Shown one piece after another: positions 1 through 64,000 of a DNA stretch of 64,000 nt. Where the stretch lies: assembly GCF_018398425.1 (NCBI RefSeq), contig NZ_JADPMV010000002.1:1-64000 (forward strand). The letters run 5' to 3'. Both the position numbers and the translations under genes were made by a program. Below the pieces are notes generated by a model. The model was not told where the DNA came from. It saw only the letters and a program-made list of their open reading frames with translations, and ran no database searches. How positions within the stretch are numbered: position 1 is the stretch's first letter; each line of letters begins with the position of its first letter. Source of the stretch: Pseudomonas lalucatii. Its GTDB lineage: Bacteria > Pseudomonadota > Gammaproteobacteria > Pseudomonadales > Pseudomonadaceae.

Positions 1-951
1 GCTCAGTCGTTCGTTGCCCCGGCCACCGGCTCGGCGATCCAACTGATGACGAAGCCCCTCCAGGCTGTAAGCCTGCTGGTAAATCGGGTTGTCGACAGGC
101 ATCAGGCCGCGGGCTTCGGCAAACAAGGTGATGATGCAGCGCATGATGATGCGCGAGCCTGCAACATACAGATCCTTGTAATCGTGAGCCTGTCCTTGCT
201 GTTGAGCCTGCTCGATGGCGATATGGGAAGCGGTGATCAGCTCCTCTACACCCTGGCGAACGCGCTCACCCAGTACGCTGGAGAGCTCAGCCTGTCCCTT
301 ACGGGAGGCGCTGATGGCCAGCAGGAATTGGCTTTGGCCCTGCTCCGCCAGCAGTGTGCTGCGATTGAGCAAGGTACGCCAGACGATGGTCTGGGCAGAT
401 GGCTGACCTTCGTTGAACCAAAGATCGATATCCCATTCACACCAAGCGTCGTAAGCGGCACCGGCGTGCACCAGTCGCCATTGGCGACCATTGGTGACCA
501 GAGCCAGCGCCTGCCCGGTACGGCGCAGCCATTCCACCACACGGCCCAACAACTGCCGTGACCGCCCTACCCCCAATCGGCTGGCGAACTGGCGCGAGCC
601 ACCATCGTCAGGCACGAACACGGCTAGCGTCTCGCCGTTAGGCCCAAGCCAAAGGCGACGCGGCTTAATCTGGGCGCCGGTAAAGCTCCTTATGGCCCAA
701 CGGCTGTCGACACCCTGGGCCTTTTGCCATTCATCTGCGGGCAGGCCTGAAAGATCCTGCAGTATGTAATCCAACAGGCTGCTCAGGCTTTCATTGCTGC
801 CGTCAAAGGCTGTGAGTGCTCGACGCAGCTTCTCAGCCTGGTAATCGGACATCTCCGCCGCTGCACGAGGGAAAAATTCATCCAGCTTGGATGGTGCAAT
901 CAACAAGCCACCGTGCTTGAGCTGCGCCCAACCTTCTGCGTGCAGGCTCAT
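1..951 (-). CDS. drmMI: DISARM class 1 DNA methyltransferase DrmMI, N-terminal part (partial)
   Basis: An open frame runs from an ATG at 951 leftward to the window edge without a stop, giving 317 codons of a longer protein. Its ATG overlaps the drmD stop in an ATGA arrangement, so the two are translationally coupled. In class 1 DISARM the gene after drmD is drmMI, a large adenine-specific DNA methyltransferase of over 1000 residues. Only its N-terminal region is visible here, and no NPPY or SAM motif falls in the window. The assignment therefore rests on position and on the general look of the protein: a start like that of Eco57I-type methyltransferase subunits, and a later segment with VTNGRQWRLVHA of the kind seen before the methylase core. 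The remaining drmA, drmB and drmC genes would lie left of the window. A generic type IIG or BREX-like methylase is the alternative. Confidence 0.68.
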   Translation of the reverse strand, partial: MSLHAEGWAQLKHGGLLIAPSKLDEFFPRAAAEMSDYQAEKLRRALTAFDGSNESLSSLLDYILQDLSGLPADEWQKAQGVDSRWAIRSFTGAQIKPRRLWLGPNGETLAVFVPDDGGSRQFASRLGVGRSRQLLGRVVEWLRRTGQALALVTNGRQWRLVHAGAAYDAWCEWDIDLWFNEGQPSAQTIVWRTLLNRSTLLAEQGQSQFLLAISASRKGQAELSSVLGERVRQGVEELITASHIAIEQAQQQGQAHDYKDLYVAGSRIIMRCIITLFAEARGLMPVDNPIYQQAYSLEGLRHQLDRRAGGRGNERLS

Positions 952-3900
952 GCCCCTACCTCCGGAAAACGAATTTCAATAGTGACCGGGAAAACCTGGG
1001 CTTCACCGCGTAGATCAAAGCGACGAGGTAGCACCTGCTCCAAAATGCGACGCTTCTCTTCGGTCAAGCGTTCCTGCAAATCACCGAACTGGGTCTGACG
1101 ACGCTTGAGCTCATCCTCCAGATCACGCAGACGCTTTTCCGCCAGCGCATCGGCATCGTCAAACAGTTGGTGCTGGATGCTGGCAACGCGCTGCTCTTCA
1201 ATCTCTCGCTTCAACTTCTCGATACTCTGTGCTTTTTGCAGCGCGGCGACTTCACGAATGCGTTGCTCGAACGCTTCCTTTTCATGCTCCTTCGCTTGCT
1301 CGTACGCTGTCTTGAGTTGAGTACGAAGGCTCTGAGTCAGCTCAGCTCGGTAATTGCTCAATAGAGCCCTGATATCATCTTCAACCTCGTCCCATAGCTC
1401 GCGTGCAGCAGCTACGTCGGCAACGCTTTGCTCCGCCAACAAACCGTGGTTTGGCCCCTGATAAGGCAAAGGCTCACCCAAGGTGTTGTTGCTCAATGGC
1501 AAAGCCAGGGTGCGGGTCCAATGGTGAAAGGTTTCACGCAAATTGTTGACCGCCATTTCTTCTACGGTGAACAACACCAACGCCTCGACGCCAGCCGGCA
1601 CCTGGCCGCGCGTAACCAGCCACCGGCTAGGCGGCTGAAAGTCGGTTTGGCCTCCTGGAAAACGCAGACGCGCAAAGGCATTGAGCGACTGACGCAGCAA
1701 CGGATGCCCCAGGTGCAACAGCACAGTATCTGGAGATGGACGGAAGACTGGGCGTCCATTGATGTTGTGGATAAAGAAGTGGTTGTCGAACACCAGCCAG
1801 GGCATAGCGCCGCTGATACCTCTCTGAGAAGGTAAGCGCAGGCTGTCATCAACCACTGCCTGCCAACGCATAGGTAGCGGTGTACGCAAGCGCATGCGCC
1901 CCTTGGCATCTGGGCCATCGAGCACTTCACGCGAAGCGCCTAGGCTCATGGCAACGCCGAGTGTGTCTTTGAGCGTTTCAGGGCTCAGGTCAAGATCGGC
2001 CAAGAGTTGCTGAAGGCGCTGCTTTTCGTCCTCACCTCTCTCCTGGGTGTGTACCTGAGCGTCTTCGGTGGCACTCCTACGACTGGTTATCTGATGATCG
2101 AGATCACCTAGCACATCACGATCTTCATTCATCTCCATCATTCGACGCTGGAACGCGGCATCGAACAATTCTCCTACCGAGCCCAGATCCTCACGGATGT
2201 CGTTGACCTTACTGAGTACACGGGCAACGAACTGCAGGTCGCTGTCATCTTCGCTGGTGAAGTGAAAGATGGTGACATCCCGAGATTGACCGTGACGATC
2301 GATACGGCCGTTACGCTGCTCAAGACGCGATGGGTTCCACGGGATCTCGTAATGCATCAACAAGCGAGCGGTGTGCTGCAGGTTAAGACCTTCAGAAGCA
2401 GCATCGGTCGCGACCAGAATGCGCACCGGCGCATCCGGGTCGTTGAAGGCGCGTTTTACCGCCTCGCGCTCTTCCTCATGCATGCCACCATAGAGCTGAC
2501 AGATGCTACCGGGCTCAGCCCCATATTCTGCATTCAACCGGTTGACCAGGTAATCGAGTGTGGTCTTGTACTCGGTGAAAATGATCAGACGCTCATCGAT
2601 CTTCCACTGCTCTGCATTACGCAGCTCCTTGCCGATCAGCTCACGCAAGCGATCAAAGCGAGCATCAGATTTAGGCTTGGCTTGAACAACGGGTTGCTTG
2701 TCGAGACCCAAAGACTTGAGCGCAGCATCAATTGCATCAATCTCAGGCTGCAGTACATCCACATAGGGGTGCATCCAGGCGCCAACAACCTGAGCGGCAT
2801 GCCGGCTGCGGCTCTCACGCTCCTGGTCATCATCGATATCTTCTTCACTGGCGCGGCGGGCCGCCGCGACCTCAGCAGCCTGAAGCGCCTCTTTGGCGGC
2901 CAAGCCCTCCTTGAAACGCAACCAGCTGTCGGCAAAAGCCACTGGGCAGGATAAGAGGCGCTTGCGCAGAATTTCGATAGCGAAGTTGAGCACCATGCGT
3001 GCTTCTGGAGCGGTGCGGATGATGCCTTTCAATTGCGTGCAAAACTTGCGAACGGCAGCCGCCAGCTCCTGTTCCGGTTTGAACATATAAAGCGGCAGCG
3101 GCTCCAGATAACGCTTGGCAAAACGCGGTACTCGTCCTGCCTGACGATCCTGATCGTTGATCTCGCTTTTAAGTCGGCGGATCAACACATCGCCGATCAT
3201 CTTGCGCTCTTTGTCGGTAAAGTCTGGCGTTTGAGTGAAACGGACCGGATCAAGCTGCTGCAGCAGGCCCGAGAAACAGCGGGTATGGCCATTGTGAGGC
3301 GTGGCAGTCAGGAACAGGCGGTGCTCAAAATACGGCGTGATTAGCCGCAGCATTTTGGCCAGATCGCTGTCCTCACCAAAATTGGACGGCATCAGGTTGT
3401 GGGCTTCATCGACAATCAACAAATCCCACGGCAGCTGTGCCCCACCCCGTTGCTTAATAGATTCGCAATTGGCGATGAACTGCTCCAGCACATCAGGCTG
3501 ACGTAGATAGTGATACGAGGTGATGATTCGCGGTAGCGCCCGCCAGGGGTTGGCATCAAGCCCCATCTCTTTTTGCAGCTTGTGAGTGGCGGCTTTGTCG
3601 ACGATATCGAAGCCCAAAGAGAACTTCTCTTCCATCTCCTGCTGCCACTGGGTGCGCAATGCCGCAGGAGTGATGATTAGCACCCGACGGATACGACGCT
3701 TCCGGATCAGCTCAGCCAGAATCAGACCGGCCTCGACGGTTTTACCCAAACCCACATCATCGGCCAGCAGTAGAGAGACGCGGGGCATGCGCATCGCTCG
3801 CGCCAGAGGTACGAGCTGGAAGTCATCGACGCTGACCGCCCCATATACCGGCGCAGTCGGCACTGGCTCGGACCGCTCATGAGGGTCACTTGCCGACAAG

Positions 3901-4214
3901 AACGGAGTGAGGGCGCTCCAGCGAGCGGCACGCTGCAAAGCCAGGAACTCGCCCTGCTGCATAGGTGCTTCGCGATCAATTTTGGGCAGCGCATTCGGCT
4001 CCAACACCACCGGATCGCGCTCGCGCTCCCACAGCAGGGACTCTTCCGCATCACCATCGGCATCACTGAACTCGATGGTAACCAAGTGCAGCAAAGCAGA
4101 CGTCTTGCTATCACTGAAGGGCTCTACGGATGAGATCACACCGCGGCGGTTACGGACGGTGGCTAGCATGCCAACCCGAGGCAAGTGACTGACCGCTGTG
4201 TCTGAATTACTCAT
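948..4214 (-). CDS. drmD: DISARM SNF2-like helicase DrmD
   Basis: A 1088-aa superfamily 2 helicase of the SNF2/DEAD-like type, taken to be DrmD, the signature of class 1 DISARM phage defence. Motif I (GLGKT) is at about residues 155-159 and the DEAH box at about 269-272. LTATPHNGH follows as motif III, and a C-terminal helicase half carries FTEYKTTLDYL, ATDAASEGLNLQ and RNGRIDRHGQ. The last 200 residues are charged and predicted coiled coil. A DrmD-like N-terminal segment before the helicase contains VGMLATVRNRRGVI and is followed by an acidic DADGDAEES stretch. The stop overlaps the start of the methylase gene by 4 bp. The class 1 order drmD-drmMI supports the call. A generic RapA/HepA-like helicase of another defence system is less likely given the partner gene. 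Confidence 0.82.
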   Translation of the reverse strand: MSNSDTAVSHLPRVGMLATVRNRRGVISSVEPFSDSKTSALLHLVTIEFSDADGDAEESLLWERERDPVVLEPNALPKIDREAPMQQGEFLALQRAARWSALTPFLSASDPHERSEPVPTAPVYGAVSVDDFQLVPLARAMRMPRVSLLLADDVGLGKTVEAGLILAELIRKRRIRRVLIITPAALRTQWQQEMEEKFSLGFDIVDKAATHKLQKEMGLDANPWRALPRIITSYHYLRQPDVLEQFIANCESIKQRGGAQLPWDLLIVDEAHNLMPSNFGEDSDLAKMLRLITPYFEHRLFLTATPHNGHTRCFSGLLQQLDPVRFTQTPDFTDKERKMIGDVLIRRLKSEINDQDRQAGRVPRFAKRYLEPLPLYMFKPEQELAAAVRKFCTQLKGIIRTAPEARMVLNFAIEILRKRLLSCPVAFADSWLRFKEGLAAKEALQAAEVAAARRASEEDIDDDQERESRSRHAAQVVGAWMHPYVDVLQPEIDAIDAALKSLGLDKQPVVQAKPKSDARFDRLRELIGKELRNAEQWKIDERLIIFTEYKTTLDYLVNRLNAEYGAEPGSICQLYGGMHEEEREAVKRAFNDPDAPVRILVATDAASEGLNLQHTARLLMHYEIPWNPSRLEQRNGRIDRHGQSRDVTIFHFTSEDDSDLQFVARVLSKVNDIREDLGSVGELFDAAFQRRMMEMNEDRDVLGDLDHQITSRRSATEDAQVHTQERGEDEKQRLQQLLADLDLSPETLKDTLGVAMSLGASREVLDGPDAKGRMRLRTPLPMRWQAVVDDSLRLPSQRGISGAMPWLVFDNHFFIHNINGRPVFRPSPDTVLLHLGHPLLRQSLNAFARLRFPGGQTDFQPPSRWLVTRGQVPAGVEALVLFTVEEMAVNNLRETFHHWTRTLALPLSNNTLGEPLPYQGPNHGLLAEQSVADVAAARELWDEVEDDIRALLSNYRAELTQSLRTQLKTAYEQAKEHEKEAFEQRIREVAALQKAQSIEKLKREIEEQRVASIQHQLFDDADALAEKRLRDLEDELKRRQTQFGDLQERLTEEKRRILEQVLPRRFDLRGEAQVFPVTIEIRFPEVGA

Positions 4215-4384
4215 TGGTGATTCCGTTCAATTTTGAAGTCAGCAAAATGGCTATTAAAAAATTGGATTTCTTGGCTCTGAGCGAAAAATCATTAATAGCT
4301 ATAAGAAGATACGGTGCGATGCTGAACCTTAACCGTCTAAAGCGAATCGAGCCAGAGCCTCGTTGTTGAGCATCAGTTTTGTTT

Positions 4385-5053
4385 TCAGTTGATCGGCGCG
4401 CACCCCTTCGATATGGGCGTTTTCGCCACATCACCGTGCCCCGTGCAGATCAAGCTGATGCGCATGCCACTCTGAAGTCCGGCGGCGTAGGTGGCATGGG
4501 CATCATCGAGCTCGAATTGCGGCTCCATAAACTGGTTTACCCCGCCACGCAGGGTGACATAAGGGTTACCGAACAGATCGGTATTGATCGACTCCACCAC
4601 GCCAGTGACCTTGAAGCGCTTAGCTTTGAACTGGTGATCCGCTGCGACCGTGTTGCGGTCATACGCCTGAGCCAGTTGCTGAGCGCTCACTTCAAACATA
4701 GGCGCAACCGGGGCAACCACTCTTGCTGGCTGACTCTGGTTAGTCGAGGGCGTAGCAGCCTTGCCGGATGGACGCTCCCCCGAAGCCATCGCAACCAGCA
4801 TCAGCGCCAGCCATGCAAAACCGACAATCCGGCTGGTAGTGCTATGCCCCTGGCGCAGCAGGAACCAAACAAAAATGATGGGAAAAAGAAAAATCCCGAC
4901 GCCCAGCCAGAAACCGACATTACGGCTAATGGCTTGGGCGGGATGCATTTGAACGGCGGCAACCTGCTTGGCGATAGGCGCGCCACAATGTGGACAGGCA
5001 GCAGCCTGGTCGCTGGCCATGCGGTCGCACTCGCTGCAGTTGATCAATGCCAT
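4385..5053 (-). CDS. Zinc-ribbon membrane protein with OB-fold (tRNA_anti-like) C-terminus
   Basis: A 222-residue protein read from the ATG at 5053, which has AAGGAG about 8 nt upstream; an in-frame start 21 bp earlier lacks such a site. The N-terminus holds two CxxC pairs (CSEC and CPHC), a zinc ribbon of the double-zinc-ribbon type. Two hydrophobic segments follow (VGFWLGVGIFLFPIIFVWF and IVGFAWLALMLVAMA), then a soluble domain with the FKVTGVVESI pattern of tRNA_anti-like OB folds. It sits on the same strand as drmD, 170 bp upstream, so it may be part of the DISARM transcript or simply a passenger. No enzymatic residues are visible. Function unknown; a membrane-anchored nucleic-acid or stress sensor is a guess. 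Confidence 0.7.
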   Translation of the reverse strand: MALINCSECDRMASDQAAACPHCGAPIAKQVAAVQMHPAQAISRNVGFWLGVGIFLFPIIFVWFLLRQGHSTTSRIVGFAWLALMLVAMASGERPSGKAATPSTNQSQPARVVAPVAPMFEVSAQQLAQAYDRNTVAADHQFKAKRFKVTGVVESINTDLFGNPYVTLRGGVNQFMEPQFELDDAHATYAAGLQSGMRISLICTGHGDVAKTPISKGCAPIN

Positions 5054-5191
5054 TTCACTACTCCTTGATTGCACTTCCTGAGCTCGCCTGGATAGGCCGG
5101 CTTGTTTGTCAGGATCAAGATATGTAGCGTGGCTTGACGCATCTAGAGTGTGCGTTCGTACAGGTAAAGTTTTCGAGCAAGTGAGGTCGGG

Positions 5192-6067
5192 ATGAAACGC
5201 AAACAGGAAATCGAGTCAGTGCGCTGGGATCTGGCCCTGCGCTACCGCCTGATCGAGACCATCGCCTGGTGGGAGGGCCGTTTGACCACTGGCCATCTGA
5301 TGCAGAGCTTCGGCATCAGCCGGCAGCAGGCGTCGAAAGACATCAACTCCTACATCACCGACTACGCGCCGAAGAACCTGGAATACGACAAGCATTTGAA
5401 GGGGTATGTGCCGAGCCGCCACTTCAAACCGCTGTTTATCGATGACAGCGCCAGCGCCTACCTGCATCTGCTTAATCAAAACTACGACCGGGCACCGCAC
5501 ATCGAAGGTCTGGCGCTGGCCTATGCGCACACCGAGGTACTGGACGTGCCGGATCGCTCAGTGCGTCCGGAGGTGCTGCGCCCGCTGCTCAAGGCCTGCC
5601 GCGAGGGGCTGCGACTGGAGTGCGAGTATGTGTCCTTCACCACGCCGGACGGCGAAACTCGCCTGATCGCACCACACACACTGATCTACACCGGCATGCG
5701 CTGGCATGTGCGAGCTTACTGCGAGAAGAACCGCGATTACCGCGACTTCGTGCTGAGCCGCTTTCGCGGTGAGCCCGACCTGATGGATGCCCCCTCGGAG
5801 CACACTCGCGCGCTCGACAAGGGCTGGAACACCCCGCTCACGGTGGTTATCGCGCCGGACTCGCGCCTCAAGCCGGAGCAGCGCGCGATCATCGAGGCCG
5901 ACTACGGTATGCGTGATGGGCAGCTGGTGATCGAGACCCGTGGTGCCCTGGTGCAGTACGTGCTGCAGCGCTATCAGATCGACCCGACCAAGGTGCACAC
6001 CAAAGCTACGGCGCAGCAGATCGTCGTCACCAACCTCGATGAACTGCAGCCCTGGCTGTATCACTGA
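5192..6067 (+). CDS. WYL-domain transcriptional regulator (BrxR/CapW-like)
   Basis: A 291-aa protein with an N-terminal winged helix-turn-helix (about residues 15-65, including GRLTTGHLMQSFGISRQQASKDI). The middle WYL-type domain (about 120-200, with GMRWHVRAYCEKNRDYRDFVLSRF) is followed by a C-terminal WCX-like extension. This length and order match BrxR/CapW repressors, which control BREX, CBASS and other defence operons and are thought to sense nucleic-acid ligands. It is divergent from the zinc-ribbon gene and drmD across a 138-bp spacer, the position expected for the regulator of the DISARM operon. The gene downstream starts 14 bp after its stop. The family call is firm; control of DISARM is inference from position. 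Confidence 0.85.
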   Translation: MKRKQEIESVRWDLALRYRLIETIAWWEGRLTTGHLMQSFGISRQQASKDINSYITDYAPKNLEYDKHLKGYVPSRHFKPLFIDDSASAYLHLLNQNYDRAPHIEGLALAYAHTEVLDVPDRSVRPEVLRPLLKACREGLRLECEYVSFTTPDGETRLIAPHTLIYTGMRWHVRAYCEKNRDYRDFVLSRFRGEPDLMDAPSEHTRALDKGWNTPLTVVIAPDSRLKPEQRAIIEADYGMRDGQLVIETRGALVQYVLQRYQIDPTKVHTKATAQQIVVTNLDELQPWLYH

Positions 6068-6081
6068 CCGACGGAGCCAGC

Positions 6082-6615
6082 ATGGCGACTCAACCGCTGC
6101 TGTATACCCTGCACATTCAGCTGGAGCCGTTGAACTTCAATCCTCCGGTCTGGCGCCGCCTGCGCGTGAACGGCGACTGCACCCTGCGCAAGCTGCACCA
6201 CTTCATTCAGGCGGCCTTTGGCTGGCACAGCAGCCACCTGCATGAGTTCAGCGACGGCATCCATCGCTACCTGCCGCTGGATGCCGAGCTGATGTACATG
6301 TACGAGGATGCGCTGGATGACCGTAAAAGCAAACTGCGCCGCGTACTCAAGGAGGCGGACCGGCTGCGCTATCTCTACGACTTCGGCGATAGCTGGCAGC
6401 ACGTGATTGCCGTAGAGAGCATCGAGCCCAGTGATATCACCGGCACCTGGTGTGAAGTGCTAGATGGCGCCCGTGCCTGCCCGCCGGAAGATGTAGGTGG
6501 CGTGCCGGGTTACCTGGACTTCTTGGCTTCAGGCGGCAGCTTTGATCCCGAGCTGTTTGACCGACGCGCCGCCAACGCAGCGGTGCAGCGGATCTGCAAT
6601 AACTTCTGGGGCTGA
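6082..6615 (+). CDS. Plasmid pRiA4b ORF-3-like protein
   Basis: A 177-aa protein with the hallmark opening of the pRiA4b ORF-3 family: IQLEPLNFNPPVWRRLRV, then LRKLHHFIQAAFGW and a WxH/LHEF segment. YLYDFGDSWQHVIAVE lies near the middle and CPPEDVGGVPGYLDFL near the end. These proteins are common on plasmids, islands and insertion elements, but their biochemical role is not established. It starts 14 bp after the WYL regulator on the same strand, so the two are probably cotranscribed. Family call is strong; function unknown. Confidence 0.85.
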   Translation: MATQPLLYTLHIQLEPLNFNPPVWRRLRVNGDCTLRKLHHFIQAAFGWHSSHLHEFSDGIHRYLPLDAELMYMYEDALDDRKSKLRRVLKEADRLRYLYDFGDSWQHVIAVESIEPSDITGTWCEVLDGARACPPEDVGGVPGYLDFLASGGSFDPELFDRRAANAAVQRICNNFWG

Positions 6616-6643
6616 GGCCAGCGCTGCCAAGACCCGCTAGCGC

Positions 6644-6745
6644 TTAATCCGCAGTACCGCCATAGGCCAGCCTGGCCAACCCGATCAGTGCGGGCAGCAC
6701 CAGCGCCAGCGGGAAAAGATCGCTAAGGGTGGGCAGCAAGATCAT
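6644..6745 (-). CDS. 33-aa hydrophobic micro-protein
   Basis: A short frame (ATG at 6745, TAA at 6644) that encodes a peptide with one hydrophobic stretch (FPLALVLPALIGLARLAY), a likely single membrane segment. Its support is a full AGGAGG located 7 nt before the ATG, much stronger than those of the neighbouring genes. It lies alone on the minus strand between two plus-strand genes. It could be a small membrane protein, a type I toxin-like peptide, or a leader peptide. No family is recognised. Confidence 0.45.
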   Translation of the reverse strand: MILLPTLSDLFPLALVLPALIGLARLAYGGTAD

Positions 6746-6888
6746 AGGAGGTCCTCCTGGTCGGTTACCCCCAACCTAGCGAGAACCGCCCGCCAGGGCG
6801 ATCTGTCTACTTTCGACTGTAAACAATCCGTGCAGACCCCACACGTTGGCGACGAACGCACCTTGTCGAAATGACGGAGCACTCATTA

Positions 6889-6904
6889 CTGTATATAAAT
6901 ACAG
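6889..6904 (+). promoter_or_regulatory. LexA (SOS) box of the umuDC operon
   Basis: The 16-mer CTGTATATAAATACAG fits the consensus CTG-N10-CAG, with a symmetric AT-rich centre. It ends 17 bp before the chosen umuD start. This placement also argues that the longer upstream start at 6871 is not used, because the operator would fall inside the coding region. Confidence 0.92.
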
Positions 6905-6921
6905 TTATCGGTCACCCCGTC

Positions 6922-7359
6922 ATGAGCAACGCCCTTATCCTCGGCCCGCTGCAGCGCAGCGGCACCGCCCTCCCTCTCTTCGATGCACGCGTCCCAGCCG
7001 GCTTTCCCAGCCCTGCGCTTGATCACATGGAGCACAAGCTTTCGCTCGATGTACTGCTGGATCTGCAGGCCCCGCACACCTATGTGGTCGCCGTCAGCGG
7101 TGACAGCATGATCGGCGCCGGCATCTTCGATAACGACCACCTGATCGTCAGTCGCGCGCTGCAAGCCCGCCCCGGACATGTGGTGGTGGCATGCCTCAAC
7201 GGCGATGTGTTTGTGAAGCGCCTGGCGCAGGATCAAGGGCAATTCGTATTGCGCTCGGAGAATCCCGCCTACTCGCCACGCTACATTCTGGACCAGGATG
7301 AGCTGATGATCTGGGGAGTCGTCACCCATAGCCTGCGCAATCACCTGAACTATGGCTGA
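6922..7359 (+). CDS. umuD: DNA polymerase V subunit UmuD (S24 self-cleaving protease)
   Basis: A 145-aa LexA-like S24 protein. RecA-stimulated self-cleavage would occur at Ala26-Gly27 (VPAGFPSP), and the catalytic dyad is Ser62 (SGDSMIG) and Lys99 (VFVKRL). This numbering is close to E. coli UmuD (S60, K97) when the ATG at 6922 is used. The start at 6871 would place the LexA box inside the gene. No strong ribosome-binding site is visible before 6922. The stop overlaps umuC by 8 bp. The processed form would pair with UmuC for error-prone translesion synthesis. Such rulAB/umuDC operons are frequent on Pseudomonas islands and plasmids. Confidence 0.9.
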
Positions 7360-8626
7360 GCCGGTCTACGCACTGATTGATTGCAACAGCTTCTATGCCA
7401 GCTGCGAGCGGGTCTTTCGCCCCGATCTGCAGCGCACACCCATCGTGGTGCTCAGCAATAACGATGGCTGCGTCATTGCCAGGTCTGCCGATGCCAAACC
7501 GTTCGTGAAGATGGGCGCGCTCTTTCACGAGATTCGTGGCGACCTCAAGCGCCACGACATCGTGGCCTTCAGCAGCAACTACGCACTGTATGGCGACATG
7601 AGCGAACGGGTGATGTCCATCCTGGAGGCCCGCTTCCCGAGCGTCGAGATCTACAGCATCGATGAAGCCTTCGCCAATATGACCGGCCTTCCCGAACCTC
7701 TGGAGTCGATAGGCCGTCAGGTACAAGCGGAGGTGAAACAGAAAACCGGTATTCCCGTAGGTATTGGCATCGCCACTACCAAGACACTCGCCAAGCTGGC
7801 CAATGCCGCCGCCAAGCGCTGGCAAAAACAGACAGGGGGCGTCGTAGATATTCGCGACTCTGTTCGGCGTGACAAGCTGCTCAAGGCTATGCCGGTTGAA
7901 GAGGTCTGGGGTATCGGCCCGCGCCTGCGCACGCACCTAGAAAGCATGCAGATCAAAACGGCCTGGGAGCTGGCGCAGATGGACGCCTGGACGCTGCGTA
8001 AGCGGTTCAACGTGGTGGTGGAGAAGACCGTGCGAGAACTGCGCGGAATAGCCTGCCTGGAGATTGAGAGCGAGATCGAACCCAAGCAGGAGATCTGCTC
8101 CAGCCGCTCGTTCGGCAAGCGACTGCGCGAGTTACAACCTATACAGGAGGCCGTCGCCGCCTATGCCATGCGTGCCGCCGAAAAACTGCGCAAGCAGGAA
8201 TCACTTTGCCGGCAAGTGCGCGTCAGCCTGCGCACGGGGATGTTCAACCCCGCTGAAGTCAAATATGCCAACGGCATCCTCTGCCAATTGCCCTACCCTA
8301 CCGATGACAGCCGGCTGATCATCCAGGCCGTTCAGACTGGGCTGAAGGAGGTGTACCGCGGGGGCTTCAGCTACGCCAAGGCGCAGGTGCTGCTATTGGA
8401 TCTCTGCCGAAAGAATGAGTACACACCGGATCTGTTCGCCCCAGAGCAGCCCATCAGAACCGAGCGACTGATGAGCACCCTGGATGCGATCAACAGCCGC
8501 TGGGGGCGGGGCACATTGCAGCCAGGAAGAACGGCCAAGCCCGCGGAGTGGTCAATGCGCAGAGAGTTCCTGTCACCCGCCTATACCACACGGTGGACAG
8601 ATCTACTTGTAGCTAAAGCTCTGTAA
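7352..8626 (+). CDS. umuC: Translesion DNA polymerase V catalytic subunit UmuC
   Basis: A 424-aa Y-family polymerase. The N-terminus has [17 protein letters not shown] with the first catalytic Asp; the palm has YSIDEAF with the second acidic pair; and the helix-hairpin-helix segment [15 protein letters not shown] follows at about residues 185-200. The little-finger domain and the C-terminal DUF4113-type segment ([10 protein letters not shown]) complete the usual length. It overlaps umuD and would be induced with it from the LexA box at 6889. Nothing unusual in the active site is seen. Confidence 0.95.
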
Positions 8627-8870
8627 GCACGCATAAAGCCATCGCTTGCTTTGAAGGACAGGATACGGCCATAGGAAATCAGACAGTGGCCTGCTGAGCT
8701 GAAGCAACCAGCCATATATGAGCTGGTGAGCATTATCAAAATGGCTCCGCAGGAAACAAGGCGAATACAGTCCCCCGTACGGACAAGATCAGTGCAAGCT
8801 CCGCACAAACGGTCACCAAACGGTCACCACAAGTGGTCTTCAGGAGTTAGGTTGAAAAAACGCACCCATA
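8627..8870. other. Intergenic stretch without a recognised gene
   Basis: About 240 bp between umuC and the terminator next to tRNA-Pro. It contains a short tandem repeat (ACGGTCACCA twice around 8807-8830) and no open frame with a credible ribosome-binding site. It is the presumed edge of the accessory region at the tRNA 3' end; no integrase gene or duplicated tRNA end was found. Confidence 0.5.
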
Positions 8871-8906
8871 AAAAAATCCAGTCACCGCTAAGTGACTGGA
8901 TTTTTT
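8871..8906. terminator. Bidirectional intrinsic terminator
   Basis: A perfect 15-bp inverted repeat (AAAAAATCCAGTCAC with its complement, 6-nt loop) gives A- and T-tracts on both sides. It serves tRNA-Pro on the minus strand and could also stop plus-strand transcription coming from umuC. Confidence 0.85.
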
Positions 8907-8915
8907 AGGGTTTTT

Positions 8916-8993
<78 letters not shown>

Positions 8994-9080
8994 CTAGGCT
9001 TGTAACCGTTTTCTTTGATTAGAAAACGTCGCGAACTATACACTAAGCTTCTGAAATGTGGAAACTTTTTTCAGCGTTCG

Positions 9081-9437
9081 CTATTTCCTAAGGACCATCA
9101 ATACGTCCTCCAGCTCAGTGATCATCTGCTTGATGAGCTGCTTGTACTGAGTGGAGTCGTCCTTGGCTTCATCCCCGGAAAGACGCTGCCGCGCCCCTCC
9201 GATGGTAAAGCCCTGGTCATACAACAACGCGCGAATCTGGCGAATCATCAGCACGTCCTGCCGCTGATAATATCGCCGATTGCCGCGGCGCTTGACTGGG
9301 TTGAGCTGCGGAAATTCCTGCTCCCAATAGCGCAGGACGTGCGGCTTGACCGCACATAGCTCGCTAACCTCGCCGATCGTGAAGTACCGCTTGCCGGGTA
9401 TGGCAGGTAATTCGTCGTTATGACTTGGTTCCAGCAT
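9081..9437 (-). CDS. MerR-family transcriptional regulator
   Basis: A 118-aa protein with an N-terminal MerR winged helix ([40 protein letters not shown]) and a short C-terminal coiled-coil helix. It has no effector domain or metal-binding cysteine cluster. The ATG at 9437 is preceded by GAGG; the frame runs a few codons further up only through a TTG. It overlaps the 3' end of ihfA by about 20 bp, the conserved ihfA-merR arrangement of Pseudomonas. Regulated genes unknown. Confidence 0.9.
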
Positions 9438-9720
9438 AAGCCTCAACCCTGGCTTTAAGTTTCTGGCCTGGACGGAAAGTCACCACACGGCGTGCCGTGA
9501 TCGGAATCTCCTCCCCTGTTTTTGGATTACGACCGGGGCGCTGGCGCTTATCGCGCAGATCGAAGTTGCCGAACCCCGAGAGCTTGACCTGCTCGTTGAG
9601 CTCCAGCGCTTGGCGGATCTCTTCGAAGAACAGTTCGACCAACTCCTTGGCTTCCCGTTTATTCAGGCCTAGCTCTTCATAGAGACGTTCCGCCATTTCA
9701 GCTTTCGTCAGAGCCCCCAT
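9418..9720 (-). CDS. ihfA: Integration host factor alpha subunit
   Basis: A 100-aa HU/IHF-family DNA-bending protein that forms a heterodimer with IhfB. The alpha-subunit start ([20 protein letters not shown]), the [22 protein letters not shown] beta-arm region with the intercalating proline, and the [11 protein letters not shown] end are all present. It starts 3 bp after the pheT stop, in the usual pheST-ihfA operon. Confidence 0.97.
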
Positions 9721-9723
9721 ACG

Positions 9724-12102
9724 CTACTTCCTTAACGTGGCGTTGAACCTTTGTTCCAGGGAGGTGAGGATGTTCTCCGTTGTGCTACCCACCTCGTCAT
9801 CATTAAGAGTGCGCGATGGATGCTGCCAGGTCAAGCCGACAGCCAGGCTTTTTCTATGCGGATCAATGCCTTTACCGTGATACACGTCAAATAGCCTGAG
9901 GTCGGTCAGCCATTCGCCCGCTGACTCTCGAATGCACTCGAGCAGTGCCGCTGCGGGCACCTCGCGATCGACCAGCAGAGCCAAGTCACGGCGCACCTCC
10001 GGAAAACGCGACAGCTCGCGAAACGACGGCAGTCGGCCATCGGTCAGCTCGCTCAACAACAACTCAAACAGGTACACGGGCTGGTCGAGACCCAGCGCCT
10101 TGGCCAGCTCTGGATGAATCGCCCCTAGGAAGCCAACCAGCCGCCCCTCGCGCTCGATGCGCGCGGTCTGCCCTGGATGCAGCGCCGGGTGCTCGCCAGG
10201 CACGAACGCGAAGACATCCGCCGCACCGGCACTGGCCAACAACGCCTCGACATCGGCCTTGACGTCATAGAAATCGACACCGTCACGGCCATGCGCCCAG
10301 CCTTCCGGCATTCGGCTGCCACTAACCACCCCAGCCAGCATGGCTTCCTGCTTCAAGCCTTCCAGCTGCCCCACAAAGCGCAGACCACTCTCGAACAGGC
10401 GCACACGCGACTGCTGACGATTGAGGTTGTGCTCCAGCGCCTTGACCAAACCAGGCCACAGCGAAGAACGCATCGCCGCCATGTCGGCGGAAATCGGATT
10501 GGCCAGCAGCAAGGGTTCGACGCCCGGGCTGAACAACTCGAACAGCTTGGGATCGATGAAACTGTAGGTGATGGCTTCCTGGTAGCCGCGGGCGACCAAC
10601 AGTCGACGCAGGCCGGGCAGTTCGACTGCCGCCTCAGACTTCGGCTGCGGCGCCAGGCGCGCCTGCGGGTAGCGGACCGGCAGGCGATTGTAGCCATACA
10701 GGCGACCCAGCTCCTCGATCAGGTCGACCTCCAGGCTGACATCGAAACGATGGCTGGGTACCTCGATCCGCCACTGCCCTGCACCGTTAGCGCTGACGCC
10801 CAAACCCAGCGCCGTCAGCAGCCGCTCGATTTCTGCGTCATCCATCTTCAGGCCGAGCATCTGCTCGACTCGCTCGGCACGCAGGGTGACCGGCGCCACA
10901 TTCGGCAATTGAGTCGGGGCCACCTGCTCGATGATCGGTCCCGCCTCACCACCGACGATTTCCAGCAACAAGGCAGTAGCCCGCTCCATGGCCTCCCGCG
11001 CCAGCTGCCAGTCCACCCCCCGCTCGAAGCGATGCGAAGAGTCGGTGTGCAGGCCATAGGAGCGGGCCTTGCCGGCAATGGCGATGGTGTCGAAAAAGGC
11101 GCTTTCGAGGAACAGGTCGCAGGTCTTCGCGCTCACCCCGCTGTGCTCACCACCCATTACGCCGGCGATGGCCAGGGCGCGCCGGTGGTCGGCGATGACC
11201 AGGGTGTCGGCACGCAGGCTGATTTCCTGGCCGTCGAGCAGCACCAGTTTCTCGCCCTCCTCGGCCATGCGCACGCGAATGCCGCCATTGATCTCCGCCA
11301 GGTCGAAGGCATGCATCGGCTGGCCGAGCTCGAGCATCACGTAGTTGGTGACGTCGACTGCGGCGTCGATACTGCGCACGTCGGCACGACGCAGGCGCTC
11401 GACCATCCACAGCGGCGTCGGCCGGGACAGGTCGACATTGCGCACCACCCGTCCGAGGTAGCGCGGACAGGCTTGCGCTGCGAGAACCTCGACCGGACGC
11501 ACCTCATCATGGGCGGCGGGTACGGCGGCGATCGCCGGACGAGTGACGGGCGCGCCGTACAGGGCGCTGACCTCGCGGGCCAGACCGGCCAACGACAGGC
11601 AGTCGCCGCGGTTCGGGGTCAGGTCGACCTCGATACTGGCATCGTCCAACTGCAGATAGGCGCGGATATCCTGGCCCACCGGCGCATCGGCTGGCAGCTC
11701 GAGCAGACCGTCATTGTCTTCGCTGACCTGCAACTCGGACGCCGAGCAGAGCATGCCGTTGGACTCGACGCCGCGCAGCTTGGCCTTCTTGATCTTGAAG
11801 TCGCCCGGTAGTTCGGCGCCGATCATGGCGAAGGGGATCTTCAAGCCGGGACGCACGTTCGGTGCGCCACACACCACCTGGAAAGTCTCCGCACCGTTGC
11901 TGACCTGGCACACGCGCAGCTTGTCGGCATCCGGGTGCTGCTCGGTGGCCAGCACCTCGCCCACCACAATGCCACTGAATTCGCCGGCGGCCGGGGTGAC
12001 GCTGTCGACCTCGAGACCGGCCATGGAAAGGCGCGCCACCAGTTCATCACGGGAAACCTGCGGGTTAACCCAGGTGCGCAGCCATTGTTCGCTGAATTTC
12101 AT
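9724..12102 (-). CDS. pheT: Phenylalanyl-tRNA synthetase beta subunit
   Basis: A 792-aa protein of normal bacterial PheT length. It opens MKFSEQWLRTWVNP, followed by an EMAP/tRNA-binding OB domain (about residues 40-150, with HPDADKLRVCQV), the B3/B4 editing region, B5, the catalytic-like core, and a C-terminal anticodon-binding ferredoxin fold (LFDVYHGKGIDPHRKSLAVGL). With PheS it forms the alpha2-beta2 enzyme that charges tRNA-Phe. It follows pheS after 39 bp and is cotranscribed with ihfA. Confidence 0.98.
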   Translation of the reverse strand: MKFSEQWLRTWVNPQVSRDELVARLSMAGLEVDSVTPAAGEFSGIVVGEVLATEQHPDADKLRVCQVSNGAETFQVVCGAPNVRPGLKIPFAMIGAELPGDFKIKKAKLRGVESNGMLCSASELQVSEDNDGLLELPADAPVGQDIRAYLQLDDASIEVDLTPNRGDCLSLAGLAREVSALYGAPVTRPAIAAVPAAHDEVRPVEVLAAQACPRYLGRVVRNVDLSRPTPLWMVERLRRADVRSIDAAVDVTNYVMLELGQPMHAFDLAEINGGIRVRMAEEGEKLVLLDGQEISLRADTLVIADHRRALAIAGVMGGEHSGVSAKTCDLFLESAFFDTIAIAGKARSYGLHTDSSHRFERGVDWQLAREAMERATALLLEIVGGEAGPIIEQVAPTQLPNVAPVTLRAERVEQMLGLKMDDAEIERLLTALGLGVSANGAGQWRIEVPSHRFDVSLEVDLIEELGRLYGYNRLPVRYPQARLAPQPKSEAAVELPGLRRLLVARGYQEAITYSFIDPKLFELFSPGVEPLLLANPISADMAAMRSSLWPGLVKALEHNLNRQQSRVRLFESGLRFVGQLEGLKQEAMLAGVVSGSRMPEGWAHGRDGVDFYDVKADVEALLASAGAADVFAFVPGEHPALHPGQTARIEREGRLVGFLGAIHPELAKALGLDQPVYLFELLLSELTDGRLPSFRELSRFPEVRRDLALLVDREVPAAALLECIRESAGEWLTDLRLFDVYHGKGIDPHRKSLAVGLTWQHPSRTLNDDEVGSTTENILTSLEQRFNATLRK

Positions 12103-12141
12103 CCTGCTCTCCTAAAACAATTCGGTTACGGTCGTGCGGCT

Positions 12142-13158
<1,017 letters not shown>

Positions 13159-13177
13159 TTACAGACTCCAGATACGA

Positions 13178-13211
13178 AATAGGGGAAGAGCTCGAAGGCT
13201 CTTCCCCTATT
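13178..13211 (-). terminator. Strong hairpin upstream of pheS, candidate attenuator
   Basis: A near-perfect stem (AATAGGGGAAGAGC with its complement) lies 20 bp before the pheS start and is followed by a short TTTC run on the minus strand. A second perfect stem (CACCGGGC/GCCCGGTG) sits just upstream at 13224-13242, still after rplT. E. coli pheST is attenuated through a Phe-rich leader; no such leader is visible here. It may be a partial terminator between rplT and pheS. Confidence 0.6.
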
Positions 13212-13254
13212 GGTGACGTTTAGCACCGGGCACGGCCCGGTGATTGTCGGGGAC

Positions 13255-13611
13255 TTAAGCCAGTACGGCTTTCGCTTTCTCGACAATCGCAGCAAACGCC
13301 GCTTTTTCGTTCACTGCCAGATCAGCCAGAACCTTACGGTCGATCTCGATGGACGCTTTTTTCAGGCCAGCGATCAGACGGCTGTAGGACAGACCGTTGA
13401 TACGCGCACCAGCGTTGATACGAGCGATCCACAGGGCACGGAACTGACGCTTGCGCTGACGGCGGTCGCGGTAGGCGTACTGGCCTGCCTTGATCACTGC
13501 CTGCTTGGCGACGCGGAATACGCGCGAACGCGCACCGTAGTAGCCTTTAGCGAGTTTCAGAATTTTTTTGTGACGCTTACGAGCAATAACGCCGCGCTTT
13601 ACACGAGCCAT
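13255..13611 (-). CDS. rplT: 50S ribosomal protein L20
   Basis: A 118-aa basic protein with the typical start [29 protein letters not shown]20 binds 23S rRNA early in 50S assembly and in many bacteria represses the infC-rpmI-rplT mRNA. It follows rpmI by 28 bp in the standard operon. Confidence 0.98.
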
Positions 13612-13639
13612 GAGTAATTTCCTCTAAATCTTGACCGAA

Positions 13640-13834
13640 TTAACGAACGCGCAGCATGCGCTCCACCTTTGCCACGTCAGACGGGTGCAGCAAGCTGCTA
13701 CCACGCAGTTGACGCTTACGCTTGGTGGACATTTTGGTCAGGATGTGGCTCTTGAAAGCGTGCTTGTGCTTGAAGCCGGAAGCGGTTTTCAAAAAACGCT
13801 TCGCTGCACCGCTCTTGGTTTTCATCTTTGGCAT
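13640..13834 (-). CDS. rpmI: 50S ribosomal protein L35
   Basis: A 64-aa, strongly basic protein ([20 protein letters not shown]), of normal L35 length. It lies between infC and rplT, 60 bp from infC. Confidence 0.98.
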
Positions 13835-13894
13835 GTTCGGATACTCCGCATTCAGTTGATAAACATAACCGCAAGGCCTGCCGTGCCCTGGAGG

Positions 13895-14443
13895 TTACTT
13901 CTTCTTTTTGGGGGCGATGACCATTATCAGTTGGCGTCCTTCCATCTTCGGATGCTGTTCGACCGAGCCGTATTCGGCGAGGTCGTTTTCGACCCGCTTC
14001 AACAACTCCATGCCCAGCTCCTGATGGGCCATCTCACGGCCACGGAATCGCAAGGATACCTTGGCCCTGTCCCCCTCACTCAGGAAACGTACCAGGTTGC
14101 GTAGTTTTACCTGGTAATCCCCTTCCTCCGTCCCTGGACGAAACTTGATTTCTTTGATCTGGACTTGCTTCTGATTCTTCTTCGCCGCGGCGACCTGCTT
14201 CTTCTTTTCGAACAGGTGCTTGCCGTAGTCCATGATCCGGCAGACCGGAGGCACGGCATCGGCGGAGATTTCCACCAGATCTAGCTTGGCTTCTTCAGCC
14301 GCGCTAAGCGCTTCTTCAATAGAGACGATGCCAACCTGCTCGCCATCCGCACCAATTAACCGAACCTCGCGTGCCGAGATATTCTCGTTGATCGGGGCTT
14401 TCGGTGCAGTTCGTTTATCTTGTCTCATTTCACGCTTAATAAT
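13895..14443 (-). CDS. infC: Translation initiation factor IF-3 (AUU start)
   Basis: A 182-aa IF-3 that prevents premature 30S-50S joining and checks the start codon. The N-domain has [21 protein letters not shown] and the C-domain has [20 protein letters not shown]. The first ATG (14428) is not well placed. The frame continues five codons up to ATT at 14443 (ATT-ATT-AAG-CGT-GAA-ATG), with GGAG 5 nt before it. An AUU start is the known autoregulatory feature of infC. The thrS stop lies only 2 bp upstream. Confidence 0.93.
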
Positions 14444-14445
14444 GA

Positions 14446-16368
14446 TTACTCCAAATCTTGGCGACCACGCCGGGAAACCGCCTGCGCAAGGAAATCGGCG
14501 AATTGGGCGACGGGCATGGAGCCCAGGTCAGCACCTTCGCGGGTACGCACGGCGACAGTTTGCGTCTCAACCTCCCGATCTCCAATAACCAAGAGATAGG
14601 GAACCTTGAGCAAAGTATGCTCGCGGATTTTAAAGCCGATTTTTTCGTTTCTCAAGTCAGACTTGGCACGAAAACCGCTTTGAGCCAGTGTTTTTTCGAC
14701 TTCGAGGGCGAATTCGGCCTGCTTGTCGGTGATATTCATCACCACTGCCTGCGTCGGCGCCAGCCAAGCCGGGAACGCACCCTCGTAGTGCTCGATCAGA
14801 ATACCGATGAAGCGCTCGAAGGAACCGAGGATGGCGCGGTGCAGCATCACCGGATGCTTACGGCTGTTGTCCTCGCTGACGAATTCCGCCCCCAGGCGGA
14901 CCGGCAGGTTGAAATCGAGCTGCAGGGTACCACACTGCCAGACCCGGCCGAGACAGTCTTTCAGGGAGAACTCGATCTTCGGCCCGTAGAAGGCGCCCTC
15001 GCCCGGCTGCAAGTCATACGGCAGTCCGGCGCCATCCAGGGCGGCAGCCAGCGCCGCCTCGGCGCGATCCCAGAGTTCGTCGGAGCCCACGCGCTTCTCC
15101 GGACGGGTCGACAACTTGAGCTGGATATCCGAGAAACCGAAGTCGGCGTAGACCGCCTGGGTCAACCTGATGAAATCAGCCGACTCGGCCTGCATCTGCT
15201 CTTCGGTGCAGAAGATGTGCGCATCGTCCTGCGTGAAGCCACGCACCCGCATGATGCCGTGCAGAGCGCCGGACGGCTCGTTGCGGTGACAGGCACCGAA
15301 CTCGGCCAGGCGCATCGGCAGCTCGCGATAGCTCTTCAAGCCCTGATTGAACACCTGCACGTGACAGGGGCAGTTCATCGGCTTGATCGCGTAGTCGCGG
15401 CTTTCCGACTCGGTGGTGAACATGTTCTCGGCGTAGTTGGCCCAGTGCCCGGACTTCTCCCACAGCGAGCGATCGACCACCTGGGGCGTCTTGATCTCCA
15501 GATAGCCGTGCTCACGCTGCACCTTGCGCATGTACTGCTCGAGCACCTGATACAGGGTCCAGCCATTGGGGTGCCAGAACACCATGCCCGGCGCCTCTTC
15601 CTGGGTATGGAACAGGTTCAGGCGCTTGCCGATCTTGCGGTGATCGCGCTTCTCGGCCTCCTCGATACGCTGGATGTAGGCCGCCAGCTGCTTCTTGTCG
15701 GCCCAGGCCGTGCCATAGACGCGCTGCAACTGCTCGTTCTTGGCATCGCCGCGCCAATAGGCGCCGGACAGCTTGGTCAGCTTGAACGACTTGAGGAAAC
15801 GGGTGTTCGGCACGTGCGGGCCACGGCACATGTCGACGTATTCTTCGTGGTAGTACAGGCCCATGGCCTGCTCGTCCGGCATATCCTCGACCAGACGCAG
15901 CTTGTAGTCCTCGCCACGGGACTTGAAGACCTCGATGACCTCGGCGCGCGGAGTGACCTTCTTGATGACGTCGTAGTCCTTCTCGATCAGCTGCTGCATG
16001 CGCTGCTCGATGGCGGCCACGTCATCGGGGGTAAAGGGGCGCTCGTAGGCGATGTCGTAATAGAAGCCTTCCTCGATGACCGGACCGATCACCATCTTCG
16101 CCGTCGGAAACAGCTGCTTGACCGCATGACCGATCAAGTGCGCACAGGAGTGGCGAATGATCTCCAGCCCCTCTTCGTCCTTCGGGGTGATGATCTGCAG
16201 CGTCGCGTCGGCGCTGATCGGATCGCACGCATCGACCAGCTTGCCGTCGACCTTGCCGGCCACGGTGGCCTTGGCCAGACCCGCGCCAATGGATTGCGCC
16301 ACCTCGGCCACGGTGACCGGGTGATCGAACGAACGCTGACTGCCGTCGGGAAGAGTAATGATGGGCAT
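14446..16368 (-). CDS. thrS: Threonyl-tRNA synthetase
   Basis: A 640-aa class II synthetase read from the ATG at 16368, which has GAGGAGG about 6 nt upstream; an in-frame start 33 bp earlier lacks this. Domains in order: TGS ([20 protein letters not shown]), the editing/SAD domain with [16 protein letters not shown], the catalytic core with [10 protein letters not shown], and the C-terminal anticodon-binding domain. It heads the thrS-infC-rpmI-rplT operon. Confidence 0.98.
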
Positions 16369-16568
16369 GGCGCCTCCTCTCCTAGTGGTGACCTCTACCA
16401 AAGGCCACGTGGGTTGGGATGAGCCAGTAAGCGATCCGGCGGTATGCCTGCCTTACAGTGACAGGAGCTTGCGAGCCAACCGAAACCGGACCAGAGTCAC
16501 TGGAGGTCTGTGCAACGAACAAAGCGGGGATGCTTCCAGAAAGCCGATTAGCTGGCAAGCCGCCCAAT

Positions 16569-16598
16569 AAAAAAGGGTCGCCTGGGCGACCCTTTTTT
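16569..16598 (-). terminator. Intrinsic terminator of tRNA-Val
   Basis: A 14-bp inverted repeat (AAAAAAGGGTCGCC, 2-nt loop) with T/A tracts immediately 3' of tRNA-Val on the minus strand. It separates the tRNA from the thrS promoter region (16369-16568), in which I see no gene. Confidence 0.85.
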
Positions 16599-16606
16599 AT
16601 CGAATT

Positions 16607-16683
16607 TGGTAGGCACAATTGGATTCGAACCAACGACCCCCACCATGTCAAGGTGGTGCTCTAACCAACTGAGCTATGTGCCT
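16607..16683 (-). tRNA. tRNA-Val (anticodon GAC)
   Basis: A 77-nt tRNA with encoded CCA: acceptor AGGCACA, D arm TAGCTCAGTTGGTTAGAGCA, anticodon loop TTGACAT flanked by CCACC/GGTGG, and T arm GTTCGAATC. Anticodon GAC decodes valine codons ending in pyrimidines. Confidence 0.96.
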
Positions 16684-16868
16684 TCGATGGGTGCGCATTC
16701 TACGGAGCCGCGCGAAGGAGTCAACACATTTTTTCGCTAACTGACTGAATAGCTGAATTTTTTACCGCCGAGCGCGACGTTTAATATTTCGCACAGGGCA
16801 CTAGCCGAGTATTTTCAACTCGGGTAGCATCGGACCATTCGTAAAAAATAAAGAACAGAGGTTGCAAA

Positions 16869-18152
16869 ATGGCGCACACGGCATATCCACAATCCTATTA
16901 CGCCGCATCGGCAAACCCCGTCCCAGCACGCCCCGAGCTGAACGGTGAGGTCGAAACCGACGTGTGCGTCGTCGGCGCCGGCTACACCGGCCTGTCCACC
17001 GCCCTGTTCCTGCTCGAGAGCGGCTTCAAGGTAAGCATCGTCGAGGCCGCCAAGGTCGGCTTCGGCGCTTCGGGGCGCAACGGTGGGCAGATCGTCAACA
17101 GCTACAGCCGCGACATCGATGTCATCGAACGCACGGTCGATCCCAAGCAGGCCCAGCTGCTGGGCCAGATGGCCTTCGAGGGCGGACGCATCATTCGCGA
17201 GCGGGTGGCCAAGTACGGCATTCAGTGCGACCTCAAGGACGGCGGCGTGTTCGCCGCCCTCACCGGCAAGCAGATGGACCACCTGGAGGCGCAGAAGAAG
17301 CTGTGGGAGCGCTACGGTCATACCCAACTGGAGCTGATGGATGCCAAGCGCATCCGCGAGGTGGTGGCTACCGACAACTATATAGGCGGCATGCTCGACA
17401 TGAGCGGCGGGCATATCCACCCGCTCAACCTGGCTCTGGGCGAGGCGGCGGCGGTGGAGTCCCTCGGCGGGGTGATCTACGAGCAGTCCCCGGCCACGCG
17501 CATCGAGCGCGGCGAGAACCCGGTGGTTCACACCCCCAACGGGCGGATCAGGGCCAAGTTCGTGGTGGTCGCCGGCAACGCCTACCTGGGCAACCTGATT
17601 CCGGAGCTATCGGCCAAGTCGATGCCCTGCGGCACCCAGGTGATCACCACCGAACCGCTGTCGGACGAACTGGCCAAGAGCCTGCTGCCGCAGGACTACT
17701 GCGTGGAAGACTGCAACTATCTGCTCGACTACTACCGCCTGTCCGGCGACAAGCGCCTGATCTTCGGCGGCGGCGTGGTCTATGGTGCTCGCGCCCCCTC
17801 GAACATCGAGGCGATCATTCGGCCGAAGATGCTCAAGGCCTTCCCGCAGCTGAAGGATGTGAAGATCGACTACGCCTGGACCGGCAACTTCCTGCTGACC
17901 CTGTCGCGCCTGCCCCAGGTCGGCCGTCTCGGCAACAACATCTACTACTCCCAGGGCTGCAGCGGCCACGGCGTGACCTACACCCATGTTGCCGGCAAAG
18001 TCCTGGCCGAGGCGTTACGCGGCCAGGCCGAGCGCTTCGACGCCTTCGCCGAACTCCCCCACTACCCTTTCCCCGGCGGCCAGCTCTTGCGCGTCCCCTT
18101 CACCGCCATGGGCGCCTGGTACTACAGCCTGCGCGACCGGCTCGGCGTATAA
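16869..18152 (+). CDS. FAD-dependent amine oxidoreductase (PuuB/PauB-like)
   Basis: A 427-aa member of the DAO family close to gamma-glutamylputrescine oxidases. The FAD-binding Rossmann motif VCVVGAGYTGLSTALFLLESG is at about residues 33-53. GFGASGRNGGQI, typical of PuuB-like enzymes, follows at about 65-76, and the C-terminus has YYSQGCSGHGVTYTHVAGKVLAE. The family oxidises glutamylated polyamines to aldehydes, releasing ammonia and H2O2. It stands alone, with a terminator at 18170. The exact substrate cannot be read from the sequence. Confidence 0.85.
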   Translation: MAHTAYPQSYYAASANPVPARPELNGEVETDVCVVGAGYTGLSTALFLLESGFKVSIVEAAKVGFGASGRNGGQIVNSYSRDIDVIERTVDPKQAQLLGQMAFEGGRIIRERVAKYGIQCDLKDGGVFAALTGKQMDHLEAQKKLWERYGHTQLELMDAKRIREVVATDNYIGGMLDMSGGHIHPLNLALGEAAAVESLGGVIYEQSPATRIERGENPVVHTPNGRIRAKFVVVAGNAYLGNLIPELSAKSMPCGTQVITTEPLSDELAKSLLPQDYCVEDCNYLLDYYRLSGDKRLIFGGGVVYGARAPSNIEAIIRPKMLKAFPQLKDVKIDYAWTGNFLLTLSRLPQVGRLGNNIYYSQGCSGHGVTYTHVAGKVLAEALRGQAERFDAFAELPHYPFPGGQLLRVPFTAMGAWYYSLRDRLGV

Positions 18153-18169
18153 GGATCACAGACAGTAAG

Positions 18170-18193
18170 ACGGCGCCCACGGGCGCCGTTTTC
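18170..18193. terminator. Intrinsic terminator between convergent genes
   Basis: A 9-bp GC-rich stem (ACGGCGCCC/GGGCGCCGT) with a 2-nt loop and a TTTTC tail on the plus strand, between the amine oxidase gene and the convergent lipoprotein gene. Confidence 0.8.
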
Positions 18194-18202
18194 GTATCGT
18201 CC

Positions 18203-19174
18203 TCACTCCGTCACTGGACATGCCGGCGGCGCCGCGCACTGCTCTGCCGCCCCGGATGCTGGCCTGGCCGCGGTCGCATAGCGCGCCTCGCCGGGTTCCA
18301 GACGCCGGGCACAGCTTTGCGCCTGTACCGCCGCCTGCCGACAGCCGCGTTCGCCCAACAGCTGGGAGAGATTGAACCAGCCCGCGGCGAAATCCGGCTG
18401 GCGGGTCAGGCTGGTGCGCAAGGCCTCTTCGGCCCTCGCCTTGTCGCCACTGGCGTAATAGCTGTTGGCCAGGGCGAACCAGCCCAGCGACTCTTCCGGC
18501 CACTGCTGGGTGGCGGCGCGATAGGCACGTTGCGCCGCCGCGCCATGACCAGTCTCCTCCAGGTCGCTGGCGGCCTTGAGCCAGGGGCGCAGTGCGGGCC
18601 GCGCCGGCAACTCGCCGGCCGGCAGGGTCAGCACCGCCCAGCGTCCGCCACGCGCCCAGGTGCTGTCGAAGCTGGCGAAAGCGGTCAGGCGGCGCCGCTC
18701 GGTACCCGAGCGCAGGATCAGCGTGCGCTCGCGCCGGTCATACCCCACCAAAACGGCGAAGTGCCAGCGCGGGTACCAGTCGAGTCCCAGGTTCTGCAGG
18801 ACCAGTACCGGATGCCCCGCCGCGATCTCCGCCAGCAAAGCCTCCAGACGCGGCTCCAGCGGATACACAAGGAGGTCATGCGCCCGCGCGGCCGCCACCA
18901 TCTCCACCTGCAGGCTGCCCTCGCGCTCCGGGATGAAGACCCGATCCTTGAGCAGCCCCGGGCTGGTCGTCACGCCACGCTGGTTGAGCATGGTCGCCAG
19001 AGCCGCCGGACCACACTGATAGGCGGTTTGCGCAAAGAACGGCACGCCGGCGAGCTCCACCCGCTCAGGTAGAAGCGAGGCCTCCGGCGACAACACCGGA
19101 GACCTCGCACACCCAACCAGCAGAAGAAGCAATAAGAAAGGAAGGAAACGCCAGCCACTCAACGATTTATGCAT
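18203..19174 (-). CDS. PA2778-like lipoprotein cysteine peptidase with TPR tail
   Basis: A 323-aa protein starting at the ATG at 19174; the frame is open further upstream but that part is the antisense-like extension over the previous gene. A lipoprotein signal (FLPFLLLLLLVGC) ends at the lipobox cysteine. A C39-like peptidase domain follows, with the catalytic Cys in QTAYQCGPAALATML and the His in RWHFAVLVGYD. The C-terminal half carries TPR helices (SLGWFALANSYYASGDKARAEEALR). It overlaps the upstream PA2779-like gene by 16 bp, the same pairing as in P. aeruginosa. Role unknown; possibly envelope proteolysis. Confidence 0.85.
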   Translation of the reverse strand: MHKSLSGWRFLPFLLLLLLVGCARSPVLSPEASLLPERVELAGVPFFAQTAYQCGPAALATMLNQRGVTTSPGLLKDRVFIPEREGSLQVEMVAAARAHDLLVYPLEPRLEALLAEIAAGHPVLVLQNLGLDWYPRWHFAVLVGYDRRERTLILRSGTERRRLTAFASFDSTWARGGRWAVLTLPAGELPARPALRPWLKAASDLEETGHGAAAQRAYRAATQQWPEESLGWFALANSYYASGDKARAEEALRTSLTRQPDFAAGWFNLSQLLGERGCRQAAVQAQSCARRLEPGEARYATAARPASGAAEQCAAPPACPVTE

Positions 19175-19560
19175 TTGACGAAACTGAAGATATTGGTCGC
19201 GCAGAGCATATCCGTGATGATGAAGATCACCAAGAACAGCACTATGACCCCAAGCACGCCACTGCCCGCCGGGGCTTCCTGCAGCTGTTGATTGAACTGC
19301 GCCAGCTCGGCGTTGGTCAGGCTGTTGATGCGTTCCTCGACCTGGGTACGCTCTACGCCCATGGCTTCGAGCTTCTTCTGTACGCCCTGGTCCTCCAGCA
19401 TGCCCAGCAATTGCTGACGGTCGACCTGCTGCTGTTGCGTAGCCAGGACCTCGGCAGTACCGATCATGGCCGCGTTGACCAGCGGCACCTGGGCCACCAT
19501 CAGCAGATGGAACACCGCCAGGACGGCGGCCAAACGACGAAACAGAGAATTCTTGCCCAT
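19159..19560 (-). CDS. PA2779-like membrane protein
   Basis: A 133-aa protein read from the ATG at 19560, preceded by GGGAG. An N-terminal hydrophobic signal/anchor (FRRLAAVLAVFHLLMVAQV) is followed by a polar helical region rich in Gln. A second membrane span lies near the C-terminus (VLGVIVLFLVIFIITDML). It is the standard partner of the PA2778-type peptidase, and the two genes overlap. No enzymatic motif; function unknown. Confidence 0.85.
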   Translation of the reverse strand: MGKNSLFRRLAAVLAVFHLLMVAQVPLVNAAMIGTAEVLATQQQQVDRQQLLGMLEDQGVQKKLEAMGVERTQVEERINSLTNAELAQFNQQLQEAPAGSGVLGVIVLFLVIFIITDMLCATNIFSFVKCINR

Positions 19561-19683
19561 AGCGATCATCTCCCAAGCCGGTCTTGCCCCGAACCAGTAC
19601 GGTGCGCAGAGGCTATCAATGAGCATAGACAATCCACCGAGGGCTGCTATCACTGCTCGCCGCGCCCCTGAGCGGGCAGCTAG

Positions 19684-20784
19684 CTAGCACGCCAATGGTC
19701 CCAGCAGCCCCTCCAGCACCAGAAGCAGTTTGAGCAGGAAAAAGCTGGAGCAGGCAGATTCGACCAGTTCCTCCCCGGGCCCGGTTCGATAGCACATGCC
19801 GCCGAATATCCCGGGCGTCGCACCCGCCGAGCTGAAATAGCGGCTGCGCAGCAACGCCGCGGTCAAGCTTTCTGCCTGCTCGCGCCAGGGCCCGGCGCCC
19901 CCGAGTAGAGACGACAGCCCCAGCATGGCAAGCGCGGCGATTGCCGCTGCCGCAGGGTCCTCGCCGGCCTCCGGGCGCTCCAGGCGATTCGCCGGCAGAG
20001 GGTCGGGGCGCGATTCGAGCCAGTAGTCGCACGCCCGGCGCGCGAGGTCCAAGTAGGGTTCGCCGTAAAGACCAGCCGCCTGCACCAGCCCCAGCATCGC
20101 CCAGGCCTGGCCTCGGGACCAGTGCCCGGCCGGCTCATGCCGGACGATGCGCCCCTGCACGTGCTGGCTGCTGCCGCAGTAGGCGCCCTGCCAGGTTCCG
20201 CAGGCGGCAAGGCTGGCCTGCAGGTGCTGACCGGCTAGCTCGCGGATATCGCACCGCGGGCTCAGCGCCAGCAGGCGCAAGGTGGGCGCCAGGGTATCGA
20301 TGGCGATCCGCCGGTCACCATCCGTCCCGCCGCCCATGGCCGTGCCCAGCGGTATCCAGCCCACCTCACGATCGAACGCCCGCGCCACGGCAGCCGCCGC
20401 CCGCTGAAGCAGCAAGTGCGCCTGTTCATCGCCGAACCACAGTGCCCCCGGTGCGGCGCCGTACCAGAAGATCATGCTGCGGTTCAGGCTCGGGCTGTCC
20501 AGCTTGGTCGCCAACCGCGGGCCGAGTTCCGCCGCCTTGGCGCGGTCGGCGGCGGCGCCGGTAACACGAGCCCGCAACCACCAGAGCCCGGCCCAGAATC
20601 CCCCCAGCCAGGAACCGCCGGCGGATACCACCCAGCGATCCGACAGCCCCGGGGAGTACAGCGGGAAACCGCCCCGACAGCTGCGTTCGACCCGCTCCAG
20701 ACGCTGCAGCAACGCATCGATGGCCCTGCGACGCTCCGCCGGACTCGAGGCGTCTGCCGGTTGTTGTTGAAGCAACTCGTTCAT
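19684..20784 (-). CDS. GH88-fold (six-hairpin) glycosidase-like protein, last gene of the biosynthetic operon
   Basis: A 366-aa protein from the ATG at 20784, which overlaps the MFS stop as ATGA. It looks like an (alpha/alpha)6-barrel of the unsaturated glucuronyl/rhamnogalacturonyl hydrolase family. The family signature WSRGQAWAMLGLVQAAG is near residue 235, a HWSRGQ neighbourhood precedes it, and an Asp in RRIAIDTLAPTLRLL matches the region of the catalytic Asp of GH88 enzymes. I cannot place the other conserved Asp with confidence. A hydrolase of this type is unusual at the end of a metallophore-like operon; it could have been recruited for a non-sugar hydration or cyclisation. Function unknown. 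Confidence 0.65.
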   Translation of the reverse strand: MNELLQQQPADASSPAERRRAIDALLQRLERVERSCRGGFPLYSPGLSDRWVVSAGGSWLGGFWAGLWWLRARVTGAAADRAKAAELGPRLATKLDSPSLNRSMIFWYGAAPGALWFGDEQAHLLLQRAAAAVARAFDREVGWIPLGTAMGGGTDGDRRIAIDTLAPTLRLLALSPRCDIRELAGQHLQASLAACGTWQGAYCGSSQHVQGRIVRHEPAGHWSRGQAWAMLGLVQAAGLYGEPYLDLARRACDYWLESRPDPLPANRLERPEAGEDPAAAAIAALAMLGLSSLLGGAGPWREQAESLTAALLRSRYFSSAGATPGIFGGMCYRTGPGEELVESACSSFFLLKLLLVLEGLLGPLAC

Positions 20785-22022
20785 TCTGCCCTCGCCGGAC
20801 TGGTAGACAGGGCGCCGGAGCCTTCGACGCTCGCCCTGGCGCGCCTTACGCCGACCAGGACCAGCGCCAGCAGGCAACCGACGACCAGCACCAGGATCAA
20901 CCCGCTCCAGGCCCCGGTGAATCCGTAGCTCGTGGCCGACAAGGCTCCGACGCTCGGCGGCCCGACCGCGAAGCCGCCGAAGAACCCCACCGACAGCAGG
21001 CCCGCCGAGGTGGCCGGGGAGCCGAAGACCCTGTCGCGCAGGAGCATGCTCATGGCGATGGCATTGGTCGCGACCGCCGTCAGGCCGACGCCAATGGTGC
21101 CCACCCAGAGCACCCAGAGGCGCTCGGGAGCGGCCTGCATGGTCACGCCGATGGCACCTGCCGCCAGGGCCAGCAACACCAACAGCAGCCAGGACTCGTC
21201 ACGCATCCGTCCGCCGAGCGGCGTCAGCAGCACCCGTGCGAGGATGCCGCTGACGCCGAACACCGCCACCAGTCCGCCGGTCAGCACCGCAGACAGGCCC
21301 TGCTGCTGGGCGAACACGCCGAGAAAGGTGATATAGGCCGAGAGGGCGATGCCTGCGCACAGCTGGATCGCCATCAGCAACGCCAACTCCCGGCTCGGCC
21401 GCGTCAAACCGAAACGCGCGGGTGGCGGCGCCGCCGCCCTGGGTGCGACCCGCGGCGCGGCCAACGCCAGCAGCAGCCCCAGCGGGACCAGCAACAACAG
21501 CGCCGCACGCCAACCGAACGCCTGGGCGACAGCCGGCAAGACCAGGCCGGCGAACAAGGCGGCGACCTGTACGCCCGCCTGCTTCAGGCCCACCACCGCA
21601 GCCTTCTGCGGTGCCGCCACCCGCTCGGCAATCAGCAAGTTAGTCGCCGGGTTGGACAGCGCCTGGGCGACGCCGCAAAGGGCCATGGCCAGCACCACCC
21701 CGACGAAGCCGGGCAGCACGCCGATCAACCCATAGGCCAGAGTCGCGGTCAGCGCCATCAGCACCAGCGAGCGGCGCGAGCCCAGCAGGTTGACCAGCGC
21801 CCCTGCCCACAGCGACAGCAACGCGGCGAAGCCGAACGCGCTCATGGTCAGGTAGCCCAGCCAGCCCGGCGCGATGCCCAGGTCGGCGACGAGGAACGGC
21901 CCGAGGGTGCCGATGGCATAGAAGATCAGCATCGGCAGCGCCATGGCGCCGGTCAGTACGCTACGCAGGCACAGCGCCTCCAGCGCGCCGGCGACAGCCT
22001 GGGGTGGTGCCTCGCGCGTCAC
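20781..22022 (-). CDS. MFS transporter, candidate exporter of the biosynthetic operon
   Basis: A 413-aa 12-TM major facilitator. It starts at a GTG that overlaps the stop of the acyl-CoA dehydrogenase gene (GTGA) and ends overlapping the GH88-like start. Inner repeats such as LWAGALVNLLGSRRSLVLMALTA (motif A-like) and the LLSVGFFGGFAVGPPSVGAL end are typical of drug/metabolite exporters. Its tight coupling to biosynthetic genes suggests export of the product. The direction of transport is inferred. Confidence 0.8.
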   Translation of the reverse strand: MTREAPPQAVAGALEALCLRSVLTGAMALPMLIFYAIGTLGPFLVADLGIAPGWLGYLTMSAFGFAALLSLWAGALVNLLGSRRSLVLMALTATLAYGLIGVLPGFVGVVLAMALCGVAQALSNPATNLLIAERVAAPQKAAVVGLKQAGVQVAALFAGLVLPAVAQAFGWRAALLLLVPLGLLLALAAPRVAPRAAAPPPARFGLTRPSRELALLMAIQLCAGIALSAYITFLGVFAQQQGLSAVLTGGLVAVFGVSGILARVLLTPLGGRMRDESWLLLVLLALAAGAIGVTMQAAPERLWVLWVGTIGVGLTAVATNAIAMSMLLRDRVFGSPATSAGLLSVGFFGGFAVGPPSVGALSATSYGFTGAWSGLILVLVVGCLLALVLVGVRRARASVEGSGALSTSPARAE

Positions 22023-23266
22023 GAGGCTTCCCCCTGCTTCGCCCCGGAGTGGGCAGTGTCGGCCCGCGTCGCGGCCAGCGTCGGCCAGTCGAAATCCAGG
22101 GTGCCGGCGCTGCGGTAGACGTCCAGCAGACGACGGCCGACCGCGCTGATCAAGGCGTCGTCGGTGCCGTCGAGGATGTGCGTGGCGCGCGCCGTCCGGT
22201 AGATGCCGGAGAGCGGCGACAGCTCGCTGAGCCCCTCGGCGCCGTAGATCTGGATCGCCGAGTCCGCCACCAGGCTGAGGGCCCGGGAGGCGGCGACCTT
22301 CGCCACATTGCCTTCTATGGCGTTGTCCACCCCGGCGTCGAACTTGCGCGCGGCGTCCTGCAGCAGACCGCGGGCGCCGGCGATGGCCTGGTATGCCTCG
22401 AAGATCCGCAGGCGCACCAGCTGCTTGTCAGCCAGCCGTGCCTGCTCGCCGCGCGCCGACACGACCCGCGCGCAGAGCTGGTCGAAGCAGCGCTGCGCCA
22501 GCCCCAGCCAGTGCGCCGCACGCAGGATGCGGCCCAGCCCGAGGCGCTCCTGCATCAGCGCCAGGCCGCCGCCGGCCTGCCCCAGGACGTTGTGCCGCGG
22601 CACCCGGACACCATCTAAGACGATCTCGCACTGGCCCTGGAAGCGGCCGAGGATGTCCAGCTCACGGGCGATGGCGAAGCCATGGGCCGCGGTGGGCACC
22701 AGGATCATCGACAACGCCCCTTCCAGAGGGCCCTCGTCGGTACGCGCCACCACGGTGACGAAACTGGCCCGGTCGGCACGACAGATGAACCACTTGCGGC
22801 CTTCCAGTCGCCACTGTTCATCCACCAGGCGGGCGCGGGTGGTCAGGGTCGCCGGAATCGAACCGATGCTCTGGGGCTCGGACATCCCGTAGGCGGACAC
22901 CGCATCCCCGCGCAGAAGCGGCGCGAGGAAGGTGGCGCGTACGTCCGGCCCGGCATGTCGCGCCAGCATGTGGGCATCCAGGGTGGCATCCGCGCCGAAG
23001 ACGGCCGGGCCGTATTCCGAGCGTCCCTCCTGCTCGGCCACCGCCAGGTAGGCCTCCAGGCTGGCCAGACGGCCCGGGTAGAAGGCCCCCCACAGCCCTT
23101 CTTGCCGGGCCAGGGCGGCCAGTTCGGCGTGGCAGGCCTGGGCGCTCGCGCGGGGGCCGGCCAGTTCACCCTCGCGGGGCAGGATGTGCGTCTCGACGAA
23201 CGCCCTGACCCGACGCGCCAGGTCACGCGCGTCCGGCTCCAGGTGGCTCGGCTGTGACTGATTCAT
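22019..23266 (-). CDS. Acyl-CoA dehydrogenase-like flavoenzyme
   Basis: A 415-aa protein from the ATG at 23266, which has GGAGG 5 nt upstream. The N-terminal helical domain is followed by AYGMSEPQSIGSIPATLTTRA (FAD-contacting middle domain) and a C-terminal helical bundle ending IYGAEGLSELSPLSGIYRTARATHILDGTDD, the usual C-terminal ACAD signature. It sits 10 bp after the AMP-ligase stop. A desaturation of an activated acyl group to the alpha,beta-enoyl form would supply the Michael acceptor needed by the PigD-like enzyme; that role is inference. Confidence 0.8.
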   Translation of the reverse strand: MNQSQPSHLEPDARDLARRVRAFVETHILPREGELAGPRASAQACHAELAALARQEGLWGAFYPGRLASLEAYLAVAEQEGRSEYGPAVFGADATLDAHMLARHAGPDVRATFLAPLLRGDAVSAYGMSEPQSIGSIPATLTTRARLVDEQWRLEGRKWFICRADRASFVTVVARTDEGPLEGALSMILVPTAAHGFAIARELDILGRFQGQCEIVLDGVRVPRHNVLGQAGGGLALMQERLGLGRILRAAHWLGLAQRCFDQLCARVVSARGEQARLADKQLVRLRIFEAYQAIAGARGLLQDAARKFDAGVDNAIEGNVAKVAASRALSLVADSAIQIYGAEGLSELSPLSGIYRTARATHILDGTDDALISAVGRRLLDVYRSAGTLDFDWPTLAATRADTAHSGAKQGEAS

Positions 23267-23276
23267 GGGCACCTCC

Positions 23277-24926
23277 TCAACAGGCGATGCCGATGCCGCG
23301 TTCGAGGAACGCGATCTCGGCGGCGAGCAGCTTCTTGTCGACCTTGCCGGCCGGGCTCAGCGGCAGTTGCCGGTAGAAGCGCAGGTACTCCGGCAACTTG
23401 TTGACCTCCAGCCCCTGGGCGCGCAGGTATTCGGTCAGCTCGCCGAGGGCGAAGCGCGGCGCGCCCTGGCGCAGCGTCACGCAGATGCATACGCGCTGCC
23501 CCAGGTCGGCGTCCGCCACGGCGACGCAGGCGGCACTGACCACGTCGGGATGGCCGGTGGCGAGCATCTCGATCTGCACCGGGCTGATGTTCACCCCACC
23601 GCGGATGATGATGTCCTTCTTGCGCCCGGCCAGCACCAGACAGCCGTCGCGGTCGATATAGCCCAGGTCACCGGTGCACACCCAGCCCTCGGCGTCGCGG
23701 TAGCGGGCATCGAGCTCCGGCGCGTTGACGTACTGCATCGGGCTCAGGGGCCCGCGCGCCTTGATCTCGCCGACCTCCCCCGGGGGCAGCTCGGCGCCCC
23801 GCTCGTCGACGATGCGGATCTCGCAGACGCTCGGGTTGGGCCTGCCGACGCTGCGCAGCACCACCTCGAGCGAGTCGTCGAGGGTGTTGTGGCAGTTCAC
23901 CCCGTCGGCCGAGCCGTACAGGCTGATGAAGCCACAACCGAAGGCTTCGACGCAGCGCCGCACGCTGGCCTCGTCGATCAGCGAGCCGCCGCTGATCAGG
24001 CCCAGCAGGCTGGACTTGTCGACGTCTGCCAAGCGCGGTTCGGCGGCGATGCGCTGGAGCATGGTCGGCACCCCGAGGATATGGGTGGGCCGCAGGGTCT
24101 CGATGGCCTGGATCGCCGCCGTCACGTCGAACTTCGGCAGCACCACGATGGAGCCACCCAGCCAGGACAGGCAGCCGAAAGTGGCCGAGGAGCCGAACGA
24201 GGACCCCAGGGGCACCAGGTACATGCCGCGGAAGCTCTCGCCCTGCGCATGCAGGCGCTGCAGGAAACGCCCGCGCCCGCCGACCAGGGCGTTGTGCGAA
24301 TAAGCCACCAGCTTGGGCTCCGACTCGGTGCCGGAGGACACCAGCAGGCGCACCGGCGAGTTGGGGCAGACCTGCGGCAGCGCCTCGAACCCCAGGGGCT
24401 CGGCCTGCAGCAACTGCTCCAGGGACTCCCAGCCACGCTGCGCCGCACCCTCGACTATCGGCACGCGCAGCGACAACAGGGTCGGACGCAGTGAATCGAC
24501 CAGTTCGCACAGGTCGATGCCGCCGAACTCGGCCGGCACTATCACCGCCCGGGCGTCGCAACGGCGCAGCAGGGACTCGATGTCGAGGCGCCCACGTCCC
24601 GGCGGGAAAGGCGCGACCACCGCGCCCAGGGCGGCGGCCGCCAGGTCGATGGCGCAGCAGCGCCAGCTGTTGGTGAGCTGATAGGCGACCACATCGCCGG
24701 GCACTATGCCCCGCGCCCGCAGGCTCGCAGCCAGGCGCAGGGCCTGCTCGAGCAACTCGCCATAGGCGATGCTGCCTTCCGGCGAGAGTACCGCGAGCCT
24801 GTCGGGGGAGTGCTCGGCATGCTGCCGGAACAGCTGGAACACCGACTTGTTCGGATAGAGCCCATCGCGCGCCCACGCGCGGCGAACGGACTGGGGAACC
24901 AGATCGATAATGCCTGAGTTGTTCAT
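23277..24926 (-). CDS. AMP-dependent acyl/aryl-CoA synthetase (AMP ligase)
   Basis: A 549-aa adenylate-forming enzyme from the ATG at 24926, overlapping the CaiB-like stop. Conserved cores are visible: LLVSSGTESEPKLVAYSHNA (phosphate loop, a variant of the usual TSGTTGxPK), GFISLYGSADG (A5), GWVCTGDLGYIDRDGCLVLAGRKKDIIIRGG (A7/A8), and the C-terminal GKVDKKLLAAE with the catalytic Lys. Comparable AMP ligases (PdtJ, QbsL) activate the carboxylate that receives sulfur in PDTC and thioquinolobactin synthesis. The substrate is not known here. Confidence 0.88.
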   Translation of the reverse strand: MNNSGIIDLVPQSVRRAWARDGLYPNKSVFQLFRQHAEHSPDRLAVLSPEGSIAYGELLEQALRLAASLRARGIVPGDVVAYQLTNSWRCCAIDLAAAALGAVVAPFPPGRGRLDIESLLRRCDARAVIVPAEFGGIDLCELVDSLRPTLLSLRVPIVEGAAQRGWESLEQLLQAEPLGFEALPQVCPNSPVRLLVSSGTESEPKLVAYSHNALVGGRGRFLQRLHAQGESFRGMYLVPLGSSFGSSATFGCLSWLGGSIVVLPKFDVTAAIQAIETLRPTHILGVPTMLQRIAAEPRLADVDKSSLLGLISGGSLIDEASVRRCVEAFGCGFISLYGSADGVNCHNTLDDSLEVVLRSVGRPNPSVCEIRIVDERGAELPPGEVGEIKARGPLSPMQYVNAPELDARYRDAEGWVCTGDLGYIDRDGCLVLAGRKKDIIIRGGVNISPVQIEMLATGHPDVVSAACVAVADADLGQRVCICVTLRQGAPRFALGELTEYLRAQGLEVNKLPEYLRFYRQLPLSPAGKVDKKLLAAEIAFLERGIGIAC

Positions 24927-26782
24927 GTGAAACTCCAGGGAGACGTGACCAGGGTGTAGGTATCCGTACGCAAACACGGCTTAATCCGCCCGTCTTCATG
25001 CAACGCCGACAGGTCTTCTCGAACCGCGGAAGCGGCCAGGCCGAACTCCCGCAAGAGTTCTTGCCAGGCCAGGGCATCGCGGGCCGCCAGGCAACGGCGG
25101 AGCTGCTCGTCACGCAAGGCCGGCTCGGCCGCCAGCTGGCAGTCCAGGGCGCCGGCCAGGCGCTGCAGGTCCACCGCCTCGTGGCACTCGAGCGCCAGCT
25201 GTCCCCGGGCGGTGGGATAGACGCCGGCGAGCAGCGGCTGGGCCGGCGCGTTGCCGGCGCGCAGGGCCTGCAACTCGCCATGGCACAGCAGGGTCGCGGC
25301 GCCGAGCAGCGAGCTGTCGACCCGCCCCGCCTCGCCATCCAGCGCACGCTTGAGCAGGGCTGCACTGACGCCCTGGGCCGCGACCACGCCGCCCAGCACG
25401 TCCAGCACGGTGAACAGCGAACCGCCGACGCCCGCCGAGGCCCGGGCGCTCCGTTGCGCCACCCCCGAATAGGCCTGCACCATGAAGTCGGTGCCCGGCA
25501 TCCGCTGCAGGCGCTGGTCATCGCCCCAGCCGCCCGCGTAGGCGTAGACCAGCGCCGGGTTGACCCGCGCCAGGTCGTCCGCGTCCAGCCCCAGTTCGGC
25601 CGCCTTGCCGGGCGCCCAGTTGTGCAGGAACACCTCGGCCTGGCTGGCCATTTCCAGCAGCTCGGCGCGGCCCCGCGGCGATTTGATATCCACTTCGCGC
25701 ACCCGCTTGTGACGGTTGAGCGCGTCGAAGCGCACCGAGCAACCGTCCGCCAGCGGCGGCATGCCGCGCAGCGGATCGCCGCCGGGCAGCTCGATACGCA
25801 CCACCTCGGCGCCGAGCAGCGCCAGCAGGTGGCCGGCCAGCGGGCCCTGGATGCGCCGGCACGACTCGATGACGGTGACCCGGTGCAACGGCAACGCCCC
25901 CCGGGCAACGGCGGGAAGCGGCGCCGCCGCTGCCCGGCCCGGCCCGAACGCCCAGGGTCCCCGCTCCAGCAGGGGCGGCAGGTCATCGTCGGCCAGCCGC
26001 TCGGCCAGGCTGCGCAGCGGGCAGATGGCCACCCCACTGTCCCGGCAGCGCTCGGCGATCCACCCATAGGGCTGGCGCGCCAGGGCCTCCATCAGCTCTG
26101 CCGGCAACGGCGAAATCGCCTTGGCGTAACGCATGAGGAACGCGCTCCAGCCCTTGCCGGCCAGTTCGTCCGGCACCCCCAGGGACGTCCAGAAACGCCG
26201 CCAGGGCCCGGCATCCAGGGTCTCCAGCTCGAACACCACACCGTCGGCGGAGGTGAACGGCGGCCGCTGACGTGGCGAACTGCAGCCCGGCAACAAGCGT
26301 TCGGCGCCTTCCGGGGCGGTGGCACCGGCCAGGTACTGGCCGACGCCCAATGCCGCGGCGGCGGCCAGGGACAGCTCGACCCGCGTCTGCCCGGCGCCGC
26401 GCAACTGGCCAACGGCGGCGGCGAAGACGCCCTGCATGGCCAGGCAGGCGGCCAGGGTCGAGACGTAGTCCAGGCCCAGGGGACGCGCCCCGCCACTGGC
26501 GCGGCCATGCACGGCCATCAGGCCCGAGGCGGCCTGTACCGTCAGTTCGCTGGCGCCGTGGCTGCAGCCGTCGGCCCAGCCGCAGAGGCTGGCGGCGATA
26601 GGTGCGAGCCCCGGGACCTCGAAATGAAAATCTAGCCCCGAGGCGCCGCTCCCCGTGGCGGGGCCGAGTTCTATGCCCAGGGCCCGGGCTTGACTGAGAA
26701 CGGCGGTAGCCACGGGGGCGAAGGCCGGTGGGACATGGGCAAAGGCGCCGGCAAGGGTGCATCCGGCCAGGGGAATGGACAT
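24923..26782 (-). CDS. CaiB/BaiF-like CoA-transferase, tandem-domain form
   Basis: A 619-aa protein, about 1.5 times the usual family III length. The C-terminal half (from about residue 290) is a recognisable CaiB domain: VTVIESCRRIQGPLAGHLLALLGAEVVRIE, GGDPLRGMPP, HNWAPGKAAELGLD, and the catalytic-Asp neighbourhood MPGTDFMVQAYSGVAQRS. The N-terminal half looks like a second, degenerate copy (SGLMAVHGRASGGARPLGLDYVSTLAA). No strong ribosome-binding site is seen before 26782. A CaiB-like gene sits at the same place, after the sulfur-carrier gene, in my recollection of the pdt cluster. It probably moves the activated acyl group between carriers. Confidence 0.8.
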   Translation of the reverse strand: MSIPLAGCTLAGAFAHVPPAFAPVATAVLSQARALGIELGPATGSGASGLDFHFEVPGLAPIAASLCGWADGCSHGASELTVQAASGLMAVHGRASGGARPLGLDYVSTLAACLAMQGVFAAAVGQLRGAGQTRVELSLAAAAALGVGQYLAGATAPEGAERLLPGCSSPRQRPPFTSADGVVFELETLDAGPWRRFWTSLGVPDELAGKGWSAFLMRYAKAISPLPAELMEALARQPYGWIAERCRDSGVAICPLRSLAERLADDDLPPLLERGPWAFGPGRAAAAPLPAVARGALPLHRVTVIESCRRIQGPLAGHLLALLGAEVVRIELPGGDPLRGMPPLADGCSVRFDALNRHKRVREVDIKSPRGRAELLEMASQAEVFLHNWAPGKAAELGLDADDLARVNPALVYAYAGGWGDDQRLQRMPGTDFMVQAYSGVAQRSARASAGVGGSLFTVLDVLGGVVAAQGVSAALLKRALDGEAGRVDSSLLGAATLLCHGELQALRAGNAPAQPLLAGVYPTARGQLALECHEAVDLQRLAGALDCQLAAEPALRDEQLRRCLAARDALAWQELLREFGLAASAVREDLSALHEDGRIKPCLRTDTYTLVTSPWSFT

Positions 26783-26873
26783 AGGGTTGAACGCCGCGAT
26801 CGATCCATGAAAACCCGCGCGCCAGCGCTTCGAGGCTGGCGGCGCGGACGCGAAATGCCGGAAAGCCCGGAAC
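26783..26873. other. Short gap in the operon
   Basis: About 90 bp between the sulfur-carrier stop and the CaiB-like start. No gene, no clear promoter and no terminator are seen. Confidence 0.5.
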
Positions 26874-27146
26874 TCAGCCGCCGGCGACGGCGGGCAGGAT
26901 GGTCACGCTGTCGCCATCCTGCAGCGCCGTCTCCAGGTTGTCGGCGAAGCGGATGTCGTTGTCGTTGACGTAGAGGTTGACGAAGCGGTGCATCTGATCG
27001 GCATCCAGCAGACGCTCCTTGATCCCTGGATAGTGCGCTTCCAGGCCCTCGATGAGTTCGCGCACGGTGGCGCCTTCGGCCTCGACGCGCTTCTGCTCAG
27101 CGGTGAACGGGCGCAACAGGGTGGGAATGGCAACGGAAACGGGCAT
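26874..27146 (-). CDS. MoaD/ThiS-family sulfur carrier protein ending in Gly-Gly
   Basis: A 90-aa beta-grasp protein from the ATG at 27146, with AAGGAG 8 nt upstream. MPVSVAIPTLLRPFT opens the fold, GATVRELIEGLEAHYPGIKERL is the helix region, and RFVNLYVNDNDIRF is followed by LETALQDGDSVTILPAVAGG. The stop follows directly on Gly-Gly, so no C-terminal trimming is needed before adenylation. The carrier would be charged as a C-terminal thiocarboxylate by the MoeZ-like gene product. It resembles CysO and QbsE/PdtH-type carriers. Its neighbours are the JAMM gene (54 bp upstream) and the CaiB-like gene. Confidence 0.93.
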   Translation of the reverse strand: MPVSVAIPTLLRPFTAEQKRVEAEGATVRELIEGLEAHYPGIKERLLDADQMHRFVNLYVNDNDIRFADNLETALQDGDSVTILPAVAGG

Positions 27147-27200
27147 ACCTGACTCCTTGGTCTTGATGATGAAGGTGAGTGAGCGCGCGGCCGGCAAGAC

Positions 27201-27635
27201 TCAGCGGGAAACCACCGCGGCGGGGTACTGCGCCACCGCCTGGATGCCTTCCTCGGTCACCTGGCCGTTGACGATGCGGAAGCTGCGTACCGGCGGGCCA
27301 CAGTTCTGCGCGGTGCAGAGGATCACGTAGTGCGCCTGGGGTTCGCCGGCGAGCCGTATGTCGTCGCGGCTGGGGTATCCGGCCGAGTGGGTATGGGAGT
27401 GGTAGATCACCCGCGGCTCTTCGTTGCGGCACTCCATCTCCCGCCAGACGCGCAACTGCTCCTGCGGGTCGAACTGGAAGAAGGATTGCGACTGCGCGGC
27501 GTTGCGCATCGGAATCAGCCGCGTCGGCAGCGGCGACCCCACTGGCGCGACTATCACACCGCAGGTTTCCAGCGGATGGTCCTCGCGCGCCATGGCGAGC
27601 ATGGCGTCGAGCAGTTCGGAAAGGATGATCAGCAT
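27201..27635 (-). CDS. JAMM (Mov34/MPN) metalloprotease
   Basis: A 144-aa stand-alone JAB1/MPN domain. The zinc site is complete: Glu23 (HPLETCGVIVA), His79 and His81 in HSHTHSAG, and Ser89 with Asp92 after the standard x7 spacing. AAGGA lies 4 nt before the ATG at 27635. In CysO-type systems the JAMM protein (Mec) releases the carrier after sulfur transfer to an amino acid; in thioquinolobactin synthesis QbsD trims the carrier's C-terminus. Trimming is not needed here since the carrier already ends in Gly-Gly, so release of a carrier adduct is the more likely job. Confidence 0.92.
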   Translation of the reverse strand: MLIILSELLDAMLAMAREDHPLETCGVIVAPVGSPLPTRLIPMRNAAQSQSFFQFDPQEQLRVWREMECRNEEPRVIYHSHTHSAGYPSRDDIRLAGEPQAHYVILCTAQNCGPPVRSFRIVNGQVTEEGIQAVAQYPAAVVSR

Positions 27636-27680
27636 GGCGTCCTTGCTCCAGAGTCCCTTTGAGTGGGAGCCGTTACCGGC

Positions 27681-28856
27681 TCAGTAGGTCGGCAGCGTGC
27701 TGTCCACCTCGCGGATCCAGGCGAGGATGCCGCCGTCCAGGTTGCGCACGTCGCCGAAGCCCTGGCGTTGCAGCTCGAGCAGCACCGCCCTGGAACGCAG
27801 GCCGCTCTTGCAGTGCAGGACCAACGGCGTGTCCTTGGCGAAGCGCGCGGCGATCTCGCCGGCCGCCGCCGGCCCCTTGCTGATCAAGTGGGCGCCCTCG
27901 ATATGCACGATGTCCCACTCGGTGCGCTCGCGGACATCGATCAGCTCATGGCGCTCGCCGCGTTGGCGCAGCGCCGCGAGCTCCGGGGCCGTGATCGAGG
28001 GCATGTCCGAGTCCTGCACCCCGAGCGGGCGCGTGAGGCCGCAGAAACTCTGGTAGTCGCTCAGCGCGGTGATCGGCTGGCGGCCGGGCGCCCGGCGCAG
28101 GGGGATCTGCCGGTAGCTCATGTCCAACGCGTCGTAGACCATCAGCCGGCCCAGCAGCGACTCGCCGATACCGGTGATCAGCTTGACCGCCTCGGTGGCC
28201 ATGATGGCGCCGATGGACGCGCAGAGGATGCCCAACACCCCGCCTTCCGAGCAGGACGGCGCCATCTCCGGCGGTGGCGGCTCCGGATACAGGTCGCGGT
28301 AATTGAGGCCGACCCCGCCCGGGGCGTCCTCCCAGAACACCGAGGCCTGCCCCTCGAAACGGAAGATCGAGCCCCATACATAGGGTTTTCCGGCCAGCAC
28401 GCAAGCGTCGTTGACCAGGTAGCGCGTGGCGAAGTTGTCGGTGCCATCGACGATCAGGTCGTACTCGGCGAACAGCTGCACGGCCATCTCCGGCTCGAGG
28501 CGCTCGCGGTAGAGACGCAGCTCGACGTGCGGGTTCAGCTCGCGCAGGGCCGCCTCGGCGCTGTCGACCTTCAGCCGGCCGACCATGGACAGCTTGTGGA
28601 TCACCTGGCGCTGCAGGTTGGACTCGTCGACCACGTCGAAGTCGATGATCCCCAGCGTGCCGACCCCGGCCGCGGCCAGGTAGAGCAACGCCGGGGAGCC
28701 CAGGCCGCCGGCGCCGATGACCAGCACCTTGCTGCTCTTGAGGCGGCGCTGACCTTCGACGCCCACGTCGGGAATCAGCAGATGGCGGCTGTAGCGGGAG
28801 ACCTCGTCCCGGCTCAGCTCGGCGACGGGTTCGACCAAAGCGGAAAGTTTCATCAT
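27681..28856 (-). CDS. MoeZ-like adenylyltransferase/sulfurtransferase (ThiF + rhodanese)
   Basis: A 391-aa fusion read from the ATG at 28856 with AGGGA just upstream. The N-terminal ThiF/MoeB E1 domain has VLVIGAGGLGSPALLYLAAAG (nucleotide binding) and SGDAMP-type core residues, ending NYRDLYPEPPPPEMAPSCSEGGVLG, which is the zinc-less MoeZ variant. The rhodanese domain follows (HELIDVRERTEWDIVHI) with its active-site loop Cys349 (HCKSGLRS). It would adenylate the Gly-Gly end of the sulfur carrier and pass persulfide sulfur to it. Homologous to QbsC, PdtF and MoeZ. Confidence 0.92.
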   Translation of the reverse strand: MMKLSALVEPVAELSRDEVSRYSRHLLIPDVGVEGQRRLKSSKVLVIGAGGLGSPALLYLAAAGVGTLGIIDFDVVDESNLQRQVIHKLSMVGRLKVDSAEAALRELNPHVELRLYRERLEPEMAVQLFAEYDLIVDGTDNFATRYLVNDACVLAGKPYVWGSIFRFEGQASVFWEDAPGGVGLNYRDLYPEPPPPEMAPSCSEGGVLGILCASIGAIMATEAVKLITGIGESLLGRLMVYDALDMSYRQIPLRRAPGRQPITALSDYQSFCGLTRPLGVQDSDMPSITAPELAALRQRGERHELIDVRERTEWDIVHIEGAHLISKGPAAAGEIAARFAKDTPLVLHCKSGLRSRAVLLELQRQGFGDVRNLDGGILAWIREVDSTLPTY

Positions 28857-28992
28857 CGGATCCCTGAATGACTGGTTGAGAAAGAGTCTCGAATATCCCA
28901 CCCCAGCCGGCAATCGACGGCCGGGCGGATTTCGTATGCCTTCGGGACCCATTCATATGCACGGCGGAGCCCGCCCCACAGACCGTGCTCAG

Positions 28993-29027
28993 GCGCGCGA
29001 AGGCGGCCGCTCGCCCCCTTCGCGCGC
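28993..29027. other. Perfect 11-bp inverted repeat in the operon gap
   Basis: GCGCGCGAAGG at 28993-29003 pairs with 29017-29027, just 3' of the reductase-aminotransferase stop on the minus strand. No T-tract follows, so it is more likely an mRNA stability or processing element than a terminator. The 176-bp gap (28857-29032) has no gene. Confidence 0.5.
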
Positions 29028-29032
29028 TACCC

Positions 29033-31552
29033 TCACTCGAGAAATGTCGACATGTCCCGGCAGACCGCGGCGAAGGCATCGACGAAGGCGCGAGCCTGAT
29101 CCTCGTCGAGCAGCAAGGGTGGCTGGATGCGCATGACCCGGTTGTTGTTGGCCGTGACGAAGGTGAGGATGCGGTGCTCCTCGGAGAGTTTGGTGACGAA
29201 GCGCAGCACGAACATCTCCTCGAAGTTCTTCTCCAGCTCGTCGACCGCCTCGCGGAGCAACTGCTTGGCCTTGCCGGACATCATCCGGTAGCTGGCCATG
29301 GCGTTGCCCGGTATGCGGCTGGCGAACTCGCGCACGAAAGCCTCCACGCCGCCGGCGAAGCTGCTGTGGAACTCGATGGCGATCATCAGGCCGCGCCCGC
29401 GCACCTCGCGGATGAAGGGATAGTCCGCCACCGCCTCGCGCAAGGCCTGCTGCAACAGCCCGCCGACCCGCTGCGCATTGCCGGCCAGGTCCTCGCTCTC
29501 GATGACGTCCAGCGTGGCCAGGGCCGATGCGGCCGCCAGGTTGCCGCCGCCGAAGGTCGAGGTGTGCAGGGCGAAGCTGTCGATGCTGCCGTAGGCGCGG
29601 TCCCACAGGTCCGCCCGCGAGAGCGTGGCGCCGATGGGCACCGCCCCGCCGGAGAGGGATTTGGACAGCACCAGGATGTCCGGCGCCACGCCCTCCCATT
29701 CACAGGCGAAGAGCTTGCCGGTGCGTCCCAGTCCGGTCTGGATCTCGTCCAGGATAAGGATGCAGTCATGCTCGCTGCACAGCTCGCGGACCCGCGCCAG
29801 GTAACCCGGCGGCGGCAGCAGCACGCCGCCTTCGCCCTGGATGGGTTCGAGGATGAAGGCGCCCACGTCGCCCTGCAGCAGGGCCTGCTCCAGCGCCTCG
29901 ATATCGCCGAAGGGAATCGAGTCGCAGCGCGGCAACAGCGGCTTGAACGGCTGCCGGTGCTTGTCGCGGCCGGTGACGGACAACGCGCCGAGGGTCTTGC
30001 CGTGGTAGCCGTTGTCGCAGTAGAGCAGCCGCGAGGCCCAGCTGCGATCCATGGCGGCGATCGCCAGCTTCAACGCCGCCTCCACCGCCTCGGTGCCCGA
30101 GTTGCTGAAGAACACCCGTCCCAGGTTGCCCGGCGCCAGCTCGCTCAGGCGCTGGGCCAGCAGGCTGGTCTGCAGCGGCACGGAGACGTACTGGACGAAA
30201 GTCGGCTGCTCCTGCTGCAGGTAGCGCTGCAGCGCGGCATTGATCCGCGGGTGGTTGTGCCCGGTGTTCAGGCAGCCGTACCCGGCGACGAAATCCAGGT
30301 AGCGGCTGCCGTCCAGATCGGTCAGCCAGCAGCCACTGCCATGGCCGAACACCCGCTCGATGTGGTTGAAGGCGTAGAACTCGCGGAGGATCGGATTGAT
30401 GTGCTCGCCGAAGCAGCGCAGGGCCTCGGCGCGCAGCTGTGGGCCCTCGAGCGGGACCGGAGGCTGGCCGGGCCTCTGGTGAAAACGCCGCAGCCCCTGG
30501 AAATCCGCCGCGCCCAGGCGCTCGCCGTAGGAGGCCATGGGTGTCGGCAGCAGGCCGTGGCCCTCGGCCAGGCGGCCGATCTCCAGCACCTTGTCCTCCG
30601 GCAGTTCGCGACCGATGGAGAAGGCTTCCGCGCGCCCTTCCAGGCCCAGCACCAGGGTTTCCGCCAGGCAGCCATTGAGGAATTTCTTCGGCGCCATGCC
30701 CAGGCTCTCCCCGCCGAAACGCAGCGTGGAGCCGGCCGAGACCAGCCCGCCGTCGATGATCAGGATGTCGTTGCGGTCGCGCCGGTAGGGCATCACGTCC
30801 CGCGGCAGCGCGGCGTCGACCACCACCGAGCCGGGCGCCAGTCGATAGGGGTCGATGACCCCGCCGCTGGAAGTGGCGGCGACGAAGAAGCGCACGCCGG
30901 CGTAGCAGCTCTGTATGTCGTTGCTCAGGCGTACCCGCCCGCGCAGCTCCGCCGGCAGGTAGTCGAGGCCCTGGCGGGCCTGCTCTTCGCCGCCCCGGTG
31001 GATCAGGCACAGGCGGCAGCCCTCGCGGCCGAGCAGCCTGGCGATCGCCAGGGCGATGGAGCCGGGGTAGCCGACCACCGCGACCTCGGTGTCGAGCGGG
31101 TCCACCTCCAGCTGCCGCATGGCCTCCAGCACGTTGCGGTAGGCCGCGTAGGCGGTCAGCGAATTGCCGGTGGTCACCGGAACCCCGGTACGCTCCAGGG
31201 TCTGCAGGCCGCGGTTACCGACTATCGCGGTGAAACCGCCGAGGCCGACCAGCTGGGCGCCCTGCTCCTTGAGGCTGTCCACGCCCTCGATCACGCGCCG
31301 GGCGATGGCACGCGGCTGGGCGAGCATCTCCTCGGCGGTCAGCGGCAGGTAATGGACGATGCCTTCGCAGACCGCGCCACGGGCGCTGACGATGCGCCCG
31401 AAGTCGGCGAAGGGCACCAGGTTGCGCCGCTGCCACAGATCGGGGTGGTAACCGCGGTCCTGTTCGGCGAGGTTGCGCTCGAACAGGTCGAGGATCTTCA
31501 CGTGACGCTTGAGTGCCACCGAGGTCGGGTGCGCGATGAATCCGAATTTCAT
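29033..31552 (-). CDS. PigE-like fusion: thioester reductase + class III aminotransferase
   Basis: An 839-aa two-domain enzyme. Residues about 1-360 resemble acyl-thioester/acyl-ACP reductases of the cyanobacterial AAR type: FGFIAHPTS at the start, QLVGLGGFTAIVGN, VPVTTGNSLTAYAAYR and the nucleotide motif VAVVGYPGSIALAIARLLG. Residues about 400-839 are a class III PLP aminotransferase: DFVAGYGCLNTGHNHPRI, ILDEIQTGLGRTGKLFA and the PLP Lys631 in LSKSLSGGAVPIG. The same domain order occurs in PigE of prodigiosin synthesis, which reduces an acyl thioester to the aldehyde and transaminates the later acetyl-aldehyde. It starts 25 bp after the PigD-like stop. Specificity cannot be read from the sequence. 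Confidence 0.82.
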   Translation of the reverse strand: MKFGFIAHPTSVALKRHVKILDLFERNLAEQDRGYHPDLWQRRNLVPFADFGRIVSARGAVCEGIVHYLPLTAEEMLAQPRAIARRVIEGVDSLKEQGAQLVGLGGFTAIVGNRGLQTLERTGVPVTTGNSLTAYAAYRNVLEAMRQLEVDPLDTEVAVVGYPGSIALAIARLLGREGCRLCLIHRGGEEQARQGLDYLPAELRGRVRLSNDIQSCYAGVRFFVAATSSGGVIDPYRLAPGSVVVDAALPRDVMPYRRDRNDILIIDGGLVSAGSTLRFGGESLGMAPKKFLNGCLAETLVLGLEGRAEAFSIGRELPEDKVLEIGRLAEGHGLLPTPMASYGERLGAADFQGLRRFHQRPGQPPVPLEGPQLRAEALRCFGEHINPILREFYAFNHIERVFGHGSGCWLTDLDGSRYLDFVAGYGCLNTGHNHPRINAALQRYLQQEQPTFVQYVSVPLQTSLLAQRLSELAPGNLGRVFFSNSGTEAVEAALKLAIAAMDRSWASRLLYCDNGYHGKTLGALSVTGRDKHRQPFKPLLPRCDSIPFGDIEALEQALLQGDVGAFILEPIQGEGGVLLPPPGYLARVRELCSEHDCILILDEIQTGLGRTGKLFACEWEGVAPDILVLSKSLSGGAVPIGATLSRADLWDRAYGSIDSFALHTSTFGGGNLAAASALATLDVIESEDLAGNAQRVGGLLQQALREAVADYPFIREVRGRGLMIAIEFHSSFAGGVEAFVREFASRIPGNAMASYRMMSGKAKQLLREAVDELEKNFEEMFVLRFVTKLSEEHRILTFVTANNNRVMRIQPPLLLDEDQARAFVDAFAAVCRDMSTFLE

Positions 31553-31577
31553 GGTTCGAGAGTCCTTGTGGCCAGCT

Positions 31578-33992
31578 TCACTGGCGGTTCCAGGCGGTTT
31601 CGGAGACCAGGCTGAGGCCGTCTCCGTCGGAGTTGTGGGCCAGCATCACGTCGATGATGTTGAGCTGCCCGGGGCTGCTCAGGGCGCTGCGCAGGCCGTC
31701 GGCGTCGAACTGCAGCATCCGCCTGCGGCACAGGCTGATCGCCCCTGCCCGCTCGACGGCCGGCGCCGGCGCCGGCGCGGTCACCGCCACCTGGCGCGCG
31801 CCGTTGTGCGCGTAGCGCTTGTCCAGATAGGTCTGGATCATCGACAGCACGCCGTTGCTCAGATAGAACAGCGTGACATTCTTCGCCGCGCCGCGCGGGT
31901 CCTGGGCCAGGCCGGCCAGCAGGCGGGCCTCGATGTCCGGCACCAGCGCCCGCGCGCCGTCGCCGACGAAGGCCAGCACGTTATCCGCGGCACTGCAGGC
32001 GATATACGGCAATGCCATCAGAGCGTCGCCCATCAGCGCCCGGCCGTACCAGCCGGAGAAGCCCGGGCCGGTGCGCGGTACGTTGCGCAGCGCGGAGATG
32101 CCACAGCGACCGACGTCGTAGATGCCGGTATAGCGATAACCGTCGTCCTCGATCAGCTCGCGCACCAGACTGCCCAGGCGCAGGAAGAAGTAGTTGGCGG
32201 TCATCGGCACGGTGGCGATGTGATCCACCGGCACCGCTTCGCTGATCGCAGTTACGGCGGCCAGCCTGGCCCGGCGTAGCGCCAGCACCTCGGGCGCCAC
32301 CGCCAGCCTGGCCTGGACCTGGTCGAGGAACAGGTCCAGCGGCATGTCCAGCGCCAGGTCGGTGAAGGGCGACCGGTGGCGGGGCTCGTGGTTGACCTGC
32401 ACCACGCGTACCTGACGTTTCAGCTTGCCCTCGGAGAACGGCGTGGCGGCCTGGTCCACCTTGCTCTTGAGGAAGAACAGGCACATCGCGTCCGGCCCGA
32501 CGACTTCATGCCGCTCGTGCAGGAAGCGGTAGACGCGCCGACTGAAGCCGTACAGCGACAGCGGCCCCAGGTAGTTCGGCACCGCCTGGCCCTGGTGATA
32601 GGGGCCGACGCTGCCCGGCTGGGTGATGCTGTCGGCCAGGGCGATGCCGGCCGCCGCGGCGATCCGGTAGACCCGCTCGCGCTGTGCCTCCGACAGCCTG
32701 CCGCATTGCCAGAGCATGTGCAGCGGCGCCTGGTTGATCAGGCGCAGCGCCTCGTCGAGCGCCGCCTGCTGCACCTCGCTCAGGCGCTGCGGCGCCGGCG
32801 CGGCGGGCGACGGCAGGCCGACGTCCAGGGGCTGCTGCGGGCGCGACTCCAGCACCGCCTGGGTGGCCAGCACGAACACCGGCTCGGCGCGCTCGGCGAG
32901 CAGGGCGAAGGCCTCCGCCAGCTTGGCCGCCACCTCGTCCACCTTGCGGATGAACACGTGGCCCAGGCCGCGTGCGGCGATCACCTGGCGGCCATCGTGG
33001 TCGGCGTCCAGGGTGCCCTGGAAGGCGAACCAGGCGTTGTCCGGGCTGTCCGCGCAGATGATCAGCCCCGGGGCGCCGGCACGCTTGAGGTTGGCCAGGG
33101 TGCCGCGGAACTCGTCGATCATCCCGGAGGTGACCGCGATCACATAGGCGCGGCCGTAGAGCTGCCAGCCGGCCAGGGCGGCGACCGCCAGGCTGTGCTC
33201 GTTGCAGCCGTGCAGGCAGCGAACGCCGCTGCCGGCCACGCGCTGCTGCATGGACTGGATCAGCCCGGCCACCATGGAGCCGGTGTAGGAATGGAAGTCC
33301 CAGTGGTCCGGCCAGCGTTCGCCCATGAAGCGTGCCACCTCGGTGGCGATGCTCACTGGCGGCAAGGCCGTGCTGATCGAGCGGGCCAGCATGCGGTTGA
33401 AGTGGCCGTGCTCCAGGTGGTCCACGGCGATCCGCAGCAGGTCGGCACGCCCGGCCGCGCGGTCCTCCGGCGGGACACGCAGGTGACGGTTGCCACCGGC
33501 CCGCGTCATCCAGCCCGGTAGCGCCGCAGCGGAGCAGTAGAGCAGCGCCGAATGGGGCGACAGGCGGGGGCCATGGCCCCCGCGACCACAGGCGGCGAAC
33601 AGCGCCTCGAACGGGTCATCCCCCGCCTCCGGCAGCGCGCTGGCGTCGACGATGAACAGCTCCACCTGCGGGCCGGCGGTGTGGCGCGGCAACTGCGCCA
33701 GCGCCACCTCCGGCGTGGGGAAATGCAGCAGCTCCACCGACAGCTCCTGACGGTTGGCCGCAGTGCTCGCCTGCAGATAGTCCTCGGCCTGGACCATCAA
33801 CGTTTCCAGCACCGCCTCGCTACGCGGCTGCCCGCCCAGCGCCCGACACATTTCCGCCACGCACTCGGCGGCGCTCCAGGGCTCGCCCGCTGCTACGGCC
33901 AGCCCCCTCTGCAGCTGCTCGACGACGAAGGCCACGTCCTCGAACAGCCATTGCGCCTGTGTGATCAGGCATATCCCCAGCACTCCCTTCAT
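31578..33992 (-). CDS. PigD-like ThDP-dependent enzyme
   Basis: An 804-aa protein of the ThDP-dependent decarboxylase/carboligase superfamily. The mid-part has FHSYTGSMVAGLIQSMQQ and CLHGCNEHSLAVAALAGWQ, where the Glu would activate ThDP, followed by SGMIDEFRGTLANLKRAGAPGLI. The C-terminal half has the ThDP/Mg motif GDG at 677-679 with Asn residues at about 705 and 713. An unusual N-terminal extension of about 200 residues precedes the core. The overall plan matches PigD, which adds the acetyl unit of pyruvate to an enal by decarboxylative 1,4-addition. It lies directly before the PigE-like gene, reproducing the pigD-pigE pairing. GAGGA precedes the ATG at 33992. Confidence 0.75.
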   Translation of the reverse strand: MKGVLGICLITQAQWLFEDVAFVVEQLQRGLAVAAGEPWSAAECVAEMCRALGGQPRSEAVLETLMVQAEDYLQASTAANRQELSVELLHFPTPEVALAQLPRHTAGPQVELFIVDASALPEAGDDPFEALFAACGRGGHGPRLSPHSALLYCSAAALPGWMTRAGGNRHLRVPPEDRAAGRADLLRIAVDHLEHGHFNRMLARSISTALPPVSIATEVARFMGERWPDHWDFHSYTGSMVAGLIQSMQQRVAGSGVRCLHGCNEHSLAVAALAGWQLYGRAYVIAVTSGMIDEFRGTLANLKRAGAPGLIICADSPDNAWFAFQGTLDADHDGRQVIAARGLGHVFIRKVDEVAAKLAEAFALLAERAEPVFVLATQAVLESRPQQPLDVGLPSPAAPAPQRLSEVQQAALDEALRLINQAPLHMLWQCGRLSEAQRERVYRIAAAAGIALADSITQPGSVGPYHQGQAVPNYLGPLSLYGFSRRVYRFLHERHEVVGPDAMCLFFLKSKVDQAATPFSEGKLKRQVRVVQVNHEPRHRSPFTDLALDMPLDLFLDQVQARLAVAPEVLALRRARLAAVTAISEAVPVDHIATVPMTANYFFLRLGSLVRELIEDDGYRYTGIYDVGRCGISALRNVPRTGPGFSGWYGRALMGDALMALPYIACSAADNVLAFVGDGARALVPDIEARLLAGLAQDPRGAAKNVTLFYLSNGVLSMIQTYLDKRYAHNGARQVAVTAPAPAPAVERAGAISLCRRRMLQFDADGLRSALSSPGQLNIIDVMLAHNSDGDGLSLVSETAWNRQ

Positions 33993-34085
33993 GGATCCAT
34001 CCTCTGCACAGGTTTCTCAATTGCCGCGGGTGTCGCCCGCGACTCCCTTTGCGCGCCTGTACAGCGTCACGCGCATCATGCTCCT

Positions 34086-35351
34086 TCAAGGGCAGCGCCC
34101 GTCCGCCTCCATGGCGCCCAGCCGCCCCCCCTCCTGTTCCGTCACCTGTGCCAGGGTCCGCCGACTGCCCAGGGCCAGGCCGGCCACGCCGAGCATGGCC
34201 AGCGTCAAGCCGAGCAGCATGCCGGTGTAGCCCAGGCGATCCAGGGCCACCCCGGCGAGCACGGGCACCGCCAGGCGCGAAACCACGAACAGGCTGGCCT
34301 GCAGGCCGTAGTCGGCGGCCTGGCGCTGCTGCCGGGTGAAAAACATCATCAGGCCGAAGACCAGCGCGGAGATGGCCCCCATGGCCGCCGCGATCAACGC
34401 CGCGCCGACGACCAAGCCGAACGCACCCGCATCCAGCCAGACCGCCGTGGTCAGGCCGGCCAGGGCGAGCAAGGCGAAACCGGTGAACAACGGCATCGCC
34501 CGCGCGGCGCCGATGACGCGAATCAACCGGGCGCTCGCCACGCTGGCCAGGGCACCGACCACCCCGCCGCCCACCCCGGCCAGCCAGGCCACCCGCTCCG
34601 CCGACATGCCCTGGTCCAGCAGCAGGGGCTTGAGGTACAGCCAACAGGCGCCGACAAAGGGGAAGCTGAGCAGCAGCAGGAAGGTCCACAGGCGCGCGCC
34701 CGGCTGCTCGAAATAGCCGCGCCAGCCATCCCCGGGCGCAGTCCCCGGGGATGCTGCAGGCGGCGCCAGCGCCGCCTCGCCGAGCAGCGGCAGCAGCGCG
34801 GCGCCGAGCAGCAACGCCGCCGCCATCAGCAGGAACGGCGCCTGCCAGCCCCAGCGTGCGTGCACCAGCAGCATCAGCCCGCCACCGGCGATGGCCGCGA
34901 GGAACAGCGCCGCCGAGCGTATCGCTCCGGCGCGCATGCGCTCGCTTTCCGGCAGCAGCTTGATCGCCAGGGCGTTCACCGGAATGTCCGCCCAGGTCGC
35001 CAGGACACCGGCACACAGCGCCAGGAGGAACAGCAGCCCACGGCTGCCGAGCAGCTCCTGACGCCCGATCAGGACCAGGGTCGCCGCCAGCGACAGGCAC
35101 AGCAGCACTGCCCAGCCCCGGTAGTGGCCGCCGGCAAAGCGCCAGCGCTCGACCGGCAGCGCCAGGAGGAACTTGAACAGCGCCGGCAGCCCGGCCAGCT
35201 GGAACAGGCCGATGTCGGTGCCCGACCAGCCGTGCTGGCGCATCACCAGCGGCAAGCCCAGCAGCAGATAGATGCTCGGCAGCGCCAGGGCGAAGTTCAG
35301 CCAGCCGAACAGCGCCTGGCGCCCCAGCAGGCGGGTCGCGGCGCGGCTCAT
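34086..35351 (-). CDS. MFS permease of the AmpG/RhtX/FptX-like siderophore type
   Basis: A 421-aa 12-TM protein from the ATG at 35351, overlapping the methyltransferase stop as ATGA; the longer frame upstream is not needed. The start (LFGWLNFALALPSIYLLLGLPLVMRQHGWSGTDIGLFQ) and the GLPALFKFLLALPVER loop resemble single-unit siderophore permeases. Its place directly after the TonB receptor and methyltransferase suggests inner-membrane uptake of the metal complex, the FptX/PdtE role. An exporter role is possible. Confidence 0.72.
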   Translation of the reverse strand: MSRAATRLLGRQALFGWLNFALALPSIYLLLGLPLVMRQHGWSGTDIGLFQLAGLPALFKFLLALPVERWRFAGGHYRGWAVLLCLSLAATLVLIGRQELLGSRGLLFLLALCAGVLATWADIPVNALAIKLLPESERMRAGAIRSAALFLAAIAGGGLMLLVHARWGWQAPFLLMAAALLLGAALLPLLGEAALAPPAASPGTAPGDGWRGYFEQPGARLWTFLLLLSFPFVGACWLYLKPLLLDQGMSAERVAWLAGVGGGVVGALASVASARLIRVIGAARAMPLFTGFALLALAGLTTAVWLDAGAFGLVVGAALIAAAMGAISALVFGLMMFFTRQQRQAADYGLQASLFVVSRLAVPVLAGVALDRLGYTGMLLGLTLAMLGVAGLALGSRRTLAQVTEQEGGRLGAMEADGRCP

Positions 35352-36400
35352 GGCACGCTCCGGCGGCCGATCACGGCGGTGACCGGGGTCATGGGGAACG
35401 GAACCTCGCGAACCGTTTCCAACCCGCCGAAGCCGGCCCGCGCCAGGGCCTGGTACAGCTCGCCCGCGCGCGTCACATGGCGCCCGAGCATGCGCATCGA
35501 CAGGTAGTAGGGCAGCATTGCCAACGCCGCATCCGGGCTGTGCGGGATCTCCGCCTGGGCGCAAACCAGCACCCCGCCCGGCCGCAGTGCGGCGAGCATC
35601 CGGCACAGGGCGACGTGGGGATCGGCCACGAAATGCAGCACCGAGGAGCACCAGATCAGGTCGTAGCCTTCACCCAGGGCGTCGCGGGACAGGTCGCCTC
35701 CCCGGCTCCGCAGGCGCCCGGCCAACCCCGCCCGTGCGATGTTCTCCTGGGCCACGCTGGCGGCCTCCGGCAGATCGAACACCTCGCCACCGAGCACGGG
35801 GTTGGCCTCGGCCAGGGCGATGGCGACCAGGCCGGGACCGCCGCCCAGGTCTAGCAGGCGCTCGGCAGCGGCGAATTCGGGCAGGCGGCTCACCAGCGCC
35901 AGTGCCGCCGCGGCTGTGACGGCGCGCTGCTCCTGGGCGATCTGCAGGCGCGCCGCCGCCTGCCAGTTGGCTCCGGTCCCGGCGAGATGGGGTGCGATGC
36001 TGGCCCGGCCGCTGCGCACCTGCTCACCCAGCTGGTCGCCGAAATGGCGCAGCGCCTGGGTACGGAACAGCCAGGCATCGCCACAATAATCAGGGGACAC
36101 GCGACTCAGGTACTGCCCCGCGACCGCCCCGGTGCCATAGCGCCACTGGCACGGCGTTGCATCCACGCCCCGGCGCTCCAGCAGGCGCATGCTCCAGAGC
36201 AGCTCCAGCAGCTGCGCGGTATTCGCCGGGTGCAGTTGCAGACGCGCGGCCGTCTCGGCCGCCGTCAGCGGCTCGACGAGCCGCTCGAACAGCTGCAGCT
36301 CCAGGGCCACGCGCAGGGCATCGGCCTGTACCGCCGCCAGGGAGACCTCCCAGTAAGGTTGCAGGGGGTGGCGGGCCTCAGCGGGCAGATGGCGGCTCAT
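35348..36400 (-). CDS. SAM-dependent methyltransferase (O-methyltransferase family)
   Basis: A 350-aa enzyme with an N-terminal dimerisation/winged-helix domain (LELQLFERLVEPLTAAETAARLQLHPANTAQLLELLWSM). A Rossmann core follows with motif I LLDLGGGPGLVAIALAEANP at about residue 175 and SVLHFVADPHVALCRMLAALRPGGVLVCAQ (motifs IV/V). It overlaps both the TonB gene upstream and the MFS gene downstream by 4 bp. It probably methylates an O, N or S atom of the product; acceptor not predictable. Confidence 0.85.
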   Translation of the reverse strand: MSRHLPAEARHPLQPYWEVSLAAVQADALRVALELQLFERLVEPLTAAETAARLQLHPANTAQLLELLWSMRLLERRGVDATPCQWRYGTGAVAGQYLSRVSPDYCGDAWLFRTQALRHFGDQLGEQVRSGRASIAPHLAGTGANWQAAARLQIAQEQRAVTAAAALALVSRLPEFAAAERLLDLGGGPGLVAIALAEANPVLGGEVFDLPEAASVAQENIARAGLAGRLRSRGGDLSRDALGEGYDLIWCSSVLHFVADPHVALCRMLAALRPGGVLVCAQAEIPHSPDAALAMLPYYLSMRMLGRHVTRAGELYQALARAGFGGLETVREVPFPMTPVTAVIGRRSVP

Positions 36401-38379
36401 AACTGGTAGCTCAGGCGCAGGCCCAGTTCACGGGGCTCGCTGTACACCCGGGCCATGCCATTGAGGAAGCCGACCGCGTCGTAGCGCTTGTCCGTGGCGT
36501 TGTCGAGGTACAGGGTGATGCCGTAGTGCGCGTACTGGTAGCCGGCACGCAGGTCGAGCAGGGTGTAGCCGCCTCGGCTGAAACGGTTGGCGGAATCCAG
36601 ATAGGTGCGCCCCACCCCGCTCAGGCCGGCCTGGGCGTACCAGCCGGCTGGGGCGTCGTAGCGCAGGCCGAGGTGACCGTTCAGATCCGGGGCGAAGGGG
36701 TTGTGATTGCCCCGGTGATCGGCATTGCGGTCACGGAAGCGCTCGAAGCGGGTGCGATTGATCCCCAGTGCGCCCTGTAGCCGCCAATCGTCTCCCAGCA
36801 GGTACTCGGCCTCCAGCTCCAGGCCGGTGGAGCGAGCCTCGGCGGCGTTGCTGATGGAAACGGCGCCCGGCACGACGATCTGCTGGACCTGCATGTCGTC
36901 GATATCCATCCAGTAGAGCGCGGCGGCGTAGCGCAGGCGGTGTTGCGCGCCCCAGCCCTTGAGACCGACTTCATAGGCGCGCACCTGCTCCGGGCCGTAG
37001 CCGGGAAAGTCCGCCGCGGCGGCGAAGGCGTTGAAGCCCCCGGCGCGAAAACCTTCGGCGTAACTGGCGTAGAGCTGGGCGTCCGGCGACCACTGGTACT
37101 GCAGCGCCAGCTTGGGGCTGAGACGTTGCCAGGCGTCGCTCTTGCGTGTGCCGCTGCGGGCCGACAGCTTGACCCTGTTCCGTTCCATGCGCGCCCCCAG
37201 GCTCAGCGACCAGCGCGTGGACAGCGGCAGCGTCCAGTGGCCGAACAGCGCGGTGGAGTTGCCGCCCAGGTCCACCCGGGTGCGGCTCTGGCCCATGGGT
37301 GAGTGCTGACGGAAATCCAGGTCGTGGTCGTCGCGATCCGCGTAGAAACCCAAGAGCCATTGGCCGCTGCCGGTCTCGCCCTCCAGGCGCAGTTCCTGGG
37401 ACAGGTTGCTCAGGTGATGGTCACGCTCCACCCGCAGCAGGTCGGCGGGCAGAAAATCGCTGTCCTGGCGGACCCGGTCATGGAAGTCGTTGCCCGCGGT
37501 GATCGAGCGCAGCCTCAGGCCGTCGCCCAGTTCCTGGGCGAGATCCAGCGCCAGCGTACGCCCGCTGGAGCGATTCCAGTTCGACGTCCCGGAGCGCACC
37601 TCGCGCCGGGAGGAGTTCACGCCCCCCCACTGCGAACCGCCGTCCCGGTAGTCCTGGCGGCTGTAGCGCAGGGTGGCGCTGCTGCGCGCCGAGGGCGTCC
37701 AGCGCAACACCGCGCGGCCGTTGCGCCGCGCGCGGTCGTCCTCGCGGCCGCCGCGCTGGCGGTTGTCGATGAAGCCGTCCTGCTCCAGCCACTCGCCGGC
37801 GATGCCGGCATACAGGCTGTCCGCCACCAGCGCCTGGCTGAGGTCGAAGCGCAGCGAACGCCTGTCGCGACTCCCCAGGCTGGCATCGACCAGGGCATAG
37901 GGACTGTCGCCGGGCTGGCGCGTATGGAGACTCAACACCCCGGTCTCGGCATTGCGCCCGTACAGCGTCGCTTGCGGCCCACGCAGGACCTCCACCCGCT
38001 CGACACCCAGCAGGTTGCTGTCGAACCCCTGACCCATGAGGGTCGGGACACCATCGACCAGCATCAGCATCGAAGAGGAGAAGGCGGTGGCGCTGGAGGT
38101 CAGCCCCCGCATCACCGGGAGATTGGTGCCCGACTGGCCGAACGGCTGGAAGGCGAAGCTCGGCGTTCGCCGTGCCAGACCTTGCAGGTCTTCCACGGCC
38201 GCGGCGCGCAGATCGTCGCCATAGAACACCGAGAGACTGCCCGGCACCTGCTCCTGTCGTTGCTCGTGCTTGTTGGCCGTCACCGTGACGGACGGCAGGA
38301 CCTGCTCGGCCCTGGCCGCAACCGCCAGAATGTGGGCGATTACCAGCACTCCGGCGCCCGATAAAGCATGCTTAGCCAT
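36397..38379 (-). CDS. TonB-dependent outer-membrane receptor
   Basis: A 660-aa receptor with an N-terminal signal peptide cleaved near AARA-EQ. A short TonB-box-like stretch (SVTVTANKHE) is followed by the plug domain (VPGSLSVFYGDDLRAAAVEDLQGLARRTPSF...GVERVEVLRGPQATLYGRNAETGVLSL) and a 22-strand barrel ending YSEPRELGLRLSYQL with the terminal aromatic-type signature. It heads the operon, 174 bp from the divergent AraC gene. Most likely it imports the metal-loaded form of the product made by the downstream genes. Confidence 0.92.
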   Translation of the reverse strand: MAKHALSGAGVLVIAHILAVAARAEQVLPSVTVTANKHEQRQEQVPGSLSVFYGDDLRAAAVEDLQGLARRTPSFAFQPFGQSGTNLPVMRGLTSSATAFSSSMLMLVDGVPTLMGQGFDSNLLGVERVEVLRGPQATLYGRNAETGVLSLHTRQPGDSPYALVDASLGSRDRRSLRFDLSQALVADSLYAGIAGEWLEQDGFIDNRQRGGREDDRARRNGRAVLRWTPSARSSATLRYSRQDYRDGGSQWGGVNSSRREVRSGTSNWNRSSGRTLALDLAQELGDGLRLRSITAGNDFHDRVRQDSDFLPADLLRVERDHHLSNLSQELRLEGETGSGQWLLGFYADRDDHDLDFRQHSPMGQSRTRVDLGGNSTALFGHWTLPLSTRWSLSLGARMERNRVKLSARSGTRKSDAWQRLSPKLALQYQWSPDAQLYASYAEGFRAGGFNAFAAAADFPGYGPEQVRAYEVGLKGWGAQHRLRYAAALYWMDIDDMQVQQIVVPGAVSISNAAEARSTGLELEAEYLLGDDWRLQGALGINRTRFERFRDRNADHRGNHNPFAPDLNGHLGLRYDAPAGWYAQAGLSGVGRTYLDSANRFSRGGYTLLDLRAGYQYAHYGITLYLDNATDKRYDAVGFLNGMARVYSEPRELGLRLSYQL

Positions 38380-38477
38380 CGTTTCCCCGCTGAATCAAGC
38401 GCAGATGGACCCGGCGAAGCCCCGTACGCAGGGTCCCTGTCATCTGACTCGTGCTATTGACGATGGGGAAGCTTAGA

Positions 38478-38499
38478 GATAAATACGAATGAGTATCAT
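38478..38499. promoter_or_regulatory. Fur-box-like dyad upstream of the TonB operon and araC gene
   Basis: The divergent spacer contains GATAAATACGAATGAGTATC (38478-38497), which overlaps the perfect small dyad ATGA-GTA-TCAT. It resembles a degenerate Fur site of the GATAATGATAATCATTATC type, though several positions differ. A binding site for the AraC regulator is the alternative. Confidence 0.4.
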
Positions 38500-38553
38500 G
38501 TATGTTTGTATGAAATCAGGATCTACCTGTATCCATAAGGGAGGAAACAGAGC

Positions 38554-39516
38554 ATGGCCGCTATCCAGAAAGCATTGCAGTCGCACCGCCTGGCGATGAC
38601 CCAGGCCCGTTTGAGCCAACGCCAAGACAGCGGCTGGGAGCGTCACCGCCTGCCAGAGACCTGTGGCGAGTGTTACTCCGAACGTCTCCCGCTGGACGAT
38701 GGCCTGGTGGTGGTGCGCTCGCGCTACCACCCGACGCGCAATCTGGCCGAAGAAACGGTCAATCCCCACGATCGGCGCATGCTGGTCATCACCTATGGCA
38801 TCCAGGGGCGCTCGGTCTACACGGGCACGGACGGCTATTCCCTCGACTTCCGGGCCGGTTACACCACCATCACCGCCTTCCGCAGCAGCCATGGCGAGCG
38901 TTGCTACGAGGCCGGATCGACCGTCTCCCAACTACGCCTGCTGGTCGGCGAAGGCGTTCTCTGTCGCTACCTCGGTGCCGAGCGGGCCGCAGCCCTGCTG
39001 GCAACCGATCGCATCCGCCAGCTGGCCTTCCACAAGACCTCCCGCGCCAGCAGTGCCCATGCCGGGGCCCTGGCCCAGCACCTGCTGCAGAACAGCGGCG
39101 GCACGCTGGACGCCCATATCCACGCCCTGACCCTGCTGTCCGAACAGCTGGGCTCCATTGCCCCGCCGACCAGGAGCACGCCGCAACTCGGCCTGGCCGA
39201 TATCGAGAAGCTGGAGCGGGCCCGCGACCTGATGCTCGAGCAGATGGACCAGCCTCTCACCGTTCCCTACCTCAGCGCAGCGGTGGGCCTGAACGAGTTC
39301 AAGTTCAAACAGGGCTTCCGCCAGCACTTCAAGACCACGCCGCACCAGATGCTCAACGAGCTGCGCATGCGCAAAGCCTACGCGCTGCTGGAGACCGGCT
39401 GCCAGGTCGCCCAGGCCGCTTACCGGGTGGGCTACCGCCACCCGAACAACTTCAGCGCCGCCTTCTCCAGCTTCTTCGGCAAGTCGCCGAAGTCGGTATT
39501 CGGCAAGAGGCGCTAG
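38554..39516 (+). CDS. AraC-family regulator (PchR/PdtC-like)
   Basis: A 320-aa regulator with GGAGG 9 nt before its ATG. The N-terminal ligand-binding half is followed by two C-terminal helix-turn-helix motifs (about residues 225-320): MDQPLTVPYLSAAVGLNEFKFKQGF and QVAQAAYRVGYRHPNNFSAAFSSFFGKSP. PchR-type regulators sense the cognate siderophore and switch on receptor and biosynthesis genes. It is divergent from the TonB receptor, as expected for control of this operon. Confidence 0.85.
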   Translation: MAAIQKALQSHRLAMTQARLSQRQDSGWERHRLPETCGECYSERLPLDDGLVVVRSRYHPTRNLAEETVNPHDRRMLVITYGIQGRSVYTGTDGYSLDFRAGYTTITAFRSSHGERCYEAGSTVSQLRLLVGEGVLCRYLGAERAAALLATDRIRQLAFHKTSRASSAHAGALAQHLLQNSGGTLDAHIHALTLLSEQLGSIAPPTRSTPQLGLADIEKLERARDLMLEQMDQPLTVPYLSAAVGLNEFKFKQGFRQHFKTTPHQMLNELRMRKAYALLETGCQVAQAAYRVGYRHPNNFSAAFSSFFGKSPKSVFGKRR

Positions 39517-39519
39517 CTA

Positions 39520-39775
39520 GCTGCCGGGCTTGGCGAGCGCCGCCCTCTCCTGCCCCTCGGCAAGCCCGGCACTGGCCGCTGCACACGGCAACAGCCTGCC
39601 CGGCAGCGATCCACCGCACGCAATGGCGGCACCGCGCAAGGCCAGAGAAGAGCCGCGCCGCCCGGGTGCAGGCTGTCGATGCACGGGTTCCACACCTCGA
39701 GACCGGGGACTCTCGCCGCGGTATCGCACCGCGCCAGCCTGAACAGGCCTGCGCTGGTCGCCTGTCGGCGCCGAC
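39520..39775 (-). pseudogene. Decayed pcaD fragment
   Basis: Minus-strand translation gives the segment LARCDTAARVPGLEVWNPCIDSL, matching LVLCNTAAKIASPEVWNPRIDSV of the intact pcaD at 49402-50190. At the DNA level blocks such as GGGTTCCACACCTCG are identical, and a flanking 31-bp block agrees at 24 positions. After a frameshift the similarity continues (ALRGAAIA versus ALRDASIA). No start, catalytic Ser or full frame survives. It lies directly between the araC gene and the island that starts at 39781. Limits are approximate. Confidence 0.75.
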
Positions 39776-39780
39776 CTGCA

Positions 39781-39848
39781 GCATAAGTTTTCCTACTGCT
39801 TATCAGAAAATATTTGAATTTTGTTCTGGCCGCATATTGCGCAGTATG
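39781..39848 (+). promoter_or_regulatory. 68-bp conserved upstream element, copy A (lactonase operon)
   Basis: Matches the element at 44361-44428 at 54 of 68 positions without gaps. It contains a dyad (TTTTC, 13-nt spacer, GAAAA) and an AT-rich TTGAATTTT with a TATTG downstream that could be part of a sigma70 promoter. It ends 62 bp before the lactonase ATG. The LysR regulator at 46461 is the best candidate to bind it. Confidence 0.75.
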
Positions 39849-39910
39849 AAATCCGTAATAAGCAGGTTTACGAACCCGGCGACCGACGAAGAACAATACG
39901 AGGAATAACC

Positions 39911-40768
39911 ATGTCCAATCTCATCAAGCAAATACCCAAAGTTTACGTTCTCGATAATGGCCGCATGAAGATGGATAAGAACTTCATGATCAGCATGCAC
40001 AACCCGGCCACTATCGACAATCCGAACAAGCCCGCCGAGTTGATTGAGTTCCCCATTTTTACCGTGCTCATCGACCACCCAGACGGCAAGGTGCTGTTCG
40101 ACACTGCGTGCAACCCCAACAGCATGGGTGAGAACGGCAGGTGGCCCAAAGAAATTCAGGACATGTTTCACTATACGGCGGAGGTCAATGGCCAGGACTG
40201 TCACCTGCATAGTCGCCTGGCGGAAATCGGCGTTGACCCGCGCGATGTCGACTATGTAGTCGTCTCCCACTTGCACCTCGATCATTCGGGCTGCCTGGAG
40301 TTGTTCACCAACGCAAAAATCATCGTTCACCAGAATGAGTTCAACGCCGCCCTTTCGAACTACGCCCAAAACAGAACCGCCGAAGGGTTTATTTGGGACG
40401 ATGTGGATGCCTGGATCAAGAACGACCTGACCTGGCGGGTAGTCAAGGAAGCTGAAGGCGATCTGGATCTGCTCGATGGGATCCGGATCCTGAACTTCGG
40501 TGGCGGTCACTCCTATGGCATGCTTGGCTTGCACATCGAACTTCCTGGCCATGGCCCGTTGATTCTGGCATCCGACGCCGTCTATTCGGCAGAAAATTAC
40601 AGCAATCCGAGCAGGCTGCCCGCGACCATTTATGACTCGCTCGGCTACATGAGAACAGTGGAGAGAATCCAGAAGCTTTCCAAGCAGACCGGCTCCGATG
40701 TTTGGTTTGGCCATGACAGTGAGCAGTTCAACTCCCTCATAAAATCAACTGATGGCTTCTACGAATAA
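39911..40768 (+). CDS. Lactonase-like metallo-beta-lactamase-fold hydrolase
   Basis: A 285-aa protein from the ATG at 39911 with GAGGA about 6 nt upstream. The metal-binding motif HLHLDHSG (HxHxDH) is present, followed by downstream His/Asp ligands in GGGHSYGM, ASDAVY and GHDSEQF. This is the pattern of AHL and gamma-butyrolactone lactonases (AiiA, BlcC/AttM). In this operon, with an alcohol dehydrogenase and a semialdehyde-type dehydrogenase, opening of a lactone catabolic intermediate is more likely than quorum quenching. It leads the operon behind element A. Substrate unknown. Confidence 0.85.
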   Translation: MSNLIKQIPKVYVLDNGRMKMDKNFMISMHNPATIDNPNKPAELIEFPIFTVLIDHPDGKVLFDTACNPNSMGENGRWPKEIQDMFHYTAEVNGQDCHLHSRLAEIGVDPRDVDYVVVSHLHLDHSGCLELFTNAKIIVHQNEFNAALSNYAQNRTAEGFIWDDVDAWIKNDLTWRVVKEAEGDLDLLDGIRILNFGGGHSYGMLGLHIELPGHGPLILASDAVYSAENYSNPSRLPATIYDSLGYMRTVERIQKLSKQTGSDVWFGHDSEQFNSLIKSTDGFYE

Positions 40769-40779
40769 GAGGACCGGCC

Positions 40780-41142
40780 GTGAGCAACATCATGTTTGTT
40801 GAGACATTTCGAATCAAGGTTTATGTGATCGCGGACTACCTGGAGCAGGTCCTGGACGCTATTGCCAGTGCCACCAATCTCAAGTACGGAAACTATGATG
40901 GCGTCTCCTGGTGCTCTCACCCCGGCATAGAAAGGTGCACGCCACGCGCCGGTTCCGATACCTATGGCGGGGAAATCGACAAGCCTTTTTCCATCGCCTC
41001 GACAAAGATCGAGTTTTCGATCCCTCGAGATAAGGAACTCCTTTCCAAAGTGGTTGCAAGCATTTTCGAGCACCACCCATGGGACGAGCCAGTCATCTGC
41101 ATCACCGAGTCGGTAGACACTCGCAAAAACGGCGTTGTTTGA
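40780..41142 (+). CDS. Small NIF3/YqfO-C-terminal-like protein
   Basis: A 120-aa protein with YDGVSWCSHPGIERCTPRAG and an end motif HHPWDEPVICI. These recall the middle insert domain of NIF3/YqfO (YDxVSW...G...P...G, then HPYEEP), which has a PII/CutA-like ferredoxin fold. It stands alone here, 11 bp after the lactonase stop. Its role in the pathway is unknown; a small-ligand or metal sensor is one possibility. Confidence 0.6.
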   Translation: MSNIMFVETFRIKVYVIADYLEQVLDAIASATNLKYGNYDGVSWCSHPGIERCTPRAGSDTYGGEIDKPFSIASTKIEFSIPRDKELLSKVVASIFEHHPWDEPVICITESVDTRKNGVV

Positions 41143-41408
41143 CGGCAACTCTACACCCCGTAGAGGTCAAACTCAGCGGCCCAGGGAGCTTGCATCTCGG
41201 CTCTCTGGCCCACTGTCTGCCTGAAGCTGTATTGGCCACTGCCGAATCGCCAATCGCCTCCGACGCTGTCGTGGAAATACACACTGCAAAGCGCGTCGAT
41301 GGATCGCCAAGCCTAACAGCGAATTGCGCTATCAGCATTCAAGGCGGGCGGCAAAGCTCCAGAATGTATTTCCGACCATAAAATCAATAGGTTCTCAGTG
41401 AGATCATT

Positions 41409-42491
41409 ATGATAGGCAAGATTGCAGTAATGAAGCAGCCTGGACAGATAGAATTCCAGGAATATGATATCCCCGCGCCCAAGCCTGGATCGATTATTAC
41501 CAAAGTCCTGTGCAGTAACGTTTGTGGCTCGGAGCTGCATATATGGTGCGGCCACCACCCGAAGAAGAGTGGCGGCCTGGGCCACGAAACGGTGGGCTTG
41601 GTCCACCAGATCGGCGAAGGGGTTTTGACTGATAATGCCGGCGCCGCTATCAAGGTGGGCGACCGTATTGCCGCCACCTACTTTATCGCTTGCCAGCGCT
41701 GCCCCTCCTGCCTGTCGGGCAAACTCAACCTTTGCGAGAATGCCTACAGCTTCTGGGCCAGGCAACCAGAAGAAGCGCCGCACTTCCACACCACATTCTC
41801 GACGCATTACTACATCCATCCCGGGCAGTTTTTCTACAAGGTTCCTGACAACGTTCCCGACAAATTGGCTGCCGGGGCGAACTGCGCCCTGTCGCAAGTT
41901 TACTACGGCATCGACTTGTCAGAGATCACGACCCAAGACACTCTGGTGATTCAGGGCGCAGGTGGATTGGGGATTTACGCGATCGCCCTTGCCAAACGCA
42001 AAGGGGTTAGCGTCATTGTAATCGACGCAGACAAGAATCGACTCGAACTGGCCAAGGAGTTCGGCGCCGACCATATCATCGACATGCGCGAGCAGCAGAC
42101 CAAAGACGATCGAATTCAAGCGGTAAAGGCACTCACCAATGGTCGTGGCGCTGATGTTTGCCTGGAAGTGGCTGGTGTGCCCGAGGCGTTTGCCGAGGGA
42201 TTGGAGTTGGTTCGTAGCGGCGGCAAGTTCGTCACGATGGGCAATGTAACCCCGGGCAAAACCATTGCCATTGACCCCGGTTATATCACCCGAAGCCAGA
42301 TCACCATCATCCCGGTGATGCGCTACCAGCCCGTTTACCTGTACAAGGCGCTGAAGTTTCTGAGTGAAAACATCGAGAAACTGCCGTTTCATAAAATCCT
42401 CGATACCGAGTACTCGCTCGAAGACGTAGAGCTGGCACTTTCCGACTCCATGTCGCGCAAGGTGACCCGTGCTTCGATCGTGATGAAGTAA
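41409..42491 (+). CDS. Zinc-dependent alcohol dehydrogenase (MDR family)
   Basis: A 360-aa medium-chain dehydrogenase. The catalytic-zinc region is CSNVCGSELHIWCGHHP followed by GLGHETVG. The structural zinc cysteines are in CQRCPSCLSGKLNLCEN, and the NAD(P) motif is VIQGAGGLGIYAIALAKRKG with a downstream IDADK that favours NAD(H). It lies 266 bp after the NIF3-like gene, a gap with no gene. Probably it oxidises a hydroxylated intermediate of the island's pathway. Confidence 0.88.
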   Translation: MIGKIAVMKQPGQIEFQEYDIPAPKPGSIITKVLCSNVCGSELHIWCGHHPKKSGGLGHETVGLVHQIGEGVLTDNAGAAIKVGDRIAATYFIACQRCPSCLSGKLNLCENAYSFWARQPEEAPHFHTTFSTHYYIHPGQFFYKVPDNVPDKLAAGANCALSQVYYGIDLSEITTQDTLVIQGAGGLGIYAIALAKRKGVSVIVIDADKNRLELAKEFGADHIIDMREQQTKDDRIQAVKALTNGRGADVCLEVAGVPEAFAEGLELVRSGGKFVTMGNVTPGKTIAIDPGYITRSQITIIPVMRYQPVYLYKALKFLSENIEKLPFHKILDTEYSLEDVELALSDSMSRKVTRASIVMK

Positions 42492-42733
42492 GCGCCAAGC
42501 AGGACCTGGACAGTCCGAATATCGATTGACCAGCAGGCACTGCGCGGAACCGTGTCCCAGGTTCGTAAAAGCGAGACAGTATTAGGCCGTATTGGTTGCT
42601 CAGCCTGCCTCTCGGCGAGTTGGCTGCCACGAGCGCAGCCAGTTTGCCGATCCCTATCCAGGCCCCTGCGCAGCGCCGTTCTCATATGGCACTGGTCATC
42701 AACAATTAACTCGCTACCGCTGAGGAGTTCCAA

Positions 42734-44074
42734 ATGACGTCTTCGATTCTAGATTCGAAAATATTTGCGCCACTGTTCCACTCGCAGGAAATGCAGGCGG
42801 TCTTCAATGACGACGCGCGTGTAAAGGCCTATCTGGAAACCGAGGCGGCCTTGGCTCGCGCCCAGGCAAAACTCGGGCTTATCCCGGAAAACGCAGCTCG
42901 GAAGATCGACGAGGCTGCTAGCACTATCCAGATTGACATGGACCGCCTGGCCCATGACACCGGTACGGTGGGCTACCCCATTCTCGGCTTGGTGCGTCAA
43001 TTGGTTGAAGCCTCCGGCAGCGAGTCCGGCGGCTACGTCCATTGGGGGGCGACCACTCAGGATATTATGGACACCGCATCGGTACTCCAGATTCGCGATG
43101 GACTGGAGTTGATCGACAGGGACCTCAAGCGGGTGGAAAAAGCGCTGATCGTGCTCGCCAAAGAGCACCGCAACACCGTAATGGCGGGGCGCACCCATCT
43201 GCAGCATGCATTGCCGGTCACCTTTGGCTACAAAGCGGCGGTCTGGCTCGACAGCCTTCGTCGCACTCAAAGCCGTCTTCAGGAGCTGCGTCCGCGCGTG
43301 CTGATGGCTCAACTATGGGGTGCAGCAGGTACCCTGGCCTCCATCGGCGACAAGGCTGAATTGCTGACGGGCGCCGTGGCCGAAGAGCTGGACCTTGTAA
43401 CCCCGGACGCTCCTTGGCATGCGACCCGGGACGGGTTTGCCGAAGTGGCTTGCGCCCTCGCGTTGATGACCGGATCGCTGAGTAAGATCGCGCTCGACAT
43501 CATGATCATGTGCATGGACGAGATATCCGAAGTTGCCGAGCCCTTCGTCAAGGATCGCGGTGCGTCGTCGACGATGCCACAGAAGCGCAATCCAATTTCC
43601 TGCGAGGTCATTCGTGGCTGCAATATGGGTGTCATCAAGGCCGCTGGATTGCTGATGGATGCCCAGGAAGCTGACTTCGAGCGGGCGACAGGCCCTTGGC
43701 ACGCAGAGTGGATCGGGCTGCCCCAGGCCTTTGTCCTGGCACATTGTGCGCTTTCTCAGGCGGTCTTCTTGCTAGAGGGCCTGGAAGTGTTCCCCGATAA
43801 AATGGCCAAGAACCTCGACATCAGCAAAGGTCTTATCGTCGCCGAGGCCGCCATGATGGCGCTGGCGCCACACGTAGGCCGGCAGGCCGCTCACGACATC
43901 GTCTATGAAGCCTGCCTCGAAGCACAGAGCCATGACTGCTCCTTGTACGATGTGCTGTCGCAAAACCAGGATGTCACTCGATACATCGATCAAGATGCGC
44001 TGGTAAAGGTGCTATCGCCTTCATCCTATCTGGGGTTGTCGCAGTTGATCGTCGACAGGGTTACTGCCGGCTGA
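42734..44074 (+). CDS. Aspartase/fumarase-superfamily lyase (PcaB/PurB-like)
   Basis: A 446-aa lyase with the superfamily signature GASSTMPQKRNPISCEVI at about residues 275-292 and the other conserved blocks (GYVHWGATTQDIMDTA and AGRTHLQHALPVTFG). Members break C-N or C-O bonds by beta-elimination or, as 3-carboxymuconate cycloisomerase, close a lactone. PcaB-like sequence plus a lactonase partner might mean lactonising/delactonising chemistry; a beta-elimination from an amine or betaine is the alternative. A good terminator follows. A 242-bp gap before it shows no gene. Confidence 0.85.
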   Translation: MTSSILDSKIFAPLFHSQEMQAVFNDDARVKAYLETEAALARAQAKLGLIPENAARKIDEAASTIQIDMDRLAHDTGTVGYPILGLVRQLVEASGSESGGYVHWGATTQDIMDTASVLQIRDGLELIDRDLKRVEKALIVLAKEHRNTVMAGRTHLQHALPVTFGYKAAVWLDSLRRTQSRLQELRPRVLMAQLWGAAGTLASIGDKAELLTGAVAEELDLVTPDAPWHATRDGFAEVACALALMTGSLSKIALDIMIMCMDEISEVAEPFVKDRGASSTMPQKRNPISCEVIRGCNMGVIKAAGLLMDAQEADFERATGPWHAEWIGLPQAFVLAHCALSQAVFLLEGLEVFPDKMAKNLDISKGLIVAEAAMMALAPHVGRQAAHDIVYEACLEAQSHDCSLYDVLSQNQDVTRYIDQDALVKVLSPSSYLGLSQLIVDRVTAG

Positions 44075-44152
44075 AGCAATGGAGAGCCAGTCAGAGATCC
44101 GTTGCTGGCTTGCCAGGCCGTCCTCGGTTTAGGGGAGGCCCACCGGTGTCAA

Positions 44153-44187
44153 CAGAAGCCAGGGCTGACCCCCTGGCTTCTGCGTTT
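44153..44187 (+). terminator. Intrinsic terminator after the lyase gene
   Basis: A perfect 12-bp stem (CAGAAGCCAGGG with its complement and a 6-nt loop) followed by CGTTTT. It closes the lactonase-to-lyase operon. Confidence 0.85.
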
Positions 44188-44729
44188 TACAGCTGTGAAT
44201 GAAGCCCTCGTGCCGGGCGTGTCCGCATCTGCCGGCGCACTCGGTACTGGAAAAGCCCATGGGGCTTGCGCGATAGCGCTCAGGCTGTGTGGATAGGCTT
44301 ATTTAGCGGAATAATTGGATTTATTCGACGTCGCCTGATGCCAGAACAGGCGGCGGGGCAACATAAGCTTTTCTACTGCGTAGCAGAAATAATTTGAATT
44401 TTCTTCTGCCGCCATATTGACCACTATGTTCCATAGCAAAAAGTAAGACCTGCCAAAACCGCCAAGCCGATAGTAGGCCGCGGCGGAGAAAGTAAACAGC
44501 GAGTCCGCGTAATGTTTAAGTTATTCGGGAGGTAGAGCTAAACCCAGTACCGCCTGCCTGCCTGGCAATCAATACACATGCTCCTGGATTAGGCTGCCCC
44601 TCAAACTGGAAGCATAGACATACGGATACATAGCGCTACACCAACGCAAAAGGAATGCCTTAACGTGCCTCGTCGAGTAGCGAAAGACATTCGGCGCTGC
44701 ATATTATAAAAATAAGCTAGAGGTAGATC
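44188..44729 (+). other. Intergenic control region before the BCCT gene
   Basis: About 540 bp without a gene. It contains the second copy of the conserved element (44361-44428). The remaining 300 bp up to the BCCT start are AT-rich with no clear second promoter, and the BCCT ATG has AGAGG 8 nt upstream. Confidence 0.6.
44361..44428 (+). promoter_or_regulatory. 68-bp conserved upstream element, copy B (BCCT gene)
   Basis: Second copy of the element at 39781. Here the dyad is TTTCT, 10-nt spacer, AGAAA, with an inner CTGC-GTA-GCAG palindrome, followed by TTTGAATTTT and CATATTG as in copy A. It is in the same orientation, 301 bp before the transporter gene. Shared control of both transcripts is the natural reading. 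Confidence 0.75.
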
Positions 44730-46316
44730 ATGAACGCCAGCTATCAAGAGTCTATAGACACTCCTATAGAGCCCGTCACCAGTACTAGAAATAACAGCAA
44801 TAGAAGAATGCAGATCTTCAGCATTCTAATTGTTATCGCCGTTGCGTTACCGCTTATATTGCTGCCAGAAGAGGGTAAGGGGTTCATCGACTCGCTGTTC
44901 AAGTCGATGACGCATACCTTCGACTTTGCATTTCTATCTCTGCCGCTCGCGGCGATGGGCTTTCTGATTTATCTCGCGTGCACTCGCTACGGCGACATCA
45001 AGCTCAGTGCGGACCAGGCTGCACCCGCAGAGTTCTCCAGAAGCTCATGGATCATGATGGTGTTCCTGGCCGGTATCGCCACCGGGTTGATGCTCTGGGC
45101 GGGAACCGAATGGGCGTATCACTATGCCTGGACGCCTTTCGGGATAGAGCCGAAAACCACTGAAATGTACGTAGTGGGTCAGGCCTATGGTCTCTTTCAC
45201 TGGGGCCCCTCTGCCTGGGCAATCTATTGCGTGCCCGCCATCGCCATGTCCTACATCTATTACGTGCGCAAGAAGCATATTTACAACCTCAGTGAGTCGT
45301 GCCGCGGCGCGCTCGGAGGCCTGGTTGATGGTCCCGTAGGCACTTTCATCAACTATATGTTCCTGTTCGGCATCCTGGGCGCCGCCGCTACCTCTCTCGG
45401 CTTGGGCACGCCCATGATCGGCATGGCCGTAGCCAGTGTGCTGGGGATCGAACCTAGCCTGACCATGGACATCTCCATCATTCTCGCCTGTACGGCAGTC
45501 TTCACGATCAGCAGTGGCTTGGGCCTGGCCAAGGGCATCAAGCGCCTGAGTATTTTCTCGACCGTGGTGACGGTGGCGATCGTGCTGTACATCCTGATGG
45601 TCGGCCCGAGCAAGTTTATTATTGGTCTTGGCTTCGACTCCGTGGGTTATGCCGTCGAAAACTTCATAAAGATGAGCACCTGGACTGACAGTGTCGGTCA
45701 AAGTGGTTTTCCGCAGGCTTGGACGGTGTTCTATTGGGCCTGGTGGATCGCCTACGCCCCCTTTATGGGCATGTTTGTAACGCGCATCTCTCAGGGAAGG
45801 ACCATCCGCGAAGTGATCCTCGGCATGCTCGTCTTCGGCACTGCCGGCACCGCCATGTTCTACATCGTGGTGGGGGGCTATGGCATCGATCTGCAGATGA
45901 CTGAAACCCTTGCCGTGTCGGAAATCGTCAACAGTAAAGGCGGCGCTGCAGCCATTGTCGAGATTTTCAAGACGCTGCCAGGCGCCACCCTTCTTCTGAT
46001 CGCTTTGGCCGTATCCGGCATCGTGCTTCTGGCTACGACCTTCGACTCCGCCGCCTATGTGTTGGCTTGCGCCACCTCCAGCGAGCTCGGCGAGGGTCAA
46101 GAACCCGAAAAGGCCAACCGCCTGTTCTGGTGTTTCGTGATCACGATCCTGCCGCTGGCACTGTTGTTCGTGGGGGGGCTGAAAAGCATGCAGACGGCAT
46201 CGGTGATCGTCGCGCTACCACTGTTGCTGATTCTGTTCTGCATGATGATCACCACGATGCGCTATATGATGGAGGATCGGGCTGCCGAGGCGACTCGAAT
46301 CGGGCGCTCGCATTGA
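44730..46316 (+). CDS. BCCT-family betaine/choline/carnitine-type transporter
   Basis: A 528-aa membrane protein with the 12 hydrophobic segments of BCCT carriers. The tryptophan-rich region in FPQAWTVFYWAWWIAYAPFMGMFVTRISQGRTIREVILG is the family signature (TM8 and following helix). GxGxG-type glycine stretches mark the unwound helix of the fold. It would import a zwitterionic compound such as a betaine, carnitine or sulfonium analogue, which would be the substrate of the island. Behind element B; the LysR gene follows after 144 bp. Confidence 0.93.
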   Translation: MNASYQESIDTPIEPVTSTRNNSNRRMQIFSILIVIAVALPLILLPEEGKGFIDSLFKSMTHTFDFAFLSLPLAAMGFLIYLACTRYGDIKLSADQAAPAEFSRSSWIMMVFLAGIATGLMLWAGTEWAYHYAWTPFGIEPKTTEMYVVGQAYGLFHWGPSAWAIYCVPAIAMSYIYYVRKKHIYNLSESCRGALGGLVDGPVGTFINYMFLFGILGAAATSLGLGTPMIGMAVASVLGIEPSLTMDISIILACTAVFTISSGLGLAKGIKRLSIFSTVVTVAIVLYILMVGPSKFIIGLGFDSVGYAVENFIKMSTWTDSVGQSGFPQAWTVFYWAWWIAYAPFMGMFVTRISQGRTIREVILGMLVFGTAGTAMFYIVVGGYGIDLQMTETLAVSEIVNSKGGAAAIVEIFKTLPGATLLLIALAVSGIVLLATTFDSAAYVLACATSSELGEGQEPEKANRLFWCFVITILPLALLFVGGLKSMQTASVIVALPLLLILFCMMITTMRYMMEDRAAEATRIGRSH

Positions 46317-46460
46317 ACTGCGCAATAATGTGGCGGGGACCGTAATAGTTCGCGAGTCGAGCCGACTGAGGCCCCAGGGATTGCTGACTAGCAGAGCGAA
46401 ACAGTTGTTCAAGCATAGGCAATCCCTGGTCGACCTGGTAAGACGAATGAGGATCAGACG

Positions 46461-47342
46461 ATGAAAAGACCGCCGCCGCATAATTGGTTGTTCGTTTTCA
46501 AGATTATCGTCGAGTCAGGCTCGATTACCGAAGCCTCGGAAAGGCTCAACGTGTCGCAGTCTGCCGTTAGCCAGCAGATCAAGTCCCTGGAGGACTATCT
46601 GGGCGCGCGCCTGATCGTAAGAGGAAAGAAAGGCATTTCCCTGACTGACGTAGGCAAGCATTACTACAATGTCATTAAAGTTGCCTTGGAAAAAATTTCC
46701 GCCACCACCGATCAGCTGTTCGGCTCCGGGCATACCGACATCGTCACCATAAAGTCAAACTATTCCTTTGCCGATACTTGGCTGTCCGGAAAAATCCATG
46801 AGTTCCACAAGCGCTACCCGGACACCCAGGTCGAATTGTACTCCGGTCTATGGCTCACTGATTTCGGTGAAATCGGACGCGGGATAGAAATTCGTTACGG
46901 CGACGGGACCTGGAGTGACGCCAAATGCTACCAACTCACCCAGGATAATATTTTTCCGGTTTGTTCACCCGCGACGCACAGTACGATAAACAAGCTTGAA
47001 GATATATTCGATCACCCCCTGGTCTCCGTGATGGGTAACAAGACTGGATGGCAGGAGTGGTCCAGCGAGCATCAACGAAGCCTGCACATCAAGGCCAGCA
47101 ATCTGCATGTCGAAAGCAATTTATTAGCCTACAAGGCTGCAGCGTCAGGGAATTACATCGCGCTGGGAATAAATTCGCTGGTCGATGGTTTTCTTGCGGA
47201 TGGAAGCTTGGTGAGACTCGAATACGGCGATATGAAAAGCCGCGAAAATTTCTTTATCGTAGAGCCGGAGTACTACAGTATTTCCAATAAAGAAATGCAA
47301 TTTGCCGAGTGGATGAAGTCAGAGTTCAAGCCGGTTAAATAG
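46461..47342 (+). CDS. LysR-family transcriptional regulator (GcvA-like)
   Basis: A 293-aa regulator. The N-terminal winged helix (NWLFVFKIIVESGSITEASERLNVSQSAVSQQIKSLEDYLGARLIVRGKKGISLTDVG) is followed by a periplasmic-binding-like effector domain. It resembles GcvA/TrpI-type regulators. GAGGA lies 7 nt upstream of its ATG. It sits between the BCCT gene and the aldehyde dehydrogenase gene, so it is the likely regulator of both conserved elements. The effector is unknown. Confidence 0.9.
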   Translation: MKRPPPHNWLFVFKIIVESGSITEASERLNVSQSAVSQQIKSLEDYLGARLIVRGKKGISLTDVGKHYYNVIKVALEKISATTDQLFGSGHTDIVTIKSNYSFADTWLSGKIHEFHKRYPDTQVELYSGLWLTDFGEIGRGIEIRYGDGTWSDAKCYQLTQDNIFPVCSPATHSTINKLEDIFDHPLVSVMGNKTGWQEWSSEHQRSLHIKASNLHVESNLLAYKAAASGNYIALGINSLVDGFLADGSLVRLEYGDMKSRENFFIVEPEYYSISNKEMQFAEWMKSEFKPVK

Positions 47343-47475
47343 CACAACCCAGCCAGTTGGTCGATCAACGGGCACGCACCTTTCACACCGGCCACACCGG
47401 CAAGCCGCTCATCAAAAACAGTCAACCGCTATTAGAGTGGAACGGATTTGTTCGTCCATTTATCGAGGAGGCAAC

Positions 47476-48900
47476 ATGAAAACATACCAACTTTTCATCG
47501 ACGGGCAGTGGACCGATGGCGCCGACGGCGTCAAAGAGCCAGTTATTAATCCGGCGACCGAAGAGGTCATTGGCCACTTCTGTCATGCGACGCCCTCGGA
47601 CATTGACCGGGCCGTTGCCTCAGCCGATCAGGGCCTCAAGGATTGGCAAGCGGTGCCGCAATGGGAAAAAGGCGCGATTCTCAAGCGTGCCGCCGAGCTA
47701 TTGCGCCAGCGTAAACAGGACATCGCGCAGGTTTTGACCCTGGAGCAGGGTAAGCCCTTGGCCGAGTCGGTAGGCGAGATCGAGCGCGCCGCTGACTTTA
47801 TCGAGTGGGGCGGCGAGGAAGCGCGGCGCATGGCTGGCCGTCTGATGAGTGGGCGCGACAGCGGGAACACTATCGAGATTCGCAAGGTACCGGTCGGTGT
47901 GGTCGCCGCCTTTTCCCCATGGAACTTCCCAGTTGTGCTGACCGCCAAGAAACTTGCCGGGCTGCTGGGCGCAGGCTGTTCCTGTGTCGTCAAGCCGGCA
48001 GAGGAAACCCCCGGCGCGGCGATTGAACTTGTCAAAGCGCTGCTTGACGCCGGCGTTCCAGCCAGGACGCTAAACGTGGTACTCGGTAACCCCGCGCAGA
48101 TATCAAGCCAACTGATCGCAGCCCCGTCCGTTCGCAAGATCACCTTTACCGGATCCTCGCCGGTGGGCAAATTGCTGGCGGCGAAGGCCGGCGAAGTCAT
48201 GAAACCTGTCACTATGGAATTGGGTGGCCATTCCCCGGTCATCATCTTCGACGATGTCGACATCGAGCCTCTCGCGAAGATGTTGGTCGCCAAGAAGTTC
48301 TTCAACGCCGGCCAAGTGTGCGTTTCCCCCACACGTTTCTTTGTCCATGAAAGCAAATATGAGCAGTTTGTCGCGCTGTTCTGCGAGCACGCCAAGCATT
48401 TGATCGTTGGCAATGGTAGCGCCCACACCACGCAAATGGGGCCGCTTGCCAATGAGCGTCGCCTGCAGGCTATGGAGCAGCTAATTGCAGACGCCGTATC
48501 GAAGGGAGCCAGGATCGAGATCGGTGGCCGGCGCATCGGTGAGCAGGGGTTCTATTTCGAGCCCACGGTGCTTACCCGCGTCAGCCTGGATGCGGACCTT
48601 ATGAGCAACGAAATCTTTGGTCCGGTAGTCCCGATCCTGCCGTTCAATGATGAAGATGAAGTGCTGCGGATTGCCAATGACGTCGATTATGGCCTGGCAG
48701 CCTACCTGTTCACCCATGACTCGAAGCGTCAACAACGCTTCAGTGAACAACTGACCGCTGGAACCATTGGTGTCAACGATGTCCCGGCGCACATTGCCGA
48801 AGTACCACTGGGTGGGTGGGGTGACAGCGGTTATGGTGTCGAGGGTGGCATCGAAGCGCTGGACGCTTACATGAAGAGCAAGTTCGTCAGCCTTCGTTGA
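47476..48900 (+). CDS. Succinate-semialdehyde-dehydrogenase-type aldehyde dehydrogenase
   Basis: A 474-aa NAD(P)-dependent ALDH from the ATG at 47476 with GGAGG 4 nt upstream; the frame start 39 bp earlier has no such site. The catalytic Glu (MELGGHSPVIIF) and Cys (FFNAGQVCVSPTRFFV) are present, as is the cofactor site VVAAFSPWNFPVVLTAKKLAGLLGAG. GabD-like enzymes oxidise succinate semialdehyde or similar omega-oxo acids. It closes the island and would take the aldehyde made by the alcohol dehydrogenase. Confidence 0.9.
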   Translation: MKTYQLFIDGQWTDGADGVKEPVINPATEEVIGHFCHATPSDIDRAVASADQGLKDWQAVPQWEKGAILKRAAELLRQRKQDIAQVLTLEQGKPLAESVGEIERAADFIEWGGEEARRMAGRLMSGRDSGNTIEIRKVPVGVVAAFSPWNFPVVLTAKKLAGLLGAGCSCVVKPAEETPGAAIELVKALLDAGVPARTLNVVLGNPAQISSQLIAAPSVRKITFTGSSPVGKLLAAKAGEVMKPVTMELGGHSPVIIFDDVDIEPLAKMLVAKKFFNAGQVCVSPTRFFVHESKYEQFVALFCEHAKHLIVGNGSAHTTQMGPLANERRLQAMEQLIADAVSKGARIEIGGRRIGEQGFYFEPTVLTRVSLDADLMSNEIFGPVVPILPFNDEDEVLRIANDVDYGLAAYLFTHDSKRQQRFSEQLTAGTIGVNDVPAHIAEVPLGGWGDSGYGVEGGIEALDAYMKSKFVSLR

Positions 48901-49401
48901 CGCTCAAAAATATGGTGGCGGCTACTCGCCCCACCATATGTCGATATGGTCACAGCTTTTCACCGCCCCTCACGGGCCAAATGATTCCAGATACTTCCAT
49001 CGCCTACTGGGAAAGCACTTGATGGTCGGCATTCTGCGAATCGGCAGATCTGCAATCAGCATGGCTACCTGTTGAATCGATGGAAATGCACTGCTTGCGG
49101 AACGCCGTGAGCGCAGACGCCAGTCTCTGGTTTCAGGCAGAAGTCGAACTGCATGAGGCTGGTTACAGAACGACTTCGTGACCTTCAGCATGACCTTCGA
49201 GCCAGTTTCTCCCCCGAGGCACATGTAGCTGTCCGGTGCGAAGAGAATCCGAAGAAGTCCGAATCCGGCGAACCTGTCGAAACGCTCAGCGCTGGTTCTG
49301 CCGCGGCAGGCACTCCCTGCCGCAGAAGAGCGAGCAAGGGCCACTAATTACTCCTGCTCTCTAGAGAAACGCGGGTATGTCGCCGCGAAGCACGGCGTCG
49401 C
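48901..49401. other. 500-bp stretch without a recognised gene
   Basis: A 9-bp inverted repeat (ATATGGTGG/CCACCATAT, about 48909-48939) follows the aldehyde dehydrogenase and could end its transcript, though no T-tract is seen. An open frame on the minus strand (48970-49344) has no ribosome-binding site and no recognisable similarity and is not called. The stretch may be decayed DNA at the right edge of the island. Confidence 0.5.
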
Positions 49402-50190
49402 TCAGCTCTGCAGAAAGTCCAGCACGGGCTGCGTGAAAGCCTCACCGGCCTCGACATTGGACAGGTGCGCCGCGGGCAGCTCGAGTAGCCGCGCCCCCGG
49501 GATACGCTCGGCCATGAAGCGGCCATCGGCCACCGTGGTCACCGGGTCGGCGCTACCGGCGACGATCAGGGTCGGAGTCCGAATCGACTCGAGTTGCTCG
49601 CAGTAATCGGCATCGCGCACCGCCGCGCAGTTCGCCGCATAGCCGCGGGAAGATGTCTGCGCCAGCATGGCCACCACGGCTTCGACCCGGGCCGGCTCGG
49701 CTGCGGCGAAGCCGGCGGTGAACCAGCGCGCGATGGAGGCGTCGCGCAGCGCCTGCATGGCCGCCTGGCCATCGCGCAGCACGCTGTCGATGCGCGGGTT
49801 CCACACCTCGGGGCTGGCAATCTTCGCCGCGGTGTTGCACAGCACCAGCTTGTCCAGGCGCTCGCCGGCGTTGATCGCCAGCCACTGGCCGATCAGGCCA
49901 CCCATGGACAGACCGCAGAAATGCGCCTTGGCAATATCCAGGGCATCGAGCAACGCCAGTACGTCGCGGCCATTCTGCTCGATGCTGTAAAAGCCATCGC
50001 TGACCAGCGAGTGGCCATGGCCGCGGGTGTCATAGCGCAGCACACGGAAATGCTGGGTGAAGGCCGGCATCTGCGCGTCCCACATGTGCAGGTCCGTGCC
50101 CAGGGAGTTGGACAAGACCAGTACCGGCGCGCCGGCCGGCCCTTCGAGCTGATAATTCAATGCACCGTCGGCGAGTTGGACAACCGGCAT
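49402..50190 (-). CDS. pcaD: 3-oxoadipate enol-lactonase
   Basis: A 262-aa alpha/beta hydrolase from the ATG at 50190 with GAGGA 8 nt upstream. The nucleophile elbow FCGLSMGGLIGQW carries the catalytic Ser and the His is in LPAAHLSNVEAGE. It hydrolyses 3-oxoadipate enol-lactone to 3-oxoadipate. It is the last gene of pcaIJFD, 98 bp after pcaF. Confidence 0.93.
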   Translation of the reverse strand: MPVVQLADGALNYQLEGPAGAPVLVLSNSLGTDLHMWDAQMPAFTQHFRVLRYDTRGHGHSLVSDGFYSIEQNGRDVLALLDALDIAKAHFCGLSMGGLIGQWLAINAGERLDKLVLCNTAAKIASPEVWNPRIDSVLRDGQAAMQALRDASIARWFTAGFAAAEPARVEAVVAMLAQTSSRGYAANCAAVRDADYCEQLESIRTPTLIVAGSADPVTTVADGRFMAERIPGARLLELPAAHLSNVEAGEAFTQPVLDFLQS

Positions 50191-50288
50191 TAGGCGATTC
50201 CTCACTAGAACATTCATTACAGGAGGCCGACCCGCGTTGCGCAACTGGCTCGCGTGCGCCCGGGTCGCCCATCATCCACTATCGCGGT

Positions 50289-51490
<1,202 letters not shown>

Positions 51491-51494
<4 letters not shown>

Positions 51495-52273
51495 TCCTCA
51501 CCTCCGGCCTGGCCGTGGGCGGCGGCGGTGCGGGCCTCCAGGGCGCGCAGGGCTTCGAGCTCCACTGCCGTCGGCGCGGCGGTCTCGGCGACGCTGTCGG
51601 CAAAGCGGATGGCCCAGCCGGTGGCGGCCACCACCTGCTCGCGGGTCACCCCCGGGTGCAGCGAGGTGACGACGAACTCGTTGGTGCCGGCTTCCGGCTC
51701 CATGATGCACAGGTCGGTGATGATGCCCACCGGGCCGGCGCCGGGCAGGCCCAGCTGCTGGCGGTGGTCGCCGCCCTCGCCATGGCCGACCGAGGTGATG
51801 AAGGCCAGCTTGTCGACGAAGGTACGGTGCGACTGCTTGAGGATGATCAGCACCTGCTTGGCCGAACCGGCGATCTCCGGCGCGCCGCCGGCACCCGGCA
51901 GGCGCACCCTGGGCGCATGATAATCGCCGATCACCGTGGTGTTGATGTTGCCGTACTTGTCGACCTGGGCGGCGCCGAGGAAGCCGACGTCGATGCGCCC
52001 GCCCTGCAGCCAGTAGCGGAAGATCTCGCCGGTGGGCACCACGGTGTCGGCGGTCTCGGCCAGTTCGCCGTCGCCGATGGACAGCGGCAGCACACTCGGT
52101 TTGGCGCCGATCGGGCCGGATTCGTAGATCAGTACCACGTCCGGCGAGGACGTCAGGCGCGCCAGGTTGGCGGCCTTGGACGGCAGGCCGATGCCGACGA
52201 AGCACACCGCGCCGTTGTTCAGGCGGCGGGCGGCGGCCACGGTCATCATTTCATTGGTGCTGTAGGCGCTCAT
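51491..52273 (-). CDS. pcaJ: 3-oxoadipate CoA-transferase beta subunit
   Basis: A 260-aa family I CoA-transferase subunit. The catalytic-Glu neighbourhood is [13 protein letters not shown] and the C-terminus is Ala-rich. It starts with a TGATG overlap with pcaI. GGAGG lies just upstream within the end of pcaI. With PcaI it moves CoA from succinyl-CoA to 3-oxoadipate. Confidence 0.95.
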
Positions 52274-53130
52274 CACTTGGCCTCCTGCTGCGCGGCCAGT
52301 TTGGCCTTGAACTCTGAGAAATCGGCGGTGCCGCGGATGTATTCGTCGATCCAGGCGCTGAAGCGCTCGCGATCCCGGGCGATCGGGTCCCAGGCCTGGT
52401 AGAAGCGGTTGTCGCGCTCGGAGTAGCCCAGGGCATAGGACGGATGGGCCCCGCCCGGCACATGGCAGACCGCGGTCAGCGCCCAGCTCGGCAGAACGCA
52501 GGCGTTCATCGGCGCATTCAGGTCGTCGACGATCTCTTCGACGGTGACGATGCAGCGCTTGGCCGCCAGGGCAGCTTCCTTCTGCACGCCGAGGATGCCC
52601 CAGAGCAGCACGTTGCCCTTGCGGTCGGCCTTCTGCGCATGGATCACGGTGACGTCCGGGCGCACGCTCGGTACCGCCGCCAGCACTTCGCCGGTGAACG
52701 GGCAGGTGACCGTCTTGATCAGCGGGTTGACCTTGGGCAGGTCGGAGCCGGCGTAGGCGCGCAACACGGCGAACGGCAGGCCCGAGGCGCCGGCGACATA
52801 GGCGTTGGCCAGGTCCGCATGGCTGTGTTCCTCGATTTCCAGCGGCTGCGGCCAGCCCTTCTCCACCGCGTCGCGCAGGCGGTGCAGCGAGCCGACGCCG
52901 GGGTTGCCACCCCAGGAGAACACCAGCTTTTTGGCGCAACCGGCACCGATCAGCAGGTCATAGACCAGGTCCGGGGTCATGCGTACCAGGGTCAGCTCGC
53001 GCTTGTTCTGGCGGATCAGCTCATGGCTGGCGGCGGTGGGGATCAGGTGCGTGAAGCCTTCGAGGGCGACGGTGTCGCCGTCGTTGACGAAGCGTTTGAT
53101 CGCCTCGCCCAGGGAAATGATTTCGGCCAT
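52273..53130 (-). CDS. pcaI: 3-oxoadipate CoA-transferase alpha subunit
   Basis: A 285-aa protein from the ATG at 53130 (MAEIISLGEAIKRFVNDGDTVALEGFTHLIP); the longer frame upstream would run through the promoter region and the PcaR-like sites. The family I transferase segments VFSWGGNPGVGSLHRLRDAVEKG and HSHADLANAYVAG are present. It heads the pcaIJFD operon. Confidence 0.95.
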   Translation of the reverse strand: MAEIISLGEAIKRFVNDGDTVALEGFTHLIPTAASHELIRQNKRELTLVRMTPDLVYDLLIGAGCAKKLVFSWGGNPGVGSLHRLRDAVEKGWPQPLEIEEHSHADLANAYVAGASGLPFAVLRAYAGSDLPKVNPLIKTVTCPFTGEVLAAVPSVRPDVTVIHAQKADRKGNVLLWGILGVQKEAALAAKRCIVTVEEIVDDLNAPMNACVLPSWALTAVCHVPGGAHPSYALGYSERDNRFYQAWDPIARDRERFSAWIDEYIRGTADFSEFKAKLAAQQEAK

Positions 53131-53214
53131 CGGAGTTACTCTCGCTCGGTTGACGGTGCCACCGGCTGAGGGTGGCGGGTGAGTCAACGGTAAGCCGAGC
53201 GGCCCACTCAAACA

Positions 53215-53248
53215 ATCCGATAATCGCTTATCCGTGCGATTACCGAAC
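53215..53248. promoter_or_regulatory. Pair of PcaR-like operator sites upstream of pcaI
   Basis: GTGCGATTACCGAAC at 53234-53248 is the reverse complement of GTTCGGTAATCGCAC, one base from the 15-bp P. putida PcaR site as I recall it (GTTCGATAATCGCAC). A second, weaker copy on the plus strand (53215-53229, with CGATAATCGC) lies next to it. They are 85-118 bp before the pcaI start, so IclR-type PcaR control of pcaIJFD is likely. No pcaR gene is in the window. Confidence 0.7.
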
Positions 53249-53253
53249 ACTGT

Positions 53254-54156
53254 CTAGGCAAGCGCCTCCGCCATGCCCAGGGTCAGGGTGCGCTGCGCGT
53301 GCAGGCGCTGGACGATGCGCTCGACTATCTCCAGCCGCGCCACGGCCCCGGCACGCATCTCGTCCATGGCGCCCAGGGCGGCGGCAGCCTTCTCCAGGCC
53401 CGTGCCGGTGGATTGGCCGATGTGCTCGAGCCCTGCCCTTGCCTCCTGCGCCGATTGCTGCAGGCCGGCGGCGATCTGGCGAATCTCGCCACTGGACTCG
53501 TTGGCGCGCTGGGCCAGGTGGCGCACCTCGTCGGCGACCACGGCGAAACCGCGGCCGTGATCACCCGCCCGCGCAGCCTCGATGGCCGCGTTGAGCGCCA
53601 GCAGGTTGGTCTGCTTGGCGATGTCCTGAATGCTGCCGACGATGGCGCCGATGCGCAGCGACTGTTGCGACAGGCCATCGAACACCCGGTCGATGCTGTC
53701 CATGTAGCCGGCCAGTTCGCGGATCGCCGCCTCGCACGCCTGGATGCTGGCGGCGCTGAACTGCACCTTCTCGCCGCCGGCGCGCGCCAGGTCGGTGGCG
53801 TACTGCATGTCCTGCTCGGTGCGCTGGATGCCCTCGAGCAACTGCGCCAGGGGGGCGCGCAGCGCAGGCACGGGAGCGACCGGCGCTTCGACCGGCGCTG
53901 CCGCTGCCGGCAACGCCGGTTCCGGCGCCGGCGGTAGCGGCGCAGGCACCGACACCGGCACCTCGACCAGGGTCGGCGGCAAGCGCTGATAGAGCAGCCC
54001 GGCCAGGGCGAGGCAGGCCAACGACAGTGCGGCCAGCCCCTCTTCCAGGGGACTATCGAGCAGCAGGCCGGCGGCGGCCAGGGCCGCCGTCAGTTGCAAC
54101 AGCGCCGCCAGGGGTTTCTGCCAGCGGCGTGGGGATTGAGCAGCTATCTGGGTCAT
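53254..54156 (-). CDS. Short chemoreceptor-like (MCP signalling domain) protein without sensor domain
   Basis: A 300-aa protein, about half the usual MCP length. Two N-terminal hydrophobic segments ([17 protein letters not shown] and [16 protein letters not shown]) are followed by a Pro/Ala-rich linker (about residues 60-100) and a signalling domain with the CheA/CheW-binding tip [40 protein letters not shown]. No periplasmic ligand-binding domain or HAMP is seen. It lies between the liv-type ABC genes and pcaI on the same strand. It may take its input from another protein such as the ABC binding protein. Confidence 0.75.
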
Positions 54157-54172
54157 GGAGGGGTCCCTGGCC

Positions 54173-54889
54173 TCACAGGCCGATATGGTTCTGCAGGATC
54201 TCGGGCCGGGTCTTCAGCTCGGCGCTGGGGCCGTCATAAACCACCCGCCCCTTGACCATGATCATGCTGCGATCGGTCAGGTCGAGCAGCACGTTGACGT
54301 TCTTGTCCACCACCAGGGTGGCGATGCCGCTGGCCTTGATCAGCCGGATCACCTGCCAGATCTCCTTGCGGATCAGCGGCGCCAGGCCCTCGGTGGCCTC
54401 GTCGAGGATCACCAGCTCGGGGTTGGTCATCAGCGCGCGACCGATGGCCACCATCTGCTGCTCGCCGCCGGAGAGGTTGCCGGTCAGGTGAGCGAAGCGC
54501 TCGGCCAGGCGCGGGAAGGTCGCCAGCACCCGCTCCAGGTCCCAGTCGCGGCGTCCGTCCAGGCCCGGCCGGGCCGCCATGATCAGGCTCTCGCGCACGC
54601 TCAGGTTGGGGAACATGCCGCGGCCTTCCGGCACGTAGCCGATGCCGCGGCGGATGATCTGGTGGGTGGCGCGGCCGCCGCAACGCTCGCCACGGATCAG
54701 CACCTCGCCGCGCCGCGCCGGGGTCAGGCCCAGCAACGAGCGGATGGTGGTGCTCTTGCCCATGCCGTTGCGCCCCATCAGCGCCAGGGTCTCGCCCGGC
54801 TGGATCTGCAGGTCGACGCCATGCAGGACGTGGCTGTTGCCGTAGTAGGTATGCAGGCCGGTGGCCTGCACCAGGGCTTGTGTGCTCAT
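54173..54889 (-). CDS. Branched-chain/aromatic ABC transporter ATPase (LivF-like)
   Basis: A 238-aa ATPase from the ATG at 54889, in a TGATG overlap with the LivG-like gene. Walker [17 protein letters not shown], signature [15 protein letters not shown] and Walker [15 protein letters not shown] are present. With the LivG-, LivM- and LivH-like proteins and the binding protein it would import an aromatic acid or related compound, judging from the cat/pca neighbours. Confidence 0.92.
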
Positions 54890-55647
54890 CAGAATTGCTC
54901 CTCGCCGTCGCCCAGATAGGCCTGCTGTACCGCCGGATCGTTGCGCACCTGGTCCAGCGGACCGCTGGCCAGCAGCTCGCCGTTGACCATCACGGTCAGG
55001 GTCTTGGCGATGCTGAACACCGCGTCCATGTCGTGCTCGACCAGGACCATGGCGTACTGCTTGGACAGGCTGGCGAGCAGCTCGACCACCCGCGCCGACT
55101 CGTCCTTGCCCATGCCGGCCATGGGCTCGTCGAGCAGCAGGAAGCTCGGTTCGGTGGCCAGCACCATGCCGATTTCCAGCTGGCGTTGCTCGCCGTAGCT
55201 CAGGGCATCGGCCAGGCTGTCGCGGTGCCGGGCCAGGCCGCACAGCTCCAGGGCCCGCTCGGCGCGCTCGCGCACCTCGGCGTAGGCCTCGCAGCGGCGG
55301 AAGAAGCGGAAGGAGTTCTTCAACCGCGATTGTGCGGCCAGCCAGCAGTTCTCCAGGCAGGTGAAGCTGGGGAAGATGTTGGTGCGCTGGAAGCTGCGGC
55401 CGATGCCCAGGTGCGACACCCGGTTGGGCGCCAGGCCGGTGATGTCGCGGCCGTGAAAGAGGATCTGCCCGGCGCTGGGTTTGAGGTGGCCGGACAGCAG
55501 GTTGACCATGGTGCTCTTGCCGGCGCCGTTGGGGCCGATGATCGCATGCACCTCGCAGGGCGCCACGCTCAGGGAGATGTCGCTGACCGCGCGCAGGCCG
55601 CCGAAGGCCTTGCTCAGTCCGCGGGTTTGCAGGACAGGGGTGCTCAT
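54889..55647 (-). CDS. Branched-chain/aromatic ABC transporter ATPase (LivG-like)
   Basis: A 252-aa ATPase with Walker A GPNGAGKSTMVNLLSG, signature LSYGEQRQLEIGMVLATEPSFLLLDEPMAGM (LSYGEQ variant common in LivG) and the LivG-type insert before it. It overlaps the LivM-like gene by 4 bp and the LivF-like gene by one codon. Confidence 0.92.
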   Translation of the reverse strand: MSTPVLQTRGLSKAFGGLRAVSDISLSVAPCEVHAIIGPNGAGKSTMVNLLSGHLKPSAGQILFHGRDITGLAPNRVSHLGIGRSFQRTNIFPSFTCLENCWLAAQSRLKNSFRFFRRCEAYAEVRERAERALELCGLARHRDSLADALSYGEQRQLEIGMVLATEPSFLLLDEPMAGMGKDESARVVELLASLSKQYAMVLVEHDMDAVFSIAKTLTVMVNGELLASGPLDQVRNDPAVQQAYLGDGEEQF

Positions 55648-56684
55648 AGGCCGGCCTCCTTCTTCAAGGTGTCGGGAGCGGACGGTTCCGTCTCCGCGGT
55701 GGATACGGCGTTGCGCGGGGTGCAGAGCTGCAGCAGCAGCCCGGCGATGCCGCGGGGCAGCAGCAGGACCATGGCGATCACCACCAGGCCCATGGGCAGC
55801 TCCCAGTGCGGGGTCAGGCCGGCGAACAGCTGGTGCAGGCCCTCGAAGGCGAAGGCGCCGAAGATGGCGCCGAACAGGCTGCCCATGCCGCCGAGGATGA
55901 CCATCACCAGGGCGTGGGCCGAGAGCTGCCAGCTGACCTGGCCGGGGCTGACGAAACCGTACTGGGTGGCCGAGAGCATGCCGGCGTAGCCGGCGATGGT
56001 GCCGGCGATGACGAAGGCCGCCAGCTTGTAGAACAGCGGGTTGTAGCCCATGGAGCGGACCCGCTCCTCGTTGTGCTTGATACCCAGCAACACCCGGCCG
56101 AACGGCGCACGCAGGAAGCTGCGCAACAGCAGGTAGACCAGCACCAGCGAGCCGAGCACCAGGTAGAACAGGCTGCGCGGGTTCTCCAGGTCGAGCAGCT
56201 GGACCCCGGCGATGCGCACATCAGGCTTGAGGAACAGGTAGATGCCGTCCGAGCCGCCGGCGAAGGACGCGTCGTGGAACAGGTAGTAGAGCATCTGCGA
56301 GAAGGCGATGGTCGCCATGATGAAGAAGATGCCCGAGGTGCGGATGATCAGCAGGCCCATCAGCAAAGCGGCGGCGGCGCTGACCGCCAGGCACAGGGCC
56401 AGGGCCAGCCAGAAGTTCACCGCCTCGAACTCCGGGGCGAACAGCACCAGGCTGTAGCCGGCGATGCCGAAGAAGGCCGCCTGGGCCAGGCTGACCATGC
56501 CGGTCACGCCCACCAGCAGGTCGAGGCTGAGGGCGACCAGGGCGAGGATCATGATGTGGGTCAGCTGCTGCAGGTGAAAGCCGTGCTGCTCGCCGCTGAG
56601 GCTCTCGCCGAACAGCGGAAAGCCGGCCAGCAGCAGGGTCAGCGCCAGCAGCAGATAGCGAATGACAGGGGGTAAGGGACGCAT
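55644..56684 (-). CDS. Branched-chain/aromatic ABC permease (LivM-like)
   Basis: A 346-aa permease from the ATG at 56684, with GGAGGAA 8 nt upstream; the longer frame upstream is a shadow over livH. Eight to ten hydrophobic segments, the ALSLDLLVGVTGMVSLAQAAFFGIAGY motif and the conserved KHNEERVRSMGYN loop are typical of LivM. It follows the LivH-like gene by 26 bp. Confidence 0.92.
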   Translation of the reverse strand: MRPLPPVIRYLLLALTLLLAGFPLFGESLSGEQHGFHLQQLTHIMILALVALSLDLLVGVTGMVSLAQAAFFGIAGYSLVLFAPEFEAVNFWLALALCLAVSAAAALLMGLLIIRTSGIFFIMATIAFSQMLYYLFHDASFAGGSDGIYLFLKPDVRIAGVQLLDLENPRSLFYLVLGSLVLVYLLLRSFLRAPFGRVLLGIKHNEERVRSMGYNPLFYKLAAFVIAGTIAGYAGMLSATQYGFVSPGQVSWQLSAHALVMVILGGMGSLFGAIFGAFAFEGLHQLFAGLTPHWELPMGLVVIAMVLLLPRGIAGLLLQLCTPRNAVSTAETEPSAPDTLKKEAGL

Positions 56685-56710
56685 GATTGGTTTCCTCCGA
56701 GGGGCAGGTG

Positions 56711-57571
56711 TCAGGCGAACAGCCCGCGCGGTTTGAACAGCAGCACGACGGCCATCAGCACATAGATCGCCATGCCCGCGTACTCGGGCACCAGCACCGC
56801 GCCCCAGGTGGCGGTCAGGCCCACCAGCAGCGCGGCGAGGAAGGCGCCGCGAATCGAACCCAGGCCGCCGATCACCACCACCACGAAGGCGATGATGAGG
56901 ATCTGGTTGCCCATGCCCGGATACACCGAGGACACCGGCGCGGCGACCATCCCGGCGAGCGCGGTGAGCGCGGTGCCGGCGGCGAACACCAGGCTGTAGA
57001 TGACCCGGATATTGATGCCCAGGCCCTGGACCATCTCGCGGTTGCTGGCGCCGCCGCGGATGATGATGCCCAGGCGGCTGTGCTGCAGGATCAGGTACAT
57101 GGCCAGGGCGATCAGCCCGCAGACGGCGGAGATGAACAGCCGGTAGACCGGGTACTCGAGGGTCTCGGTGAGCTGCACCGAGCCTTCCAGCAGCGCCGGA
57201 ATCGCCACGCTGTGGACGTCGTTGCCCCAGGCGATGCTGCGCAGCGAATCGATCACCAGGATCAGGCCGAAGGTCATCAGCACCTGGTCGAGGTGGTCGC
57301 GGCGGTACAGCGCCTGGATCAGGAAGCGCTCGATCAGCACCCCGAGCAGCGCGGCCAGCGGCAGGCCGAGGAGGATGGCGAGAAACAGGTTGCCGGTCAG
57401 CGCGGTGAGCCAGAAGGCCAGGTAGGCGCCGACCATGTACAGGGCGCCGTGGGCCAGGTTGATGATGTGCATGATGCCGAAGATCAGCGTCAGGCCGCTG
57501 GCGATGAGGAACAGCAGCAGGCCGTACTGCAGACCGTTGAGGGTCTGGATGAGAACTGTGGGGAAATCCAT
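56711..57571 (-). CDS. Branched-chain/aromatic ABC permease (LivH-like)
   Basis: A 286-aa permease from the ATG at 57571 (MDFPTVLIQTLNGLQYGLLL). SGLTLIFGIMHIINLAHGALYMVGAYLAF and RGGASNREMVQGLGINI are the LivH signatures. It starts 67 bp after the binding-protein stop; the gap holds a strong stem. Confidence 0.92.
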   Translation of the reverse strand: MDFPTVLIQTLNGLQYGLLLFLIASGLTLIFGIMHIINLAHGALYMVGAYLAFWLTALTGNLFLAILLGLPLAALLGVLIERFLIQALYRRDHLDQVLMTFGLILVIDSLRSIAWGNDVHSVAIPALLEGSVQLTETLEYPVYRLFISAVCGLIALAMYLILQHSRLGIIIRGGASNREMVQGLGINIRVIYSLVFAAGTALTALAGMVAAPVSSVYPGMGNQILIIAFVVVVIGGLGSIRGAFLAALLVGLTATWGAVLVPEYAGMAIYVLMAVVLLFKPRGLFA

Positions 57572-57599
57572 CGGGAGTACCTGGCGTAGACGAGTGAAC

Positions 57600-57625
57600 C
57601 CCGGGCGCCACTCAGGGCGCCCGGG
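57600..57625 (-). other. Stem-loop between binding-protein and permease genes
   Basis: A 10-bp GC-rich stem (CCCGGGCGCC/GGCGCCCGGG) in the 67-bp gap. Such stems often protect the binding-protein message so that it accumulates over the permease message. No T-tract. Confidence 0.6.
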
Positions 57626-57638
57626 TATGCCGCTGGAC

Positions 57639-58808
57639 CTAGAGCTTGCAGCCCGGCGCCGGGTCGGCCAGGGCGCTGGCCGCGGTGCCCGCCACCCGGT
57701 TGGCGCCGTCACGCACCTCGCGCAGGTAGACGTTCTGCACCGGGTTACGGGCCTTGGAGAAGGTCCACTCGCCGCGCGGGCTGTCGATGCGCGCCTGGCT
57801 CATGGCGGCGAGCCAGGCGGCGCGGTCGGCGGTATTGCCGGCCACCTGTTGCAGCGACTGGGCCAACAGCAGGCCGGTGTCGTAGCCCTGTACCGCGTAG
57901 ACGTCCGCTTCCTTGCCGAACTGCTGGCGGTAGTCCGCGCGGAACTTGTTGTTCTGCGGGGTATCCAGGCTGTCGGAATAGTGCAGCGTGGTCAGCACCC
58001 CCTCGGCGGCCTGACCCTGCGCGGCCAGGGTGCCCTCGGTGAGGAAGCCCGAGCCGAGCAGCGGGATCTTGCCCTGCAGGCCCGCGGCGGCGTAGTCCTG
58101 GACGAACTTGGCGGCGCCGCCACCGGCGAAGAAGACGAACACCGCGTCGGGCTTCAGGGCGGCGATCTCGGTCAGTTGCGACTGGAACTCGACGTCCGGA
58201 AAGGGCACGTAGATTTCCTTGCTGACGGTGCCGCCGGCCTTCTCGAAACCTTCCTTGAAGCCGTCCACCGACTCGGTGCCGAAACCGTAGCGCCAGGCCA
58301 GGGTGACGACGTTCTTGTAGCCCTTGTCGACAGCCACCTGGCCCATCGGGTAGGCGGTCTGCCAGGAGCTGAAGGAGGTACGGAAGATGTTCGGCGCGCA
58401 CAGCGGGCCGGTGGCGGCGTTGAAGCCGGCGTTGGGGATGATCAGCGGAACGCCGCTGTCGCGGGCCACCTTGACCGCGCCCATGCCCACCCCGGAATGC
58501 ACCGGGCCGACCACCACGTCGACCTTGGCGCCGTCGACCAGCTTCTGCATGTTCGGCACCGCCTTGCCGGGATTGGCCTCGCTGTCGACGCTGACGTACT
58601 CCACCGCACGGCCGCCGAGTTCACCGCCCTGCTGCTCGATGGCCAGCTTCATGCCGTTGGTGATGGCCTCGCCGAGGGCCGCGTAGGTGCCGGTATAGGG
58701 CAGCAGCAGGCCGACCTTGACCGGCTCGGCCGCCTGCGTGCCGGCGCACAGGGCCAGGGTCAGGGTGGCGGAGCTCAGGGTGATAGCGACTTTCTTATAG
58801 TTGTTCAT
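57639..58808 (-). CDS. ABC transporter periplasmic substrate-binding protein (Leu/Ile/Val-type fold)
   Basis: A 389-aa family I binding protein. From the ATG at 58808 (MNNYKKVAITLSSATL) it has a signal peptide cleaved near TQAAEP. The type I periplasmic fold follows: KVGLLLPYTGTYAALGEAITNGMKLAIEQQGG and VVVGPVHSGVGMGAVKVARDSGVPLIIPN. Located among cat, ben and pca genes, it is likely specific for benzoate or a related aromatic acid, as in other soil bacteria. Ligand inferred only from context. Confidence 0.88.
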   Translation of the reverse strand: MNNYKKVAITLSSATLTLALCAGTQAAEPVKVGLLLPYTGTYAALGEAITNGMKLAIEQQGGELGGRAVEYVSVDSEANPGKAVPNMQKLVDGAKVDVVVGPVHSGVGMGAVKVARDSGVPLIIPNAGFNAATGPLCAPNIFRTSFSSWQTAYPMGQVAVDKGYKNVVTLAWRYGFGTESVDGFKEGFEKAGGTVSKEIYVPFPDVEFQSQLTEIAALKPDAVFVFFAGGGAAKFVQDYAAAGLQGKIPLLGSGFLTEGTLAAQGQAAEGVLTTLHYSDSLDTPQNNKFRADYRQQFGKEADVYAVQGYDTGLLLAQSLQQVAGNTADRAAWLAAMSQARIDSPRGEWTFSKARNPVQNVYLREVRDGANRVAGTAASALADPAPGCKL

Positions 58809-58895
58809 CGTGGTTATCCATTTACGCAAGGTTATAGGAGGTGTCGCAGATCTCCGCCGTGCCGCTCCGGCGCCCAGGCCAGAGCGGCACGGGGC

Positions 58896-60185
58896 TTAGA
58901 GCAGGTTCCAGGTGTAATTGAAGATCAGGCGGTTCTCGTCGACGTCGCTGCGGTAGTTGGAGCGCGCGGTGACGTTGCGCACCTTGACGCCCAGGCCCTT
59001 GAGCGAGCCGCTCTGCACCACGTAGCCGATGTCAAGGTCGCGCTCCCACTCCTTGCCCTCGAAGCCACGGCCGGTGTCGACGTTGTCGCCCGTCAGGTAG
59101 CGCACCCCGGCCACCAGGCCCGGCACGCCCAGGGCGGCGAAGTCGTAGTCGTAGCGCACCTGCCAGGAGCGCTCGTCGGCCGAGTCGAAGGTGAAGGTCG
59201 GCACTTCGTTGCCCAATGGGCTGACGTTGGCGAACACCCGTGGCAGGCCGTCGTCGCCGAACATCGCCTGGTAGCCGAGGTAGAAGGTGTGGGCGCCGTA
59301 CTTGGCCGACAGCAGCGAGTAGGCCGCCTGGTTGTCCAGCTTGCCGAGCAGCTGCTCGCCGTCCTCGGTCGAGTCGAAGTAGCCGAGGCTGGCGCCGAGC
59401 ACCCAGTCACCCACCGGCTCGCTGTGCTTGAGGCTGAAGTAGCGCTGGTTGTAGAGGTCCTCGAGCTGGGCGTACCAGGCGCCGACCGAAGTGCGGTTGG
59501 CGTTGAAGGCGTAGTCGGCGCCGCCGTAGTTGAACCGGTCGGTGGTGATCAGCTGGCCGGCCTGGCGCCGCGGGACGAAACCGACCATGGCGCCCAGTGC
59601 CTCGTCGCCGGCCTCGTTGCGCAGGCTGGTGGAACGCAGCTGGCCGGCCTGCAGGGTCAGCCCGGCGATCTCGTTGGAGACCAGGCTGGCGCCCTGGTAG
59701 GTCGGCGGCAGCAGACGGATGTCGCCGAAGTACAGCACCGGCAGCACCAGCTGCTGCTCGCCGACCTTCAGTTCGGTCTTCGACACCCGGACCTTCACCG
59801 CCGCCCCCAGGCGGCTGTATTCGTCGGCCGCCCTGCCCGCGTCGGTCACCGGCAGCAGGCCGGTGTTGACCCGGTCCGGGCTGCTGTCGAGCTTGAGGCC
59901 GAGCAGGCCGACGGCGTCGACGCCGAAGCCGACCGGGCCCTGGGTGTAGCCGGACTTGAAGTTGAGGATGAAGCCCTGGGCCCACTCCTCGGCCTTGGAC
60001 TGCTGGTTCGGTCCGACTATGTCGGAGAAGTCGCGGCTGAAGTAGTAGTTGCGCGCCGTGAGGGTGGCGCTGCTGTCCTCGACAAAACCGCCTTCGGCCG
60101 CCATCAGGGTCGAGGGCAAGGCCAGGGCGACGGCCAGGGACAAGGGGGCCCGCAATACGCGGGGTGCACGGATCGATTGCTTCAT
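58896..60185 (-). CDS. OprD-family outer-membrane porin (BenF-like)
   Basis: A 429-aa porin from the ATG at 60185. Signal peptide ([18 protein letters not shown]), then the OprD-type start ([21 protein letters not shown]) and a beta-barrel ending FNYTWNLL. Next to benE it fits the BenF/OpdK-type aromatic-acid channels. Substrate by context. Confidence 0.88.
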
Positions 60186-60329
60186 CGTTTCACTCTTTGT
60201 AGTTGTTGTCGTGATGTTGACTTCCACCCTTGCCGACAACGAGTCACGGCAACGCAAGCGGGTGGCCTTACCCCCGCCCTGCCCCGGTATCCCCCAGGCA
60301 AGGCGGCAATAACCGATGGAACGGCTGGC

Positions 60330-61547
60330 CTAGCGCGCCACCTCCCGTTCACCCAGCGCCTCGGCCCGGGGCGCCTGGTCGATACGTCGCGCGCCGAGCA
60401 GCAGATGGGCGGCGATGCCGAAGATCAGTCCCCAGAACGCCGCCGACAGGCCGAGCAGGGACATGCCCGAGGCCGTGACCAGGAAGGTGATCAGCGCCGC
60501 CTCGCGGTCCTCCGGCACCGCCATGGCGCCGGCCAGGGCGCCGGCGATGGCGCCGAACAGCGCCAGCCCGGCCAGCGCGGCGATCAGCTCCTTGGGCAGG
60601 GCGCCGAACAGCGACACCAGGGTCGCGCCGAACAGGCCCAGCAGCAGGTAGCACAGCCCCCCGACGACGCCGGCCACGTAGCGCTTGCGCGGGTCCTCAT
60701 GGGCCTCGCGGCCGGTGCAGATGGCCGCGGTGATGGCCGCAAGGTTCAGCCCGTGGCAGCCGAAGGGCGCCAGCAGCAGGCTGCCCAGGGCACTGGCACT
60801 GATGATGGGGCTGGCCGGGGTCTGGTAGCCGGCGTTGCGCAGCACCGCCATGCCGGGGACGAACTGCCCGGTCAGCGCCACCATCACCAGCGGCAGGGCG
60901 ATGTTGAGGATCGCCGCCAGGCTGAACTCCGGGGTGATCCACACCGGCACGGCCAGGCCGATCACCAGCGCCTCGCCGTGCAGGTCGCCGCTGGCCAGGG
61001 CCACCAGGCAGCCGACCAGCAGCACCGCCATCACCGCGTAGCGCGGCAGCAGGCGCTTGCAGATCAGGTAGCTGGCGAACATCGCCAGCACCAGCCAGGG
61101 CTGGCTCTTCAGCGAGACGAACAGGCCGGTGCCGAAGCTGAACAGGATGCCGGCCAGCATGGCCGCGGAGATCGCCGCCGGCAGGCGGCCGATGATGCGG
61201 TCGAAGGCGCCGGACAGGCCGACCAGGAGGATGATCAGGTTGGCCACCAGGTAGGCGCCGACCGCCTCGTTCAGGCTGATCTGCGGCAGCAGGGTGACCA
61301 ACAGCGCCGAGCCCGGAGCCGACCAGGCGATGACCAGCGGCACCCGGTAGCGCAGGCTCAGGCCGATGCCCAGCACGGCGCTGCCGATGGAGATGGCCCA
61401 GACCCAGGACGCCAACACGGCATGGGACAGGCCGGCACTGTCGGCCGCCTGGAAGATGATCACCAGGGGCCCGGCGTAGGAAATCAGCGTGGCGATGCAG
61501 CCCGCCACCAGGGCCGACAGCGAAAAATCATGGAACAAGGTTTTCAT
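60330..61547 (-). CDS. benE: Benzoate/H+ symporter BenE
   Basis: A 405-aa, 12-TM protein of the BenE family. It has the ISYAGPLVIIFQAADSAGLSHAVLASWVWAISIGSAV opening and the LGSLLLAPFGCHGLNLAAITAAICTGREAHEDPRKRY motif typical of BenE. It imports benzoate by proton symport. It stands between the porin and catA genes. Confidence 0.92.
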   Translation of the reverse strand: MKTLFHDFSLSALVAGCIATLISYAGPLVIIFQAADSAGLSHAVLASWVWAISIGSAVLGIGLSLRYRVPLVIAWSAPGSALLVTLLPQISLNEAVGAYLVANLIILLVGLSGAFDRIIGRLPAAISAAMLAGILFSFGTGLFVSLKSQPWLVLAMFASYLICKRLLPRYAVMAVLLVGCLVALASGDLHGEALVIGLAVPVWITPEFSLAAILNIALPLVMVALTGQFVPGMAVLRNAGYQTPASPIISASALGSLLLAPFGCHGLNLAAITAAICTGREAHEDPRKRYVAGVVGGLCYLLLGLFGATLVSLFGALPKELIAALAGLALFGAIAGALAGAMAVPEDREAALITFLVTASGMSLLGLSAAFWGLIFGIAAHLLLGARRIDQAPRAEALGEREVAR

Positions 61548-61709
61548 AAGACCTCGTCGTCAGGGTGCAGCTCGCCATCCGTGGCCAGAAGCCCGGATCG
61601 CTGTTGTTGTGGGTGAAGCGGGAACCCTCGGGTGGATGGCGCTGTGGCCATCCGCCCTTGGTTCCAGGCGTAGGGTTCGGGGAGTGAGCACCAGCTCCCC
61701 CCCTGCCCT

Positions 61710-62648
61710 TCAGGCGTCCTGCAGGGCCCGCGGACGCTGGCTGCGCTGTTCGGCGGCCGGCGCCGGCGCCTTCTGCACCTCGAAGTCGAACACCAGTTCG
61801 GCGAAGCGACCCTGCACGCCACGGGCCTCGGCCGCGGCGGCGTCCTCGACGAAGCGCAGCTTGCCGACCAGGCCCTCGCGGGTGGCGTAGGCGAAGTCGT
61901 CCCACAGGTACTTATCGCCATCCAGGTTGATCTGGGTGGTCAGGTGGCGGTGGCCCGGCGCCGAGACGAAGAAGTGGATATGCGCCGGACGCTGGCCGTG
62001 GCGGCCGAGCAGGTCCAGGCATTCCTGGGTCGGCCCGTCCGGGGCGCAGCCGTAGCCGCTCGGCACTATGCTGCGCGCGCGGTAGCGGCCTGCGGCGTCG
62101 GTGACGATGCGCCGGCGCAGGTTGTACTCGCTCTGGCTCTGGTCGAAGAAGGAGTAGTTGCCCTTGGTGTTGGCGTGCCACAGGTCGACCACCGCGCCGG
62201 CCACCGGCTGGCCGTCGGTGTCGCGCACCACGCCCTCGAGGAACATCACGGTGGCCTCGGCCAGTTCGCTGCCGTCGTCCATCCGTGCCTGGCCCTCGCA
62301 GATCGGCGCGCCGGCCACATACAGCGGGCCCTCGATGGTCCGCGGGGTACCGCCGGTTAGGCCGGCCTCGGCGTCCTTGGCATCCTGCAGCAGGTCAAGG
62401 AAGTGCTCCAGGCCCAGGCCCGGCACCAGCAGGCCGAACTCGCTGCGTGCGCCCAGGCGGTTGAGGTAGTCGACCGCGGTCCAGAACTCGTCGTCGCTTA
62501 CCTGCAGGTCCTCGATGATCTTCGCCGCGTCGTTGATGATGCGCAGCATGATTTGCTTGACCCGCGGGCTGCCCTGGTCGTTCGTGAGGCCGGCGGCCTC
62601 TTCGAAGAATTTCTGGATCTCGGCAGTGTGGGAAATCTTGATAGTCAT
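61710..62648 (-). CDS. catA: Catechol 1,2-dioxygenase
   Basis: A 312-aa intradiol dioxygenase. The Fe(III) ligands are visible: Tyr in EGPLYVAGAP, Tyr in SIVPSGYGCAPDG, and two His in RPAHIHFFVSA. It opens catechol to cis,cis-muconate. It follows catC by 36 bp in the order catB-catC-catA. The 162-bp gap between catA and benE contains a small hairpin (GGATGGC/GCCATCC region) but no gene. Confidence 0.97.
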   Translation of the reverse strand: MTIKISHTAEIQKFFEEAAGLTNDQGSPRVKQIMLRIINDAAKIIEDLQVSDDEFWTAVDYLNRLGARSEFGLLVPGLGLEHFLDLLQDAKDAEAGLTGGTPRTIEGPLYVAGAPICEGQARMDDGSELAEATVMFLEGVVRDTDGQPVAGAVVDLWHANTKGNYSFFDQSQSEYNLRRRIVTDAAGRYRARSIVPSGYGCAPDGPTQECLDLLGRHGQRPAHIHFFVSAPGHRHLTTQINLDGDKYLWDDFAYATREGLVGKLRFVEDAAAAEARGVQGRFAELVFDFEVQKAPAPAAEQRSQRPRALQDA

Positions 62649-62684
62649 GACGGTTAACCTCGAGTTGTTGTTATGGCGCCGGGC

Positions 62685-62975
62685 TTAGCGGTCGTCGGAA
62701 TGGATCGACGAGGGATGGCGGCACAGGCCGTCGATCTCGATATCCATGTAGGGAAACAGCGGCAGCTGCATCAGGGTGTCGTGCAGCGCCTCGACGCTGT
62801 CCACATCGAACAGGCTGTAGTTGGCGTAGTGCCCGGCGATGCGCCACAGGTGGCGCCACTTGCCCTCGCGCTGCAGACGCTGGGCCAGTTCCTTCTCGTC
62901 GGCCTTGAGCTGGCTGGCGCGGGCCGGGTCCATGTCCGCCGGCAGTCTTACGGTCATCTTCACGTGGAACAGCAT
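62685..62975 (-). CDS. catC: Muconolactone delta-isomerase
   Basis: A 96-aa protein (MLFHVKMTVRLPADMDPARASQLKADEKELAQ) with the usual length and the LFPYMDIEIDGLCRHPSS end. It converts muconolactone to 3-oxoadipate enol-lactone. It lies 16 bp after catB. Confidence 0.97.
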   Translation of the reverse strand: MLFHVKMTVRLPADMDPARASQLKADEKELAQRLQREGKWRHLWRIAGHYANYSLFDVDSVEALHDTLMQLPLFPYMDIEIDGLCRHPSSIHSDDR

Positions 62976-62991
62976 GGGATCGATCTCCTCG

Positions 62992-64000
62992 TTAGGGGCG
63001 GCGGAAGAACGCCAGGCGCTCTTCGTCCAGGGTCAGGCCCAGGCCCGGGGTCGCCGGCACCTGCAGGTGGAAGTCGCGGTAGACCGGCGCCTCGCTGACG
63101 ATCTCCTCGGTCAGCAGCAGCGGGCCGAACAGCTCGGTGTGCCAGGTCAGCTGGCGCAGGGTGAGGAAGGCATGGGCCGAGGCCAGGGTGCCGATCGCCC
63201 CTTCGAGCATGGTCCCGCCGTACAGGGCGATGCCGGCGCTTTCTGCGATCTGCGCGGTACGCAGCACGGCACGCGGGCCGCCGTTCTTGGCGATCTTCAG
63301 GGCGAAGATGCTCGCCGCACCGTCGGCCGCCAGGCTGAAGGCGTCCTCGACGCTCTCGATCGACTCGTCGGCCATGATCGGCGCCGGGCTGCGCTGGTTC
63401 AGGCGGATCTGCCCGCCGCGGTTGATCCGCGCGATCGGCTGCTCGATCAGGTCGATGCCGTTGTCACCGAGAATGCGGCAGGCGCGCAGGGCCACCGACT
63501 CGTCCCAGGCCTGGTTGACGTCGACCCGCACGCTGGCCGAGTCGCCCAGGGCCTGCTTGATGGCGATCACATGCTTGAGGTCACGGTTGACCTCGCCGGC
63601 GCCGATCTTCAGCTTGAAGATGCGGTGGCGGCGCGCCTCAAGCATCTGCTCGGCCTCGGCGATGTCCTTGGCGGTGTCGCCCGACGCCAGGGTCCAGGCC
63701 ACTTCCAGGCTGTCGCGCACCCGGCCGCCGAGCAGCTCGCTGACCGGCAGACCGAGGCGCTTGCCCTGGGCGTCGAGCAGCGCGCTCTCCAGGCCGGACT
63801 TGGCGAAGGTGTTGCCCTTGGCCGCCTTGTCCAACCGCTGCATGGCGGCGTTGATGTTGGCCGCGTCCTGGCCGAGCAGCAGCGGGCCGAGGTGGCTGTC
63901 GATGTTCTGCTTGATGCTCTCCGGGCTCTCGTTGCCGTAGGCCAGGCCACCGATGGTGGTGGACTCGCCCAGGCCTTCGATGCCGTCGGAGCAGCGCAGG
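62992..64000 (-). CDS. catB: Muconate cycloisomerase, partial (N-terminus beyond the window)
   Basis: The frame enters from the right edge and encodes 335 residues of the about 370-residue enolase-superfamily enzyme. The ATG at 63843 is internal. Visible active-site parts are KLKIGAG (general base Lys), VDVNQAWDE, DLIEQP, MADESIES (metal-binding acidic residues) and KIAKNGG (second Lys). The missing part is about 35 residues. It makes muconolactone from cis,cis-muconate. A divergent catR would be expected just outside the window. Confidence 0.95.
   Translation of the reverse strand, partial: LRCSDGIEGLGESTTIGGLAYGNESPESIKQNIDSHLGPLLLGQDAANINAAMQRLDKAAKGNTFAKSGLESALLDAQGKRLGLPVSELLGGRVRDSLEVAWTLASGDTAKDIAEAEQMLEARRHRIFKLKIGAGEVNRDLKHVIAIKQALGDSASVRVDVNQAWDESVALRACRILGDNGIDLIEQPIARINRGGQIRLNQRSPAPIMADESIESVEDAFSLAADGAASIFALKIAKNGGPRAVLRTAQIAESAGIALYGGTMLEGAIGTLASAHAFLTLRQLTWHTELFGPLLLTEEIVSEAPVYRDFHLQVPATPGLGLTLDEERLAFFRRP

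Follow-up and report, generated by a model that had tools for sequence, protein, structure and literature searches.

The cluster for PDTC has a five-gene core encoding PdtF (an E1 enzyme with a rhodanese domain), PdtG (JAB), PdtH (ThiS/MoaD), PdtI (CaiB), and PdtJ (AMP ligase) (PMC1779556, Table 1, row 4a). In P. kilonensis F113 it extends over 14 loci, PSF113_2605-2618, in the order pdtCKPELMFGHIJON (PMC3570484). A second relevant system is the MAP branch of prodigiosin synthesis in which, according to the accessible portions of the two reports, PigE reduces a thioester through Cys296 (PMC8341465) and the PigD/PigE product, 5-methyl-4-pentyl-3,4-dihydro-2H-pyrrole, builds up without PigB (PMC7065143). 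Reports of alkyl- and alkenyl-dihydropyrroles from Pseudomonas go back to 1986. Our search of the open-licence PMC literature found no genes assigned to these compounds, no product assigned to L or M, and no paper tying PDTC genes to PigD/PigE or pyrrolines.

Here we describe a pdt-type locus in a 64,000-nucleotide stretch of Pseudomonas lalucatii DNA (the window). We think it probable, from sequence comparison, that the locus makes two products, PDTC from its sulfur half and long-chain pyrrolines from the L/M pair. The proposal rests on homology, active-site residues, fold, the absence of PigB, and the distribution of the modules; we infer the substrates, the chain length, and the products of this organism.

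Results

Organization of the operon

The minus strand carries 13 genes between 38379 and 19684, none with internal stops (0/13). With the chosen starts, which for MFSa, F, H, J, and GH are internal to the longest ORFs, five gene pairs overlap by 4 bp (K/MT, MT/MFSa, I/J, ACD/MFSb, and MFSb/GH). The 13 ORFs are supported as coding by their high third-position GC (0.84-0.92 in 12 of 13, and 0.80 in the last gene, GH). The genes and the adjoining features are as follows.

38554..39516, plus strand: AraC-family regulator, PdtC-like, divergent from the operon (Pfam HTH_18)
38380..38553, no strand: C-K intergenic region (alignment and motif scores)
36397..38379, minus strand: K, TonB-dependent receptor, PdtK-like (Pfam)
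35348..36400, minus strand: MT, O/S-methyltransferase (Pfam Methyltransf_2; 4-bp overlap with K)
34086..35351, minus strand: MFSa, MFS transporter, probably PdtE (Pfam MFS_1; start set at 35351)
31578..33992, minus strand: L, ThDP-dependent PigD-like enzyme, PdtL-type (NCBIfam PigD; fold; PdtorfL homologue)
29033..31552, minus strand: M, PigE-like fusion of an N-terminal acyl-thioester reductase and a C-terminal class-III aminotransferase, PdtM-type (NCBIfam PigE; PDB 4ppm)
27681..28853, minus strand: F, MoeZ-type E1-like adenylyltransferase with rhodanese (Pfam ThiF and Rhodanese; NCBIfam MoeZ)
27201..27635, minus strand: G, JAMM/JAB metalloprotease (Pfam Prok-JAB)
26874..27146, minus strand: H, ThiS/MoaD-like sulfur carrier (Pfam ThiS; start set at 27146)
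24923..26782, minus strand: I, CaiB-like type III CoA-transferase (Pfam CoA_transf_3, two stretches)
23277..24926, minus strand: J, AMP-dependent carboxylate ligase (Pfam AMP-binding; 4-bp overlap with I)
22019..23272, minus strand: ACD, acyl-CoA-dehydrogenase-like flavoenzyme (Pfam)
20781..22022, minus strand: MFSb, second MFS transporter (Pfam MFS_1)
19684..20784, minus strand: GH, GH88-like protein, role unassigned (PDB 2ahf; start set at 20784)

The ORFs and Pfam matches thus agree with the initial annotation, which had described a one-strand, 13-gene operon with 4-bp overlaps and a divergent AraC gene, and its reading of the operon as metallophore-type is likewise supported. The 13 genes may not share one transcript, since M and F stand 179 bp apart; a consensus scan found no promoter in that gap.

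The PdtF-J core is present in full in the window, and the 14 genes stand in an order that fits the F113 list, a comparison made by gene letters and not by F113 sequence. Letters F to J were tied to protein types by PMC1779556 and L by one database name, PdtorfL, carried by the L homologue P0081. The F113 letters M, N, O, and P are not tied to sequences. C, K, and E are taken as the AraC regulator, the TonB receptor, and the MFS transporter. Order and content therefore fit a relative of the pdt cluster, and the window shares with the clusters of F113 and P. stutzeri KC an AraC regulator, a TonB receptor, an MFS transporter, the F-J core, and the L-M pair. The fetched parts of Pseudomonas and Bisbaumannia loci show the same gene order. 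The pdt-type cluster that the initial annotation entertained as its alternative is thus supported, given the fit to the F113 letters and the PdtorfL name; its preferred view, of a product not recognised as described, holds insofar as searchable papers gave no L/M product and fails insofar as the cluster type had already been described.

Sulfur-transfer genes and ACD

F scored 606 bits against the NCBIfam MoeZ model (cut-off 647), and Pfam matches confirmed the predicted pdt/qbs-like module of MoeZ, JAMM, MoaD, CaiB, and AMP-ligase proteins. The sulfur-transfer set is common to the window and the thioquinolobactin (qbs) cluster (PMC1779556), but the latter is expected to have a carrier with a cap that the JAMM protease QbsD removes, according to the accessible part of PMC6006322, whereas H ends in a bare Gly-Gly without a cap in a tail comparison in which some genomes are counted twice among the rows. 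A qbs-type cluster was ruled out on this tail. The same partial source describes the thioplatensimycin thioacid cassette (PtmA3/PtmU4), which resembles the window in its AMP ligase and two-domain CoA-transferase (28% identical to pdt OrfJ and 36% identical to pdt OrfI, respectively) but differs in its scaffold and in having its sulfur-carrier genes outside that cluster. A GGCF-tailed carrier was found together with the sulfur-transfer set in genome G073 (locus L107). We take this tail to be that of QbsE.

At the position where the acyl-CoA dehydrogenase family usually has its catalytic Glu, ACD has Asp in 27/27 aligned sequences (window included, some genomes counted twice). The suggestion that ACD supplies the enoyl group is weakly contradicted, since ACD is retained in genome G076, which lacks L and M, and was not seen next to L-M in eight loci that have no sulfur genes. 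ACD may nevertheless have this role: in S. kirkiae it directly follows M, and in four pdt-type loci (L018, L022, L030, and L034) M is followed by a PigA-like dehydrogenase that is not of the window ACD type.

The L and M pair

M exceeded the NCBIfam PigE cut-off (1411 bits against 850); L scored 681 bits against the PigD model and did not reach its cut-off of 950. L had no Pfam match; its predicted structure, compared by Foldseek, is that of a ThDP enzyme with an acetohydroxyacid-synthase fold, and its E265 and GDG 677-679 were invariant across 19 sequences. Residues 1-839 of M match PDB 4ppm, and Cys295 aligns with Cys294 of the acyl-ACP reductase 6jzq. Among 78 aligned M sequences, some genomes being counted twice, 77 retain Cys295 and 77 retain Lys631. 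The predicted PigD/PigE-like pair was therefore confirmed. Its likeness to the MAP branch lies in its kinship with PigD and PigE and in the shared reductase Cys and aminotransferase Lys; the differences are that L falls outside the PigD clade as well as under the PigD cut-off and that ACD scores 83 bits against the PigA model (cut-off 500).

Neither PigB nor PigC had a match in the window, and the window's own genome had no PigB at E 1e-5. Sixteen congeners with L yielded no convincing PigB (one 52-residue match, E 1e-5). A PigB-like gene was present in 21 of 110 sequences, all labelled prodigiosin-type and none of them the window or a pdt-labelled locus. With no PigB or PigC, a prodigiosin-type cluster was ruled out.

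Distribution of the two halves

Among 398 congeneric genomes, 16 had both I and L and 2 had one of them alone; L was present in 16 of the 17 genomes with I. Distances for L, M, F, I, and J correlated (r 0.93-0.98) over 30 loci, a set limited to loci in which all five genes were of sufficient length, other loci and duplicates having been dropped. Such figures, and the position of L and M inside the pdt gene order, would be expected if PDTC were the sole product and L and M built or modified its pyridine dicarboxylate skeleton without making a pyrroline. We consider this unlikely: as reasoned from the accessible parts of PMC8341465 and PMC7065143, PigD/PigE chemistry would lead to a 1,4-dicarbonyl and a methyl five-membered ring, not to pyridine-2,6-dicarboxylate, and eight loci in the fetched DNA have L-M without sulfur genes (L104, L016, L021, L023, L024, L026, L028, and L031, of which L028 and L031 have a fatty-acid desaturase after L-M). 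Genome G132 and five Pectobacteriaceae loci carry the pair but no sulfur genes.

Two genomes deserve separate mention. In G132, L-M is preceded on its own strand by a hydroxylase gene and a PLP decarboxylase gene, and L-M may therefore not act alone there. G076 has the sulfur genes and ACD, no L-M, and a capped carrier, and GH, MT, and MFSa were not found in its fetched 23 kb; its product may therefore not be PDTC. The features of both genomes, like the PigA-like dehydrogenase after M, count against the two-product proposal, as does the score of L under the PigD cut-off.

That L/M and the sulfur genes are inherited together could equally mean a joint product. The initial annotation had favored one, a pyrroline- or pyrrole-like metal ligand that contains a thiocarboxylate or thio group and draws on both halves, and the halves are indeed co-inherited across gene orders, including actinobacterial loci L071 and L076, where I-J-ACD lies near L-M. 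The GH88-like gene was found only in loci with both halves and not in G076, although L076, too, yielded none. Since the halves stand apart in other genomes, and since the F113 compounds are reported separately with no conjugate mentioned in the available text, a hybrid appears quite improbable, and the single thio-containing ligand was not borne out.

Compounds reported from F113 and DSM 3601

The accessible part of one report (PMC7415375) describes three 5-methyl-4-alk(en)yl dihydropyrroles, with C11:0, C13:1, and C15:1 chains, which among four strains came only from F113, also the only one listed with pdt; PDTC derivatives and alkyl-dihydropyrroles are given as separate compounds. The same dihydropyrroles had been described before in P. 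putida DSM 3601, which has also served in PDTC studies, and their record in both strains further argues against PDTC as the sole product. Our computed masses of 238.25 and 264.27 agree with the reported m/z 238 and 264, and 280.26 agrees with the m/z 280 of an acetyl derivative, as do 228.01 and 198.02 with m/z 228 and 198 for PDTC derivatives. The chains equal C14:0, C16:1, and C18:1 minus three carbons, comparable to the conversion of octenoyl to pentyl by PigD.

In biofilm, the F113 dihydropyrroles rose 13.7- to 44.6-fold and PDTC derivatives showed no significant change, according to the same excerpt (PMC7415375); the dihydropyrroles were also raised by plant root extracts. They belong to eight lipophilic nitrogen compounds, three others of which (25, 26, and 29) came from all four strains. 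This wider occurrence and the differing biofilm response weigh against two products of one locus; moreover, the comparison covers a small set of four strains, and F113 is unlike the other three in many further respects. That F113, KC, and DSM 3601 have L and M of this type is presumed from gene letters, a single database name, and related loci.

L of the window is 68-71% identical to L of most Pseudomonas pdt-type loci in its larger clade and falls in another subclade in a quick tree. Of 98 confirmed relatives, 80 were retained. In the tree L027, read across a frame break, forms a nonsense long branch, and the distance comparison omits it; L012 and L029 are labelled as lacking sulfur genes only because their contigs end. 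The divergence of L, with the acetyl derivative (m/z 280) that the accessible F113 text reports, might indicate a pyrroline of other chain length or modified (e.g., acylated), to which the F113 compounds would be mere relatives, but gene order and active-site residues are the same as in the Pseudomonas pdt-type loci, and we judge this very unlikely.

Discussion

In the two-product reading that we prefer, the rhodanese and E1 domains of F would charge the terminal Gly-Gly of H with sulfur, and J and I would activate a pyridine-2,6-dicarboxylate precursor, which we presume comes from the host lysine pathway and whose ring ACD would perhaps aromatise. Sulfur transfer would then give PDTC or, with MT methylating, S-methyl esters, and K and MFSa would take the metal complex back in. 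For its part, L would acetylate a long-chain 2-enoyl thioester at its beta-carbon, with pyruvate as the acetyl donor, M would convert the thioester to an aldehyde via Cys295 and then aminate it with PLP, and the amino ketone would close to a 5-methyl-4-alk(en)yl-3,4-dihydro-2H-pyrrole, which should stay a dihydropyrrole because there is no PigB. The two products may even cooperate: a protonated lipophilic pyrroline could pair with or join the anionic metal-PDTC complex and carry it through membranes as a two-part metallophore. This is a rather speculative thought, with a small chance of being right, that would explain the co-inheritance of L/M and the sulfur genes across distant bacteria.

If pdtL and pdtM make pyrrolines, a siderophore locus already known would acquire a second product and its two "extra" genes a function. 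PigD/PigE chemistry would then go beyond the C8 enoyl unit used for prodigiosin and reach ordinary membrane fatty-acid lengths, and genomes annotated as PDTC producers would be worth checking for pyrrolines.

A distant L relative occurred in 6 of 72,556 plasmid records, none above 43% identity and one annotated PigD. K has close relatives in many Pseudomonas, and the deposited name PdtK was not seen among the best 120 of its 311 matches, whose names were partly truncated. MFSa weakly matched NCBIfam TIGR02718 (RhtX/FptX siderophore transporters; 67.9 bits, below the cut-off of 356). GH had no Pfam match and resembles the unsaturated glucuronyl hydrolase of PDB 2ahf (E 6e-12); because the relatives' loci span at most 10 kb either side of L, GH falls outside most Pseudomonas loci. 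The best Fur-box score in the window's own C-K region was equalled by 45% of 500 shuffles, and no Fur site is therefore claimed for the window. The C-K region is partially conserved across 17 aligned sequences, with a Fur-box-like motif in some relatives, and the AraC gene is also divergent beside K in 16 further loci.

Operon organization and cluster type

The 13-gene operon proposed in the initial annotation was confirmed: the genes run on the minus strand from 38379 to 19684, divergent from an AraC gene, and are open throughout without internal stops, with 4-bp overlaps at five gene neighbors (given the start codons chosen in our analysis). Gene letters follow pdt usage, so far as could be judged.

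Gene content of the operon (38379 to 19684) and its divergent neighbor
Genes 1-3, minus strand: TonB receptor (K), methyltransferase (MT), MFS (MFSa)
Genes 4-5, minus strand: PigD-like ThDP enzyme (L), PigE-like reductase-aminotransferase (M)
Genes 6-8, minus strand: MoeZ-rhodanese (F), JAMM (G), MoaD-like carrier (H)
Genes 9-10, minus strand: CaiB-like CoA-transferase (I), AMP ligase (J)
Genes 11-13, minus strand: acyl-CoA-dehydrogenase-like (ACD), MFS (MFSb), GH88-like protein (GH)
AraC gene (C): divergent from the operon

GC content is ~70% across the cluster (19684-39516) but 54-61% over a large part of the surrounding sequence, a contrast by which the cluster looks acquired; no integrase was found among the window genes scanned. 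A DUF6627 protein is encoded immediately past the operon end (19159-19653), and a second GC-rich stretch (49402-63843), with thiolase, CoA-transferase, catechol dioxygenase, muconolactone isomerase, and muconate-cycloisomerase-like genes, is an aromatic (beta-ketoadipate type) degradation region.

The operon is a pdt-type cluster and thus of a known kind, an alternative that the initial annotation had kept in view and that is upheld by the F-G-H-I-J set, a gene order fitting the Pseudomonas kilonensis F113 listing, and the database name PdtorfL of a Xenorhabdus L homologue (P0081). The F-G-H-I-J set is common to the window and the PDTC clusters tabulated with it (PMC1779556). The F113 genes are given as pdtCKPELMFGHIJON, spanning 14 locus numbers (PMC3570484; PMC7415375), against 14 genes in the window (the AraC gene, the receptor gene, a single gene, an MFS gene, L and M, F through J, and three more). 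As far as the compared DNA extends, the window order recurs in relatives' loci L001-L011 (all Pseudomonas except L002, Bisbaumannia), L045, L108, and L109, except that M and F of L001 (P. indica) are separated by an additional gene, which encodes a methyltransferase domain and lies on the opposite strand (15106-16032); the M-F gap of L019 is similar in size. Stutzerimonas kirkiae has the order MT, MFSa, F, G, H, I, J, K, L, M, ACD, MFSb, GH, in which the letters E to M are alphabetical provided that MFSa is PdtE, as would be expected of the cluster first lettered.

Assignment of L and M

The PigD/PigE reading of the initial annotation also held, L having a predicted ThDP fold with residues shared by PigD relatives and M being a full-length match to PigE (4ppm), and the pair is a genuine part of this cluster type. 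By sequence, L had no relative in the PDB up to E 10, but structural comparison of its model (mean pLDDT 78) gave matches to ThDP enzymes, acetohydroxyacid synthases among them. E265 and GDG 677-679, taken here to be the ThDP residues of L, do not vary across the 19 sequences compared, PigD relatives included. Because L does not reach the PigD cut-off, we call it PigD-like. The N-terminal part of M matches cyanobacterial acyl-ACP reductase (AAR), with Cys295 aligned to position 294. Of 78 M sequences, 77 keep this cysteine and 77 keep Lys631, which presumably binds PLP. The equivalent cysteine is described as PigE Cys296 and AAR Cys294 in a paper whose evidence supports thioester reduction and amination of the aldehyde by PigE (PMC8341465).

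Dihydropyrroles as the expected product

The PigD/PigE product, 5-methyl-4-pentyl-3,4-dihydro-2H-pyrrole, is reported to build up on pigB deletion (PMC7065143). A PigB-like gene accompanies 21 of 110 sequences, none pdt-labelled; the source organism's own genome has none, and among 17 L-bearing congeneric genomes the only match was one of 52 residues (E 1e-5) in G331. Because PigB is absent, the L/M pathway would be expected to end at a 5-methyl-4-alkyl-3,4-dihydro-2H-pyrrole. Compounds of this type with C11:0, C13:1, and C15:1 chains, three in all, were reported from F113 alone of four strains, F113 being the only one of the four listed with pdt genes; P. putida DSM 3601 is said to have yielded them before (PMC7415375). 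To judge from its title, a study of PDTC and zinc also used DSM 3601. Wheat root extract is reported to raise both PDTC derivatives and dihydropyrroles in F113 (PMC7911646). The three chains correspond to C14:0, C16:1, and C18:1 less three carbons, as octenoyl gives pentyl with PigD. Computed masses agree with the reported m/z 238, 264, 280, 198, and 228, of which 228 fits the PDTC bis-S-methyl ester and 198 a mono-methyl monothio form; such methylated forms would suit the methyltransferase gene.

The PigD/PigE reading leads to an assignment: the pdt locus likely encodes the Pseudomonas long-chain dihydropyrroles besides PDTC. We did not find this assignment in searches of the open-licence literature, and the passages of the cited open-licence papers state no link between genes and the dihydropyrroles. 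Against it, the F113 paper describes eight lipophilic nitrogen compounds, three of which (25, 26, 29) were obtained from every one of the four strains, and in biofilm the dihydropyrroles rose 13.7- to 44.6-fold without significant change in PDTC derivatives (PMC7415375). L also falls short of the PigD cut-off, the strain comparison covers only four strains, and the L/M type in F113, P. stutzeri KC, and DSM 3601 is deduced from gene letters, a database name, and related loci.

Association of the two halves

Among 398 congeneric genomes (E 1e-60), I was found in 17, L in 17, and both in 16 (Fisher p 2e-26, treating genomes as independent and uncorrected for relatedness), with M present in 16 of the 17 having I. 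Across 30 loci, L, M, F, I, and J agree in their pairwise distances (correlations of r 0.93-0.98). The halves are thus inherited together, so that a joint purpose is possible.

Each half also occurs apart. The single-contig genome G132 has L-M and lacks I, with no other cluster genes within the 19.9 kb examined, and the strand that carries L-M also has, upstream of the pair, genes for a biopterin-type hydroxylase and a PLP decarboxylase. Among Pectobacteriaceae, five loci (L016, L021, L023, L024, L026) likewise have L-M without other cluster genes in the DNA examined, and their L nests among pdt-type L in a quick tree. In Mitsuaria and Pelomonas (L028, L031) a fatty-acid desaturase follows L-M, which suits a fatty substrate; L028 also has a divergent TonB receptor gene. 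Conversely, G076, a draft genome of 650 contigs at 93% completeness, carries C-F-G-H-I-J-ACD-MFSb (L106, L110); L and M were not found in the genome, nor GH in the DNA examined around the locus. With its carrier capped (tail GGAR) and other genes missing, G076 is an imperfect control for L/M absence, and its cassette, which adjoins a divergent TonB receptor gene, possibly makes a different thiocarboxylate product.

We lean, without certainty, toward placing ACD on the PDTC side: it is retained in G076, which lacks L/M, adjoins J in the window, many Pseudomonas loci, and two actinobacteria (L071, L076), and was not found beside the eight L-M loci without sulfur genes. In S. kirkiae, however, ACD comes after M, and in L018, L022, L030, and L034 (F-G-H-I-J-MFSb-GH-L-M) the dehydrogenase following M is nearer to PigA than to the window's ACD, with 28-31% identity to Serratia PigA.

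Carrier tails end in GG in 47 of the 50 rows listed, and the JAMM gene is retained next to carriers already ending in Gly-Gly. G073, which has a pdt-type cluster, carries a second sulfur cassette (L107, 2760-18033) with receptor and methyltransferase matches, I-J, and a GGCF carrier tail; we take this tail to be thioquinolobactin-type, by which the cassette would be thioquinolobactin-like. In Photorhabdus (L032, L044), L is present without sulfur genes in the DNA examined, and the best M-like match is an aminotransferase (27-28%) on the opposite strand. In Streptomyces caatingaensis and Micromonospora echinofusca (L071, L076), I-J-ACD lie close to L-M; PDTC has been reported from a marine Streptomyces (PMC7374359).
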